Assembly (NCBI GenBank): GCA_021927905.1
Contig: BLLK01000074.1
Location: forward strand, 834,139-898,138
Direction of reading: 5' to 3'
DNA: 64,000 nt
Source: Chaetoceros tenuissimus
Lineage: Eukaryota > Bacillariophyta > Thalassiosirophyceae > Chaetocerotales > Chaetocerotaceae
Positions 1-64,000 of this stretch are shown here, piece after piece (position 1 is the stretch's first letter; every line of letters begins with the position of its first letter). The position numbers were made by a program, and so were the translations under genes. The notes beneath the pieces are model-generated. The model did not search any database, had not been told where the DNA came from, and worked only from the letters and a program-made list of their open reading frames with translations.

Positions 1-71
1 TATAAAACTGGAGTCAAGTGGAAGGACGACAACCAGGCTACCAGAGAATTTAAAGCTAGTGTAAAAGCAAG

Positions 72-3000
72 ATGAGTGAAAGTGGAAATCAGCAGCAGCA
101 GCAGCAACCGGCTGCAGAGAATCAGCAGCAACAAGACCAGTCTGGGAACGTGAATGGCCCAGGTATCGATGGTAGACAGAGAAACAACAACAGATTTGGC
201 GGAGGCAATGCATTCAGGAACTTCAAAGGACAGATCCAAGAGTTACCGGTCATGGGAACAAAGGCAGAGAGCAGCAACCAAAACACGGCAAACTTCATCA
301 AGAAATTTGCTGCGTATATTCTGGTAAACTTCAAGAGCCCAAGCGTGCTATCTAGAGCGGTGTCAGAGCTAGAGGACCCGCTGGTTCTCCTCAGGAATGA
401 GCTGCCAGACATTAGTAAGATTGTAGCTTACTTGCAGATTGTGCAAACTGAACCAGGAGAGAATGAGACCGAAGCCGAGAGGACCCTTAGAGTACAGCAG
501 AACAGCATGGCAATGGCGCCTGCGAATGCTCTATACGCACAGGAGATGAACCAATTTTCTAAGAAGAAGAGCCTGTTGCAAGAGAACATGGCTAAGTTAT
601 GGGGCATAATCCTAGGCCAGTGTACCAAAGCCCTCGTCGAGAACTTGAGAGCAGAGCATGATTTTGAGATACAGCAAAACAACTACAACGCTATTTGGCT
701 ATTGAAGAGCATCAAAAGAGTTGTGCATGGCGTGACAACATCCTCGAACCCTATTCACACAGCTTTCACAGCAACCAGAGATTTCTATAAGACCAAGCAG
801 ATGGGTAAGCCTCTGGAGGATTACCAAGCGGATTTTGAGAATGCACAGGAATTGGTGGCTCAAGCAGGTGTTGATATTGTCGACCATGAAGACCTATTGA
901 AGAAAGAGAAAGCTAAGGACCCAACCATCACAGATGAAGATGTAAGACAGAAGTATGCGGCGATGGCATTCCTCATGAATGCAGATGTGAAAAGATTTGG
1001 AGGACTTTGGGATCACCTACACAATAGTCTATTGCAAGGACAGGACAATTATCCTACGACAATGGCTGCAGCAATCCACATGATGACAAATTGGAAGAGT
1101 GGAAACAACAACAATGGCGATAGAAGTAATAATCAGCAGAGGAACAGAGGAGCAGGACGCAACGGTATGCAATTTGCACAGAGCGGAGGTGCAACGACAT
1201 GTCAGGCGGTAGCAGGTAGAACAGGACCGCTACGCCCTGACATTACCTGCTACAGGTGCAACACACCTGGACATTATGCAAATGATTGTCCGAATGAGAA
1301 TGGCACCACAGGTAATTATATCATTCTCTCACAATTTGGCTACATTTTTGTCCAGTCGCAACCACGACTCCCTGAGTCGCTTATCATTGTCGATACCGGC
1401 TCAACTTTCTCTTCTTTCTTTAACAGGGGGTTGATGGTAGGAGTAGGTGTGTGTTTGCCAATCCGAGGACATACGAATGGAGGATTCATGGACTATGACA
1501 AGAGAGGTCATATTAAGTTGTTACCAGCTTTGACTGCTTACTTCAATAGCAAGTCTCTGGCTAATATCCTTAGTATGGCTGATCTGGAGCGGTATTACAG
1601 AGTTTTCAAAGACTCCCAACATTCCAGCAGCTTCTTTGTTTTTATCTCCGACGATTACATCTTGGAATTCAAACAATTAAGCAATGGTCTCTACGGTTTC
1701 GATGTCAACAGTAGTAGTAACCTAAACAGGATTCACACATCTACTTCCTTCCATCACCTCTTCTTTTCAACTGTTAAAGCTAACAAGAGATTCTTCTCCA
1801 ACGCTGAAGTGGAAGGAGCGGAGAAGGCGAGAATACTTCAAGGAAGGATGGGTTGGCCTTCTGATGCAGAATTTAAGCGCATTTTAAGTGGACAAGGCAA
1901 CAGTATTATTAATGCCCCCGTAACAGCAGAGGACGTTACTAGAGCAAGAGCAATTTATGGGGGATCGGCCGAGCAACTCATCGTAGGCAAAACAGTAAGA
2001 AAGCGAGCGAACAAAAAGAACAAGATACTCAGAACTGCTTTACCATCAGAATTAGTACGCCACCATCCTACAGAGATATTGGACATAGACTTTTTCTATA
2101 GTGACTATGCCCCATACCTCATCATAAGGGGCAGAAATATCCTCTTCATCATTGGAGTCACATTTAACAAACGAAAAATAAGTGCAACAGGAAGAATAAC
2201 ATACTACAGACCAACAGATGAAATAGTGAAGGCATTAAACGACGCAATAGCATTACACAACAATAGAGGCTTCACCGTCGAACTAGTGAATGGAGATAAT
2301 GAGTTTGAGAGAATTAAAGGGAAGGTGAATGCAACAGTTGAAACTTGTGCTGCAAACGAACATAATCCTTTTGCTGAGAGAGAAATCAGATTTGTAAAAG
2401 ACAGACAGAGATGTTACTGGGACAAGCTACCATATAAACAAGTTCCAAAGATCATGGTAGACGAAAATATCATCGATGTATTCTACTGGATCAATCAACA
2501 TCTAAGAGAAGGAAGCATTGCAAAAGACATAAGCCCTGGAGCTGTAATAGAAGGTCGAGGCCCACATGATGCTGGTAACCTCGAAGTTACTTTCGGAGCA
2601 TATTGTTTGGTGTACAGAGAGTCGAAGAATAATAGACAACCAAGATCCATACGCGGAATAGCACTACGACCTTCCAATTCCCAAGGAGGGTACTACTTTA
2701 TGTCTTTGAACACCGGAAAGAGAATACATGGCCATCAATGGGATGAATTAGCAATCACTGATGAGGTAATTGACAGAGTACACGAGCTAGCTGCGAAAGA
2801 GAAAGCGGATTTCTTAGATGAGGATGGAATCCCTAAACTTGGCTTGTCACCTGGACACAACATGACTATTGATGATACTGACATAGATGAGGAAGATTCA
2901 GATGATGGTAGTGTTTACGTGTATGATGATGTCACAGTATCATCCACTAGCAGTGAAGAAGAACCAGACGGACCTGATGACAGCTCCTACCATGCTTCGG

Positions 3001-5270
3001 ACGTAGATGATGATGAATCACTATCTGAAGATTCAGAAGTAGATGTTTCGGAGGAAGAAGAAAGGAGCGAAGATACTAGTGATGAGCATGAAGGATCAAG
3101 GAGCGAGGATGTTGAACCAAGGAGCGAGGATGTTGAACCAAGGAGCGAGGAAGTTGAACCAAGGAGCGAAGACGATGCGGATGTAGAAGATAATAGCGTA
3201 GAGTCAAATGATGAGGATACCGGATCAGAATACGAAGGAGAAGATAGCAATGAAACTACAGATAGTAATGGTGCAAAAGAAAGACCGCAGAGATCCCAAA
3301 GGGCTAGGAGACCACCGCAAGATCCTTTGAACAACATAGGCAGTACTGATGGAAAAAGCTACATGCAGACAGAGGAGTTCAACTTCTCAAACTTAGCTGA
3401 GAACCTCAACCATACTACTACAAGACAATTGTATTCAAGGGCAGTAGACTACATGTTCAACCAGATGACAGCAACTGAAGGAATTAAGATATTTCAGGAG
3501 CGAGCAGTCGCGGCTTTGATAAAGGAATACAAGCAGCTGAACGACATGTGTGTACTGGGAGTAATTGACTACGACTCTTTGACTGCGGAACAGAAGGCAA
3601 AGGCATTGAGAGCGATAAATTTAATTAAAGAGAAAAGAGATGGAAAAATCAAGGGTAGGTGTTGCAGTGATGGAAGTGGACAAAGGAAGTTTGTTCCCAG
3701 AGAAGAAGCATCATCATCAACCATGTCAGTCGAATCACTGATAGCATTAGTAACCATTTTTGCGTTCGAGAAAAGAGATGTGGCGGTATTCGATGTTCCA
3801 GGTGCTTACTTACATGCCGACTTACCGGATGACAAGTTTGCACTGTTGAAATTCGAAGGACAATTTGTAGATATCATGGTGGAAGTTAATCCAGATTTTG
3901 CTGAAAGCGTAAGATACGAGAAAGGGAAGAAGGTGTTATACTGTAGGATCTTGAAGGCTCTCTATGGTATGATTGAGTCGGCATTATTGTGGTATAACAT
4001 GTTTGCTGATGTGCTGATGCAAGAAGGGTTCAAAATAAACAAGATAGACAAGTGTGTAGCAAATAAAACTGTAGACGGGAAACAACTCACAATTGGGTGG
4101 TATGTGGATGATAACATTGTTGGTGGACAAACTAAGGCAGTCACCGACCTCATCGACAAGATCAACAAACGATTCCCAGGACTGACAATACAACGAGGGA
4201 AGAAGCTTGAATTCCTGGGCATAGATTTTTACTTTAGAGGAGATGGAAAAGTAGACGTCGGTACGGTGCCGTATATCAAGCAAATGATCAAGGATCTTGA
4301 GGAGGAATTAGGTATGGTACTAAATAGAAAGTACACGACACCACATGCGAAGTGGTTATTCAAAGTGAACAAGAAATCACCAAAGCTGAATAGAGAGAAA
4401 GCTGACATATTTTTGAAATACATAATGAAAGTAGCGTGGGCTATGAAAAGGAGTAGAGTAGACTTGGAGTTCACTAACACTTTCTTGATGACTAGGGTGC
4501 ATGAACCGAATAGGGAAGATTGGCACAAGTTTATGCGAATGATGAGCTGGATAAAGACTACTCAAGACGATCTCAGGACCGTAGGGGCTGATGACTTGTT
4601 GCACATGCTAACCATGACGGATTCGGCTCATGCTGTCCACAATGATATGAGAGGACATACAGGGCAAATAATCACGATGGGTACAGGTGTACTAGATCAG
4701 AAAGCATCCAAACAAAAGATGAATACACGTAGTTCGACTGATTGCGAATTAGTGGGAACAAGTGAGGGATTGCCGAAGAACATTTATTTCGAAATGTTCA
4801 TGGAAGAACAAGGATACAAACTTGAGAGTAATGTGTTGGCAAAGGATAATGAGTCAGAAATTAAGATCTTGAAGAATGGTCGGGATTCGTGTACGTCGAA
4901 TATGAAGCATGTAGCAATTAAACAATTCTGGTCAACGGATAGAATCAAGAATGGAAATATTGAAGTTGTATATTGTCCGACTGACGAAATGATTGCCGAT
5001 TACAACACGAAGCCACTGATGGGTAAGGGCTTTACGAACTTTAGAAGAGCAATAATGGGATGGGACCATATAAGCATATCATATACAGGGTACACTCACC
5101 CGAAGGAGCGCGTTGGAAATAATAAAAGGAAGGCAACCAATGACGGTAGTAGCAATCATGCTAAAATTGTGGAACGCCAAAAGAAAACGTACGCGGAGGC
5201 AGTAAAGGCTCAGAATGAAGAATGTGTGGAGGAGATGAAGCAGCACGTAACGGCAGCATCATCTCATTAA
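72..5270 (+). CDS. Ty1/copia gag-pol polyprotein, 1732 aa, intact
   Basis: This polyprotein should make the capsid and all enzymes needed to copy the element. Visible parts in order: a Gln-rich N-terminus; gag; a CCHC zinc knuckle (CYRCNTPGHYANDC, about residues 393-406); an aspartic protease motif VDTGS (about 440); an integrase core at about 650-850 with candidate catalytic acids in LDIDFF, NGDNEF and NPFAEREI; an acidic linker of about 150 residues with a 7-residue repeat (RSEDVEP); reverse transcriptase with AYLHADLP and the catalytic WYVDDN (about 1343-1348); and RNase H with TDSAHAV (about 1516) and TDCELVG. The first ATG at 72 opens the frame. All key catalytic motifs are present and there is no frameshift, so the protein could be functional. 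The C-terminus is Lys-rich and of unknown role. Confidence 0.92.
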   Translation: MSESGNQQQQQQPAAENQQQQDQSGNVNGPGIDGRQRNNNRFGGGNAFRNFKGQIQELPVMGTKAESSNQNTANFIKKFAAYILVNFKSPSVLSRAVSELEDPLVLLRNELPDISKIVAYLQIVQTEPGENETEAERTLRVQQNSMAMAPANALYAQEMNQFSKKKSLLQENMAKLWGIILGQCTKALVENLRAEHDFEIQQNNYNAIWLLKSIKRVVHGVTTSSNPIHTAFTATRDFYKTKQMGKPLEDYQADFENAQELVAQAGVDIVDHEDLLKKEKAKDPTITDEDVRQKYAAMAFLMNADVKRFGGLWDHLHNSLLQGQDNYPTTMAAAIHMMTNWKSGNNNNGDRSNNQQRNRGAGRNGMQFAQSGGATTCQAVAGRTGPLRPDITCYRCNTPGHYANDCPNENGTTGNYIILSQFGYIFVQSQPRLPESLIIVDTGSTFSSFFNRGLMVGVGVCLPIRGHTNGGFMDYDKRGHIKLLPALTAYFNSKSLANILSMADLERYYRVFKDSQHSSSFFVFISDDYILEFKQLSNGLYGFDVNSSSNLNRIHTSTSFHHLFFSTVKANKRFFSNAEVEGAEKARILQGRMGWPSDAEFKRILSGQGNSIINAPVTAEDVTRARAIYGGSAEQLIVGKTVRKRANKKNKILRTALPSELVRHHPTEILDIDFFYSDYAPYLIIRGRNILFIIGVTFNKRKISATGRITYYRPTDEIVKALNDAIALHNNRGFTVELVNGDNEFERIKGKVNATVETCAANEHNPFAEREIRFVKDRQRCYWDKLPYKQVPKIMVDENIIDVFYWINQHLREGSIAKDISPGAVIEGRGPHDAGNLEVTFGAYCLVYRESKNNRQPRSIRGIALRPSNSQGGYYFMSLNTGKRIHGHQWDELAITDEVIDRVHELAAKEKADFLDEDGIPKLGLSPGHNMTIDDTDIDEEDSDDGSVYVYDDVTVSSTSSEEEPDGPDDSSYHASDVDDDESLSEDSEVDVSEEEERSEDTSDEHEGSRSEDVEPRSEDVEPRSEEVEPRSEDDADVEDNSVESNDEDTGSEYEGEDSNETTDSNGAKERPQRSQRARRPPQDPLNNIGSTDGKSYMQTEEFNFSNLAENLNHTTTRQLYSRAVDYMFNQMTATEGIKIFQERAVAALIKEYKQLNDMCVLGVIDYDSLTAEQKAKALRAINLIKEKRDGKIKGRCCSDGSGQRKFVPREEASSSTMSVESLIALVTIFAFEKRDVAVFDVPGAYLHADLPDDKFALLKFEGQFVDIMVEVNPDFAESVRYEKGKKVLYCRILKALYGMIESALLWYNMFADVLMQEGFKINKIDKCVANKTVDGKQLTIGWYVDDNIVGGQTKAVTDLIDKINKRFPGLTIQRGKKLEFLGIDFYFRGDGKVDVGTVPYIKQMIKDLEEELGMVLNRKYTTPHAKWLFKVNKKSPKLNREKADIFLKYIMKVAWAMKRSRVDLEFTNTFLMTRVHEPNREDWHKFMRMMSWIKTTQDDLRTVGADDLLHMLTMTDSAHAVHNDMRGHTGQIITMGTGVLDQKASKQKMNTRSSTDCELVGTSEGLPKNIYFEMFMEEQGYKLESNVLAKDNESEIKILKNGRDSCTSNMKHVAIKQFWSTDRIKNGNIEVVYCPTDEMIADYNTKPLMGKGFTNFRRAIMGWDHISISYTGYTHPKERVGNNKRKATNDGSSNHAKIVERQKKTYAEAVKAQNEECVEEMKQHVTAASSH
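3099..3180 (+). repeat. 21-bp in-frame minisatellite in the copia polyprotein linker
   Basis: Three 21-bp units (starts 3099, 3120 and 3141) plus a partial fourth encode RSEDVEP-type heptapeptides between integrase and reverse transcriptase. The unit is a multiple of three, so copy-number change keeps the frame. The surrounding linker is extremely acidic (Asp/Glu/Ser). Confidence 0.85.
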
Positions 5271-5941
5271 ATAGAAACCATCCGTTTCTGTATCGAGTAA
5301 ACTAAAACTATAGAAGACCAAGTACTTCATCTAGCTACAGAGTATTATATACTACATAGCTTAAGGGCAAGTAGCTACCAAAGGAGAGGTATTTCAACGG
5401 AGTCCTGCGAAGTTGGTTCAACTCGCACCTCCAGTTCAATAGGGATAAGAAAGAAAATGGAAAATTGAGGATCAATAAATGCCGATCAGGAGAATCTTTG
5501 GAAAGTCTAATTAATGCTTGAAGACACCGTGTCAGTAAGCATCTGCCAGACAGCGCCGCCGGTCTACAGTATGAATTCTACGGTAGCAATGTATGATGCA
5601 CTTGACAGGCAAGGTAATACTGATAAGCATGACGTACGAAGGTGGAAATTGTTTGAATCAGAGATAGGTGTACATAGGAGAAATGACGAATGTAAAATGT
5701 AGGCCATTGAAATTAGACACGTCAGAAAAGGTGTCAGGAAGAAAGCCAACAATAACTTTATTGCAGTGTGCTCATAGAAAGTTGAAATTTTGGTTGTATG
5801 GAAGGCTAGCTACCTTGTATGGAACTTGAAAGAAAATTTTTTAACTTTCAACAGTCATTGCAAAATATTTTACTTTACCTCTTTTTGGTTAGTCTCTGAC
5901 TTCGTCTCCAAACCTCGCTGCTGCTATCCAGCGTTGTTTGC

Positions 5942-6117
5942 TAAAGTAAATGAGGGAACAAAGGACGAACATGTTTTTCTCTGATTTTGTTTTTCAAACT
6001 CCGCTTATTACAAGCATTCATGTGCTGAAGTTGATGGGGGATGAAAGAGAATTAACATGTTTCCTCTGCCTTTGTTTCAAACTCTGCTTATACTACAAGC
6101 ATTCGTGTGCTAAAGTA
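5942..6117 (+). repeat. Degenerate direct repeat, two units of about 85-95 bp
   Basis: Both units share the order GGGAACAAAGGACGAACATG / GGGATGAAAGAGAATTAACATG, then CAAACTC(C/T)GCTTAT, then ACAAGCATTC(A/G)TGTGCT(G/A)AAGT. The second unit is followed by a G-run and another GATGAAAGAGG. It is non-coding and its function is unknown. Confidence 0.6.
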
Positions 6118-6212
6118 GGGGGGGATGAAAGAGGAGGATGAAAACCAGCAAAAGCCAACCTTGATTGGTTTATTGCAACCTTTTGCTGGACAACATCGGA
6201 AAGAGGTAATAC

Positions 6213-6268
6213 ACAAATGGAGACGGTCATGCTTTAGGCTTGCAACGCCAGCGCATGTCTCCATTTGT
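6213..6268. repeat. Imperfect hairpin with perfect 12-bp outer arms
   Basis: ACAAATGGAGAC (6213-6224) pairs perfectly with GTCTCCATTTGT (6257-6268). A second internal pairing (CATGC near 6228 with GCATG near 6253) extends the stem. It could be a short foldback repeat or a structured transcript; there is no neighbouring gene to assign it to. Confidence 0.55.
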
Positions 6269-6746
6269 ATTGGCATAGTGGAAATAGAGATATGTTCAGT
6301 CCATGTCAGTTACGATACTTCCTCGTTTGTTTCTTATATCCATATCACGTAAGGACACAACAAAAGAAATATACCCGCTGAATGATCACTGATAGACTGA
6401 GGAGCATATAGGATTTTGGATGGAATATATGAAGGAGAGAATCAAAGCTTGGAAGGAAAGGGATAGAAGGTAGATGGAAAATATTCAGAGAATGTGCAGC
6501 CTTCTCAGGATAGATTAGATAGTTACTAGCATGCACAGCTTTTAGTTGCACATGGGGAATAGCTGTCGATGAGATCAGAAAAGAGTGCATGAGAAGGTGG
6601 AGGGATAGAAAAGAAAGTGGAATAGACTTGGGATCTTTTAGGCTTGGGCAACGTTAGTTAGGATTTGCATCATAGGTATTTGTTTGTGAAGATCATCACG
6701 CATGGGTTGGTGATTTTCAGTACTCAGTTTTATATTATATATATAT

Positions 6747-6985
6747 CATCTTTCGATATGGGAAAAGGTCAACGAATGGGTCGATGCCTTACCGAAGGAT
6801 TTGTTTCATAGTTCGTTCAAGTTTACACAGATCATCTTTTGATATGGGAAAAAGTCAGCAAGTGGGTCAATGACTTGTCGAAGAAGTTGGATCATAGGTA
6901 TTTCGTGTTGGGAAACATCGTCATTTTAGGAAAGGTCAACGAATGGGTTGATGGCTTATCAAAGAACTTTTAGCATAGGCGCCTT
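6747..6985 (+). repeat. Degenerate tandem repeat, three units of about 85 bp
   Basis: The recurring core is GATATGGGAAAA(G)GTCA(A/G)C(G/A)A(A/G)TGGGT(C/T)(G/A)ATG followed by a CTT(A/G)(C/T)CGAAG-like stretch and then CATAG. Copies begin near 6755, 6838 and 6925. Purely sequence-level; function unknown. Confidence 0.55.
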
Positions 6986-8336
6986 GTTGGCTGACTCTAG
7001 GTATTCAGGTTTCATTATTTTATTTATGAACATTTCACTCACAACAGACTTCTTCAGTTCATATCTAAAGAAACCAGGAAGCTTGCAAGTAGATCTACAG
7101 CAACCTGCAAGTAAAGCTACACCCTATGACTCTGATACTTTGGCTGATTACCATAGGAGAGAGGATACGCATAGGTTGCTCAAGGGAACATAGAAAAAAG
7201 GACTTCAAAAGAACGTCATCTCTATCAAGATCTTTTTATTCAAGAGCTGGAAACAGATGAAGAGCGAGGCAGGGATACCAGCCTAGCATTTCCAACCAAA
7301 CAAGCCTTCTCGGTACAATGTAGTAGGTTTCAGCCAGAGCACGTGGCATGAAATTATACTTTGTGAGATCGACATTGTACAGAGAGACATGGTGAGGTAG
7401 TAAATGATGAGGGGGAGATCAAGAGCTTCCGGAAGACATTATGAGTCATAGCGTTGCTCTTAGTGTTTTTCAAGTAGTAAAGTCTTTATCTGATTTTCGA
7501 AAGTGCTGGATTGCACGTTAGAGGATGTTGACCTTGTGGAGAAGTGACATAGCGCCATCTCCTGTTGCAGCAAGGTCTCATCTTGGCGTTGAGGTTCTAA
7601 GTGTACTGTGAAGCTTTAGATATATGAAAGAGTCAAATCGATTGTATGTCTAGAGTGGAGAAACCTAGAATGTTCTCTTCCCTCACTCTTATAAGAATTG
7701 AAAGATAAGTCTCTACGAAAAGTGAAGTATTCATATTTGATTTTATTCCCGCTTATCAGGAACTTGAGGTGTGGTGGGACTGCGTCCCCCTTACCCCCCT
7801 TTCCAAGTACTAACTTGAGAGGTCTCACTTTGTTAATGGCTAATTATTCTAACTGACTCGCATGTTATTTATGATCGATTTGTCCTAACTCATTGCGCAA
7901 CCCTCACTTGAGCTGAAAAATCTAATAAAAAAAATACCTATGACAAATCCATCCTGCTTCTTCAGTAGGTAAGAGTCGATAAAAACATATCATTGATTGT
8001 AGCAGGTTCTATTATCATAGTTTCATTAGGAATACAATGTTTTTCAATGCTAACCAACTTCGTTTTGAAGAAAATGTCGTAGAAATAGCACTTTACTTAA
8101 GCCCCTTTCAGTCCCATAAAAATCTAGCGGCAGGTAGATTCGAAAAACCGAATTTTGTCGTAGAAAGAGTTGAGTCTTACTCGAGCGTTAGATGAGCGGT
8201 TAACATGGTCATTAAAGGGTTTCTCCGAAATGTGAACTAATTTTTAGACAACTTATTGTATTGCTTATTGTTTATTAAAGCATGTTACATCAGTGTAAAT
8301 CTAATTGATAAGAAATATAAACAATTAAAAGTAAAT

Positions 8337-9989
8337 ATGCAATTACGAAATAAGCCACTGCAGAGACGACAACAGAAAAGAATCTTTTCAAAAAAGTTGG
8401 TCACTTGTTTGATTCTGACTTCCTTTGCAATTATTTACCTCGACCTGTTGCAACCTAGTCGAAGAATTCTCTCTGAACAAAAAGTTGACTTGTCGAAATT
8501 TCAAATTGATACATTTCCATTAATTCACTCTGATGTCCCGACAGATAAAGAACTTTTGAGTAAAGTAAAAGAGATCAAAGGAGAAACTGACAATGAAGAT
8601 TTTAACGAAGAAGCTGCTCGTATCCCAATTGACCAAATGTTTTACATGAATTATGAAAAAGACATTGAAAAGAAACAAAAGATGAAAGACTGGCTTTCTT
8701 GGTTTCTACCTAATCGAGGTATTCCGTTTTATAGATTACCTTTGATGAAGGGACTTCCATATGTCTGTGATTTTGAAGATGAAGAGAAGTGTATCAGAGA
8801 ATCTGGCAAGGTCGATACTCTATTGCATCTTATGCAATCCAATGAATACAAGACGTCTGGCACTTCACTCATTTTACAAGATGACATTGAAGTTACACAC
8901 ATGCATAGACTGAGAGTTGCTGCAAATCTTGTTCCTAATGACTGGGATGTAATACGATTTGACTGTCCTATTGAAAGCGATAATCACTTGCCAAACCTCA
9001 ACAATTACGTCTTTCAAACAAATCAAGGCCGCGATATGCACCCATTCCTTGATTACTCACGTGTTATGCTCTTACGAAATGAGAAATTCGACAAGATTGC
9101 TGAAGCTATCAACGTACTGCCTAGAATGGAACTTGATGCTGCGTTATCTTTTGAAGGAATCAATAGCTACTGCGTCAATGTGGGCATAGGGCATCGATTT
9201 GAAATTAAGAAACCTCGTCCTATCATCTACACATTCTTTTCTCCACTTCATGAAAGGGATCGACATGATAATATGGTTGACTTATGGAAGAAAGAATGGG
9301 AATTGGCTGGATTCGATCCTAGAATACTCACCATTGAAGATGCCAAGAAGAATCCGTACTTTGAAACAATGAAGGCTGAAGTCGAACAGGTCTTCAAGAC
9401 GGATGTTTACAATGCTTACTGTTTCTATCGATACCTTGCTATGGCCACCGTAGGTGGTATCATGAGTGACTATGATACCATGCCTGTTTACTTTCCTATC
9501 GAGGAAGCCATGTCTGATACACTTGTCAATGATGGAAAATTTACATCGTTTGAAGCGCACGTACCAAGTCTCATATCTGCATCGAAAGAAGAATGGCAAC
9601 ATGTTGCGGAGCTCTTGACGGAGCAAATTCCAAAATCGAAATCATGGCTCAAGAGTGACATGTATCTATTGCAGGAACTAGGCCATGATCCATCTAACGA
9701 CGTGGATCTACGATTGGCTGCTCGTATTGCTCCTCGAACTCACATTCTCACTAGTATCCCATACACGAAGGGTGAGAAGCAAAAAGTGAATTGTCATTTA
9801 CTGAAAAATAGGCGCGCTATTCACATGTCTCACAGCAGTATGAGCAAATTGAAGAAATGGGGTTTGACTCCAGACTATGATAAAACAGGCTTGCATCCTA
9901 CTCAGCATAGAGCTAAGCTTGCAGAAACATTTATGAATGACTTTCGAGAGCAATGTATGGGTGTGGGGAAATTCAAAGAAATAGAATAA
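8337..9989 (+). CDS. Type II membrane glycosyltransferase with two catalytic-like domains
   Basis: Predicted to transfer sugars in the Golgi or ER lumen. I start at the ATG at 8337 (550 aa); an in-frame extension upstream to 8256 looks like AT-rich leader. A basic N-terminus and one hydrophobic segment (about residues 21-37, VTCLILTSFAIIYL) make a signal anchor. An N-terminal domain carries LILQDDIEV (about 178-186), like the acidic motif of GT25-type glycosyltransferases. A C-terminal domain carries the DXD motif in GGIMSDYDTMPV (D378/D380) preceded by FYRYLAMATVGG, as in GT32-like (Gly_transf_sug) enzymes. A fusion of two GT domains is unusual. Donor and acceptor cannot be told. It is convergent with the sulfotransferase gene 136 bp downstream. 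Confidence 0.8.
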   Translation: MQLRNKPLQRRQQKRIFSKKLVTCLILTSFAIIYLDLLQPSRRILSEQKVDLSKFQIDTFPLIHSDVPTDKELLSKVKEIKGETDNEDFNEEAARIPIDQMFYMNYEKDIEKKQKMKDWLSWFLPNRGIPFYRLPLMKGLPYVCDFEDEEKCIRESGKVDTLLHLMQSNEYKTSGTSLILQDDIEVTHMHRLRVAANLVPNDWDVIRFDCPIESDNHLPNLNNYVFQTNQGRDMHPFLDYSRVMLLRNEKFDKIAEAINVLPRMELDAALSFEGINSYCVNVGIGHRFEIKKPRPIIYTFFSPLHERDRHDNMVDLWKKEWELAGFDPRILTIEDAKKNPYFETMKAEVEQVFKTDVYNAYCFYRYLAMATVGGIMSDYDTMPVYFPIEEAMSDTLVNDGKFTSFEAHVPSLISASKEEWQHVAELLTEQIPKSKSWLKSDMYLLQELGHDPSNDVDLRLAARIAPRTHILTSIPYTKGEKQKVNCHLLKNRRAIHMSHSSMSKLKKWGLTPDYDKTGLHPTQHRAKLAETFMNDFREQCMGVGKFKEIE

Positions 9990-10125
9990 GTGTACTCGTA
10001 GATTGTTTCTTACATACTATTTTAATGAAAAGTAAAAACATGAAATGATTGATATATTCCTGAGTTTTGAGGAACGGTGTCATTTATGATTCATAGTACT
10101 ATGGAGAACTTTTGTGATGGAGTAC

Positions 10126-11180
10126 CTAGTCCATGCAGGGCAATACATAAGAAAGCTTCATAAATCCATCATCACTACAAGTTTCAAAAAGTTTTTGCTC
10201 AAAATCTCTCACATTCTTTTGACATCCAATATTCTCTTTGAAACCGAGTGTGTATTCAATCATACTCTTTTTCTTCAAAACCCATTCATCCAATGCTACA
10301 ATTCTTGTACTGTTTGATGATAACTGTACAAAATTTTGAACCTTCTTTTCTGTCGCAACATTATGATGAACTGGTTTTCTTGCTAGTAGTGCTGGACAGA
10401 ATTGTTCAGCCAACATTTTCTGCAATGAATCAATTTCATTCATATTCATAGTAACAAGATTTGGACGATTTTCATTCAATGCATGGAACATATCACATGT
10501 CCAAATGTTATGGACACCTCCAGAAATTTCAAAAAGCTTTGGTTTAATCACCTTCTTCACTAAGTCGTCTTCTTTAATTGTACATGTATGGTCAGTATCA
10601 TTTTTTGTACAAATGTAAAGTCTCGAGCAGCATTACGAGCTGGTACATTACCATCACAGAATACCTGCATGACTTGTTTGATCCCTGATGCTAGCCTACT
10701 TGTCTCGTCTCTATGAATGTACACAATTAAACTATCTTTCGACGCGCCTTTGAGTAATGATCTCATGGCATTCCCATTTAATACATGTCCAATATGTAAT
10801 TTTGGAATGTCATATGATTGTGTAAGCCATTGCTCACGAAGAGTTGGTACCTGAAATTCAAGTTGAAAATCAGCAGTATTTCCATAACAACTTCTTGCAA
10901 AATCGATCAACGATGATCCTCCGGCTTTTGGAGGCATTACAATAAAAATGTGTTCGTGATCGTCAACATTTCTTTTGAACTCATTTTTGTTCAAGCACAT
11001 TGAATTGTCATCATGTCTGGTTAGAGTAAGATTGTTCATGCTGCTAGTGCTGGTCGTGGTACCAACAAATGTGGTAGTACCACGTAGTGTTTGTCCTTTA
11101 CTTTGAGCATAGATGACGAAGACACCAAGAAGGAAAGTAATCACAAAAAAAGCTGCAGCTCTACCAAAAGATTGATCCAT
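10126..11180 (-). pseudogene. Type II sulfotransferase-like gene broken by one homopolymer frameshift
   Basis: The first frame (11180 to 10560) encodes a signal anchor (about residues 10-25) and the PAPS-binding motif PPKAGGSS (83-90), the 5'-phosphosulfate loop of sulfotransferases. It also has a 3'-phosphate motif, YIHRDETSRLASG (154-166). At a run of six T on the + strand (10601-10606) the frame is lost after Gln192. The next frame continues with plausible protein (NDTDHTCTIKEDD... onward) to a stop at 10126, giving about 350 residues in total, a normal sulfotransferase length. No splice solution restores the frame: the GT..AG candidate is 51 nt and leads to a stop. The heptamer does not fit the canonical -1 slippery rule. 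So it is either a one-base sequencing error in an intact gene or a very young pseudogene. It probably acted on Golgi glycans. Confidence 0.75.
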
Positions 11181-11316
11181 CCTTTATTTGTTCTGCTTGT
11201 TAGTTGGATAGAATATTATAATATTATGGCTGTTGCTCTTGCTATTTTTGAAACTTTTGAAACTTTTGAAACCCATTTTCAATTTGACCGTTTTTTCATG
11301 TGAAATGTCTCGTAGT

Positions 11317-11356
11317 CTAATTTTATAGGTTTTTAGCTTTTTCTTTCCAGGACCGC
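11317..11356 (-). promoter_or_regulatory. Promoter block shared with the other sulfotransferase-like gene
   Basis: Read on the minus strand, this block runs GCGGTCCTGGA, AGA, AA, GCTAAAA, then ATAAAATTAG. It lies 137 bp upstream of the sulfotransferase ATG at 11180. The same order of words occurs at 26943-26980, 100 bp upstream of the start of the tandem sulfotransferase-like gene. Both blocks have TACG-rich sequence just upstream. Conservation in matching position and orientation suggests a core promoter or common regulator site; a transposon remnant is the alternative. Confidence 0.55.
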
Positions 11357-11476
11357 TATCGGTACGAACGTACATAGTCTATGAAAATTAGGGATTTTTA
11401 AAAAAATACAGAGTCATTTCCTAGAAGTTCCGGTAAAACGCGTTTTTTCTCGTCGTACGTACATGAAGGGTTATAT

Positions 11477-11719
11477 TCAAAAACTGTTCAGCCGGAAAAT
11501 GAAAAAAACTGGTAATTTTACTGAAATCCAGACTACAACATTATCTACGAGTACTGCTATTGTTATCAAACAAAAAATGAGCAGTGTTTTCAAAGCACTA
11601 GCAGTAGAAACAATTCTCCAATAATGAAAATCGTTCCAAATACAACAATATGAATCTGAGAAGAACCATTGGAAAATGTTTACATTTATGTCGTCTTTTG
11701 TACGTAGCATGATTCCCAT
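11477..11719 (-). pseudogene. Decayed signal-anchor first exon (relic)
   Basis: The minus-strand frame starts MGIMLRTKDDIN and resembles the start MEIMLHTKLVLS of the ORF at 22011-22325 on the other strand. Similarity continues upstream of both ATGs for about 150 bp, so these are two copies of the same promoter plus first exon. Here the frame diverges soon after the start, and no downstream catalytic domain is attached. I see it as a degenerate gene 5' end. The protein function is unknown beyond the likely membrane anchor. Confidence 0.5.
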
Positions 11720-11865
11720 ATTGTGTTGTCATTTCAATGTGTAGCACTCACTTTATGTTTCCTTTTAGAGTTCCGTGGTCAAAACGAGAAAACATCTAAT
11801 TGTATCTGCCGGCACAATCCTCAATAATTTTGTTACTTCTAATTTGAATGCCTAGCTAAATGTCA
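11695..11865 (+). repeat. Left arm, part 1, of an interrupted inverted duplication
   Basis: This matches the reverse complement of about 21875-22020. Both arms contain the words CATATTGTGTTGTCATTTCA, TGTGTAGCACTCACTTTATG and GTGGTCAAAACGAGAAAACA in the same order. The continuation of the match resumes at 15345 after the TIR element. Confidence 0.8.
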
Positions 11866-11876
11866 GCCACAGAGGT

Positions 11877-14800
11877 CGTCAGAAAAAGCGCATTATCCAA
11901 CTGCACTTTTATCATTCAATCATAACATGGAAAATATACATTGACTTGACAATAATATCATAGATAGATCATATTATTCATAATAGCTCATGTGTGCAGT
12001 GCAGATGACTTATGTTTTCATCGCGAATGACTCTTTCTTATTGAAATGACTTATATTATACTAAATGAATGAAATGAGGACAATATTACCGTGACTGACC
12101 TAAACAAAGCTAAATGATACTTTTCTGCGATCCCATTATGCGTTTTTAGCCAAACTCGTATTTGTCGAGCGTTGAATGAAGAATCATCTTGACATCATCA
12201 ACCGCACAACACTTTTATTTCACATCTTTTCCTTCACAACGTTTCACCTACAGCAAGAAATAATTGCAAATTTGAGTACCCAATATATATATATCAACGT
12301 ATATGCACCTAATTGATCCTTGGGCGAGTGAGAGTTTTGGAGATTTACTTTTATCGATGAGCTAGACGATAGATTACAGGACTTGACGAGCGAAAACCGT
12401 TCTCGACCATATATTTTTAATTTCAGCTTAGTTCAAATATAAATTTGCTGGTATATAATAATTGGAACATATGTAGCCTAGTTAAAGAGTGAAAATCCAT
12501 CTTCTTCACTTTTATCTTCCTTCAGAAGTAAGCTAATGATAGTTTTTATAAAACTGTATTTAGGGGAGAGTAATAAATATGTAGAAAGTTCTGGAAAATA
12601 TAAAATGATTTCAGGACAAAAGTATATGAATAATGAGATTCATATAGTATCTGCAAAGAAGAATGCCTAAATCATTTCATTAAGATTAGATGTTTGGATT
12701 TTCTGTTCGTGGGAATGAACATATTATGACATTTAGCTTTGTCTGAGTCATTTGTCACACATGCCAGTTAAAATGAGTAGGGTATGAGCCGGGACTCACG
12801 AAATGAGTAGGGTTTGAGTCTAGCTCCCGAGAAATGAAGTGTTTTCATGTTGAATGATTATTTGAGAGTGTTAGAATGCTGATAAAGGGCAATTTTTCGA
12901 TATCATAGGTATAGTCAACTCACGGTGGCTTCGGATAACGAACTGGTGCATTTTCAAGCAAGATTTGGAGTCGGATCGACCTTCAAATTTGAATATTTGA
13001 GGTCGACAGTTGAATACATAGTGCAAAAATCAACTTTTACTCAACAGAATTCGATGCTGTATAGCTCAAAACGTTGTTCTAGGTAATGAAGAAGAACGGT
13101 GTATATAGTAAGCGGACCTTTTTACATTGATATGATTTCCAAGTGACTGGTGAAAAAAATTACTCAAAGATTTGAACCACCTCATTTCCAATCGATGTGC
13201 AAACTTTTGGGACCTGTCTTGATGTAATTACGGATCACGAGTATAAACCATCTTCGCTCAATACTTTGAATTAAAACATTCAAGTTTTACTTCTCTTCCA
13301 GAGTCCATGGTACTTGAGTAAATCTAAATAATGTAGTCAATTTCCTTGCTCAAAAATTAAATATGCATGCAATTTAAGTATAATCTAAATACACAGCCGT
13401 GCATGGCTAATTAGTAATCGCTTTTACTGTATAAATAATGAAGATCTCAAGCTTGGGAAACATCTCAAGCTTATCTTTATAGAGTATGGCAGTAAAACGT
13501 TATTTCAAGTTTATTTTTACGATATTTCAACATTGTTTTTTCGTATGGTTTCTTCTGTAGTGGCCTCAGAAGCTCCAAAACTTCGTCATAGTATCTATTT
13601 GTAATGGTGGTTTGGAATTTTTACGAATTATAGCTCCATCTATTCGAATAATAAAAATACAAGTACCGATAGCCTATTTTGGCTAAATTTCAAACTCAAA
13701 TCAAAAGAAAGAATAGCTTGAGAAAAGTTTGTAGACGTTCTCAAAATGATATAGGTAGGATATAAAAGGCTTAACATATGTATGGGTTAGGAGTATAAAT
13801 GCTCAAAAAACTTCAACTGTCCAAAATGCTCCGCTTGAGTACAATATTACCTCGACAAATATGCGAGGTACGTTATCTTTAACTCAGCGACTCTTAAAGT
13901 TATGAATACGCCTCCTCCACTTTACTTCTCTCGTTAAAAATCAACTTTAATGGTTCTTAGGTAGATGTTATGCTGTCCTATAATCGATTTTTGGCTCGAT
14001 ACAAGTTTGGAGGAGCGAAAGAAAGGATTTAAGTATAAATACCAATGACGGTCGAGTCATATGTGAAATACATAAGTATCAATAAAATGAAACTTATGAC
14101 GAATTAGAAGATATATAACATAATATTAATAAAAAGCTATACTTGTATGAATGTACTTTTCGATGCTGAACTACTTGTTTCTATTATATTATTTTTCTAA
14201 TATGTGAGTATAAATTTAACAGGTATTCAGACGTTGCGAATACGTCATACTACGAAGACATATACGTACACAAGATTTGAATTAGTGTCAACACGGAGAA
14301 ACGGTCATTCTGATTCAAAAAAGCGCAGCGAGCAGAAGCAGCAGCACAGCAAACGACACATAAATCAAATCATTCAACACACCTCCACTTCACAGCATGA
14401 TATGATCAAAAGCAATACACGCTAATACATAAGAGATACAGAAATGTATTTTCATTATGTATAGAAAAGAAGGACGAGGATAGCTACTGTTGCATCTAGT
14501 TTCTTGGTGAGTAACAGTGACGATGGAAGATTTGTTTCTTGTCTCTTGTTCTTCTTTTCCCTCATCCTCCTCTTTTGTTCTAGTACTTGCCCACTTTGTG
14601 CTATCGATATACACGTTCTTTCCTTTGTGTATAGAATCATTCTACGGCAAAGATGGAATTACTCCACAGATGAATCAAAGAATAAGGTGAGTTCAACGAT
14701 TATGAACACGACATCTCCTTTCTTTCACTCATCAACATCGACTAACACTTTTCATATATCAGTAGCTAGTGTAATGCTATGTGACTATCAATACTAGGCA

Positions 14801-15342
14801 GCAGCAAAGGAAAAAAATTTCCGGAAATGGCAAAAAAGACTCGATGGCACATATCTTTTAGTTTTGTTTCATATACGATCATCTTCAAGGCGGCTGGTTG
14901 GTACTTAACTGGAACGAATGAATGAGGGCAATGTATTGCTTTGAATAGGATCTCTAAGTTTGGAAAATCAAATAAGTGTTGAGAACCAGCCTAAATGTTT
15001 TACATAGAATAATATTGATAAGAACAAATGCATCTATTTTCAAAAGCTTTGAATGATATATAATGAAATTCGACGACTCATTTCTACATTAGATTACATT
15101 TTATGAGACATTTCCTTTGATTATCATAGTCAAGTCTTTTACTTGTATGAGTTGTTTTGGATTGAAAATATGAGTCAATTTCAAAACTGAAATGATTCAA
15201 TTTTTGTCGCATTTGAGCCAATTGCGATGATTGATCTGGCGCCAAAAGTGCACTTTGTAGATGATGATATGAGTCAATATTTAGCTGATATGAGTCAATA
15301 CTGTTGAAATGATTGCATATGGATAATGTGCTTTTTCTGACG
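11877..15342. mobile_element. 3.47-kb non-autonomous DNA transposon with 22-bp terminal inverted repeats
   Basis: The left end (11877-11898) begins CGTCAGAAAAAG and ends CATTATCC. The right end (15321-15342) is its reverse complement with one mismatch. The flanks are contiguous in a second, uninterrupted copy of the region (reverse complement of 21600-22020), so this is an insertion relative to that empty-site-like copy. No transposase-like ORF lies inside; the ORFs at 14204-14425 and 14504-14797 have no recognisable features. Subterminal TGAGTCAA / TGACTCAT-like words recur near the right end. I could not define a target site duplication, so the superfamily is unknown. Confidence 0.7.
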
Positions 15343-15344
15343 GT

Positions 15345-15625
15345 TTCTAAAACTGTTGCTATTTGAGAACTGATATTTTCCCTTTTCTCATTTCCATGTC
15401 TTTCAAATATATAGTGCAGGTTTTACACTAAACGAAGCTTCAGGAAAATTTGGTATTGATGTTTTGCTTTTTCATACTCCGCTGAGATGATTCTTAACAA
15501 AGCAGCCAAACACTATCAATTATCGTTCTCGTTTAGGAGGCTATCTTGTGTTCTGTTTGTTTCTTCTAGCACCGATTTTGATCTCATTAGTTTCATAAGT
15601 CTCATCAATTTAACACAACATAAAA
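15345..15625 (+). repeat. Left arm, part 2, of the interrupted inverted duplication
   Basis: This matches the reverse complement of about 21597-21852. Shared words in order include TTGCTATTTGAGAACTGATA, CACTATC, CGTTCTCGTTTAG, CTATCTTGTGTTCTG, and CACCGATTTTGATCTCATT followed by TTTCATAAGTCTCATCA. The arms are clearly diverged, so the duplication is not recent. Confidence 0.8.
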
Positions 15626-15915
15626 CTCGTACGTTAGCAGCTCCCTTATCATTTATTTTTTCATGATTGAATTGTGCAAAGAGGCAGACAGCCACTCCTC
15701 TATCCCAGCATTCTTCTTGAGAACTCTACACTTGAACTCCGATAGAACAATTCGGATACACCACCACACTCCCTTATGTATGTAGTGATCATTGTGTTTC
15801 TTGTTTTAAACAAAGAAGCTTGCATCAAGTTATGAAAAGAATAGGACCTTCTTTGACAAAAAGCAACAACAAGTTTTTTAGCACACAAAAAAGTTGTTTG
15901 ATGTACAAAAAAAGA
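15626..15915. other. Spacer with no feature seen
   Basis: AT-rich, with no gene or repeat recognised. It ends in an A-rich stretch whose last eight bases (15908-15915) form one copy of the presumed target site duplication of the transposon pair. Confidence 0.4.
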
Positions 15916-15966
15916 GGCAACCGGCCTGCTGGTGTGGACCCTTTTAAAAATATGTAAATAATGTCA

Positions 15967-16014
15967 AAATAGCTATTAAAAAGCTTGTAGACACCTGCTT
16001 TTTAATAGCTATTT
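15967..16014. repeat. Perfect 18-bp subterminal hairpin of transposon copy 1
   Basis: AAATAGCTATTAAAAAGC (15967-15984) pairs perfectly with its complement at 15997-16014 across a 12-base loop. The same structure occurs in copy 2 at 18376-18423. It may be a transposase-binding or structural site near the left end. Confidence 0.8.
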
Positions 16015-16167
16015 CAGTGTTATTTTAATTCAACGTGTAGGTACTAATATAGTATGTACTAAAAGGTGCTGCACCTTGAGCCACGACGAGATGAACACTG
16101 AACTTGACTGAACCTAATTAACACCTGATACCTTTAGTGCATTTCACTTGTCTTTATTTACTATAAC

Positions 16168-16584
16168 ATGGCAAAATCCAAACGTAAATATGTTTCTAAA
16201 ACCCTAAACTCAAACAAGGGCAAAACTACGTCAGCAGCAAAGGCAGCAAAAACCTATAAGAAAGCGACTGAGACAAGAGTACTTGCTAGAGGTCTAGCTA
16301 ATTTTGTTCAGCATGGAACCATTAGGAATATTATTGAATCACCTCGAGTGATGATAGAGAGAATGTGGAATGAGTTCCGTAGACGTGATGCAAACTATGA
16401 AGTCCGTAGACCAACTCATACAAATAATGATGACTACTACGATGTGAAAGAAAGCACTAGAACTGAAGACGAATTAAATCAAGATGATGGTGATGACGAT
16501 GGTGATGGCTCTTCTTTTGAAGAAGATTCAAGCTACTTCAATGATATCAAAATTAGTGTCATAGAATCTTTCGAACTTTCCTAA
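16168..16584 (+). pseudogene. N-terminal fragment of transposase-like protein (copy 1)
   Basis: This frame encodes a Lys-rich start (MAKSKRKYVSKTLNSNKG), a helix-forming stretch and an Asp-rich run, 138 aa in all. It is identical to copy 2 except for one residue up to residue ~131. The deletion junction near 16561 then adds a short out-of-frame tail and a stop. The cysteine-rich domain kept in copy 2 is missing here, so this fragment cannot be a working transposase. Confidence 0.75.
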
Positions 16585-17551
16585 GATTGGACATTATAAT
16601 ACATGGATGATAGATGCCCATGTTAAGGTGTATGAACGGAATCATAATGAGCTTTTGTATCCAACGTGGATTTGTGCTTCTGACTTTGCACCTACAGAAG
16701 AAAAGTTTGGTTTCGTATCACTCGTTGGTAAAGAACTAGAAAAAGAAATAAATGACACTGTCAAGGTTAGAGATGATAAAATGACACCTACGGCAAAATA
16801 CTTATCTAAAGCATGTGGAATGGTAGTACACCCAAGACCATGGTCGACAGAGTACGAATGTAAGTGCTTGTATCAAAAGTTGTTTACCGAAGCAACCAAG
16901 ATTCATAAGAACATGGACAAAGTTGATGAGCTAATGACTCGGCTTATTTTAAAACATGTCGATGGCGTGAAGGTCTTTCCCAAGACTAAAGCGTACAATC
17001 GCATCTATCGCAAGCGTCGTAAACATTATGAAACATTGCAAAAAGCTTCAAGATTGATGGCTAGGGACGAGACGCTCTTACATTCGGTTAATATACTTAC
17101 TGCTCATCAAAAACAAGGATATGAAAAGCCAACAGCAGAAGCGTCTTCTGATGTAGACATGAATACAGAGGATGTTAATGCCGAAGAATCTACTCTGGAT
17201 AAGTTTGTTACGGATAACTTTGGAACGATCCAGAAACAGGATGCACCTAAAGAGCAACAGACAATGAAAAGAGTAAATCATCTCAATTTTGTTCATCCAG
17301 CATTTCCGCAATTTGCTGGTTTATATCAAGTGAATATGATTCAAGCAGCGAATCATATTTCATATCAAGCACCTCGGCATGAAAGAAATTTGGTGCTACC
17401 AGTACGTGGACCAGATAAGATTTGTGTTCGTCAAGAAAGGAAATGTAAGAATTGTAAGAAAGGTAAATCGGATGGATGTAGAGGCGGTTCTACAAGAAGA
17501 CCGAGAAACCAACCACAGCGGTATTGTGACACTCACCAGTGCTATTTTTAA
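16565..17551 (+). pseudogene. C-terminal part of transposase-like protein (copy 1)
   Basis: The open frame follows the deletion junction at about 16561; its first ATG is at 16607. The part up to about 16911 (containing NELLYPTWICASDFAP and EKFGFVSLVGKEL) is absent from copy 2. From 16912 on it is shared: a basic region with many Tyr/Arg residues, then a C-terminal cysteine cluster CKNCKKGKSDGC ... YCDTHQC that should bind zinc. It is out of frame with the N-terminal fragment. The cysteine-tailed architecture resembles transposases carrying the DUF6729-type domain, which is an inference from memory of the family. Confidence 0.65.
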
Positions 17552-18318
17552 ATCAAATAATAAGAGCATGTAATCATGAAACACTCATTATTTCTTTTCC
17601 TTCATTTTTTTCCGCTTCTAGGCCTATTCCAGAGATTTTTATGAGAAGTACAGCAACGGTCAAAAATTGAAATGCCATTGAACAACAGCGAGTACATGAA
17701 CATAACGAACTTCTCACTCATTGCATAATCCAAGTCGCTTTTTCCGACTCTCTTCCGCTATGCAATGCATAACATTCATGAACAGTTACTGAATATGCTC
17801 CTAAAATGATTTTGTCGTGTCCATATTTCAGAGACCTAGAAGGATACGAGATGCTAGCATGAAGATATGACCTCTGATCCTAGTTGCACAAGGAAAGATA
17901 CGGAGGAAAGATATGGACTCTATCAGGAACCTTTCTGCTTAAAAGCCACTGCTGTCTACTACTGATTCTCTCTATTGGTGTTGGTGGATACAAAAAGCTA
18001 GACTCACTTGTCGTCATGTGTGGCATTGTCAGATTGTTTCTCGAGGAGATTGTGAATACCGACAGCCCAGTCAAGTCATTTTGAGGAGAAAAGATTTGTG
18101 CATAATATAGATATATCGTAAAATAAAATGCATTGGCTCATGGTATCTTGTTGATTGAATCAACATCGAAGAAAGATTCCATGAGTTCAATTGTTTTTGT
18201 CATGGCCTCCCTCCCGTACGTTGAAATATTTTTCAGTGACAATTTTCGACGACTCGTGTCATAAAGCTAAAATCATATTTATATTTTAAAAAAACTCCAC
18301 ACCTGTGGGTCGGTTGCC
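17552..18318 (+). other. 3' non-coding part of transposon copy 1
   Basis: About 770 bp shared with copy 2 at 20076-20841. It has only short ORFs in both directions (for example 17884-18084) and no recognised domain, and ends with the right terminal inverted repeat. Confidence 0.6.
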
Positions 18319-18375
18319 TTTCTTGGCAACCGGCCTGCTGGTGTGGACCCTTTTAAAAATATGTAAATAATGTCA

Positions 18376-18423
18376 AAATAGCTATTAAAAAGCTTGTAGA
18401 CACCTGCTTTTTAATAGCTATTT
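18376..18423. repeat. Perfect 18-bp subterminal hairpin of transposon copy 2
   Basis: Same arms and 12-base loop as in copy 1, at the same distance from the left end. Its conservation in both copies reflects either recent common origin or functional need. Confidence 0.8.
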
Positions 18424-18576
18424 CAGTGTTATTTTAATTCAACGTGTAGGTACTAATATTGTATGTACTAAAAGGTGCTGCACCTTGAGCCACGACGAGA
18501 TGAACACTGAACTTGACTGAACCTAATTAACACCTGATACCTTTAGTGCATTTCACTTGTCTTTATTTACTATAAC

Positions 18577-19458
18577 ATGGCAAAATCCAAACGTAAATAT
18601 GTTTCTAAAACCCTAAACTCAAACAAGGGCAAAACTACGTCAGCAGCAAAGGCAGCAAAAACCTATAAGAAAGCGACTGAGACAAGAGTACTTGCTAGAG
18701 GTCTAGCTAATTTTGTTCAGCATGGAACCATTAGGAATATTATTGAATCACCTCGAGTGATGATAGAGAGAATGTGGAATGAGTTCCGTAGACGTGATGC
18801 AAACTATGAAGTCCGTAGACCAACTCATACAAATAATGATGACTACTACGATGTGAAAGAAAGCACTAGAACTGAAGACGAATTAAATCAAGATGATGGT
18901 GATGACGATGGTGATGGCTCTTCTTTTGAAGAAGATTCAAGCTACTTCGATGATATCAAAATTAGTGTCATGCATAAATATGCAAAAAGCATAGTTGAAA
19001 GACTCGCTGTTGAATGCAATACAGCTGATCCTATCAAAAGCGAAGAAAAGTGGTTACTTTCCTATTTAAAAATGCATAATTTCTGGATTCGTAAAGATAC
19101 AGCTGAATACATATGCCAAAATTTAGGGATTGAATTCAACCTAGTTGGATATTATAGAGACATTCTTATGTGGCTCCCAGATGAACAGTATGGAATCGAC
19201 CCCATATGTCCAACGTGCAAGAGCAACAAGCGTATTGGTGTGCATGGATATCTAGATCTTGAGAAGACACCATGTAGGAAAGTTATTGACATTGCGGATT
19301 GGTATTGCATAGCTGGACGTAGATATAAATGTCATGAGTGCATGCAAGAAAAGCGGGAACCATATACATTCATGTCCTATGATAAAGACTCCGTGAAGCA
19401 ATTGCCACGGCGACTTTCTTTTTCGTTCCCAGCATCATGGACAAAGTTGATGAGCTAA
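18577..19458 (+). pseudogene. N-terminal half of transposase-like protein with cysteine-rich domain (copy 2)
   Basis: 293 aa. After the Lys-rich and Asp-rich start (residues 1-130), the frame continues into a segment not present in copy 1. That segment has ILMWLPDEQYGIDPICPTCKS, two CPTC/CHEC-type cysteine pairs and VIDIADWYCIAGRRYKCHEC (about 235-255). This pattern resembles the DUF6729 domain found at the start of some eukaryotic transposases (inference). The frame reads FSFPASW and then crosses a deletion junction at about 19436 into a wrong frame and stops. No acidic catalytic core can be seen, so the protein is not functional. Confidence 0.7.
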
Positions 19459-20075
19459 TGACTCGGCTTATTTTAAAACATGTCGATGGCGTGAAGGTCT
19501 TTCCCAAGACTAAAGCGTACAATCGCATCTATCGCAAGCGTCGTAAACATTATGAAACATTGCAAAAAGCTTCAAGATTGATGGCTAGGGACGAGACGCT
19601 CTTACATTCGGTTAATATACTTACTGCTCATCAAAAACAAGGATATGAAAAGCCAACAGCAGAAGCGTCTTCTGATGTAGACATGAATACAGAGGATGTT
19701 AATGCCGAAGAATCTACTCTGGATAAGTTTGTTACGGATAACTTTGGAACGATCCAGAAACAGGATGCACCTAAAGAGCGACAGACAATGAAAAGAGTAA
19801 ATCATCTCAATTTTGTTCATCCAGCATTTCCGCAATTTGCTGGTTTATATCAAGTGAATATGATTCAAGCAGCGAATCATATTTCATATCAAGCACCTCG
19901 GCATGAAAGAAATTTGGTGCTACCAGTACGTGGACCAGATAAGATTTGTGTTCGTCAAGAAAGGAAATGTAAGAATTGTAAGAAAGGTAAATCGGATGGA
20001 TGTAGAGGCGGTTCTACAAGAAGACCGAGAAACCAACCACAGCGGTATTGTGACACTCACCAGTGCTATTTTTAA
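19437..20075 (+). pseudogene. C-terminal fragment of transposase-like protein (copy 2)
   Basis: 212 aa open from MDKVDELMTRLILKHVDG to the C-terminal cysteine cluster CKNCKKGKSDGC. It is identical to the end of copy 1 apart from one residue (KERQ instead of KEQQ). The ATG at 19437 lies on the deletion junction and is in a different frame from the upstream fragment. Confidence 0.65.
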
Positions 20076-20884
20076 ATCAAATAATAAGAGCATGTAATCA
20101 TGAAACACTCATTATTTCTTTTCCTTCATTTTTTCCGCTTCTAGGCCTATTCCAGAGATTTTTATGAGAAGTACAGCAACGGTCAAAAATTGAAATGCCA
20201 TTGAACAACAGCGAGTACATGAACATAACGAACTTCTCACTCATTGCATAATCCAAGTCGCTTTTTCCGACTCTCTTCCGCTATGCAATGCATAACATTC
20301 ATGAACAGTTACTGAATATGCTCCTAAAATGATTTCGTCGTGTCCATATTTCAGAGACCTAGAAGGATACGAGATGCTAGCATGAAGATATGACCTCTGA
20401 TCCTAGTTGCACAAGGAAAGATACGGAGGAAAGATATGGACTCTATCAGGAACCTTTCTGCTTAAAAGCCACTGCTGTCTACTACTGATTCTCTCTATTG
20501 GTGTTGGTGGATACAAAAAGCTAGACTCACTTGTCGTCATGTGTGGCATTGTCAGATTGTTTCTCGAGGAGATTGTGAATACCGACAGCCCAGTCAAGTC
20601 ATTTTGAGGAGAAAAGATTTGTGCATAATATAGATATATCGTAAAATAAAATGCATTGGCTCATGGTATCTTGTTGATTGAATCAACATCGAAGAAAGAT
20701 TCCATGAGTTCAATTGTTTTTGTCATGGCCTCCCTCCCGTACGTTGAAATATTTTTCAGTGACAATTTTCGACGACTCGTGTCATAAAGCTAAAATCATA
20801 TTTATATTTTAAAAAAACTCCACACCTGTGGGTCGGTTGCCAAAAAAGAAAGGCAAACGTTGCATAGCAGAACAGATGAAGAAT

Positions 20885-21266
20885 TGTCATACAATGTCAA
20901 ACATCTACAAATTTAGCCTTTTCGTGAATAAACGATTTTTCGCGAAAAAATGTTAAAAACTAATGTGCCGTATAACTCTTCAGATATGGCTTTTTCAAAC
21001 AAATCAGCCAGGATCCTTGTAGAACTAGTATAATTATACAAGGAAATCATGCGTTACTGCGATAGGCTTTTGGGGAAAAGTATCCTATCGCAGTAACGCA
21101 TGATTTCCATGTATTATTATACCAGGTCTATAGGAATCCTGGCCTATTTGTTTGGAAAAGCCATATTTGAAGAGTTATACGGCACATTGGTTTTCAAATT
21201 TTAACGCGTTAAATTATTTTAACGCGTTAAAGGCTAAATTTGTAGATGTTTGACATTGTATGACAA
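20885..21266. mobile_element. Foldback/MITE-like palindromic element, about 382 bp
   Basis: Nearly the whole element is one inverted repeat. The outer arm TTGTCATACAATGTCAAACA (from 20885) pairs with the complement ending at 21266. The middle of the arms (GTATAACTCTTCA / TGAAGAGTTATAC) also pairs. At the centre a perfect 25-bp stem (21042-21066 with 21084-21108) closes on a 17-base loop that can itself pair CTTTT with AAAAG. The right arm carries an extra pair of palindromes TTAACGCGTTAA (21201-21212 and 21219-21230). It codes for nothing. A transcript would fold into a long hairpin. Confidence 0.8.
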
Positions 21267-21596
21267 ATCATCCGAGCACCCTGTCTTTTGCCGGATGCAC
21301 ACAAAAACAACAGCTGCACAAGAAGAACTGTGTTGGACATGACAAAACAAATTGCTTTGAAAAGGTACTTTCACTTTTTCTTCTTAATCATAATCTGCTA
21401 GATGCAAGTTTCATTGTATAATAAAACAAAAATTCTAACAGAAGGGAATGTTGTGGTGTGTCCGAATTTTGTCAGAGTTCAAGCATAGAGTTTACGAGGA
21501 AGACTGATGCTGCCTGAGCGCCAACAGATTTCTTCTGTCTATCCTTGGCCTAATTGAATTACGAAAAAACAAATGACTATATAGTAAAGAGATGAT
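21267..21596. other. Spacer with no feature seen
   Basis: About 330 bp, AT-rich, between the foldback element and the right arm of the inverted duplication. No ORF or repeat is recognised. Confidence 0.4.
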
Positions 21597-22020
21597 TACA
21601 TGTATTGGGTTGTGTTTACACAGTCGAAATGATGAGACTTATGAAATGAATGAGATCAAAATCGGTGCAAGCAAGAAGAAACAACAGAACACAAGATAGC
21701 TAAACGAGAACGATAGTGTTTGCTGCAAGAATCGCCTTAGCAGAATACGAAAAAAAACACTCTTGTAATATTTTTTTGAAGAGCCTTATAGTTGAGAGAT
21801 ATGTAAATGGGAAAAGGGAAAATATCAGTTCTCAAATAGCAACAATTTTTTGCTTAGAAAAGATATCAGCAGGCAGACCTTCAGTTTAGAAGTAACAGAG
21901 AAGTAATGAGGATTATGCCAGCGGATACAATTAGATGTTTTCTCGTTTTGACCACGGAGCACTAAAAGGAAACATAAAGTGAGTGCTACACATTGAAATG
22001 ACAACACAATATGGAAATCA
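21597..22020 (-). repeat. Right arm of the inverted duplication (uninterrupted copy)
   Basis: Its reverse complement matches 11695-11865 followed directly by 15345-15625. It thus shows what the left arm looked like before the 3.47-kb element entered. It ends at the start of the signal-anchor ORF at 22011, so the arm includes that ORF's promoter. Confidence 0.8.
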
Positions 22021-22325
22021 TGCTACATACAAAGTTGGTACTTTCGTCGCACATAAATGCCAGATCTCATCTAGGAAATGGTCATCAAAGTCATCTTCTC
22101 AATCGCATCTTCCATCTCTCAGTAATAACAGCAATTGGCGTTCTCTTTTCCTGTATTTTGCTTTTCAAAGACTTGAATCAACCTTCTCCTTCTCTACCTT
22201 CTCCTTCTAGTACTACTACTAGCACTCCTCCTCTATCCCTGACCTCTAACAACGCTCCAAAATCGCATATAGCTAAACATTTGAAAATGAGAGTGAAAAC
22301 GGTACTATGTACTATCTACCAGTAA
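22011..22325 (+). pseudogene. Signal-anchor first exon of a type II membrane protein, truncated
   Basis: 104 aa: a polar N-terminus, one hydrophobic segment (VITAIGVLFSCILLF, about residues 38-52) and a Ser/Thr/Pro-rich stem. This is the layout of the first part of Golgi glycosyl- or sulfotransferases. No catalytic domain follows, and the next gene lies on the other strand 109 bp away. A GT near 22301 could once have been a splice donor. The ATG context and upstream DNA match the decayed copy at 11719. Likely a gene remnant; a small membrane protein is possible. Confidence 0.45.
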
Positions 22326-22433
22326 CAAATTATAATAAATATTTTCTTTTTTATTATTCCAACCAAGGTTATTACAGCATGAGCTTAATGAAGGATGAAT
22401 TCGTTGATTTTCACATTCATGCAGAACGAATCA

Positions 22434-25400
22434 TCATTGCGCCATTAACTTGATAATCATCTCCACTGTGCCATTTCGAGGTAATTTATTGACATCGATA
22501 AGAAAATCATTGTCTCCATCATCGTCATATTCAAAAGTACCATTCAGAGCTATAGGAACCGTATTTTGAATGGCAGGAAATTTCATCGCACTTGCAGTGT
22601 GTATGGCATAACTGGAACCTAACGACGGAAACAAGCAAAACGTCGACGGAGAACAGAAGCTCACATTGGAAAATACAATATGGTGCATGCTCCACAAGGT
22701 TGATTCGTTATCATATATCTTGAAAAAATCTTTTGGCCGATTCATCAATGTTGACAATCTAGTGATAAGTGCATCAAGGACCCGTTTGCACGATTGCCCA
22801 TGCTTGCAGTCTAGCTCTCGCTGAAGAATATTGTTGCTACAGCTGCTAAGAGGTGTTGTTACGATATGTACAGCTGTGATATTGCGTCCTTTCAGATGTT
22901 TATAATAGAAAGATGGTTTGAGAAAACCCATGCCCAAAGTATAGCCTCGTGCGATGACATCAGTGTCCAATATGTCACCGCATCGAAAGTGAATGGTAGC
23001 CACACCTTCTTCAATGGTGGTACCAGTAGTCCTTGTTGTTGTTGTCTGATTGGCAGACGACGACAACAATGGTCCTCGTAGTGATGATGACGATGACGAT
23101 GCCCAGTTCTTTAGAGCACTTCGAATTTCATAATGCCATGTATTGGAAAGAATGGGCCATCCTTCTTTGCACTGGTGGGCAATAGGACCATGGCACTTGC
23201 ACATTCTCTCCAGTGTTGTGGTAACGTTGGATGTTGTGACAAAACTATCATACTGAACATTGTTATTGTTCTTGTCAACAAAGACATTTTGAGGCAGCCA
23301 TGCAATCAAATTGTCAAACTGATCTTCTTTCGAACAAGGTGGGTATATGTGAAACTGAATGCCATGAAGTGCTGCGAATGTTCTGGCCTGAAAGTACAAC
23401 CCAAGCTTGTTACCAATCGATCCAGATTGACACATCCAGTCGGAATTATTGAAGAGAACTCCTGCAATCTCATTTCGTTTGTCCGGTAGTTGTTGATCCC
23501 AGGAAGAGCATATAGAAGGCACACCGCCCCAATCCGTATTGTTCCCATTACTATTGGGTGAGATGTACGTGAAATTTGGTCGAGAAAGCATTTGTTTGAT
23601 TTGTAATTGCAGCTGCTCTGCTTTTTTTATATTTTTGTCTGTCGTTGCAACTTGTATACTTTGAATTCCTTTCCTTTCTTTAGCTTCACAAAGATCTTCC
23701 ATCGAATCTCTCATCGATTTGATCGCATCAATGCTCCATGTGGCAGTCCTCCCTTGATCACAACATACACCTTGACGTATTATAGGTTGATAAGGCAGAA
23801 AATGTTTTGGTAAGTTGGAGATTGCGTCAACATCGCATGTTGACATTTCATCTAGCCCCCTTCCAAGTTTTGGACCATGAAAGTGCAAAATCTTCACCTC
23901 TGAAAAAGTGCTTGGTTCGAGCCCCCAATAAGACTTCCAGTTATACTGCATAGGTAATAGATTGAACATCTCATTTGCTTGGTCATTCATTTCCTGATAC
24001 CCATTGAGCATTTCTTGATCATTCGGAAAAGTTTCTAGACTTTTCGCATATTCAATAATTTTGGGCATTTCATAGTCAAGTCGCTCCACATTCATCACCA
24101 TCACTCCTGCATTGAATATTTGTGCAGATTTGCTATATTCTCTACCATAGGAAGCAATGCTTTGCCCGACCGATTTCGAAAGTAGCTCAATATCTCGCAT
24201 AGTAATATCATTTGCAAAGATGACATCAACGTCAGTGTAAAGTACATGATCCTTGCACACATTTGGCAAGTCGAGCAAACCATGTTCTTTGATCATCTTT
24301 GGAATATCCAACCTTAAAAATGTACCTTGACGTTTTGAATATTCAATAATGCCTTTCTTCATTAACCCTTGGTCAACGTCTTTTTGAAAGGAAAGTCGAG
24401 GCGAGTATACTACTTTCACACCTTTGGCTTCGGCCCATCTCCCTAACTTCTTTGGTTCTGTAGAGTTTTCATAAGGCATGCCGTATCTTCCAAGCACCAA
24501 TACAGGCTGAAGTGTATCACGTGCATTTCTCAATGCTGAGTTTAAAGCCACCGAATAATCAACAAAGTAGGAATGTCTCTTGCTATTAGCAATTGATGAT
24601 TCACTACATTCCTCTTTTGATTCATGCATGGCTGCAAACCAAAGCATCTTACATGATCCTTGTTCAGCAGCAGCTTCAGTGCTCTTGTCAAGTAATAGAA
24701 GATCTTCCTTTTTATGTTTCATACAATTGGTAATGTTGCAATATGAGTTGAGTTTTGAATGCGTAGCATTGTTTGCATTTGGATGGCAGAAACTTGTAGG
24801 GGAAGGTAATTTACTGAATGTAGGGAAAACAGAGTTGGTAGCATATGTATGGTTTAGGCTTGTTCCTTGTGTCGTACCTCCACTCATTTCCACCTTTCCT
24901 TCAGATCTTTTGCTAATTGTAGTATTGGTATTAATTGGAGTATCTTTAGTACCAACTTTGATACCTTTCTTTGGAATCGCAGCGGCATATGTAGTCATGT
25001 TTGTAGTAGCTATAACAGGGGCAGTAGAAGCTGTGCTAATATGGCCTCTAACATCACAAAAATCTTCCATCGAATCTCTCATCGATTTGATCGCATCAAT
25101 GCTCCATGTGGCAGTCCTCCCTTGATCACAACATACACCTTGATTTACCAAATGTTGATAAGGTTTTGATATAGAGCTTGCATCAACATCGCATGTTGAC
25201 ATTTCATCTAGCCCCCTTCCAAGTTTTGGACCATGAAAGTGCAAAATCTTCACCTCTGAAAAAGTGCTTGGTTCGAGCCCCCAATAAGACTTCCAGTTAT
25301 ACTGCATAGGTAATAGATTGAACATCTCATTTGCTTGGTCATTCATTTCCTGATACCCATTGAGCATTTCTTGATCATGGCTTGGGTACGAATCTAGACT

Positions 25401-26771
25401 TTTCGCATATTCAATAATTTTGGGCATTTCATAGTCAAGTCGCTCCACATTCATCACCATCACTCCTGCATTGAATATTTGTGCAGATTTGCTATATTCT
25501 CTACCATAGGAAGCAATGCTTTGCCCGACCGATTTCGAAAGTAGCTCAATATCTCGCATAGTAATATCATTTGCAAAGATGACATCAACGTCAGTGTAAA
25601 GTACATGATCCTTGCACACATTTGGCAAGTCGAGCAAACCATGTTCTTTGATCATCTTTGGAATATCCAACCTTAAAAATGTACCTTGACGTTTTGAATA
25701 TTCAATAATGCCTTTCTTCATTAACCCTTGGTCAACGTCTTTTTGAAAGGAAAGTCGAGGCGAGTATACTACTTTCACACCTTTGGCTTCGGCCCATCTC
25801 CCTAACTTCTTTGGTTCTGTAGAGTTTTCATAAGGCATGCCGTATCTTCCAAGCACCAATACAGGCTGAAGTGTATCACGTGCATTTCTCAATGCTGAGT
25901 TTAAGGCGACTGAATAATCAACAAAGTAGGAATGTCTCTTGCTTTTAGCAATCGATGATTCACTACATTCCTCTTTTGATTCATGCATGGCTGCAAACCA
26001 AAGCATCTTACATGATCCTTGTTCAGCAGCTTCGCTGCTCTTGTCAAGTAATAGAAGATCCTCCTTTTTATGTTGCATACAATTGGTAACATTGCAATAT
26101 GAGTTGAGTTTTGAATTCGTAGCATTGTTCGAATTTGGATGGCAGAAACTTGTAGGGGAAGGTAATTTACTGAATGTAGGCAAATCGTTCTTCATTTCAA
26201 TGTTTCCGTTTGTATTATGAGGGATATTAGCAGCTGTTGGTGTCTTCTTGATAGGAATAGATTTGTCAATACTTTCATCTTTTGTTGGAAATTGCTTGGA
26301 AGTTTTTGAACCAGGCTTTGCTTCTTTTGAGATACCATGATGCGAGACATCATCTGCACTTCTCTTCATGTCGGATTGTCTGTTTTTGCTTTTCAAAAGA
26401 CTTGAGCTCTGATAATTTTTGCTTGCATGTTTATTTGCACCATATAAAATATAATTTTCCTCGTCGTGATTGGAGTCAACATGAAGGAAGACAAAGAAAG
26501 ATATACTAATGATGCCGCAAATAGTAAGCAGACAGGACTTTTTAAAATTTGACTTCCTTTTCTTCTTCTGGCTATTACTTGGCAATCCATTCTCTGTAGA
26601 ATCATTATTTCTGCTGTTCTTCTTGTAGTAGTAGTTATCATAGGAATAATAGTAGTAAAGGGGACGATAAGAACCGCCTTTCTTACTAGGAGTTCTAGCC
26701 ACCTCTTGCTCTTTAGGAAATCTTTCCTCTGGTGGGTCAGGTTTTCTTTGTTTCAAATATCCTTGCTTCAT
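22434..26771 (-). CDS. Three-domain type II glycosyltransferase with two near-identical GT8-like domains
   Basis: 1445 aa, single exon, expected in the Golgi membrane. The N-terminus has a Tyr-rich stretch (39-49), a basic patch and a signal anchor (about 80-97). Two tandem domains follow (about 205-570 and 660-1020). Each has the DXD motif in LYTDVDVIFAND (D394/D396 and D847/D849), FNAGVMVMNVERLDYE, DQEMLNGYQ, YNWKSYWG and a closing HFHGPKLG. This order resembles GT8-type glycosyltransferases. The C-terminal part (about 1090-1445) has SIGNKLGLYFQARTFAALHG and IHFRCGDIL (R1263-D1266), reminiscent of GDP-fucose-using fucosyltransferases, whose usual motif is HxRRGD. The repeats are almost identical at DNA level. 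It is divergently transcribed from the tandem sulfotransferase-like gene, with about 310 bp between starts. Confidence 0.82.
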   Translation of the reverse strand: MKQGYLKQRKPDPPEERFPKEQEVARTPSKKGGSYRPLYYYYSYDNYYYKKNSRNNDSTENGLPSNSQKKKRKSNFKKSCLLTICGIISISFFVFLHVDSNHDEENYILYGANKHASKNYQSSSLLKSKNRQSDMKRSADDVSHHGISKEAKPGSKTSKQFPTKDESIDKSIPIKKTPTAANIPHNTNGNIEMKNDLPTFSKLPSPTSFCHPNSNNATNSKLNSYCNVTNCMQHKKEDLLLLDKSSEAAEQGSCKMLWFAAMHESKEECSESSIAKSKRHSYFVDYSVALNSALRNARDTLQPVLVLGRYGMPYENSTEPKKLGRWAEAKGVKVVYSPRLSFQKDVDQGLMKKGIIEYSKRQGTFLRLDIPKMIKEHGLLDLPNVCKDHVLYTDVDVIFANDITMRDIELLSKSVGQSIASYGREYSKSAQIFNAGVMVMNVERLDYEMPKIIEYAKSLDSYPSHDQEMLNGYQEMNDQANEMFNLLPMQYNWKSYWGLEPSTFSEVKILHFHGPKLGRGLDEMSTCDVDASSISKPYQHLVNQGVCCDQGRTATWSIDAIKSMRDSMEDFCDVRGHISTASTAPVIATTNMTTYAAAIPKKGIKVGTKDTPINTNTTISKRSEGKVEMSGGTTQGTSLNHTYATNSVFPTFSKLPSPTSFCHPNANNATHSKLNSYCNITNCMKHKKEDLLLLDKSTEAAAEQGSCKMLWFAAMHESKEECSESSIANSKRHSYFVDYSVALNSALRNARDTLQPVLVLGRYGMPYENSTEPKKLGRWAEAKGVKVVYSPRLSFQKDVDQGLMKKGIIEYSKRQGTFLRLDIPKMIKEHGLLDLPNVCKDHVLYTDVDVIFANDITMRDIELLSKSVGQSIASYGREYSKSAQIFNAGVMVMNVERLDYEMPKIIEYAKSLETFPNDQEMLNGYQEMNDQANEMFNLLPMQYNWKSYWGLEPSTFSEVKILHFHGPKLGRGLDEMSTCDVDAISNLPKHFLPYQPIIRQGVCCDQGRTATWSIDAIKSMRDSMEDLCEAKERKGIQSIQVATTDKNIKKAEQLQLQIKQMLSRPNFTYISPNSNGNNTDWGGVPSICSSWDQQLPDKRNEIAGVLFNNSDWMCQSGSIGNKLGLYFQARTFAALHGIQFHIYPPCSKEDQFDNLIAWLPQNVFVDKNNNNVQYDSFVTTSNVTTTLERMCKCHGPIAHQCKEGWPILSNTWHYEIRSALKNWASSSSSSLRGPLLSSSANQTTTTRTTGTTIEEGVATIHFRCGDILDTDVIARGYTLGMGFLKPSFYYKHLKGRNITAVHIVTTPLSSCSNNILQRELDCKHGQSCKRVLDALITRLSTLMNRPKDFFKIYDNESTLWSMHHIVFSNVSFCSPSTFCLFPSLGSSYAIHTASAMKFPAIQNTVPIALNGTFEYDDDGDNDFLIDVNKLPRNGTVEMIIKLMAQ
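23689..26185 (-). repeat. Intragenic direct repeat, two copies about 1.1 kb long, period 1359 bp
   Basis: 23689-24826 and 25056-26185 match nearly base for base, in frame (453 codons apart), except at the edges and in a few codons (for example AAAEQG versus AEQG). The linker between them (about 24827-25055) is unique and Thr/Lys-rich. Confidence 0.88.
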
Positions 26772-27079
26772 TTTATTGGAGAACGAACGTTGGTCACTGA
26801 TAACAAAATGGAAAGATGCACAGTGAACTATGATGATTTAGAGCTACAAAGTTACCGCGGTGCGAAAATTATATATGTTATTTGAAAAACATATGTACGT
26901 ACGTAGGTTCGTACCAGGTATGTACGTACAAGAATTTGAAATGCGGTCCTGGATAGAGAAGGCTAAAAGCATAAAATTAGGAGTCATTGCATTACAATTT
27001 TGTGTCCTGAAGAGCTAAAAAAGCTAAAAGACCGTACGTACTAAAAAAGGAAAATCAAACAGTGAAAATCAACAACAGC
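26772..27079. promoter_or_regulatory. Bidirectional promoter between glycosyltransferase and sulfotransferase-like genes
   Basis: The two starts face away from each other over 308 bp, so both promoters must lie here. It contains the alternating TATGTACGTACGTAGGTTCG, a second GTACGTAC about 30 bp on, and the shared block at 26943-26980. Co-regulation is inferred from this layout. Confidence 0.6.
26943..26980 (+). promoter_or_regulatory. Promoter block shared with the sulfotransferase gene at 10-11 kb
   Basis: Order: GCGGTCCTGGA, AGAGAAGGCTAAAA, then ATAAAATTAG. It is 100 bp upstream of the ATG at 27080. Its counterpart is the minus-strand block at 11317-11356. Confidence 0.55.
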
Positions 27080-29870
27080 ATGAAAAAACATAAATTGGAT
27101 TTTATTTGTATTACAGATTACTATCCTATAATGCAGCATACTCGTAGTACTAATAAAAAACATTCACAAACTCAAAAATTTTCACCAAATAGAAACAGCC
27201 ACTTGCGCCCAGATCCACCGTCTACTAGGAGTCCTACTACTATGCTGAAACAAAGACGTCATACTACAACAAGAAGCAGAATGATTAAGAATACACAAAG
27301 TCAAAAGCCAGATCCTCCTGCCAACAACAATTCCTCTTGTGAGGAGGCCAGTTCTTCTTTTTCTTATAAAGCACTTGTTCCCGGGACAAAGAAAGGGTTT
27401 CGAAAAAAGAGTTCTTTCTTTGTTCATAGAGGAAAAACTCATCGCTTTCTTGTACTAGCATTTCTAGTTTTCTTTGTTCTTGCATGGCTTGCTACTACCA
27501 TGACTAGTAGCCATCGTAGAAGTAGAGAAATTACTACAGCAAACTCATCTAAGCTACGACAAAAGATTTTATTCCTGGCAGGTCCTCACAAGACTGGAAG
27601 CTCTACCATTCAGTATAACTCTTTTCTCATTTCAAAATTTACAGAAAGCTGGGCTTTTGTAGATCCATGGGCGACGAAAGACGACCAATTCAAAGTTGTG
27701 AAGTTGGGGCATGAGAAACATTTTGCTGCGCTTTTATTTGCTCTTCGTGGACAACTTAATCATCCATACTTTGTGAACACACCTGCTGAGCCGGAAAAAA
27801 TTATCAATGCCTTTCGAGAGGATATTGAAGCAAAATGGAATCAAGGCAAGAGCATCACTGTCGGTTCAGAAGAAATAGACTTTGCTGTTGCAGACTATGA
27901 AGATGAAAGTGGAATCAATGGTACCCAATTTCTTGATGGAATATTATCTACGTTACCTGCCAACACAAAACATGTTACAGAAGTCATAATTGCATATCGA
28001 TCTCCTAGAGCTAAACATTTTCTTTCGCTTTGGAAAGAGATTGGAGTTGCACAATGGAATCAAACACTGAAAGAATTTATCTTTCACCATGAATCCTATT
28101 CTCATTTTCATACAATAGACATTTTGCCACTCATCGACTTATTTGTGCAGCGAGGGTACAAAATCTTACTAGTTGATATCGGAGGGGTTCGAAAACAAAA
28201 TCTTCGAATGTTTCAACTCTTGGCTTGTCACTTGATGAATGAGCCATGCGATACAGAAACTCATATTCCACTAGAGCTAACGGAAGTATTGGCAAAGTCT
28301 ACCGATCTCCAAATGGCTCTTTATAATGATGTGAATGTTCGAACTGATGGAGTAATGGATTTGGAAAAACATCAAATTGAACAAATTGAAGAGTCTATCC
28401 TCCAATATGATTGTGGATTCAAGGATGCTGTATATGGAAATAATTTGGTTCAAATCATTTTCGATGACACCTTTACCAAAAACATGAACCAATGCAACAA
28501 CGACGGAAAAGGTATAGAACGAATAAGTAGAAAAGAGCTATGGAAGCAAATTCAAAGGATTACGGATCCTGTGCGTTATGAGAAGGAAAATCAAAGGAAG
28601 GTTCGTATGATATCACCACGTTGTTTCTTCTTTTATTTTTCATCTTTCCAATCTCATCATTTCCATAGGTTGTAATATTGGCCGGTCCTCATTTTAGTCA
28701 AATTGACGCCATGGTATGTGATCTTGCTTCTTGTGCGAATTTTAAACATCATATTATACTAATTCGAGTTTGATTTTGACGAAAGAGTACAATTTCCTTT
28801 CACTACTCTGCCATTTTACGTAATAGATGGTCCTTTGTTGCTCCAAAGAAGGTTTCTGAAGTCTTTTCTCTTACAGAACCTGCATATGGATCATCTCTAC
28901 TTTTCGCCTTGAGTGGGCAACTTAGTCATCCTCTTTTCAAAACAAAGATATCTCAATCAGCGATGTCTGACATATTTCAGCAAGAAATTGGTTTCCAATT
29001 TAGAAATGGAAGGAATTTAATATTTGGTTCTACTGAATTCGACCTCATAACGTCTAAAGATGGCAATGGGAACAACATTCTTCATGAAACAACAAGGTTG
29101 TTATCAACTTCGGGCTATGATGTTGATTCAGATCTTAAATACACAACCAATGTTGTCATTGGATATTATGCACCTAGAGTCGACCATTTGCTACTACTAT
29201 GGAATGAATTAAAGAAATCATCGACTTTCTTATCTTTTCATGATTTTTTGAAAGATGAGTCGACAATTTCAGTAAGTCATATTCATACTCACGCCTATGC
29301 TCGGATGTTCCTTTCATGTTCTCCAACCCTTTCTTTTCTTTCACAAAGCACTTGCATACAATAGATCCTTTTGCTATGGTCGAAAAGTTCCTCTCAAATG
29401 GATTCCATGTGACTTTAATAGATATTTTTGGCAAAAATAAGGCCGGGCTTGAGTCATTTCAAGTTCTTGCATGTGATATTATGCAAGAGCAATGCAATAA
29501 TGAACGAATGCCTTTATTTCTTTCTGAACATCGAAAATACCATACTGAGGTAGATGAAATGATTAGAGACACTAGTGTCGACGCTGTGTTCATGGACAAT
29601 CTACAAATACGGTCTCAAATAACAGCAACAGAGAGAATTCGTATTGAGAAAGTTTTGCAAAATTATGACTGTAACTTCAAGTCATTGCTTCATCATGACA
29701 ACTTGACTGTACTTTATGATACAACACTCTCTGCAAATATGGAAAAATGCAGCAATGTGGAAGATTCAATGGTCCCTCCCAATCGAGATATAATGTGGAA
29801 AATAATCTCTGCGTCTTCAGATGGAGATTATTCTCGTAATATGGTTTCATTGTCTTTGCTACAGCATTAG
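27080..29870 (+). CDS. Tandem two-domain type II sulfotransferase-like protein, four exons
   Basis: My model joins 27080-28600, 28669-28713, 28786-29271 and 29349-29870 (857 aa). All three introns (68, 72 and 77 bp) are phase 0 with GT..AG ends. Splicing links frames that align with each other. A long basic N-terminus precedes a signal anchor (about 123-141). Domain 1 has AGPHKTGSSTIQY (5'-phosphosulfate loop, about 167-179) and AYRSPRAKHFLSLW (3'-phosphate site, about 305-318). Domain 2 repeats the same plan (LFALSGQLSHPLF, GYYAPRVDHLLLLW, HLHTIDPF). Its loop reads AGPHFSQIDAMSTIS, with the KTGS residues lost, so it is probably non-catalytic. The start could instead be the ATG at 27131. It likely sulfates glycans, or is a PAPS-dependent enzyme of unknown acceptor. 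Confidence 0.75.
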
Positions 29871-30022
29871 TTATTTCCCTGAGAGAATGATTCAATTCCT
29901 TGACGCATTGGCTAGGAGTACAAGATGGGCATGTAGTACTACCAACCAGAGAGATAACTAAAGTAAAGATATGCAAAATCGAATTATATCTGAAACCAGC
30001 CAATTTCTAATGATGTACTGAA

Positions 30023-30325
30023 CTAGTAACTCTTGATGCATCCACAGAGTTGAGTCGGGTATTCATATTTTTTCATTTTCCAGTCCCATTTTGATTTCAA
30101 AATATCAAAATAACCTATATCTTGATTATACAAGTCACACACCGATAAAAACTGATCAGTCGTGTTTTTCAGGAAGTTTGCCGATTTTGTCCTTACTTTA
30201 GGCCATTTCCTAGAAGAACTGTTAAATAAACTATTCCTCGTCACGTCAGGATGTGTCCAAGCACTTTGCTGTTCCCAAAACACCTCACAAAGCAAGCAAA
30301 CGTAAGCAGAGTCGAAGCCATCCAA
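30023..30325 (-). pseudogene. Possible gene fragment, unknown
   Basis: A 100-aa frame (MDGFDSAYVCLLCEVFWEQQ...) with several Cys and a C-terminal stretch CDLYNQDIGYFDILKSKW. The latter is vaguely like sulfotransferase ends. It lies between the tandem sulfotransferase-like gene and the ankyrin gene with no partner exon. It may be a relic of another family member or chance. Confidence 0.22.
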
Positions 30326-30477
30326 TGAATAACATTCTAATCAATTCAACTTGAAGCTTCAAGTACAGCTCATCACAGAGTTGATAGGATTGTTCTCTCT
30401 GGAACCTCGAAAAGTGATATCTGTGCCTTCTTGCTGTTTGCTGTCACTCCTATCTGCAGCAAACATTGAATTAAGAC

Positions 30478-32958
30478 ATGTCTCATCATCAAGAAAGAAA
30501 CATATCCTCACTAACGAGCAATATCAGTACTAACAATAGCAGCAACAGTAGAAATCAAGAGGACTTCATGTTGACATCAGGAGTCAAGAGACCGAGAAGC
30601 AGCAGTGCTGATAGCTCTCATCAACGAAATGATTCTTCTTCAGATGAAGCTTCCCTAGCTTTTTATTGTTCTTCTCAATCCTGGAAGCAGGCGATGGCGA
30701 GAGCTCAGTCACATCCTGAAGAAGCGTCTCTTGATTTCAAGTCAAACTGTGCCAAGTCTACAAGAATGTCCAATAGCTCTCCCTTGGCCATGGCTTGTCG
30801 ATACGGAGCTCCTCCCGATTGCATTCATGCGATTTTACAAGCAAAACCTGAAATGGTGCAGCATTCTATCCCCAACCGAGGCACACCGTTGCATGAATTC
30901 ATCATGACTTTTCCGAAAGAGAACATGGTACCAAAGTTATTAAAGGACTTTGTTCAAGTTGTCGACGATCTGGTTCGGGCTGATCAACAGCTAGAGATAT
31001 ATTCTAAAAGGGCAACCTTGACTCAAGATGTCGATGGCAATGTCCCTCTTCATTTACTGATACGACAAGCCTTTTACAATTATGTTACTGCTGACAATTA
31101 TCAAAATTGCAGAAGCCATGATTCATGTCAACATTCCATCGTACAAATATTACAAAATGTTATTCAAGCTTCTCCTCAAGCATGTGCCATGCCTGACTTT
31201 ACAGAATTTGAAGAAACGCCATTGGTACTGGTGCTCAAGGCATCTATATACTCAAATGATCGGAATCGTCATCCTGTCATGCAACAAGATGGAAATAGTC
31301 AATGGAACTATAACTCGCATTTGGAATTGAAAATATTTGAGATTGTAAAGAGTATGCTGGAGCAAAATCCATATTCTGCATCATTTGCTGCTTCCAAGTC
31401 CAAACATACAGCTGTTCATTCAGCAGTATTTCATGGAAGATGTTCCGATACTCTGAGATTGTTACTCAAGGCTGATAATTTGTACAGAGCAACTACACAA
31501 GAACAAATACCGTCAGCTGCCATGCGAGCTAATAAATTCGGTGAGACGCCGCTTCACTTTGCAGCAATGAGAGGAGAATGTACACGAACCATTGATTTAT
31601 TATCCAAAGAAGCGCCATTGGCAGTCTTTATGAGAGATGCAAAGTATGGCTTAACACCTTTGCATTGGCTTACTGTGAGATTTATAGATATTATGGTGGA
31701 AAAGTTTGGAACTTCATACGATGTTGAAGAAGAAGAAGACCATGTTCATCATGTTCATATATCGACTTTGGACTTGGAACAATTGCAAGTGGAACAGTTC
31801 ATGTCTACTTCGGGTAATGCAAACTTGAAGCAAGACCAAGATAGTAAGTCTTCCTATCTGTCATCCATTGATTTCGATTTGGAATATCATCGGAGAACGG
31901 AGGCTATTGATCCTCCTGTGGACTATATGCGAATGAGGCATATTTTATCAGATCACATGGAACTTGAAGAGGTTATGATGAAGCGTGTCAGTACTGTCCT
32001 CAAGAAAGTTCGATCTCGTCATAGGCGTATCATGCTTCAATGTATGAGATTCAAAGAAAATGCTGCTACAACTTCTGATAAGGAAGTAAGTGCCTGTGCA
32101 CAAGGTACCAGTACCACTGGTTGTCCTTTCCATGCCGTTGCTTCCGTCCAAGATGATGATACAAAAAGATGCCCATTCAAGTGCCCATTTGTACAAGACT
32201 CTTATCCTCTTAGTCCTGAACTAATGGGTTCGGAAGAATCTAAGCTGCGAGAAGAGCAAATGATTTCATTGTTCTGGGCAAAGGTAACTTCTTTGCTCAA
32301 TGCATCTGCTTTTGTTCAGATGAACAAGGATGGAAACGAAACTGAATCAAACCAAAGCCTTGAAGTGATTGACGATGAAACAATCTTCACTTTGCACATG
32401 TCATGTTTGCCACATATCCCAATATCCATCGTCCGTCTTTGTATGTCCCTTTATCCAGAGCAGCTAGCACAAAGAGATTCAAATGGTCTATTACCACTTC
32501 ATCACGTTGCAAAGAGACCTCTGTATGCTGGTGAATTTCAAGCATCGCGGAAGACTGAATCTACCTTTTCTGTGACCAGCTCCATAACAAATGAGTCCAG
32601 TAGAATATTATCACTTGTTTTAGAAAATAGTCCTCGAGAGGCTTCCCTTACTAATGACAGCCAATCGAGGCTTCCATTCCACTATGCCATTGAATCGAGA
32701 GTAACGTCTTTTTGTGAAGAAGAGTGCAATGAAGAAGATGCATTTGATGCAACTATGGGAGATTTGAACCTAATGATTCAAAAGTGTCCAGAAGTAGTTG
32801 AGAAAAAGGACGGTGAGACTGGACTCTATCCATTTATGCAAGCAACTGCTGCTGCTTCAAGTGCTAAAAATGGAAAAGTCAATGGAAGTCTCGCTCTTTC
32901 TGTTGCCTACTCCCTTCTATTGAAAAATCCTTCACTAGCTATTACCCACATTAGTTGA
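30478..32958 (+). CDS. Ankyrin-repeat protein, 826 aa
   Basis: Probably a soluble scaffold or binding protein; the partner is unknown. A Ser/Asn-rich N-terminus (1-60) is followed by ankyrin-like units. Examples are SPLAMACRYGAPPDCIHAIL (about 100), GNVPLHLLIRQA (about 188), HTAVHSAVFHGRCSDTLRLL (about 305), and GETPLHFAAMRGECTRTIDLL with GLTPLHWL (about 350-400). Further units appear near the C-terminus (NGLLPLHHVAK, SRLPFHYAIES). Between them lies a long insert with a Cys/Pro-rich patch (GCPFH, CPFKCPFV, about 545-580) that might bind metal. Single exon; this two-block layout with degenerate repeats is typical of large diatom ankyrin families. Start is the first ATG after an in-frame stop-rich leader. 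Confidence 0.85.
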   Translation: MSHHQERNISSLTSNISTNNSSNSRNQEDFMLTSGVKRPRSSSADSSHQRNDSSSDEASLAFYCSSQSWKQAMARAQSHPEEASLDFKSNCAKSTRMSNSSPLAMACRYGAPPDCIHAILQAKPEMVQHSIPNRGTPLHEFIMTFPKENMVPKLLKDFVQVVDDLVRADQQLEIYSKRATLTQDVDGNVPLHLLIRQAFYNYVTADNYQNCRSHDSCQHSIVQILQNVIQASPQACAMPDFTEFEETPLVLVLKASIYSNDRNRHPVMQQDGNSQWNYNSHLELKIFEIVKSMLEQNPYSASFAASKSKHTAVHSAVFHGRCSDTLRLLLKADNLYRATTQEQIPSAAMRANKFGETPLHFAAMRGECTRTIDLLSKEAPLAVFMRDAKYGLTPLHWLTVRFIDIMVEKFGTSYDVEEEEDHVHHVHISTLDLEQLQVEQFMSTSGNANLKQDQDSKSSYLSSIDFDLEYHRRTEAIDPPVDYMRMRHILSDHMELEEVMMKRVSTVLKKVRSRHRRIMLQCMRFKENAATTSDKEVSACAQGTSTTGCPFHAVASVQDDDTKRCPFKCPFVQDSYPLSPELMGSEESKLREEQMISLFWAKVTSLLNASAFVQMNKDGNETESNQSLEVIDDETIFTLHMSCLPHIPISIVRLCMSLYPEQLAQRDSNGLLPLHHVAKRPLYAGEFQASRKTESTFSVTSSITNESSRILSLVLENSPREASLTNDSQSRLPFHYAIESRVTSFCEEECNEEDAFDATMGDLNLMIQKCPEVVEKKDGETGLYPFMQATAAASSAKNGKVNGSLALSVAYSLLLKNPSLAITHIS

Positions 32959-33293
32959 AATAGTTTATGTATTGTTAAATTATAAAATATTCTTATAAGT
33001 CAGGAAAGAAATTGAGAATTCCAATGCTACTCGCATTGTCATTTGAGCTAAATAGCTATAAAAATGAGATAATTGTTCCCTCTATGACGTCATTGAAAAT
33101 GAGCCAATGAAATCTTTGTACCGCTGAGCAGAACCTTTTCTTTTCACATACATCATACATCACTTTGTTCTCCTGATTCTTTTTGAAGCAACGCATAATA
33201 TAAGTTCATCGGATCTAGTAGAGTAGATACATCTTACTAGACAACTGCATTTCCATATTCTTCACAGCTAGGTATACGTACATTATTAGAAAT
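32959..33293. promoter_or_regulatory. Intergenic promoter region with a perfect CRE-like site
   Basis: The 335-bp gap holds the 3' end of the ankyrin gene and the promoter of the plastid protein. TGACGTCA at 33085-33092, about 200 bp before the ATG, is a full palindromic bZIP site. TGACGT-type elements are known in CO2/cAMP-responsive diatom promoters, so light/CO2 control of this plastid gene is a reasonable inference. Confidence 0.45.
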
Positions 33294-35106
33294 ATGCACA
33301 TGAGTTTCTACTCTTCTGCGGCCAGCATCTTTCTCGTTGCCGTTTACAACTCGTACTGCAGCGATGCATTTGTCACCGTATCGCCATCATCCTCCAATAC
33401 ACTAGTTAAGGATGCAAGAAGCTCGACAGTTAAATTACAAAATAAAGTTCATAGATACTTAGAAGATGAAGAAGATATGAATATGCCTTCTGACCAATCT
33501 AGACGATCGGTTCTTCAAGCATTGACGGTATCTTCAACCATGTTCTTATCTGCAACAACTACTGCACCTCAAGAGGCAGAGGCAGCATTTCCATTTACAT
33601 CAAAATATAGTTTGTCAGTTGTTAAAAATTCCAACTCTACTGCTGCAGCTAGTATGAGAAGACCAATGCAAGATGCAGCTTATACCAAAGAATTAGCAAC
33701 GGAGAGTTGTTTATTGAAGCTATTGCCCGTGAAAAAGCCAGTCTTTCGCAAGCTCGAACAAGATCTTACAAGTATTTCTTCGTCCATTGGAACTTTGAAA
33801 GAAGGTAAGTTAGTCATTGACGTTACAGAAAGGTTTGGAAGCTACAGTATTTGTTGAATTTACTCATTGAAAATTATTAGACCCAGATGATGATAAAGTC
33901 TACACAAATATTGCAGCAAAGATGAATGAAACTGTAGCTCTCATCGACAGTAAAAGATCTACTCTAGAACCGGTATTCAACATGGATGATTCTACTGAGC
34001 TGTCCATTTCCAAATCTATTCGTGGCGAATCACTAATTGAAGAACTGCGTCAGTCAGTAGTATCTATTCGGGAAGCAGCAGAAATTGAGAGAAATGTAAC
34101 ATGCATTCAATACAAACAAAAGCTTGCATTAAGAACTTTGAGCAATGTAGGAGAACTTCTTGTAGAGAAATTTCCATACGATGTACCAAAAGATGGAAAG
34201 TTTAGCTATTTGCCTCGCTTATTAGGAAGAACCAAGGTTACTTTTGGTATATCTAGGCCAGGAAAGAGACGTATGGATAAGGATGTATTTTTGGGTAATG
34301 TTACAATTCTAGCAGATGGATTTGCTGCGCCAATCACAGCAGGTAACTTTGTAGACTTGTCGCAACGTAATTTTTATACTGGGTTGCCGGTCAAGGAATT
34401 CAAGAAAAGATTGGGTGTGGATGCATCACTTACAATGGCAGAGGACTCTCAAGTAGCATATGATATTGCTTCTACTGTGGACAAGATTACAAATGTTCTC
34501 AAGAGCAAAGACGTTGTAGATGATGATGCAAAGGAATCTAATGATGGTACAATTCCAACAAATTTGGCAGTTCTTGGATCATTCAATGAAGGATTTTATG
34601 ATCCATTGACAGCCAAGCCTCGAAGAATACCATTGGAAGTTGTTCAATTTGATCGCGTGACAGGTACTGCAAAGCTCTCTTATGAAAGTGGCTTTTCAAC
34701 TAACAAAGAGCGTACCAATAGCACTTCATTGTTGTCGGTACTATCAAAACCAAGCCCAGTAGTAAGAAGTCCGCCTCTGTTGTCTTTTAGTATACCAGGT
34801 CTAGTTGCTTTTAATCATCCAGATCTGAACTTGAATGGAGGTTCAAGTGAATTCTTTTGTCTTCAGGATAAAGATCTTATCGAGGAACGAACAAAATTAC
34901 TTGATGGAAAGTATGCACCATTTGGATACGTCTTGGATGGTCTCGATATTATGAAATCACTCAAGGGAGGAGACGTAATCAGTTCAACTTATGTCGATGA
35001 AGAAGGATACTTGAATTTCAAGAAGATTCGAGGGTCCAGTTTTGCCAATGCTATGAGTAATGATGATGACGAGGAGGAACAGTCAGAGAAAGAAAAGAAA
35101 GAATAA
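33294..35106 (+). CDS. Thylakoid-lumen TLP40/CYP38-like cyclophilin-domain protein, two exons
   Basis: I join 33294-33804 and 33881-35106 (76-bp intron GTAAGT..TTAG, phase 1), giving 578 aa. Targeting signals are layered. An ER signal peptide ends at CSDA|FV (residues 22-27), the A|F context of diatom plastid precursors. A twin-arginine signal (R70-R71, hydrophobic stretch to AEAA at 95-98) directs it to the thylakoid lumen. Then comes a helical domain (KLEQDLTSISSSIGTLKE ...) and a linker YLPRLLGRTKVTF. The diverged cyclophilin domain has FAAPITAGNFVDLSQRNFYTG and, near the end, FGYVLDGLDIMKSL. This matches plant TLP40/CYP38, which helps photosystem II assembly; the isomerase site is usually inactive in that family. 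The C-terminus is acidic. Confidence 0.85.
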
Positions 35107-36484
35107 ACTCCTCACATTGATTTGCATGTCAGCTTGTTCGCCTTTGATGGATGTCGGCGTACTCTGTATCAAAGACTTTTAAGATTCATGTACTACATTC
35201 TATTAATGCAAACAAGTAACATAAATCAGTCGTGAATTTTGCTTGAAAGAGAGCGTTAGAGTCATGCACGGAAGTATTCCGGCTACTAATTGCATGTTTC
35301 CATACATAAGTCTCATAGAAGCGACAACATTGAAAGAAAGCTAGATATTCAGAGGCTCTCACAAACGAAACATGTTTAGAACACCAATGACATTTTTAAT
35401 AAAAATAAAATTGAGGTGTATCCTATTCATAGCAGTCAAAGTTAAAAATTTAAGGAACTTAGGTTTACAGCAATTATAACTTTACGGTAAAATATGTTTC
35501 TTTTGCTTCCTATGCAAGTTTTAGATTTTCATATTCGGCCGATTTTTGTTCCATTTAGAAAAGTGAGGTCGATTTTAGATAGTACTTCTACGACAAGATA
35601 TGAACAGCTTAGTACTACTTTCTAACAAGTTCTTAGAATCTGACTACCACTTTTGCAATTGTCTTCAAAATTTTGGAAAGTTCTCATTTCTTCTCTTTTT
35701 AAAAAAAAGATAACATCTCCTTTCGTGGAGTATTTGGAAATTCAAACTATTGATGCTATTCAATTAAACATAAAACAATACTTTTAATATTTTATAAGAA
35801 TTATCTAAAATGTGATGAGGAAATAAGGTTCATGATTTTAGAATACGTATTTCTACAAAAAGCATGGATTGAGCTGAGCTATATTGCTGAAGAATCCACT
35901 GCTTCTTATATTTATGCAATGAAAAATGACCAATCATTTGACTTCTAACATAATATAGATGTCTAGATTCAAGCACTACAGCTAGCTTTCCATTCATTCA
36001 TCTTCGTTTGATGAAAGCTTAGTTGCTTATCATTCATCTTTGTTTGATGAAAGCTTAGTTGCTGATCATTCATCTTCGATTGATGAAAGCTTAGTTGCTG
36101 ATCATTCATCTTCGTTTGATGAAAGCTTAGTTGCTGATACACGATTTTCTCTAGGAAACAAAGCAAAATCATGTTATTGAATGATCTAATGCCAAAGATA
36201 CGAGATAGTTACGAATCTTTAGCATAAGAACTTTTAAAAAAGTAAAACGACAACAACACATTAGCAGTAGTATCCTATAGTTTCATCTGCATGTTAATAT
36301 TGAAATCTCTCATAATATGTACAATTGTTCTCTCAAGGTTCTCTGTCAACTTTTACTTTTGCAATGATTTGCAATAGCCATTCTATTATTGTCCTATATA
36401 TGTTGAATCCTCGGTATTGCTTTTCAATCTCATGTTAGAATGTATCCGTAGCATTTCAGCTCCTACAACACCCTTACATGAAAT
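35107..36484. other. Non-coding interval between convergent genes
   Basis: About 1.4 kb, AT-rich. It contains the 3' flanks of the TLP40-like and PDZ genes, an A/T-rich stretch around 35390-35830 and the 36-bp minisatellite at 35994-36137. No gene is seen. Confidence 0.5.
35994..36137. repeat. 36-bp minisatellite, four units
   Basis: Units start at 35994, 36030, 36066 and 36102; each reads TCATTCATCTTCGTTTGATG followed by AAAGCTTAGTTGCTGA, with one or two substitutions. The unit contains the imperfect palindrome CATC..GATG. On the minus strand it is open and would encode a 12-residue repeat (MNDQQLSFHQTK), but no start context or domain supports a real protein. Confidence 0.85.
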
Positions 36485-37078
36485 TTATCTTTCTCTTCTC
36501 CAAAAGCGAAGGTTAACGACTTTTGGCGCATTTCCTATTCGTTGCATGACTTCATCAAAATCAGCTTTGCTCACATCTGCATTTTGAACAGCGACTAATA
36601 TATCTCCAGGTTTGCATCCAGCTTTATCGGCATTACTTCCTTCTACTACTTCTGTCACGATACATCCATTGGGTACATCTTTGTCAATTTCTTCTAATAC
36701 AAGACCTAATGGCTTCTGCGTTGAAACTAGCAATTGATCTCCATCGTCAAAAGTCAATCCTGATGAAATCATTTTTAACCTAGGAGACGACGAGGACGAT
36801 GCTGAAGAAGAAGAATCCAGGATCTGTACCGGTTTCAATAGATGCATTCTCACTCCTCGTCGCTTTTTACCCAGGCGCGATGTATTTGACTTTGATTTTG
36901 AATTTGAGTTGCTCGATGAAGATTCTCGCAATTGAAAAGAGTATCTTTTGAAAGAGTTCTCATGCGTGACAGCAGAAAGAGGAGGTCGAGATGCCAATAT
37001 CTGCTGAAAAGAAAACGCTACATCTGCCGAGTAAAGCACGCTCAATAAAGCCAGTGATCTTTTCATATTTGAATTCAT
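36485..37078 (-). CDS. Secreted or plastid-targeted PDZ-domain protein, 197 aa
   Basis: A signal peptide (residues 1-23, ending ADVAFSF) has the A|F pattern seen in diatom plastid precursors. A basic, Ser-rich transit-like stretch (to about 110) follows. The C-terminal PDZ domain (about 112-193) has KPLGLVLEEI (carboxylate-binding loop), IVTEVVEGSNADKAG, KPGDILVAVQNADVS and VNLRFWRR. No protease domain is attached, so it probably serves as a binding adaptor in the plastid. It is divergent from the K+ channel gene (338 bp apart). Confidence 0.78.
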   Translation of the reverse strand: MNSNMKRSLALLSVLYSADVAFSFQQILASRPPLSAVTHENSFKRYSFQLRESSSSNSNSKSKSNTSRLGKKRRGVRMHLLKPVQILDSSSSASSSSSPRLKMISSGLTFDDGDQLLVSTQKPLGLVLEEIDKDVPNGCIVTEVVEGSNADKAGCKPGDILVAVQNADVSKADFDEVMQRIGNAPKVVNLRFWRRER

Positions 37079-37416
37079 AATATAGATATGATATTGTTGT
37101 GCATAATTCTTTTCAATTGAAAAGGAAATGTTTGCTTGAGACTTTGATTGGTTGCCATTCTCATCAACTCAAAACGTCATTGATATTTTTACACATAGTA
37201 TGATAGTATAGTTGTCTATGTGGTTATTTATATTTATGAGGTACTCGTGTGAAATATCCCCGATTCATGTCAAAAGTCCTCAACGGAAATTGTCTGAACG
37301 AAAACAGAACACAATTTTCACATCGTTTTCCCTTCCATACGTACAAAAAGAACCATTGGTTCTGGATGTTATTGATTGACAAAGAAATACTATAAACGCA
37401 CTACCACACCATCAAC
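37079..37416. promoter_or_regulatory. Divergent promoter region (PDZ gene and K+ channel)
   Basis: 338 bp between two opposite starts. An ACGTCA half-site lies at 37174-37179; no full CRE palindrome or TATA box could be assigned with confidence. Shared control is possible but not shown. Confidence 0.4.
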
Positions 37417-38918
37417 ATGTTTCCTATATCACACCACACCGATGAGGAGACAGGAGGTTCCAAAAAGACGCCGCTGCTTGAAGATGATTCACATAAGATG
37501 CACAGATATGAAGTGCAACATGCACTTGAATCTGATTTCCTAGCCACTCAAGATGACCAAGATGATCATATTGAAATGAAACAGCAAGAAGACTTTATAC
37601 CTTTGCCTCAGAGCCAAGATGAAAGTAATTTAAAGAATGCAACGGGTGTCAGTACAGCGAGTGCACATGTAGAAAAGTTGATTGAAAACGTAAAGACGCT
37701 TCAATGTAAAGCTAGTAATCGCAATCTTTCTCAAAGTATCCGCGATGAAGGATTCAGTGGTGGCTTTACAAACTATGTCTCGACTAGAAACGTTTTGGTT
37801 CTGTCAGCAGTCTTGGTGTTGACTTACTTGGTGGCTGGAACAGTAATCTTGGCAATATGGGTCAAAGGAGATGAAGATGAAGGATTGCCTGATTGGAATG
37901 CCATTGATGCCTTTTATTGTAAGTATCTGAAAAGAATATGAAGTTCGACGTGTGTGTATGAGCTGGAGTATGATTATTCACAACTTTTTTTCACTACATT
38001 TAGTTACAATGTTGACCTTGTTGACTATCGGCTATGGAGATATTAATTTACAAACTCGGTACGTACTCCTATTACTTATAGCTATGCCTAATCCTAGCAC
38101 ACCTTGTTCTCATCGCACCTTCTCATTCAAGAGGCCAACGATTCTTTGGTATTTTCTTTATCATTGTTGGCATCATGGTGATTGGAGGTGTGGTATTCAA
38201 CATTATCACGGATTATATTGTCACTTCCTTTGAAAATAAACGCAAAGAATCTGTTGAAAAGTTGACTCAAAGTATTGGACAAAAGCAATCTATACCAAAG
38301 TGTAAATGTGGAGTAGGAGCAGATGTACTGCAATTATTGATATATGGAGGATTGATTGTTGGACCGGCAATCGCAATTGGTCACTTTGAAGATTGGAGAA
38401 TTACAGAATCCATATATTGGGCAGTAGTAACAGCAACGACATTAGGATATGGTGATTATGCACCAACACTGATGTGGACTCGATTCGCAGCTTGTTTCTA
38501 TATGCCAATGGCAGTAACATGTATGGGTCTGGTATTTGCAAAATTGACCAATGCATATCTTGATAAAAAAGCAAACGAGTCTCGAAAGGAGTTCTTGGAT
38601 CGGAAATTGACTCCAGCGGATCTGAGGCAAATGGATGTTGGCGATGATAACAAAGTGAACTTTGAAGAGTTTCTTATATTTACATTGGCAGCATTGGGAA
38701 AGATAAGCTCGGAAGATATTCAAGAAATTCATGAAGCCTTTGATAGATTGGACGTAGATAATGATGGTGAATTAGATATCAGTGAGGCTGTTGGTGGTGT
38801 TTGCGGTACAGATGAATATAAGCAAGATTTGTTACGAAAAAGTCATGCATACGTGCATCAAGATAGTAGTGGACTTTCGCAAAAGAGTTTAATGACGGGT
38901 AACATTGAACGTTCCTAA
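37417..38918 (+). CDS. Two-pore-domain K+ channel (TPK type) with two EF hands, three exons
   Basis: Exons 37417-37918, 38004-38058 and 38132-38918 (introns of 85 and 73 bp, GT..AG) give 447 aa. It should conduct K+ across a membrane (vacuole or plasma membrane) and respond to Ca2+. A long acidic cytosolic N-terminus precedes TM1 (NVLVLSAVLVLTYLVAGTVI). Pore 1 has TIGYGD (175-180), encoded entirely by the 55-nt middle exon. Then come TM2, TM3, pore 2 with TLGYGD (289-294), TM4, and EF-hand-like loops DVGDDNKVNFEEF and DVDNDGELDISEA. The second loop has all usual Ca2+ ligands. The splice model restores alignment with the intronless neighbour at 39369-40463. This is the plant/alga TPK layout. 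Confidence 0.85.
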
Positions 38919-39022
38919 TGGAGATGAGTATTTGAAGGGATCAGAGGCATCATACAAAGGGGAAGGATACATTCGAGAAGGTTCATTAGTGGTGCTCATC
39001 TATAGTTCGAAGTTATTAAGTA

Positions 39023-39415
39023 CTGTTATTGAAATTATTTATGATACAAAGATGCAATTGAGTAACTTGTGTATTTTCTTTCGATTGTCAAGAAGTTGAT
39101 TGAAAATAGGTCCATGTACTCGAAATGCAGCAAAGATACTCCAAAAGACCAAATAAATACTCAATCTAAACAACCTCTTCTCACTTATCTTGAGATTCAC
39201 AAATGGTATCAGCAGTGCTTTTATTGAAATTATGTATGATACAAAGATGCAAATTGAGTAACTTGTGTATTTTCTTCAATTGTCGAGTTGTCGAAATCCT
39301 CATTGATTGAAAACAGGTCCATGTACAATACAGCAAAGATACTCCAAAAGACCAAATAGATACTCAATCTAAACAACCTCTTCTCCTTTATCTTGAGATT
39401 CTTCACAAATAGTAT
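39023..39415. repeat. Tandem duplication (about 195 bp x 2) of a channel gene 3' end
   Basis: 39023-39215 and 39217-39415 share long words: GATACAAAGATGCAA, GAGTAACTTGTGTATTTTCT, AGCAAAGATACTCCAAAAGA and TACTCAATCTAAACAACCTC. The second copy runs into the stop and last codons of the minus-strand channel gene (ending at 39369). The first copy therefore carries a detached piece of that gene's 3' end. Confidence 0.82.
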
Positions 39416-40463
39416 CTGCTATATCTGTCAAGTCTAATTCGCCACTCTTGTCTTCGTCCAAAGAATTGAAAGATTTGTAAATCTTTTCGATATCATCTGC
39501 TGACACTTTTCCAAGCGCACAAAGCATAAATACAAGGAATTCTTCACTATCAACTTTTCCATCTCCTTCAATATCCATGTTTGCAATATCTTCTCTTGTC
39601 AGTTTACGTTCCAAGAATCCAGCTTCAGCCTTTGCAGCCTTTTTATCCATGAATATCGAGGTAGTCTTTGCAAACAACCCTGCCATGATTGTGACACATA
39701 GAGGCAAATAAAAGCAAGCAATGATGCGTGTATTTGTATTTTGTGGACTCAAATCACCATATCCAACTGTACTACTTGCCACAACCGCAAAGTAAAGTGA
39801 CTGGTAAAATTTCCATCCTTCCAAGTGTCCAATAATGAATGCTGGTCCAAACAACATGGCTACAACCACAGCTATAGTCAATAATTTGGACAAACTGGTA
39901 ATAACCTTTGCCTCATCAATGGAATCAGTTCCATCTTCAAATTTATCCATGAAATCATTGACAGCCTTTTTCTTTCCATTTTTGACAAGATTGAATAATG
40001 CATCGGTAAGTATCCCCAGTACTACACCTCCTATAATCATGATACCAAAAACGACAAAAAAGATGGCAAAGATTCGTTGTCCCATAGTTTGAGGATAAAT
40101 GTCCCCAAAGCCAATCGTAGTGAATGTACAGATTGTAAAGTAGATGGCATCCACTGCAGACCATTCCTCGATCCATGTATAAAAGATGACGGTGCCCGAT
40201 ACGAGGTAAATGATAATGAGAAAGAAAGCCATGAGGACTGTCTTGGGTGAAGATGTAAAGTTGAGGAAATCGGAAGTAAGTCCTGCTTCAGATTGAAGTT
40301 TCTTGTCTTGTCTCAATTTCATTTGTTGAGCAATGGCGACTGCTGTGTGTACTGTTGGCTTTTGACTAGTTGGCCCAGCAGCAGTAGAAGTTGGGTTTGT
40401 ATTGAAGGCATCGTTGGTCGAAGGTGATGCACCACACAGGGAATCAGTAAAGGAAGAACTCAT
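39369..40463 (-). CDS. Two-pore-domain K+ channel (TPK type) with EF hands, intronless
   Basis: 364 aa paralogue of the neighbouring channel, in tail-to-tail orientation. TM1 (TVLMAFFLIIIYLVSGTVIF, about 75-94); pore 1 TIGFGD (116-121); TM2 (FFVVFGIMIIGGVV); TM3 near 190-212; pore 2 TVGYGD (232-237); TM4 near 250-265. Two EF-hand loops follow: DIEGDGKVDSEEF (about 295) and DEDKSGELDLTDI (about 333). Pore 1 has Phe instead of Tyr in GFGD, a change that still allows K+ selectivity in many channels. The N-terminus is shorter than in the paralogue. Confidence 0.88.
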   Translation of the reverse strand: MSSSFTDSLCGASPSTNDAFNTNPTSTAAGPTSQKPTVHTAVAIAQQMKLRQDKKLQSEAGLTSDFLNFTSSPKTVLMAFFLIIIYLVSGTVIFYTWIEEWSAVDAIYFTICTFTTIGFGDIYPQTMGQRIFAIFFVVFGIMIIGGVVLGILTDALFNLVKNGKKKAVNDFMDKFEDGTDSIDEAKVITSLSKLLTIAVVVAMLFGPAFIIGHLEGWKFYQSLYFAVVASSTVGYGDLSPQNTNTRIIACFYLPLCVTIMAGLFAKTTSIFMDKKAAKAEAGFLERKLTREDIANMDIEGDGKVDSEEFLVFMLCALGKVSADDIEKIYKSFNSLDEDKSGELDLTDIADTICEESQDKGEEVV

Positions 40464-42603
40464 GACTGACTAGATGTAGAGATGAGTAAGAATTATGGAT
40501 GTATGGACTACTTTTAGATAGTAAATGAAGAATCTAATGAATCCGTAATAATGAGAAGTGCATCTAAGTGCATAGTTCAACATTTTTGAAAGAAGTTGAG
40601 AAAGAAATTGGAACAAGAAATTGGCGAGTCTAATTGAGTCTAAATAGGCTTTTTCTTAGTGTCAACCAGATTTTTCCAATGACTATCTTGGCAAAATCAA
40701 CGTAGTGCCACATGAAATAATTGTGTACTTCCCCTCTATAATGCATATGCAGAAATATAAAAGTACATATTAAAAAATGAAGCAATTCATGAATGCACCC
40801 GTACCAGTTGGGCCAAATAGTGAATTCACATTTCAACGTTAGAAAAACGTTTGAAGTCATGATGCAAACTGTCTTTTCCAAAAGTCGCACAAAAATGTGA
40901 AAGTTGAAAATCTAACGCATTCATGTTCTTTTGACGAGTACTACAAGACGAAAGAAGGCACCAAGAGAATGGAAATATACTTTGCATATAATTCTTTATC
41001 CCGGCCGTTGTATGGTATCAGTTTCTAGTTTTTATTTATTGGCAGCTGCAATAAGAGGCCGTCTGTCAAAGGAGAAATGAACAATTTCTACAAAGATTTG
41101 AATTATGAACAATTTGAGATAGATATGAGCTCAGATACGATGGTACTGGCGACGATAGAAAGCATAAAGAAAATACGCTTTGCATATGTTTCCCTAGCTC
41201 AGTAGTAATGTTTTCAGTTGGTAGATCTAGTATTGGCGGCAAGCAGATACAAAAAGAGACTGCCAGTCGAGAAATGAAGAACAAAGTCATAAATGCAAAG
41301 AAATGAAGATATAATGTATAACATGAGGGTGCCATCGATGAAATGCTAGAGTGCATAAGCATATATTATTGCAGATGCGAAGATGAGAAATGAATTTGCA
41401 ACCACGAAGAAGCTTGTATGATAGGATGGCCTTTGATTCACTCGAGAAATCTTTTGAAAGGTATCATAGGTCATCCATTTCATTAAAAAGACGCACAAGA
41501 AAGGTGAAATCCAGTGACGAAAAAGAAATAGCAGATTATGAGCTAGTTTTTTGAATCAGTATTATTGATGCAAAGTTGGGAGAGCAAAGTGCTAGTTATG
41601 TTCACTTTGTAGATTTTCAGATGATGGCCAAATACTCGAATTGTATCACTTTCAATAATGTCTATTCTATTGGTGTTGATAAAAAGATGAGAGAGCAAGA
41701 ACTTTGTAATTGATTTGTATGAGTAACTATCGGTTACTTGAGTCATTTACTCAAACAGAAGAGACGGAATGATTTCTGTTGTATGGAGAAGTCAAGATAT
41801 CCTTACCTCGTTACATCGTGGATGATAACGAGAAGAGCTATGACAGATATTGCCAATGCTTGCAAAGATGCTTTGAATACGAAATAGAAACGCAGTACAG
41901 AAGTACCTGTTGAATAAAGAAGTCATAGGGAATTGAGTACATCGTTTTAATTCAAGGAAAAGCTATGAATTTTTTATGACGAGGATTTCTTAGGCTAGGG
42001 ACATCTTTTCATAGGAAGTGATTTCTTGATTGCACTCATACTCTTTTTGAATTTGTACATTCGTTTCACTATGGTTAGGAATGCGCGTTAATGATCATTC
42101 TTGCTATGAATACATAGTGTAATGCAAAGCTTGCATTTCCAAAATAGTACGTAAAGATGACACGAAACGAATCAAATCCAAGTTAAACGAAATATGTAAA
42201 TCCATAGACGATATAAGAAGATATCTTTATAGATCTAGTTAATCTTATACTATATCATTATACATATAAGCATTCATTTAGACTATTTCCTTTGAATCAT
42301 AGATGGATGACAAAGACATAAAAACATTTACGTAAAACTCTCGTAATGACGAAAACATTTACATCATCCTCGTATAACGAAATATATTTGCAGATGCAAC
42401 TCGAATGCAATTCACAGTATGTCCAATACATTATTAATATACAAATAAATGTTGCAATAACTCTATATTCTTTTATTTTACTTGTTTACACTCCATACAT
42501 TTCTTTTTTCTACTTTTTTCTAATTTGTCGATTGTTCACTTGAAATTATAATTTCACTCTTTCATTCTCGTTCTATCGTTCATTCTGTCGATACATTAAT
42601 TAC
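40464..42603. other. Non-coding interval, 2.1 kb
   Basis: Upstream of the channel start and downstream of the membrane-protein gene. A degenerate repeat is visible: 40970-41080 and 41165-41285 share CTTTGCATAT, GGCAGCTGCAATA / GGCGGCAAGCAGATA, CTGTC / CTGCCAGTC and GAGAAATGAA. Similar GCAAAG / GAGAGCAA words recur near 41570-41700. No gene is supported. Confidence 0.5.
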
Positions 42604-43533
42604 TTATGCCAAAGCACTTGCTCCATCCTTTCCATCAGGAGCAGTTACGTAAACAGCATCATCTGCATCGTTTGCTTCCTTGATTTCATTGGACAAATCT
42701 CCAGACTTGTACTCCTTCTGGTAGAATACGAATAGAGTAGTCACAATCAACAAAGCTCCAATGATTCCAGCAGTAATGTCAAAGAAAAGGTGTACTCCTC
42801 CTTCAAGGTTAACCTTTGGTCCCTGCTCTTCAGTAGCAATTCCAATACAGAACCAAGACAAAATCAATGGAATGATGTAGTTTGGTCTAGGTCCGTTCTT
42901 GTAAAGCATCTTGTATCCAATTCCAGCGAAAATGAAGAGAGTAATGATACCAAGTACAACTTGGAAGGTACGTCCGAATCCGAGAGAAACAAAGAATCCA
43001 TTGATACTCATTGCAAGAACAGCCAAAGCCCAACCAAAGTGCATGGAGAAAGGGAAACGAAGGAACCAGTACTCCTCAGGACTCTGTTCAGATGGGATAG
43101 TATTCGCAGCTTGACTCATGAGAATCTTGGTGATGGAAAAGAAAAAGATTCCTACAAGAACAGTAGAAAAGATAGCAGCGAAAACGTTCTCAAGTCCGAT
43201 ATCGATGGACCAGATGAACTGACAGACAGCTCCGGTGAAGAACCAGTGCTTGACACAATCTTGTACCATGACACTTCCTCTGTACTTTGGAAGACATTGA
43301 ACAAGAGTAAAGACTCCCTCGAAGAAAAGAACAATGTGTGCGATAAGGAAAGTGTTGGAAGTTGGCATGACAATGGACTCGTATCTCCAGAAGAGTTCTC
43401 CGATGCCATTGACGATGGTTCCATCCTCATTTTGGTGTCCAGGTCCCTCGAGTCTGTCAGCCTGAAGCACCAACGAAAGCCCGAGAGCGATAATGTTCAG
43501 AATGTTGTAAATGTTGAGTTTCTCGCTGCTCAT
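42604..43533 (-). CDS. Multi-pass membrane protein with TspO/MBR-like signatures, 309 aa
   Basis: About eight or nine hydrophobic segments span residues 10-275. A motif MPTSNTFLIAHIVLFFEGVF (about 57-76) resembles the TP-x-x-x-F-x-I-W-x-x-I signature of TspO/MBR-related proteins. PFSMHFGWALAVLAMSINGF (about 155-174) resembles their P-F-S-x-x-x-G-W loop. The short hydrophilic C-terminus is acidic. Codons are strongly biased to C-ending forms (TTC, ATC, CTC), unlike neighbouring genes, which suggests high expression. TspO proteins bind tetrapyrroles or lipids; this protein is longer than canonical TspO (about 160 aa), so it is at best a distant relative. A 274-aa frame on the other strand is a shadow. 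Confidence 0.75.
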   Translation of the reverse strand: MSSEKLNIYNILNIIALGLSLVLQADRLEGPGHQNEDGTIVNGIGELFWRYESIVMPTSNTFLIAHIVLFFEGVFTLVQCLPKYRGSVMVQDCVKHWFFTGAVCQFIWSIDIGLENVFAAIFSTVLVGIFFFSITKILMSQAANTIPSEQSPEEYWFLRFPFSMHFGWALAVLAMSINGFFVSLGFGRTFQVVLGIITLFIFAGIGYKMLYKNGPRPNYIIPLILSWFCIGIATEEQGPKVNLEGGVHLFFDITAGIIGALLIVTTLFVFYQKEYKSGDLSNEIKEANDADDAVYVTAPDGKDGASALA

Positions 43534-43699
43534 GATGATTTGTTATTGATAGGCAGGGTATGTTTGATATGTGATGATCAAGGGAAGATATGTTGTGTCG
43601 GTATGTTGGTTTGAACGAAGAGAAGACACTTTGATGCGTTGGAGAAAAAATTGGAATTTTCGGCGAGCAAATTGTCAACGAAGAAGAAGCCTGGCTATT

Positions 43700-43970
43700 T
43701 TAGATGATACACGATCGACTTGAGATGACCCATTGAGTTAAAAGAGGTAGAGATGGGAAGGATAGAGAGTGAGATGGAATGATTTGATAAAAGAGAACGA
43801 GAGGGGAAGGGGTGAGAGTGAGTTGAAGTTGAGGAATGAAAGAGATAGGGAGGGGAAGGAGTGTGAGTGAAAAATCGAAAAATAAAAAAGATAGAGAAGG
43901 GTAAGAAACAGCAATAGAATAATAGTTATGAAAAAGACAGAAAGGGGAAAGGGAATTGAAACTATATATA
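43700..43970 (+). repeat. Purine-rich low-complexity tract and dispersed repeat tail, copy 1
   Basis: GA-rich imperfect repeats (GAGAGTGAG, AGAGGGGAAGG) end in the tail GACAGAAAGGGGAAAGGG, then AATTGAAACTATATAT. The same tail appears at about 47211, 48498, 50410 and 52930, always in this orientation. The sequence after it (to about 44090) also matches 50445-50535. Confidence 0.75.
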
Positions 43971-44112
43971 TATATACATGATCTGCATCATGATATATTA
44001 TAACACTGCCTATGATATCAAGTGGGTAAGAAAATTATATCTATTCATTTAATACATTCATGGTACAATTGAAACATGGCTCCATTTCTTTCTTGTTGAA
44101 ATAGATCGAAAA

Positions 44113-44478
44113 TTGCAGCTCTTTCAGCATCTTTTTTCTTATTTCCTTCACCTATTCCCAAAAAATTCTTATAACAATACCAGTATAAGTCCAGACCAAG
44201 TTATGGGCTTCACAATGATGACAATATTCATAACAAATAACAGGGAACAAGATATATATATGATATATAAGCTGCATGACTTGATGCCTTTCTCCATGAA
44301 ATTGGAGTGCAAGTATGGAGGTTACCCAGCTGCAAATAAAATGAGGAGAGGACTAAATAGTTGCCAGGCAAGAGAAAAGTGGGAAAATCAAAAGAACCAT
44401 GTCTTTACTGTAAAATACAGTGGAAAAGCATGTACTGGTAATTACACATCAGGTGGACAGAAGCCTAACATGGAATAA
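44113..44478 (+). CDS. Hypothetical ORF, 121 aa
   Basis: Not recognised. The second half (MPFSMKLECKYGGYPAANKM ... CQAREKWENQKNHVFTVKYS) looks like protein-coding composition; the first 45 residues are AT-rich filler. It is followed closely by the broken ORF at 44500. It may be a fragment of a transposon or repeat-family gene. Confidence 0.3.
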   Translation: MQLFQHLFSYFLHLFPKNSYNNTSISPDQVMGFTMMTIFITNNREQDIYMIYKLHDLMPFSMKLECKYGGYPAANKMRRGLNSCQAREKWENQKNHVFTVKYSGKACTGNYTSGGQKPNME

Positions 44479-44499
44479 AGACAGTACTTTGACATTGAA

Positions 44500-45046
44500 T
44501 TGTATCCAACACTTCAAAAAGGTCTACAAACAATATCAAGCTCAGTATCCAGAATTGTTGACAAGACTCTGACTGAAATTGAGGAAGAAGTTGACTGTTT
44601 TTTCAATGAGATGAAAGCCATCTCAAAGCAATATCTACCTCATTTTGTTGAAGATTGGACTCCAGAAGGAAGAGGAAGAATCTTCTGTTCTGCTCAGTTG
44701 GGATTGCTTTGGATCTCTTTTCAGAGAGGATGTGTAGAGTACTATGAAGGAGATGGTAAAGAGCATCATAGTAACATAGGTCCTGCTTGCAATCTTTACA
44801 ATGCATTGCCAACTTTGGTAGTTGGCAGTGCCCAAGGATGTCATTGACATTGATGAGATTCTTTTGGAATCAATTCAGAAAAGATTTCTTTCCCTTTTGG
44901 GTTCTGGAAGGAAAAGGAAGGAGCTCCTTGCAAATCTGTGCATGAAGAGGGTCATAAGGATAAGGACACTAGCATTTGCACAGTCCACCCTAGTCTTCAG
45001 GCTTTTGACAATTTCATTTGGTAGCCAGTTCTTTTCCAAGCATTGA
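44500..45046 (+). pseudogene. Hypothetical gene broken by a frameshift
   Basis: The first frame (44500-44847) reads MYPTLQKGLQTISSSVSRIV ... EDWTPEGRGRIFCSAQLG and ends soon after LPTLVVGS. A second frame opening at 44822 (AVPKDVIDIDEILLESIQKR) continues with similar composition to 45046. The two overlap by about 25 bases, so a single indel near 44822 probably split one gene of about 180 aa. No family recognised. Confidence 0.45.
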
Positions 45047-45136
45047 CTGTGTCTCATATCAAGAATGCGTTACAACATCACGACTTAAATATGAAATATG
45101 GAAGCAAAGACGACATAAAACTTCCTGTACAATGTG

Positions 45137-45625
45137 CTATGTTATATCGTTGTAGATTCCAAGAGAAATGATTGATCCATGAGGCTTCTTTCCAGCTCGT
45201 AGAGCACCAGTGTTGTCATAGACTACAGTGCTGTTGACTGAATTTGGAGCAGCTACAAACTCTGTGGAGTCTTTTCTTGTGACAACACTTAAGGAATGGG
45301 AGGTGTTATTGAACTCCAGGCATCTAATTTTTGTTTCCTCTATGAGGACAGAAGAAGGAAGATCAATGGCACCAAGAGCTGCAAATCTTGTTCTATTGTC
45401 TGGGAGTTTGATGATGATGATAGAAAAATCAACATCTTCAGCATGAGTAAGAGTCCGGCCAGGGAATCTATTAGCAACAGTTTCCATATCATTCAAGAAA
45501 TGGCTCCCCTCGACAAACAGTTCAGATGCAATAGCATCAACTACTCCATACTGAACAATGTACTCTGTTTTGAGACCGAAAAATTCAAGAAGTGGAGATT
45601 TCAAATCAAGAACGAACTTGAACAT
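45137..45625 (-). CDS. Hypothetical protein, 162 aa
   Basis: Not recognised. Composition is that of a folded, mixed alpha/beta protein (LTHAEDVDFSIIIIKLPDNR, RFAALGAIDLPSSVLIEE), with no membrane segment or signal peptide. The surrounding fragments suggest it belongs to a multi-gene repeat element, possibly as one domain. Confidence 0.45.
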   Translation of the reverse strand: MFKFVLDLKSPLLEFFGLKTEYIVQYGVVDAIASELFVEGSHFLNDMETVANRFPGRTLTHAEDVDFSIIIIKLPDNRTRFAALGAIDLPSSVLIEETKIRCLEFNNTSHSLSVVTRKDSTEFVAAPNSVNSTVVYDNTGALRAGKKPHGSIISLGIYNDIT

Positions 45626-45896
45626 CTACAATGCAGATTCTACCAATGAATCTACTAATGGAGATACTAACAATGAATCTAACAATGCAGACGATACAAA
45701 CTTTCCTTTCTCTTTCTTAAAGAATTGGTCTAAGGTAGAGCTAACTTTCAATGGAAATGGTCAAGCAATTTCTATCAACTGCATTGAGAAGATCAAGACT
45801 TATCATACTTCTTTCATCAATTTTCAACATAATCATAGAGCAAAGTAGTGCATGTACACACTCTTGTTGCTTTGGTGACAATTCTTTAGTGGAGTC

Positions 45897-46157
45897 TTAA
45901 GGATCAATACCAAGCAAATTATGAATGGTTTTCCCATCTATGTTATAAGCGGCGCACCCTGTGGGAGCAGAAGTGGCTGTAACTTTGACATCAAACATTC
46001 TTTCAATTGCATTTGCCAGAACTCTAATGAGAAAGCTTTTCCCTGTACCTCCCACTCCTCGAATTGTGAGAACTAAAGGCTCAAATGTTGATGCATCATT
46101 ATCAGGAAATTCAATTATATATAATATATATATATATACAAGCAAAATCAGCCTCAA
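45897..46157 (-). pseudogene. Pif1-like helicase N-terminal fragment (Helitron-type)
   Basis: The frame shows a Walker A loop, RGVGGTGKSFLI, followed by TATSAPTGCAAYNIDGKTIH and NLLGI. This is the hallmark start of Pif1 helicases, including those of Helitrons. It begins beside a (TA)n microsatellite (46107-46139) and stops right after motif Ia, so all other helicase motifs are missing. I infer a decayed Helitron or a related element; a captured host Pif1 gene is the alternative. Confidence 0.7.
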
Positions 46158-46648
46158 TCAACCAAAAAGGCAAAGCATACAAGGGGATTCACCAAAATGG
46201 AGATGTTATTTCATGACATGGCTGCATGCGTTGACAAGGGAAGAATCAATGCATTAGACAACATGATTAAGAAACACTGCGTTCTAAACTCACCCATCAA
46301 CCATCCACATTCATTGACACAACCAGAACTGAAACTGATATCCTTTTTTTGTTGTGATGACCCATCTTCTTTTAATATACAACATTATGTCTATTCATGA
46401 TTATGATCATTGGTGCCCATCTAACATATGTTCTGCTTCATCTGTCATATGTTCTGACACAAATCTTCTTTCCAAATAGAATTTTCATAGATCTTTTCTG
46501 ACTCTACTTTTAAATATCAAATTGTTCTGGGCATATATCAGCAATGAAAGTATAAGATGCATTCTTACAGTTCCAATTTGATTCCTTATGTTTCTTGAAT
46601 CAGTTATGATGATGCTTGTTAGGAAAGCAAAAGAACTTATGACAAACA

Positions 46649-46830
46649 TCACATCGAACGGTTGATAATAGGATATCCATTTCTATCAATGGAGCTAATA
46701 CAGCGAGTATCTTTGTTAACTTTCAACTGTCCATTCTTGAATGATACCTCTCCTGGTGTTCTGAACATGCAGGTTCTTCTGCCTACTCTCTTCTTCTTAG
46801 AACTCTTGGTGATGACATTCTTCTCAAACC
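46649..46830 (-). pseudogene. Unrecognised ORF piece, copy 1
   Basis: The minus-strand frame reads KKKRVGRRTCMFRTPGEVSF and then KDTRCISSIDRNGYPIINRS. The same frame in copy 2 (51912-52240) continues to VRCDVCHK with a Cys pair. Composition suggests a small basic DNA-binding or zinc protein, but no family is recognised and no proper start is visible. Confidence 0.35.
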
Positions 46831-46845
46831 AAGAGATGTCAACAT

Positions 46846-46996
46846 GAAGGATGCAACAATCCTGCAGAAAATGACAATGCAACTCAATGCCATACACATT
46901 GAACCAAGAGATGCCAACATGAAGGATGCAACAATCCTGCAGAAAATGACAATGCAACTCAATGCCATACACATCCAACCAAGAGATGCCAACATG
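46846..46996. repeat. 75-bp minisatellite, two units
   Basis: Each 75-bp unit begins AAGGATGCAACAATCCTGCA and ends GAGATGCCAACATG. Read on the + strand it encodes a 25-residue repeat (DATILQKMTMQLNAIHI ...). Copies recur at 52267-52420 and 52583-52736. Confidence 0.82.
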
Positions 46997-47260
46997 AAGA
47001 TGACCCTTTAGAATGGTAGAGAAAGAGAGGGGAAGGAGTGAGAGTGAGAAGGAACAAGATGGTAAAAGAAATAGAGAGGCGAAGGAGTGAGAGTAAGGTG
47101 GAATGAATGAGTAAAAGAGATAGAGAGGGGGAGGAGTGAGAGTGGCAAATTGAAATATAAAAATGATAGAGAAGGGTAGGAAAAAGCAATAGAAAAAAAG
47201 TTATGAAATAGACAGAAAGGGGAAAGGGAATTGAAACTATATATCATGATATATTTTCAT
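46997..47260 (+). repeat. Purine-rich tract and dispersed repeat tail, copy 2
   Basis: GA-rich imperfect repeats followed by GACAGAAAGGGGAAAGGG and AATTGAAACTATATATCATG. Confidence 0.75.
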
Positions 47261-47298
47261 ATTGTACAAGTCCCAACCTTCATAACTGCATATGTAAT

Positions 47299-47487
47299 GA
47301 AGAAATTAGACACCATGCTTATTCAATACAATGAATACCAGGAAAGAATCTTCAGAGAGAGAGAGCCTTCATCTTAGATGAGCTGTTTGACAGTGCCCAA
47401 GTGGATAAACCAGCCATTGAGGCTAGATTGCATGGTATTGGTGCCCTAGAAGCAAGAAGAGCTGCAATCAACAGAGTGAAGAAATAA
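47299..47487 (+). pseudogene. Frameshifted copy of small coiled-coil ORF
   Basis: It matches the intact ORF at 53020-53211 (MKKLDT, LIQYNEYQERIF). An expanded GA run (GAGAGAGAGAG near 47356) shifts the frame, so the protein ends after about 25 residues. The downstream half is still recognisable in the other frame. Confidence 0.7.
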
Positions 47488-47520
47488 AAAGTTTTAGATA
47501 TTCAATTCCAATCAATGCCA

Positions 47521-48480
47521 ACAATTTCACCAAGTGCATACCTTTGGCAGACCCCACTTTTGGTAAGACTTGTTAAAAATCTTGTTTGCATGCATGAACT
47601 ACAGTAAGATGTTCCATAATGCCATTAGTTAATTTTTCATTAATTTCCGGAATAGCTGATGATCTCATCATATTTAATTCCTCCTACTTTATCCCATGTC
47701 TTTAGTTGTGTGTTGTTCATTGAGAGACTGTCCCTCTGTGTGTAACTGGCAGATCAGAAGACTTGTGACAACTATTTTTTTCTGCCTTGCTGATCAAAAG
47801 GAGTAGGATGAAGTCTCATGTAAAAATTAAACTAAAAGAGAACTTCTTCATTGACCTAGACCTTGCACTTGATCATAAGTAGGTTTGTAGTGCCTTCATT
47901 CAAGGAGCCAATGTATACAACAGTGATACTGTCTAGATATATTGAAATCTCATGAGCCACATGTCCATGTTGAAAACTGTTTTGAGGGAACTTGCTTGTA
48001 ATGTTTGTCCACATTTTGGAGTCCAATAAATTTTGCATCAAAAGGATGCTTTTTAATTCTTTCAAGTCCTGTTCATTTCAAAATCCATGTCCTCATCATT
48101 GGGATCATATTTCAAGCTATTGCTCTGCACAATTTGTTGCAGATATTGACTTCTTGTGATCAATTCAGAAGACAATGGAAAATGTAACTGAATCAGCAAC
48201 ACAGATAAATGAAACAGCTGCTGATTATATCCCTATGAAACATAAAAAATTGGATGACCCTCCTGCAAAATCCACAATTGGTTCTAGTCAGTTCTTGGTG
48301 ATGGATGGCATCTGCAGGTTAGAATAAAAAAGCCAAGAAGACATGACATTTTTAAATTATTCAGCATCTCATATCAGGATGCTTTTATGCATGAGATGAA
48401 AAATAATTAAAGAGATTGAAGATAGTAATGATTGATGCAGATAGAATAAGTGAAGAGGAGATTGTAAATGCATCCATAGA
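47521..48480. other. Repeat-region interval without supported gene
   Basis: About 1 kb holding only short ORFs in both strands and no recognised motif. It leads into the third tail copy at about 48490. Confidence 0.4.
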
Positions 48481-48484
48481 ATAA

Positions 48485-48545
48485 TAGTTATGAAAAAGAC
48501 AGAAAGGGGAAAGGGAATTAAAACTATATATCATGATATATTTTT
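48485..48545 (+). repeat. Dispersed repeat tail, copy 3
   Basis: GACAGAAAGGGGAAAGGG, AATTAAAACTATATATCATG and ATATA, without the long GA tract seen in other copies. Confidence 0.7.
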
Positions 48546-48565
48546 GAACATAACTCAACAATTGT

Positions 48566-48748
48566 TTGAAGAATGATATAGTGGAAACTGATGAGAAGAG
48601 TTGGATGGAAGCCAGATTTCAAACCTTTACTATTCCATATCTATTGCTGAGGATTGCCTACAAGATCATGTACAGTTCTTTCTGTGTTGAAGACAGTATT
48701 CAGCTGGTTGGGATTTCAAATTATGCAACAAAACAATTGAAAGAATGA
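48566..48748 (+). pseudogene. Short hypothetical ORF after a repeat tail
   Basis: 60 aa (MKNDIVETDEKSWMEARFQT ... LVGISNYATKQLKE), beginning about 25 bases after tail copy 3. Coding-like but unrecognised; probably a fragment. Confidence 0.3.
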
Positions 48749-48787
48749 AGTAATGCATTGTCTTCTCCCAAAGGACTACCTTTCTCT

Positions 48788-49081
48788 TCAACCAATCAAC
48801 AAAAGAATTTTTAGGGTTCGATCAATTGCTTGTTTTAACAACTTGGTCAGGTCTGTTCCAGTATAAACTGTCTTCTCAATTTCAAACCACCTGAAATAAT
48901 TCCCAGCAATTGGAAAATTTTCCTGTAACTCTGGCAGATGCAAAGAAAACTCAGTTATTCTATCCAAGCTCTGTTTTAAAATATGTTCATGGATGAGAAA
49001 AATCAAAAACCAGATCTCTTGCTGAAAAAGCAGCACTTTCCAGTAGTAGTAAGAACCTGAAATCACCAAAACAGATTGCAA
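48788..49081 (-). pseudogene. Hypothetical ORF fragment
   Basis: 97 aa with a hydrophobic first half and a polar second half (ITEFSLHLPELQENFPIAGN, YTGTDLTKLLKQAIDRTLK). No family recognised; start uncertain. Confidence 0.28.
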
Positions 49082-49267
49082 AATTGTTCAACAACCCAAC
49101 CCTAACCCTAAAGACATACTAAATCTGCTCCAAGATGTACTGCAAATACAGCTTCTAATCCATGGCAGGTAGTTCCTACTAAAAATGTTGCTCCCACAAG
49201 TACTACTCCTGCCCCTCCTGCAACTGCCACTGCTACTTTACATCATTCACCTCCTTCAAAGAGGTCT

Positions 49268-49492
49268 TTGTCTTTCATCCAAAGAAATAACAATAGAACC
49301 CCAGATAGAGTTGGATTATCAAAATTTCCAGATGATTGGATGATTTCTGTAAATGATGATATCAGTTGTGGAGTCAGCGTGTTGTCTATTTCTCCACATC
49401 TTACTACAAAAACAGCTTCAGCTTCTCTCTCCATTACCTCCTCTCCAGAAAATAAAAAAAGAAAAAGAAAAATATTAAAGAAAGATCTGTAA
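49268..49492 (+). pseudogene. Hypothetical ORF fragment
   Basis: 74 aa (RVGLSKFPDDWMISVNDDIS ... ) ending in a Lys-rich tail like a nuclear localisation signal. Telomere-like CCCTAACCCTAA lies upstream near 49097. Unrecognised. Confidence 0.28.
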
Positions 49493-49880
49493 CTCAGAGT
49501 CAAAAAAACTTTGATGAAAGCATTCAAAATGACGAGGTACGTTTATATTCTCAATTTATGAAAAAAATTCTATTGTGTCTAATATAGTATCATTTCTTTT
49601 AAGACAAAACTAAATAAAAAAACAAATCCAATGATCATTCTATCCAAAGGGAATGAAGAGTCTGTCTAGGGAAAGGACTCTTTCAATCACCAACAAAAGA
49701 TGAATCTGGATGAAGAGTCTTTTTGGGGAAAAGGAGATGACGAAGACAATTTTCTCTTTGCTTCCCTTTTTCCTCTCTTTCAACTTTTTGGATAAGATTT
49801 AGACACAGCCCCTGATAGAGTCTATCTCAATAATTCATATTTCTTATCATTTAAATTCAAACCCCAGGAGAAAGCATTAG
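49493..49880. other. Repeat-region interval without supported gene
   Basis: AT-rich. GAATGAAGAGTCTGTCTAGG and a similar GGATGAAGAGTCTTTTTGGG about 60 bases later form a short degenerate repeat. Nothing else is seen. Confidence 0.35.
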
Positions 49881-50042
49881 ATAAAGATTCCTCCACATCA
49901 AGATATATTTCATTACAATGACATTGACATATTCATTGTTGAACAAAGTAAGGCCCTTCTTGCATCTGATTGGTATCTCAAAAAGGTGCTTCAGGTTGAA
50001 GGTGAACGCAGATTTGCTCTTGCTTCTACAAAAGCCATCTGA
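49881..50042 (+). pseudogene. Coding-like fragment without start codon
   Basis: An open stretch of 53 codons reads QDIFHYNDIDIFIVEQ and ASDWYLKKVLQVEGERRFAL, which looks more protein-like than the overlapping longer ORF at 49918-50196. No family recognised. Confidence 0.25.
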
Positions 50043-50226
50043 AATTATTTTAAAAGTCATCAATGTTTCCAAATCAAAGTGGGCAAGTTCTGCCAAAGGC
50101 AAAAAGTCTTTTATTGAAGGAATGACTATCCAAGTTGCGCTTAATGATGGGCTCCTGACTTGGACAATGCAAATATGTTTGGTAAAGTTATGGTAGGACG
50201 TACCAAGAGATATCTTCTGGACATTA

Positions 50227-50460
50227 TGATGAGCTCGACAGTACCCAAGTGGATAAACAAGCCATTGAGGCTAGATTGCATGGTATTGATGCCCTTGACG
50301 CAAGAGGGAATGAGAGAGAAAGAGATGGGAAGGGTTGAGAGTGAAAAATCAAATTAGAAAAAGAAAGAGAAGGGTAAGAAACAGCAATAGAATAATAATG
50401 ATGAAAAAGACAGAAAGGGGAAAGGGAATTGAAACTATATATGTATACATGATCTGCATC
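50227..50460 (+). repeat. Truncated repeat module with tail copy 4
   Basis: 50230-50310 matches the middle of the coiled-coil ORF (GAGGCTAGATTGCATGGTAT). It is followed by a GA-rich tract and GACAGAAAGGGGAAAGGG, then AATTGAAACTATATATGTAT. From about 50445 the sequence resembles 43970-44090. Confidence 0.7.
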
Positions 50461-50526
50461 CAATGATATCTAGTGAGTAAGAAAATTAAAGCTATTCATC
50501 TAATACATTCATAGTACAATTGAAAC

Positions 50527-50718
50527 ATGGCTCTATTTCACCTAGTATGTGTTCTGCTTATGAAAGAAGGGCATAATTCAATGTCTAGAAAGGCTGAAAC
50601 TATCAATAGAGTTTATGAAATCCTAGGCAATTCTTTCACTGAACAGAGAGAAGCCATCTTACCAGAATTAAATTGGGTATATTATACAGATCCAATTCTT
50701 TCATATGTATTCTCCTAA
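50527..50718 (+). CDS. Small hypothetical ORF, 63 aa
   Basis: MALFHLVCVLLMKEG ... then KAETINRVYEILGNSFTEQR, ELNWVYYTDPIL. It begins about 70 bases after the tail, as other small ORFs here do. Unrecognised; possibly continued by the next ORF. Confidence 0.35.
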   Translation: MALFHLVCVLLMKEGHNSMSRKAETINRVYEILGNSFTEQREAILPELNWVYYTDPILSYVFS

Positions 50719-50727
50719 CCATCAGGC

Positions 50728-50874
50728 ATGTGGGAGCTTGATGATATTCCAGATTATGTCCCAAAAGTGAAAATTACAAAATTTCATGTAAAAGATTTGG
50801 AGATTATTGATTCAATTGACTGTTTCTATGTTGTAGATAAAGAAGGCAATGTGGTGGCTAGAAAAGTTTCATAA
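50728..50874 (+). CDS. Very small hypothetical ORF, 48 aa
   Basis: ATG at 50728 opens MWELDDIPDYVPKVKITKFH and runs to IDCFYVVDKEGNVVARKVS. Composition is convincingly protein-like for its length. It starts 9 bases after the previous stop, so it may be the second half of the same broken gene. Confidence 0.38.
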   Translation: MWELDDIPDYVPKVKITKFHVKDLEIIDSIDCFYVVDKEGNVVARKVS

Positions 50875-50888
50875 TATATATAGTTGTA

Positions 50889-51131
50889 TTGAAGGATATT
50901 CTCTGTGTGATGGAGAACAATGACAAGAATTATTTGTGCAGACAAGGTGAGGGACCTGGGGAGAGGGATAAACATTATCTATACAACACTATCGTTCATC
51001 ATAATATTCCAGAAAGCAATTTAATTGGAATGTGGGACTGGGTGGACATTAGTCAGACAAATAGGGATATTGTGCAACACTTGTTTTTATATGCAACAAA
51101 TCAAGTTCTCATTGTCTCTTTCCCTATTTAG
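50889..51131 (+). CDS. Small hypothetical ORF, 80 aa
   Basis: MKDILCVMENNDKNYLCRQG ... then IPESNLIGMWDWVDISQTNR. Unrecognised, no signal peptide or membrane segment. The spacing to the preceding ORF is only about 15 bases. Confidence 0.35.
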   Translation: MKDILCVMENNDKNYLCRQGEGPGERDKHYLYNTIVHHNIPESNLIGMWDWVDISQTNRDIVQHLFLYATNQVLIVSFPI

Positions 51132-51202
51132 AAGAGATTTCAGCATTTGTTTTCATTCAGGGCACCATATCTCTTCACATCCAACTCAACTTTCTTGAGG
51201 TT

Positions 51203-51421
51203 TTGATCAAGATGGACAATGATGAATATGTAAGAAAAATATGTTTTGCAGCTAAAGCTGACTATATATTGTCATCAGTTTTTATTGGCCACAACAAAGA
51301 TTGTGATATTTACCTATGTTTAAAAAAGAAGATTGCAGCATCCTATCACAATGGCAACTCAAGAAAAATGTACACTTGTGATACAATGATAACACTCAAG
51401 GCATTAATTTTGACGACATAA
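51203..51421 (+). CDS. Small hypothetical ORF, 72 aa
   Basis: MIKMDNDEYVRKICFAAKAD, then SSVFIGHNKDCDIYLCLKKK. Coding-like but unrecognised; it could be a fragment of a larger repeat-element gene. Confidence 0.33.
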   Translation: MIKMDNDEYVRKICFAAKADYILSSVFIGHNKDCDIYLCLKKKIAASYHNGNSRKMYTCDTMITLKALILTT

Positions 51422-51559
51422 TGAGCAGAATGAATTACAATTGTAATTTGATATGTCAATATCTTGGAGGTATTGATGTTGTCTTGAATTACTATTCAGT
51501 GTTTTTATATTAGGATATAGAGCCATAATTGAAGTCCAAGTGCATTTGGTCTCTGAAAA

Positions 51560-51837
51560 GTCTGCACAGAAATAGTTTCTCCTCTAGCAATTGCCCTCAT
51601 GATTGCAACTGTCATAAATGTATCCCTGATACCTCTGCCTTTTGGTCAACAACACTGGTAATGTTTGCTTATATTCATCTGTCTGCTCTGGATGCAACAG
51701 ACAAGTCTGAGTTGTGTTTCTTTGCCTTCTGAAACAATTTGTCCACCAATTTTCAAATTATGAATATTGTGGTAATCTTTATACCATGTCATTGGTAGTT
51801 TGTCTCCAATCTCTACAATTTTACAATTATGAATCAT
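51560..51837 (-). pseudogene. Unrecognised minus-strand gene fragment with frameshift
   Basis: One frame (51837 to 51646) reads IGDKLPMTWYKDYHNIHNLK and ends at HYQCC. The neighbouring frame downstream gives FMTVAIMRAIARGETISVQT, which looks like a continuation. Probably one gene split by an indel near 51650. Family not recognised. Confidence 0.33.
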
Positions 51838-51911
51838 TGTTGCCCATCTAACATATGTTCTGCTTCATCTGTCATATGTTCTGACACAAATCTTCTTTCC
51901 ACATAGAATTT

Positions 51912-52240
51912 TCATAGATCTTTTCTGACTCTACTTTTAAATATCAAATTGTTATGGGTATATATCAGCAATGAAAGTATAAGATGCATTCTTACAGTTT
52001 CAATTTTATTCCTTATGTTTCTTGAATCAGTTATGATGATGCTTGTTAGCTTATGACAAACATCACATCGAACACACACTCTGTTGATAATAGGATATCT
52101 GTTTCTATCAATGGAGCTAATACAGCAAGTATCTTTGTTAACTTTCAACTGTCCATTCTCGAATGATACCTCTCCTCGTGTTCTGAACATGCAGGTTCTT
52201 CTGCCTACTCTCTTCTTCTTAGAACTTTTGGTGATGACAT
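51912..52240 (-). pseudogene. Unrecognised basic/Cys ORF piece, copy 2
   Basis: The minus frame includes KKKRVGRRTCMFRTRGEVSF, KDTCCISSIDRNRYPIINR and VCVRCDVCHKLTSIIITDSR. The CxxCDxCH pattern may bind zinc. The long 272-aa minus frame that includes it is mostly antisense of the minisatellite and purine tract, so I annotate only this part. Confidence 0.35.
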
Positions 52241-52266
52241 TCTTCTCAAACCAAGAGATGTCAACA

Positions 52267-52736
52267 TGAAGGATGCAACAATCCTGCAGGATTTGACAAT
52301 GCAACTCGATGCCATATACATCGAACCAAGAGATGCCAACATGAAGGATGCAAAAATCCTGCAGAAAATGACAATGCAACTTGATGCCATACACATCCAA
52401 CCAAGAGATACCAACATGAAGATGACCCTTTAGAATGGTAGAGAAAGAGAGGGGAAGGAGTGAGAGTGAGAAGGAACAAGATGGTAAAAGAAATATAGAG
52501 GGGAAGGAGTGAGAGTAAGGTGGAATGAGTGAGTTAAAGAGGAGTGAGAGTGGCAAATCCAAATATAAAAAGATAGAGAAGAAGGATGCAACAATCCTGC
52601 AGGATTTGACAATGCAACTCGATGCCATACACATCGAACCAAGAGATGCCAACATGAAGGATGCAAAAATCCTGCAGAAAATGACAATGCAACTTGATGC
52701 CATACACATCCAACCAAGAGATACCAACATGAAGAT
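52267..52736. repeat. 75-bp minisatellite, two blocks of two units
   Basis: Blocks 52267-52420 and 52583-52736 repeat the units described for 46846-46996, separated by a purine-rich spacer. On the + strand the second block is open from 52525 to 52746 (73 aa). Confidence 0.8.
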
Positions 52737-52739
52737 GAC

Positions 52740-52980
52740 CCTTTAGAATGGTAGAGAAAGAGAGGGGAAGGAGTGAGAGTGAGAAGGAACAAGATGGTAA
52801 AAGAAATAGAGAGGGGAAGGAGTGAGAGTAAGGTGGAATGAGTGAGTTAAAGAGGAGTGAGAGTGGCAAATCCAAATATAAAAAGATAGAGAAGGGTAGG
52901 AAAAAGCAATAGAAAAAAGTTATGAAATAGACAGAAAGGGGAAAGGGAATTGAAACTATATATCATGATATATTTTCAAA
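52740..52980 (+). repeat. Purine-rich tract and dispersed repeat tail, copy 5
   Basis: Same as copy 2: GA-rich repeats, then GACAGAAAGGGGAAAGGG and AATTGAAACTATATATCATG. Confidence 0.75.
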
Positions 52981-53019
52981 CTCAACAATTGTACAAGTCC
53001 CACCCTTCCTGCATATGTA

Positions 53020-53211
53020 ATGAAGAAATTAGACACCTTGCTTATTCAATACAATGAATACCAGGAAAGAATCTTCAGAGAGAGAGCCTTCATCTTAGAT
53101 GAGCTGTTTGACAGTACCCAAATGGATAAACCAGCTATTGAGGCTAGATTGCATCGTATTGATGCCCTGGAAGGAAGAAGAGCTACAATCAACACAAAAG
53201 TGAAAAAATAA
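53020..53211 (+). CDS. Small coiled-coil protein, 63 aa (intact family member)
   Basis: MKKLDTLLIQYNEYQERIF ... followed by FILDELFDSTQMDKPAIEAR and a Lys-rich end. It is charged and helix-favouring with no signal. It starts about 45 bases after a repeat tail. A frameshifted copy (47299) and a partial copy (50230) show that it belongs to a multicopy family. Function unknown. Confidence 0.45.
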   Translation: MKKLDTLLIQYNEYQERIFRERAFILDELFDSTQMDKPAIEARLHRIDALEGRRATINTKVKK

Positions 53212-53240
53212 AAAGGTTTAGATATCACATTCCAAGCAAT

Positions 53241-53450
53241 GCCAACAATTTCATATTTTGACTTGGATGAGATACTTGCAGTCAGTGGGAGAGATTTGTC
53301 ATAAGGGAATCCTTGCGAAGCCTTAGATCTGGTGATGCCTACCCTAACCCTATTAACTTTTTCTTCAAATCATTAGCAATACACAATGGAGAAATTTCAT
53401 ATGCTAAAATTGAGAAACAGAGAAATCACTTTGATGAAAGAAAAAAGAAG
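53241..53450. other. Transition to satellite
   Basis: Unique AT-rich sequence with CCCTAACCCTATTAAC near 53341, a short telomere-like motif. No gene is seen. Confidence 0.4.
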
Positions 53451-56400
53451 ATTGGGTGTTATAGATTGGAGTATGATGTTATTGGATGATGAAGAGCAGA
53501 GATTGAATGAGAAGCAGGTGAGTGGAGTAAGTGTGAGCTAACCGTAATGTTGTTAGATGAAGTGTGAATGTGAGGAGGAAGATAGAAGAGTGAAATTTTG
53601 AGAGGTAGGGTTTCGTTTATTGAAAGTATGTAGTATAAGATAGAATAGATGATGATGGATGGAGATAGCAGAGAGAGAAAGGAAGATTGGGTGTATGTTA
53701 TAGATTGGAGTATGATGTTATTGGATGATGAAGAGCAGAGATTGAATGAGAAGCAGGTGAGTGGAGTAAGTGTGAGCTAACCGTAATGTCGTTAGAAGAA
53801 GTGTGAATGTGAGGAGGAAGATAGAAGAGTGAAATTTTGAGAGATAGGGTTTCGTTTATTGAAAGTATGTAGTATAAGATAGAATAGATGATGATGGATG
53901 GAGATAGCAGAGAGAGAAAGGAAGATTGGGTGTATGTTATAGATTGGAGTATGATGTTATTGGATGATGAAGAGCAGAGATTGAATGAGAAGCAGGTGAG
54001 TGGAGTAAGTGTGAGCTAACCGTAATGTTGTTAGAAGAAGTGTGAATGTGAGGAGGAAGATAGAAGAGTGAAATTTTGAGAGATAGGGTTTCGTTTATTG
54101 AAAGGATGTAGTATGAGATAGAATAGATGATGATGGATGGAGATAGCAGAGAGAGAAAGGTAGATTGTGTGTATGTTATAGATTGGGTAATGATGTTATT
54201 GGATGTTGAAGAGCAGAGATTAAATGAGAAGCAGGTGAGTGGAGTAAGTGTGAGCTAACCGTAATGTTGTTAGAAGAAGTGTGAATGTGAGGAGGAAGAT
54301 AGAAGAGTGAAATTTTGAGAGGTAGGGTTTCGTTTATTGAAAGTATGTAGTATAAGATAGAATAGATGATGATGGATGGAGATAGCAGAGAGAGAAAGGA
54401 AGATTGGGTGTATGTTATAGATTGGAGTATGATGTTATTGGATGATGAAGAGCAGAGATTGAATGAGAAGCAGGTGAGTGGAGTAAGTGTGAGCTAACCG
54501 TAATGTTGTTAGAAGAAGTGTGAATGTGAGGAGGAAGATAGAAGAGTGAAATTTTGAGAGATAGGGTTTCGTTTATTGAAAGTATGTAGTATAAGATAGA
54601 ATAGATGATGATGGATGGAGATAGCAGAGAGAGAAAGGAAGATTGGGTGTATGTTATAGATTGGAGTATGATGTTATTGGATGATGAAGAGCAGAGATTG
54701 AATGAGAAGCAGGTGAGTGGAGTAAGTGTGAGCTAACCGTAATGTTGTTAGAAGAAGTGTGAATGTGAGGAGGAAGATAGAAGAGTGAAATTTTGAGAGG
54801 TAGGGTTTCGTTTATTGAAAGTATGTAGTATAAGATAGAATAGATGATGATGGATGGAGATAGCAGAGAGAGAAAGGAAGATTGTGAATACATTTAGATT
54901 GAGTTATGATGTTATTGATTGGATGATGGTTGTTGTAGAGATTGGCCTGAAGTGCAGGGTGTGAGTGGAGGCGTGCTTTCAACCGTAGTGTTGATAGAAG
55001 AAGTGTGAATGTGAGGAGGAAGATAGAAGAGCAGTTTGAGCAGTAGGGTTTTGGTTTATAGAAGATAGTAGTATGGGAGATAGAATAGATGATGATGGAT
55101 GGAGATAGTAGAGAGAGAAAGGAAGATTGTGAATATGATTTAGATTGAGTTATGATAAAGGATGATAAAGAGCAGAGATTGAATGAGAAGTGTGCAGGTG
55201 AGTGGGAGTAAGTGTAAGCTAAATCAGAGTGCTGGATAGAAGAAGTGTGAATGTGAGGAGGAAGATAGAAGAGTGAAAGTTTGAGCAGTAGGGTTTTGGT
55301 TTATGGAAGATAGTAGTATGAGAAAGAATAGATGATGATGGATGGAGATAGCAGAGAGAGAAAGGAAGATTGTGAATATGATTTATATTGAGTTATGATG
55401 TTATTGGATGATGAAGAGCAGAGATTGAATGAGAAGCAGGTGAGTGGAGTAAGTGTAAGCTAACCGTAGTGTTGATAGAAGAAGTGTGAATGTGAGGAGG
55501 AAGATAGAAGAGTGAAAATTTGAGCAGTAGGGTTTTGGTTTATGGAAGATAGTAGTATGAGATAGAATAGATGATGATGGATGGAGATAGCAGAGAGAGA
55601 AAGGAAGATTGTGAATATGATTTATATTGAGTTATGATGTTATTGGATGATGAAGAGCAGAGATTGAATGAGAAGCAGGTGAGTGGAGTAAGTGTAAGCT
55701 AACCGTAGTGTTGATAGAAGAAGTGTGAATGTGAGGAGGAAGATAGAAGAGTGAAATTTTGAGAGGTAGGGTTTTGGTTTATGGGAGGTAGAATATAATA
55801 GAATAGATGATGATGGATGGAGATAGCAGAGAGAGAAAGGAAGATTGTGTGGTGTATGTTTTAGATTGGATTATGATGGTATTGGATGATGAAGAGCAGA
55901 GATTGAATGAGAAGCAGGTGAGTGGAGTAAGTGTAAGCTAACCGTAGTGTTGATAGAAGAAGTGTGAATGTGAGGAGGAAGATAGAAGAGTGAAATTTTG
56001 AGAGGTAGGGTTTTGGTTTATGGGTGGTAGAATATGATAGAATAGATGATGATGGATGGAGATAGCAGAGAGAGGAAGGAAGATTGTGTGGTGTATGTTT
56101 TTAATTGGATTATGATGGTATTGGATGATGAAGAGCAGAGATTGAATGAGAAGCAGGTGAGTGGAGTAAGTGTAAGCTAACCATAGTGTTGATAGAAGAA
56201 GTGTGAATGTGAGGAGGAAGATAGAAGAGTGAAAGTTTGAGCAGTAGGGTTTTGGTTTATAGAAGATAGTAGTATGGAGATAGAATAGATGATGATGGAT
56301 GGAGATAGCAGAGAGAGAAAGGAAGATTGTGAATATGATTTAGATTGAGTTATGATGTTATTGATTGGATGATGAAGAGCAGAGATTGAATGAGAAGTGC

Positions 56401-58206
56401 AGGTGAGTGGAGTAAGTGTAAGCTAACCGTAGTGTTGATAGAAGAAGTGTGAATGTGAGGAGGAAGATAGAAGAGTGAAAGTTTGAGCAGTAGGGTTTTG
56501 GTTTATGGAAGATAGTAGTATGGAGATAGAATAGATGATGATGGATGGAGATAGTAGAGAGAGAAAGGAAGATTGTGAATATGATTTAGATTGAGTTATG
56601 ATGTTATTGGATGATGAAGAGCAGAGATTGAATGAGAAGTGCAGGTGAGTGGAGTAAGTGTAAGCTAACCGTAGTGTTGATAGAAGAAGTGTGAATGTGA
56701 GGAGGAAGATAGAAGAGTGAAAGTTTGAGCAGTAGGGTTTTGGTTTATAGAAGATAGTAGTATGGAGATAGAATAGATGATGATGGATGGAGATAGCAGA
56801 GAGAGAAAGGAAGATTGTGAATATGATTTAGATTGAGTTATGATGTTATTGGATGATGAAGAGCAGAGATTGAATGAGAAGTGCAGGTGAGTGGAGTAAG
56901 TGTAAGCTAACCGTAGTGTTGATAGAAGAAGTGTGAATGTGAGGAGGAAGATAGAAGAGTGAAAGTTTGAGCAGTAGGGTTTTGGTTTATGGAAGATAGT
57001 AGTATGGAGATAGAATAGATGATGATGGATGGAGATAGCAGAGAGAGAAAGGAAGATTGTGAATATGATTTTGATTGAGTTATGATGTTATTGGATGATG
57101 AAGAGCAGAGATTGAATGAGAAGTGCAGGTGAGTGGAGTAAGTGTAAGCTAACCGTAGTGTTGATAGAAGAAGTGTGAATGTGAGGAGGAAGATAGAAGA
57201 GTGAAATTTTGAGAGGTAGGGTTTTGGTTTATGGGAGGTAGAATATAATAGAATAGATGATGATGGATGGAGATAGCAGAGAGAGAAAGGAAGATTGTGT
57301 GGTGTATGTTTTAGATTGGATTATGATGGTATTGGATGATGAAGAGCAGAGATTGAATGAGAAGCAGGTGAGTGGAGTAAGTGTAAGCTAACCATAGTGT
57401 TGATAGAAGAAGTGTGAATGTGAGGAGGAAGATAGAAGAGTGAAATTTTGAGAGGTAGGGTTTTGGTTTATGGGAGGTAGAATATGATAGAATAGATGAT
57501 GATGGATGGAGATAGCAGAGAGAGAAAGGAAGATTGTGTGGTGTATGTTTTAGATTGGATTATGATGGTATTGGATGATGAAGAGCAGAGATTGAATGAG
57601 AAGCAGGTGAGTGGAGTAAGTGTAAGCTAACCGTAGTGTTGATAGAAGAAGTGTGAATGTGAGGAGGAAGATAGAAGAGTGAAATTTTGAGAGGTAGGGT
57701 TTTGGTTTATGGGAGGTAGAATATAATAGAATAGATGATGATGGATGGAGATAGCAGAGAGAGAAAGGAAGATTGTGTAGTGTATGTTTTAGATTGGATT
57801 ATGATGGTATTGGATGATGAAGAGCAGAGATTGAATGAGAAGCAGGTGAGTGGAGTAAGTGTAAGCTAACCGTAGTGTTGATAGAAGAAGTGTGAATGTG
57901 AGGAGGAAGATAGAAGAGTGAAAATTTGAGAGGTAGGGTTTTGGTTTATGGGAGGTAGAATATGATAGAATAGATGATGATGGATGGAGATAGCAGAGAG
58001 AGAAAGGAAGATTGTGTGGTGTATGTTTTAGATTGGATTATGATGGTATTGGATGATGAAGAGCAGAGATTGAATGAGAAGCAGGTGAGTGGAGTAAGTG
58101 TAAGCTAACCGTAGTGTTGATAGAAGAAGTGTGAATGTGAGGAGGAAGATAGAAGAGTGAAAGTTTGAGCAGTAGGGTTTTGGTTTATGGAAGATAGTAG
58201 TATGGA
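53451..58206 (+). repeat. Satellite array 1, about 20 units of ~239 bp
   Basis: Landmarks in each unit: GATGATGAAGAGCAGAGATT, GCAGGTGAGTGGAGTAAGTG, TGTGAATGTGAGGAGGAAGA, then TAGGGTTT(C/T)G, and finally GATGATGATGGATGGAGATA. Subfamily A (AACCGTAATGTTGTTAG, GGGTTTCGTTTATTG) fills about 53451-54890. Subfamilies B1 (AACCGTAGTGTTGATAG, GCAGTAGGGTTTTGG) and B2 (GGTGTATGTTTTAGATTGG, TATGGGAGGTAGAATAT) alternate in blocks to 58206. The + strand is strongly purine-rich. Not coding. Whether centromeric, subtelomeric or elsewhere cannot be told. Confidence 0.93.
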
Positions 58207-58733
58207 GTTAGGGTTCGTACATACTCGATCCGTATCCATTGAATATGTGACGTCGACTACATCAATGATGTTCGATATGTGACGTCGGAAATAGTTTGTT
58301 GAAGGGATCAAAACCTAACATAATTTTCTAGCAATATTCATATATTGTTGAATAAGAAGATGGGACCTAAACCTAATAACTAGCTATATAGACAAAAATG
58401 GGACCTAACCCTAATCCCTAGCTATATAATGTTTCTCTTTTGTCTGAAATTTCAAAATTTTTATGAGAAAATCTTTCTTTTTCAAAATTATTCTGTTTGT
58501 AATTGAAAGACTTTTGTAAGCACTAACTGTATTCTACTGAAAGATTTAAAAATTTGTTTTTTCTGGAAAGGTACTTCTTCTTTAGGAGTACCAAAAATAT
58601 TACACACCAGGTTGTTGATCTAATTAAATACTTCTTGTACAATAAAAAAAAGAAATTAACTCTATTTAAAAGGTGCCTATTTTTCAGGTTCAAATCAGGT
58701 TCTTTTATTGAGTGTTTATTTTCAAATTAGAAT
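58207..58733. repeat. Non-satellite insert, copy 1 (about 527 bp)
   Basis: Begins GTTAGGGTTCGTACATACTC and contains two TGTGACGTCG motifs. An internal repeat of about 40 bp has TGGGACCTAA(A/C)CCTAAT and CTAGCTATATA twice. The rest is AT-rich and includes a CTTCTTTAGGAGTACC stretch. It interrupts the satellite and is repeated exactly 789 bp further on. No ORF. Its ends do not look like a clear LTR. Confidence 0.85.
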
Positions 58734-58995
58734 ATGATGTTATTGGATGATGAAGAGCAGAGACTGATGATGGATGGAGATAGCAGAGAGAGAAAGGAAG
58801 ATTGTGAATATGATTTAGATTGAGTTATGATGTTATTGGATGATGAAGAGCAGAGATTGAATGAGAAGTGCAGGTGAGTGGAGTAAGTGTAAGCTAACCG
58901 TAGTGTTGATAGAAGAAGTGTGAATGTGAGGAGGAAGATAGAAGAGTGAAAGTTTGAGCAGTAGGGTTTTGGTTTATGGAAGATAGTAGTATGGA
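58734..58995 (+). repeat. Isolated satellite unit between the two inserts
   Basis: One B1-type unit plus a partial start (ATGATGTTATTGGATGATGA), bounded by insert copies on both sides. Confidence 0.85.
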
Positions 58996-59522
58996 GTTAG
59001 GGTTCGTACATACTCGATCCGTATCCATTGAATATGTGACGTCGACTACATCAATGATGTTCGATATGTGACGTCGGAAATAGTTTGTTGAAGGGATCAA
59101 AACCTAACATAATTTTCTAGCAATATTCATATATTGTTGAATAAGAAGATGGGACCTAAACCTAATAACTAGCTATATAGACAAAAATGGGACCTAACCC
59201 TAATCCCTAGCTATATAATGTTTCTCTTTTGTCTGAAATTTCAAAATTTTTATGAGAAAATCTTTCTTTTTCAAAATTATTCTGTTTGTAATTGAAAGAC
59301 TTTTGTAAGCACTAACTGTATTCTACTGAAAGATTTAAAAATTTGTTTTTTCTGGAAAGGTACTTCTTCTTTAGGAGTACCAAAAATATTACACACCAGG
59401 TTGTTGATCTAATTAAATACTTCTTGTACAATAAAAAAAAGAAATTAACTCTATTTAAAAGGTGCCTATTTTTCAGGTTCAAATCAGGTTCTTTTATTGA
59501 GTGTTTATTTTCAAATTAGAAT
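58996..59522. repeat. Non-satellite insert, copy 2 (about 527 bp)
   Basis: By eye identical to 58207-58733 throughout its length. Together with the preceding satellite unit it forms a 789-bp duplicated block. Confidence 0.85.
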
Positions 59523-62500
59523 ATGATGTTATTGGATGATGAAGAGCAGAGACTGATGATGGATGGAGATAGCAGAGAGAGAAAGGAAGATTGTGAATAT
59601 GATTTAGATTGAGTTATGATGTTATTGGATGTTGAAGAGCAGAGATTGAATGAGAAGCAGGTGAGTGGAGTAAGTGTGAGCTAACCGTAATGTTGTTAGA
59701 AGAAGTGTGAATGTGAGGAGGAAGATAGAAGAGTGAAATTTTGAGAGATAGGGTTTCGTTTATTGAAGGGATGTAGTATGAGAAATAATAGATGATGATG
59801 GATGGAGATAGCAGAGAGAGAAAGGTAGATTGTGTGTATGTTATAGATTGTGTAATGATGTTATTGGATGTTGAAGAGCAGAGATTGAATGAGAAGCAGA
59901 AGCAGGTGAGTGGAGTAAGTGTGAGCTAACCGTAATGTTGTTAGAAAAAGTGTGAATGTGAGGAGGAAGATAGAAGAGTGAAATTTTGAGAGATAGGGTT
60001 TCGTTTATTGAAGGGATGTAGTATGAGATAGAATAGATGATGATGGATGGAGATAGCAGAGAGAGAAAGGTAGATTGTGTGTATGTTATAGATTGTGTAA
60101 TGATGTTATTGGATGTTGAAGAGCAGAGATTAAATGAGAAGCAGGTGAGTGGAGTAAGTGTGAGCTAACCGTAATGTTGTTAGAAGAAGTGTGAATGTGA
60201 GGAGGAAGATAGAAGAGTGAAATTTTGAGAGATAGGGTTTCGTTTATTGAAGGGATGTAGTATGAGATAGAATAGATGATGATGGATGGAGATAGCAGAG
60301 AGAGAAAGGTAGATTGTGTGTATGTTATAGATTGTGTAATGATGTTATTGGATGTTGAAGAGCAGAGATTGAATGAGAAGCAGAAGCAGGTGAGTGGAGT
60401 AAGTGTGAGCTAACCGTAATGTTGTTAGAAAAAGTGTGAATGTGAGGAGGAAGATAGAAGAGTGAAATTTTGAGAGATAGGGTTTCGTTTATTGAAGGGA
60501 TGTAGTATGAGATAGAATAGATGATGATGGATGGAGATAGCAGAGAGAGAGAGGTAGATTGTGTGTATGTTATAGATTGGGTAATGATGTTATTGGATGT
60601 TGAAGAGCAGAGATTGAATGAGAAGCAGGTGAGTGGAGTAAGTGTGAGCTAACCGTAATGTTGTTAGAAGAAGTGTGAATGTGAGGAGGAAGATAGAAGA
60701 GTGAAAGTTTGAGCAGTAGGGTTTTTATTTATGGAAGATAGTAGTATGGAGATAGAATAGATGATGATGGATGGAGATAGCAGAGAGAGAAAGGAAGATT
60801 GTGAATATGATTTAGATTGAGTTATGATGTTATTGGATGATGAAGAGCAGAGATTGAATGAGAAGTGCAGGTGAGTGGAGTAAGTGTAAGCTAACCGTAG
60901 TGTTGATAGAAGAAGTGTGAATGTAAGGAGGAAGATAGAAGAGTGAAAGTTTGAGCAGTAGGGTTTTTATTTATGGAAGATAGTAGTATGGAGATAGAAT
61001 AGATGATGATGGATGGAGATAGCAGAGAGAGAAAGGAAGATTGTGAATATGATTTAGATTGAGTTATGATGTTATTGGATGATGAAGAGCAGAGATTGAA
61101 TGAGAAGTGCAGGTGAGTGGAGTAAGTGTAAGCTAACCGTAGTGTTGATAGAAGAAGTGTGAATGTGAGGAGGAAGATAGAAGAGTGAAAGTTTGAGCAG
61201 TAGGGTTTTGGTTTATGGAAGATAGTAGTATGGAGATAGAATAGATGATGATGGATGGAGATAGCAGAGAGAGAAAGGAAGATTGTGAATATGATTTAGA
61301 TTGAGTTATGATGTTATTGGATGATGAAGAGCAGAGATTGAATGAGAAGTGCAGGTGAGTGGAGTAAGTGTAAGCTAACCGTAGTGTTGATAGAAGAAGT
61401 GTGAATGTGAGGAGGAAGATAGAAGAGTGAAAGTTTGAGCAGTAGGGTTTTGGTTTATAGAAGATAGTAGTATGGAGATAGAATAGATGATGATGGATGG
61501 AGATAGCAGAGAGAGAAAGGAAGATTGTGAATATGATTTAGATTGAGTTATGATGTTATTGGATGATGAAGAGCAGAGATTGAATGAGAAGTGCAGGTGA
61601 GTGGAGTAAGTGTAAGCTAACCGTAGTGTTGATAGAAGAAGTGTGAATGTGAGGAGGAAGATAGAAGAGTGAAAGTTTGAGCAGTAGGGTTTTGGTTTAT
61701 AGAAGATAGTAGTATGGAGATAGAATAGATGATGATGGATGGAGATAGCAGAGAGAGAAAGGAAGATTGTGAATATGATTTAGATTGAGTTATGATGTTA
61801 TTGATTGGATGATGAAGAGCAGAGATTGAATGAGAAGTGCAGGTGAGTGGAGTAAGTGTAAACTACCCGTAGTGTTGATAGAAGAAGTGTGAATGTGAGG
61901 AGGAAGATAGAAGAGTGAAAGTTTGAGCAGTAGGGCTTTGGTTTATAGAAGATAGTAGTATGGAGATAGAATAGATGATGATGGATGGAGATAGTAGAGA
62001 GAGAAAGGAAGATTGTGAATATGATTTTGATTGAGTTATGATGTTATTGGATGATGAAGAGCAGAGATTGAATGAGAAGTGCAGGTGAGTGGAGTAAGTG
62101 TAAGCTAACCGTAGTGTTGATAGAAGAAGTGTGAATGTGAGGAGGAAGATAGAAGAGTGAAAGTTTGAGCAGTAGGGTTTTGGTTTATAGAAGATAGTAG
62201 TATGGAGATAGAATAGATGATGATGGATGGAGATGTAGTAGAGAGAGAGAAAGGAAGATTGCAGTATGATTTAGATTGAGTTATGATGTTATTGATTGGA
62301 TGATGAAGAGCAGAGATTGAACTAGAAGTGCAGGTGAGGGAGTAAGTGTTTGAAACCTGAGTGTTGATAGAAGAAGTGTGAATGAGTATAAGATAGAGTG
62401 AAAGTTTGAGCAGTAGGGTTTTGTTTATGGAAGATAGTAGTATGGAGATATAATAGATGATGATGGAGTTTGGAGATAAAGAGAGAGAGAAAGGAAGATT

Positions 62501-64000
62501 GGGTGTATGTTATAGATTGGAGTATGATGTTATTGGATGATGAAGAGCAGAGATTGAATGAGAAGCAGGTGAGTGGAGTAAGTGTGAGCTAACCGTAATG
62601 TCGTTAGAAGAAGTGTGAATGTGAGGAGGAAGATAGAAGAGTGAAATTTTGAGAGATAGGGTTTCGTTTATTGAAAGTATGTAGTATAAGATAGAATAGA
62701 TGATGATGGATGGAGATAGCAGAGAGAGAAAGGAAGATTGGGTGTATGTTATAGATTGGAGTATGATGTTATTGGATGATGAAGAGCAGAGATTGAATGA
62801 GAAGCAGGTGAGTGGAGTAAGTGTGAGCTAACCGTAATGTTGTTAGAAGAAGTGTGAATGTGAGGAGGAAGATAGAAGAGTGAAATTTTGAGAGATAGGG
62901 TTTCGTTTATTGAAAGGATGTAGTATGAGATAGAATAGATGATGATGGATGGAGATAGCAGAGAGAGAAAGGTAGATTGTGTGTATGTTATAGATTGGGT
63001 AATGATGTTATTGGATGTTGAAGAGCAGAGATTAAATGAGAAGCAGGTGAGTGGAGTAAGTGTGAGCTAACCGTAATGTTGTTAGAAGAAGTGTGAATGT
63101 GAGGAGGAAGATAGAAGAGTGAAATTTTGAGAGGTAGGGTTTCGTTTATTGAAAGTATGTAGTATAAGATAGAATAGATGATGATGGATGGAGATAGCAG
63201 AGAGAGAAAGGAAGATTGGGTGTATGTTATAGATTGGAGTATGATGTTATTGGATGATGAAGAGCAGAGATTGAATGAGAAGCAGGTGAGTGGAGTAAGT
63301 GTGAGCTAACCGTAATGTTGTTAGAAGAAGTGTGAATGTGAGGAGGAAGATAGAAGAGTGAAATTTTGAGAGATAGGGTTTCGTTTATTGAAAGTATGTA
63401 GTATAAGATAGAATAGATGATGATGGATGGAGATAGCAGAGAGAGAAAGGAAGATTGTGAACATGATTTAGGATTGGAGTTATGATGTTATTGGATGATG
63501 AAGAGCAGAGATTGAATGAGAAGTGCAGGTGAGTGGAGTAAGTGTAAGCTAACCATAGTGTTGAGTAGAAGAAGTGTGAATGTGGAGGAGGAAGATAGAA
63601 GAGGAAAGTTTGAGCAGTAGGGTTTTTATTTATGGAAGATAGTAGTAGTATGGAGATAGAATAGATGATGATGGAGGAGATAGCAGAGAGAGAAAGGAAG
63701 ATTGTGAATATGGATTTAGATTGAGTTATGATGTTATTGATTGGATGATGAAGGCTAGAGATTGAATGAGAAGTGCAGCAGGTGAGTGAGTAAGTGTAGT
63801 TTAACCGTAGTGTTGATAGAAGAAGTGTGAATGTGAGGAGGAAGATAGAAGAGTGAAAGTTTGAGCAGTAGGGTTTTTATTTATGGAAGATAGTAGTATG
63901 GAGATAGAATAGATGATGATGGATGGAGATAGCAGAGAGAGAGAGGAAGATTGTGAATATGATTTAGATTGAGTTATGATGTTATTGGATGATGAAGAGC
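59523..64000 (+). repeat. Satellite array 2, about 18 units, runs off the window
   Basis: Order of subfamilies: A-like (to about 60690; some units carry an AAGCAGAAGCAGG expansion), B1 (to about 62230), a degenerate junction unit (about 62230-62490), A (to about 63440), then B1-like units with many small indels to the end of the window. The array continues beyond 64000. Confidence 0.93.

Follow-up and report, generated by a model that had tools for sequence, protein, structure and literature searches.

A candidate cluster of glycosyltransferase-like and sulfotransferase-like genes in the diatom Chaetoceros tenuissimus

Do neighbouring genes for glycan-modifying enzymes in a diatom genome belong to one pathway, or do they merely lie side by side? 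This question is raised by a window of 64,000 nucleotides from Chaetoceros tenuissimus, the whole stretch of DNA analysed here, in which four adjacent genes, g1 to g4, each encode a protein with an N-terminal anchor.

Layout of the locus

The genes and their parts are located as follows (positions are those of the window unless a contig is named).

C58:830359-831597, just left of the window: GT31-like gene
8337..9989, plus strand: g1, 550 aa, open frame, N-terminal anchor; first half resembling GT25, second half resembling GT32 (DXD)
10129..11180, minus strand: g2, sulfotransferase-like, anchor, PPKAGGSS-type P-loop, HRDETSRL stretch, frame broken near 10.60 kb
22434..26771, minus strand: g3, 1445 aa, open frame, anchor, two GT8 domains and a C-terminal HxRxGD domain
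About 25050-26180 and 23682-24824, minus strand: GT8 domains of g3 (PF01501)
About 22434-23519, minus strand: C-terminal domain of g3, recognised by its HxRxGD motif
27080..29870, plus strand: g4, tandem sulfotransferase-like, 857 aa, four predicted exons
27080-28600, 28669-28713, 28786-29271 and 29349-29870, plus strand: predicted exons of g4, with GT-AG introns

The signal anchors that the initial annotation had assigned to the four large genes were recovered. The strongest hydrophobic stretch starts at residue 21, 5, 80 and 123 of g1 to g4, respectively, and its 19-residue mean is 1.95–2.52 (the scan covered the 193 residues ahead of the break in g2 and exon 1 of g4). The divergent transcription of two genes was likewise found, for g3 and g4, with 308 bp between the start codons. 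Apart from a copia ORF and the ORFs of a nest of repeats, no further ORF reaching 200 aa separates the GT31-like gene, g1, g2, g3 and g4, a search that genes with short exons could escape. The five thus comprise at least three adjoining non-homologous enzyme genes, one of the features by which a eukaryotic metabolic gene cluster is recognised. As a whole, the four-gene picture first drawn keeps its core, with no support for the two relic exons (see below) and with a broken frame for g2.

Family assignment of the encoded proteins

The profile searches proposed along with the initial annotation gave a clear answer for g3 only. Against PF01501 (GT8) this protein scored 37.8 bits (cut-off 24.3, E 2.1e-9) over two stretches, whereas the other three remained below the cut-off or unmatched. 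GT8 is therefore the only family in g1 to g4 that exceeds a Pfam cut-off; the labels GT25/GT32-like and sulfotransferase-like are weak assignments drawn from motifs, relatives and weak fold matches. PDB sequence searches with the proteins of the locus returned nothing convincing, the single match of g3 being a GT8 structure at E 0.14. The GT31-like gene matches Galactosyl_T (PF01762) with 24.2 bits at a cut-off of 23; its sequence shows a DDD motif and a stretch resembling an anchor, and a PDB sequence search up to E 1 found no relative of it.

For g1 the likeness to GT32 lies in the second half. The match to PF04488 reaches 16.3 bits (cut-off 23), the same family appears at E up to 1 in three of eight aligned members of the g1 family (best E 0.017), and the DXD aspartates D378 and D380 are invariant in all eight. 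The first half gave no match to PF01755 (GT25) in the Pfam scan; an N-half relative, L060, matches that family weakly (12.4 bits, cut-off 24). In contrast to GT25 and GT32 proteins, g1 is a two-domain fusion, with both matches below the cut-off. Relatives of the g1 family were not found in viral contigs.

In g3 the likeness to CAZy GT8 extends to the sequence motifs DVD and NAGVMVMNVERL. Unlike known GT8 enzymes, g3 joins two near-identical GT8 units (95% identity across 1154 bp, dS 0.066, dN 0.028) and an HxRxGD domain in one chain. No second copy of this architecture was found in the genome, and genome searches with the whole protein and with its C-terminal part found only themselves. The HxRxGD motif is a possible lead to GDP-fucose transferases of the GT11/GT23/GT65 type. 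As a family assignment this was not borne out: a Pfam search up to E 10 left the C-terminus unmatched, and it has no NCBIfam match and no PDB sequence relative. Relatives of the C-terminus were not found in viral contigs, prokaryote genomes or plasmids, nor were relatives of the GT8 piece in viral contigs.

Both g2 and g4 resemble membrane-bound carbohydrate sulfotransferases (PF00685, PF03567, PF13469) in their type II anchor and in their KTGSS or KAGGSS P-loop, with sulfotransferases among the fold matches; in contrast to those families, neither gives a match over a curated cut-off. The pieces of g2 have no sulfotransferase match over the cut-off in the Pfam scan, and none of five aligned g4 family members matches a sulfotransferase family at E up to 1. 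In the g2 family the P-loop and the second motif are conserved, and relatives with a single open frame are present in the genome (L022, L023 and L025). L022 gives a sub-threshold match to Sulfotransfer_1 (PF00685; 16.1 bits, cut-off 22). The two halves of g4 are 29% identical to each other (E 3e-48). The first carries AGPHKTGSST; in the second the KTG with the P-loop lysine is lost, a further difference from the membrane-bound carbohydrate sulfotransferases. The second half is probably non-catalytic.

We considered the alternative that g2 and g4 encode P-loop enzymes of another kind, such as kinase-like ones, rather than sulfotransferases, in which case the sulfation part of any proposal for this locus fails. 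Apart from the missing Pfam matches, this is suggested by the structure model of the first half of g4 (pLDDT 69.5), in whose fold matches the sulfotransferase 4gox (rank 13, probability 0.98) comes after GTPases and kinases. With the model of L022 (pLDDT 70.5), SULT1C2, Teg14 and TPST2 were among the first ten fold matches and sulfotransferases took ranks 1, 2, 7 and 10 (best E 0.014), with low TM-scores and with other proteins mixed in. No fold search with either model reaches E 0.001, the named sulfotransferases have low TM-scores (0.25–0.36 by query), and further P-loop proteins stand between them or lead the list. Against the alternative stand the L022 matches in profile and fold, the secretory anchors, and the KTGSS/KAGGSS motif with its later arginine-rich stretch, which we take to fit PAPS-binding motifs. 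We regard a non-sulfotransferase identity as unlikely.

The repeat nest and the shared upstream block

Repeats make up much of the region between 11.4 and 22.1 kb. The following features lie there or next to it.

11426..22058, no strand assigned: repeat nest, built on a palindromic long-inverted-repeat element and interrupted by later insertions
11426-11829 with 15349-15874, and 21218-22058, no strand assigned: arms of the palindromic element, from repeat comparison
15916..18318, plus strand: DUF6729 repeat, internally shortened copy, with stretches 99.7-99.8% identical to the next copy
18325..20841, plus strand: second copy of the DUF6729 repeat, with a DUF6729 ORF at 18577-19458 (PF20499, E 1.4e-9)
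11477..11719, minus strand: left anchor-like ORF, 80 aa, wholly inside the left arm
22011..22325, plus strand: right anchor-like ORF, 104 aa, starting in the right arm

A palindromic copy of 2.76 kb is also found at C34:2524526-2527288, and the 16 kb around it hold no homologue of g1 to g4. The contig carrying the locus ends in a satellite array.

Two relic signal-anchor exons had been described among the genes, without coordinates. The left and right anchor-like ORFs are the possible counterparts, and this claim was not borne out: both begin in palindrome arms, with a common M-x-I-M-L-x-T-K start. For the left ORF, which lies entirely in the repeat arm, an origin as an enzyme remnant is not supported. 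The arm in which the right ORF starts ends near 22058, short of the anchor part, so that this ORF could still be a true relic exon; its peptide has no relative among the loci examined. The scan showed a third anchor-like ORF at 14523 on the plus strand.

The upstream block said to be shared by two genes is best matched by a 40-nt block ahead of g2 and g4.

11317..11356, minus strand: upstream block copy 1, 136 nt ahead of the g2 start codon
26943..26980, plus strand: upstream block copy 2, between g3 and g4, 99 nt ahead of the g4 start codon

The copies agree at 34 of 40 positions, and copy 2 is oriented to g4 as copy 1 is to g2. In a first control, 600 bp upstream of g2 including the repeat arm were compared, with lenient gaps, with 2000 random 400-bp chunks. 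Some random chunks scored above the observed 90 (top five 161–364, mean 53), an outcome that is either uninformative or unfavourable to the block and that may reflect copies of the repeat arm. In the second control the region was limited to the repeat edge and shuffles were used; here the pair reached a local score of 28 against a maximum of 22 among 300 shuffles. A search of the rest of the window and of 53 background loci (some of which overlap; 263,536 bases in total) gave no match above 18, whereas the g2/g4 pair scored 26, and the 263.5 kb of other sequence from these loci held no comparable copy. Another candidate for the shared block, the inverted repeats near 11.7 kb and 21.9 kb, was discarded; these are the arms of the palindromic element, found on contig C34 as well.

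These data bear on the possibility that the locus is a region of gene birth and death, with duplicated, decaying copies that lack a joint function, g2 being a pseudogene and the block a leftover of local duplication. The broken g2 frame would agree with this, as would g2 relatives that are broken or truncated elsewhere (four places, three with the same in-frame stop), the near-identical GT8 copies in g3 and the dense repeats. However, the assembly combines Nanopore and Illumina data, and the g2 break sits in a homopolymer and may be an assembly error; the frames of g3 and g4 are long and open. Moreover, g1 has four close paralogues with open frames (74, 70, 72 and 68% identity), against which dN is 0.17–0.21 and dS 0.85–1.15; the low ratio points to purifying selection on g1. 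We consider a birth-and-death origin distinctly improbable.

Cluster or chance neighbourhood

The reading we favour, at somewhat less than even confidence, is that five adjacent host genes for Golgi-type glycan enzymes (type II membrane proteins) form a cluster that is partly under common control and serves one pathway. The GT31-like gene followed by g1 to g4 would have been pushed apart by the copia element and the nest of DNA repeats. The GT31-like protein, g1 and g3 would extend an exported glycan in the secretory pathway, with several transferase steps on the one g3 chain, and g2 and g4 would add sulfate from PAPS. The upstream block common to g2 and g4, together with the short divergent promoter region of g3 and g4, makes common control of part of the set probable. 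We infer proteins that would be catalytically active in the Golgi and contribute to a common product, and a sulfated-glycan pathway at this locus is plausible.

The main alternative is a chance neighbourhood, in which unrelated genes of large, fast-evolving diatom families lie in a repeat-rich region without a shared pathway. We hold this for a serious, if somewhat doubtful, possibility. Counted as a lower bound, the genome has at least 68 sulfotransferase-type and at least 54 GT-type loci. Under random placement the expected number of clusters of four genes within 21.5 kb is 0.0045 for 122 genes, 0.19 for 300 and 1.2 for 500, for a glycan-enzyme category that was chosen after the cluster had been seen. 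The clustering, initially called unusual, is so at 122 or 300 genes but not at 500. For five genes within 31 kb the expectation falls to 0.024 (300 genes) or 0.31 (500), which argues against chance, as does the block ahead of g2 and g4.

Pairs of GT and sulfotransferase genes outside the window occur near expectation, in favour of chance: three lie within 10 kb against 1.6 expected (p 0.24), and no pairing above chance was found at any of five distances (p 0.13–0.37). This test used a list of 140 hits, with two hits in the second half of g4 left out, some exon hits of one gene joined and some contig sizes set to lower bounds. None of 13 ORFs beside the g1 paralogues on the same contig matches a GT or sulfotransferase family, which also fits a chance neighbourhood; nine match no family, and divergent members could escape. 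Nor was a homologue of g1 to g4 found in 14 flanking stretches, 13 of them beside seven paralogue or relative loci and one being the left flank of the window. A batch Pfam scan covered 50 of 54 flanking ORFs (three overlapping ones and a carrier protein recognised by eye were left out), with 25 of 74 families listed and absence not claimed; 18 flanking ORFs near C58 loci were scanned singly.

The initial interpretation as a glycan locus thus retains the adjacent glycan-type enzyme genes and gains the GT31-like neighbour, which together with the 40-nt block improves the case for a cluster; the relic exons are not supported, and pairs elsewhere are near chance. The cluster would resemble plant and fungal metabolic gene clusters in its adjoining non-homologous enzyme genes and possible common control, and would differ in consisting of Golgi-type glycan enzymes. 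In two papers on C. tenuissimus, the words "sulfotransferase" and "glycosyl" do not appear (main text, transcriptome paper), nor do "sulfotransferase" and "glycosyltransferase" (genome paper). A small, defined set of neighbouring glycosyltransferase-like and sulfotransferase-like genes with a common upstream block offers concrete candidates for sulfated-glycan synthesis.

What the product could be is suggested by published work. There, a fucose-containing sulphated polysaccharide was confirmed in all eight diatom species analysed, Chaetoceros included, and for this secreted polysaccharide a role in particle formation and carbon sequestration is proposed (PMC7896085). A second study reports no GT23 and on average three GT10 per diatom genome, and cautions that the antibodies used in reports of fucan in diatoms may cross-react (PMC11468063). 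In brown algae, the same study names glycosyltransferases and sulfotransferases as candidates for sulfated-polysaccharide synthesis, as here; in contrast to diatoms, the candidate fucan synthase there is a GT23 (PMC11468063). It is conceivable, although we think it very unlikely, that the locus is a clustered, partly co-regulated gene set for an exported polysaccharide that is sulfated and may contain fucose, with single-copy g3 containing a fucosyltransferase that the standard families miss. If true, this enzyme would explain such diatom polymers despite the reported lack of GT23 and scarcity of GT10.

Genes of the cluster and their family assignments

The four neighbouring anchor-bearing genes are arranged as follows (positions without contig prefix refer to the window):

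8337-9989, plus strand: gene 1, 550 aa
10129-11180, minus strand: gene 2, P-loop of the PPKAGGSS kind followed by an HRDETSRL stretch
22434-26771, minus strand: gene 3, two GT8 stretches over the cut-off and a C-terminal domain with HFRCGD
27080-29870, plus strand: gene 4, 857 aa, four predicted exons

The second half of gene 1 scored 16.3 bits against Pfam PF04488, under the cut-off of 23, and no Pfam family matched the first half. The DXD motif of the second half is invariant in all eight aligned sequences, and a relative, L060, weakly matches GT25. Gene 1 has four close paralogues with 68-74% identity, three of them on its own contig C58. Between gene 1 and these paralogues dN is 0.17-0.21 and dS 0.85-1.15; gene 1 is under purifying selection. 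Two of the paralogues (L010 and L012, C58:642042-645994) form a divergent pair separated by about 0.8 kb.

In this assembly the frame of gene 2 is interrupted within a homopolymer, so that the gene may have become a pseudogene or the break may stem from the assembly. Relatives with a single open frame are present in the genome (L022, L023, and L025). At four further places, L026 and L028 on contig C21, L027 on C34, and L029 on C24, a gene 2-like gene is broken or truncated, three of these copies sharing one in-frame stop, a pattern that suggests spread through segmental or mobile duplication. The two halves of gene 4 are 29% identical to each other (E 3e-48), and the KTG of the P-loop is lost in the second half. 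L022 matched Sulfotransfer_1 under the cut-off, and no sulfotransferase model was matched by gene 4 or by four of its relatives (0/5).

Structure models were made of L022 (seven alignment rows, pLDDT 70.5) and of the first half of gene 4 (pLDDT 69.5). The first ten PDB fold matches of L022 included SULT1C2, Teg14, and TPST2, with a best E of 0.014, low TM-scores, and unrelated proteins intermixed. For gene 4, P-loop GTPases and kinases came on top and a sulfotransferase followed at rank 13 with a probability of 0.98. Neither search gave a fold match at E 0.001 or better. The sulfotransferase identity of genes 2 and 4 is not provable from sequence alone; judged by their motifs, which we take to be PAPS motifs, and by the models, we read both as P-loop proteins, probably of the sulfotransferase type.

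The two GT8 units of gene 3 are 95% identical across 1154 bp, and no paralogue of gene 3 was found in the genome. The HxRxGD motif of its C-terminal domain may be fucose-linked; family and sequence searches gave no support for this link, and a fucose role of the domain is a lead only. The lead is of interest because fucose-containing sulphated polysaccharide was found in all eight diatom species analysed in one study (PMC7896085). In another study (PMC11468063), diatoms are described as having no GT23 and on average three GT10 genes per genome, with a warning that the antibodies used possibly cross-react with other glycans.

The strongest hydrophobic stretch is N-terminal in all four genes, starting at residues 21, 5, 80, and 123 of genes 1 to 4, respectively; the scan covered the residues before the break in gene 2 and exon 1 of gene 4. 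The initial annotation had assigned an anchor and glycan-enzyme motifs to all four. The anchor-like N-termini were recovered throughout, whereas family matches over the cut-off were obtained for the GT8 stretches of gene 3 and not for genes 1, 2, and 4.

The repeat nest between genes 2 and 3

The region from 11.43 to 22.06 kb consists mostly of repeats and contains the following elements:

11719, minus strand: left anchor-like ORF, starting in a repeat arm and lying entirely within it
15916-20841: two tandem copies of a DUF6729-ORF repeat, about 99.7% identical, one internally shortened
22011, plus strand: right anchor-like ORF, starting inside an arm, with its anchor portion past the arm end

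At 11.7 and 21.9 kb the arms of a palindromic element form inverted blocks. A 2.76-kb palindromic copy of the arm element lies at C34:2524526-2527288 (L057, L058) with 71% identity between its arms, and homologues of genes 1 to 4 were absent from the 16 kb fetched around it. The DUF6729 repeat copies have inverted ends, GGCAACCG...CGGTTGCC.

Two relic signal-anchor exons had been proposed among the genes, and the two anchor-like ORFs, which begin alike (M-x-I-M-L-x-T-K), are the likeliest candidates for them. The left one lies wholly in its repeat arm and is not supported as a relic. The anchor of the right one is outside the arm, so that this ORF may be a relic, but it had no relative among the fetched loci.

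Five adjoining genes and a shared upstream block

Two further elements lie to the left of gene 1:

C58:830359-831597, left of the window: GT31-like gene, Galactosyl_T 24.2 bits (cut-off 23)
72-5270: copia-type ORF, named by eye

An anchor-like stretch is visible in the sequence of the GT31-like gene, and an amino-acid permease gene lies beyond it, away from the window. Between the copia-type ORF and gene 1 the longest ORF is at most 102 aa. With repeats disregarded, five glycan-type genes adjoin. To the right follow ankyrin, cyclophilin, and ion-channel genes. An adjacent pair of ion-channel-like ORFs with EF-hand-like sequence lies at 38175-40463, the first being a Pfam match and the second assigned by eye. 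The window spans C58:834139-898138, and its right edge is the end of the contig. A strongly GC-skewed satellite array, some 43 copies of a 239-bp tandem unit, fills its final 10.5 kb (53457-64000) up to the contig end.

The upstream block said to be common to two genes was confirmed: 40 nt, 34 of them identical, precede genes 2 and 4 in the same orientation relative to the gene, 136 and 99 nt from the respective start codon. The local score was 28 against a maximum of 22 among 300 shuffles. A comparison with the remainder of the window and with 53 background loci, some of which overlap and which total 263,536 bases, gave 26 for the pair and 18 for the next best match. When the repeat arm was included in a first control, some random chunks outscored the observed pair.

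Chance or cluster

In the assembly (41.03 Mb, 68 contigs), family and protein searches counted at least 68 sulfotransferase-type and at least 54 GT-type loci, including the four in the window. Under random placement, the expected number of clusters of four genes in 21.5 kb is 0.0045, 0.19, or 1.2 for 122, 300, or 500 genes, and of five genes in 31 kb 0.0007, 0.024, or 0.31 for 140, 300, or 500 genes; these figures take no account of the gene category having been picked after the cluster was seen.

Outside the window, three GT-sulfotransferase pairs within 10 kb were observed against 1.6 expected (p 0.24), with no departure from chance at any tested distance (p 0.13-0.37), so that GT and sulfotransferase genes do not generally pair up in this genome. 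Homologues of genes 1 to 4 were absent (tblastn, E <=0.1) from all 14 flanking stretches fetched, one of them the left flank of the window and the other 13 adjoining seven paralogue or relative loci. Of 13 ORFs of at least 200 aa beside the gene 1 paralogues on C58, none matched a GT or sulfotransferase family (E <=0.001) and nine matched no family, the scan leaving out one flanking ORF, a carrier protein by eye.

Of the glycosyl- and sulfotransferase locus in the initial annotation, the four neighbouring genes hold, with the GT31-like gene as a fifth; GT-sulfotransferase pairing is near chance elsewhere. The cluster is real and somewhat unusual, and a pathway behind it is plausible. Most likely, a Golgi-type enzyme set would build and sulfate an exported glycan, its genes at this locus being partly under common control; the part of this reading that we observe is the anatomy. 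No such diatom gene cluster was described in the titles and abstract openings of the literature searched, subscription papers being mostly outside its coverage.

Among the counted pairs, L059 (C38:1523300-1525800) resembles genes 3 and 4 in layout: a Sulfotransfer_2 gene faces a GT25-like gene head to head, with some 0.6 kb between them. By eye, each of the two has an anchor-like N-terminus.
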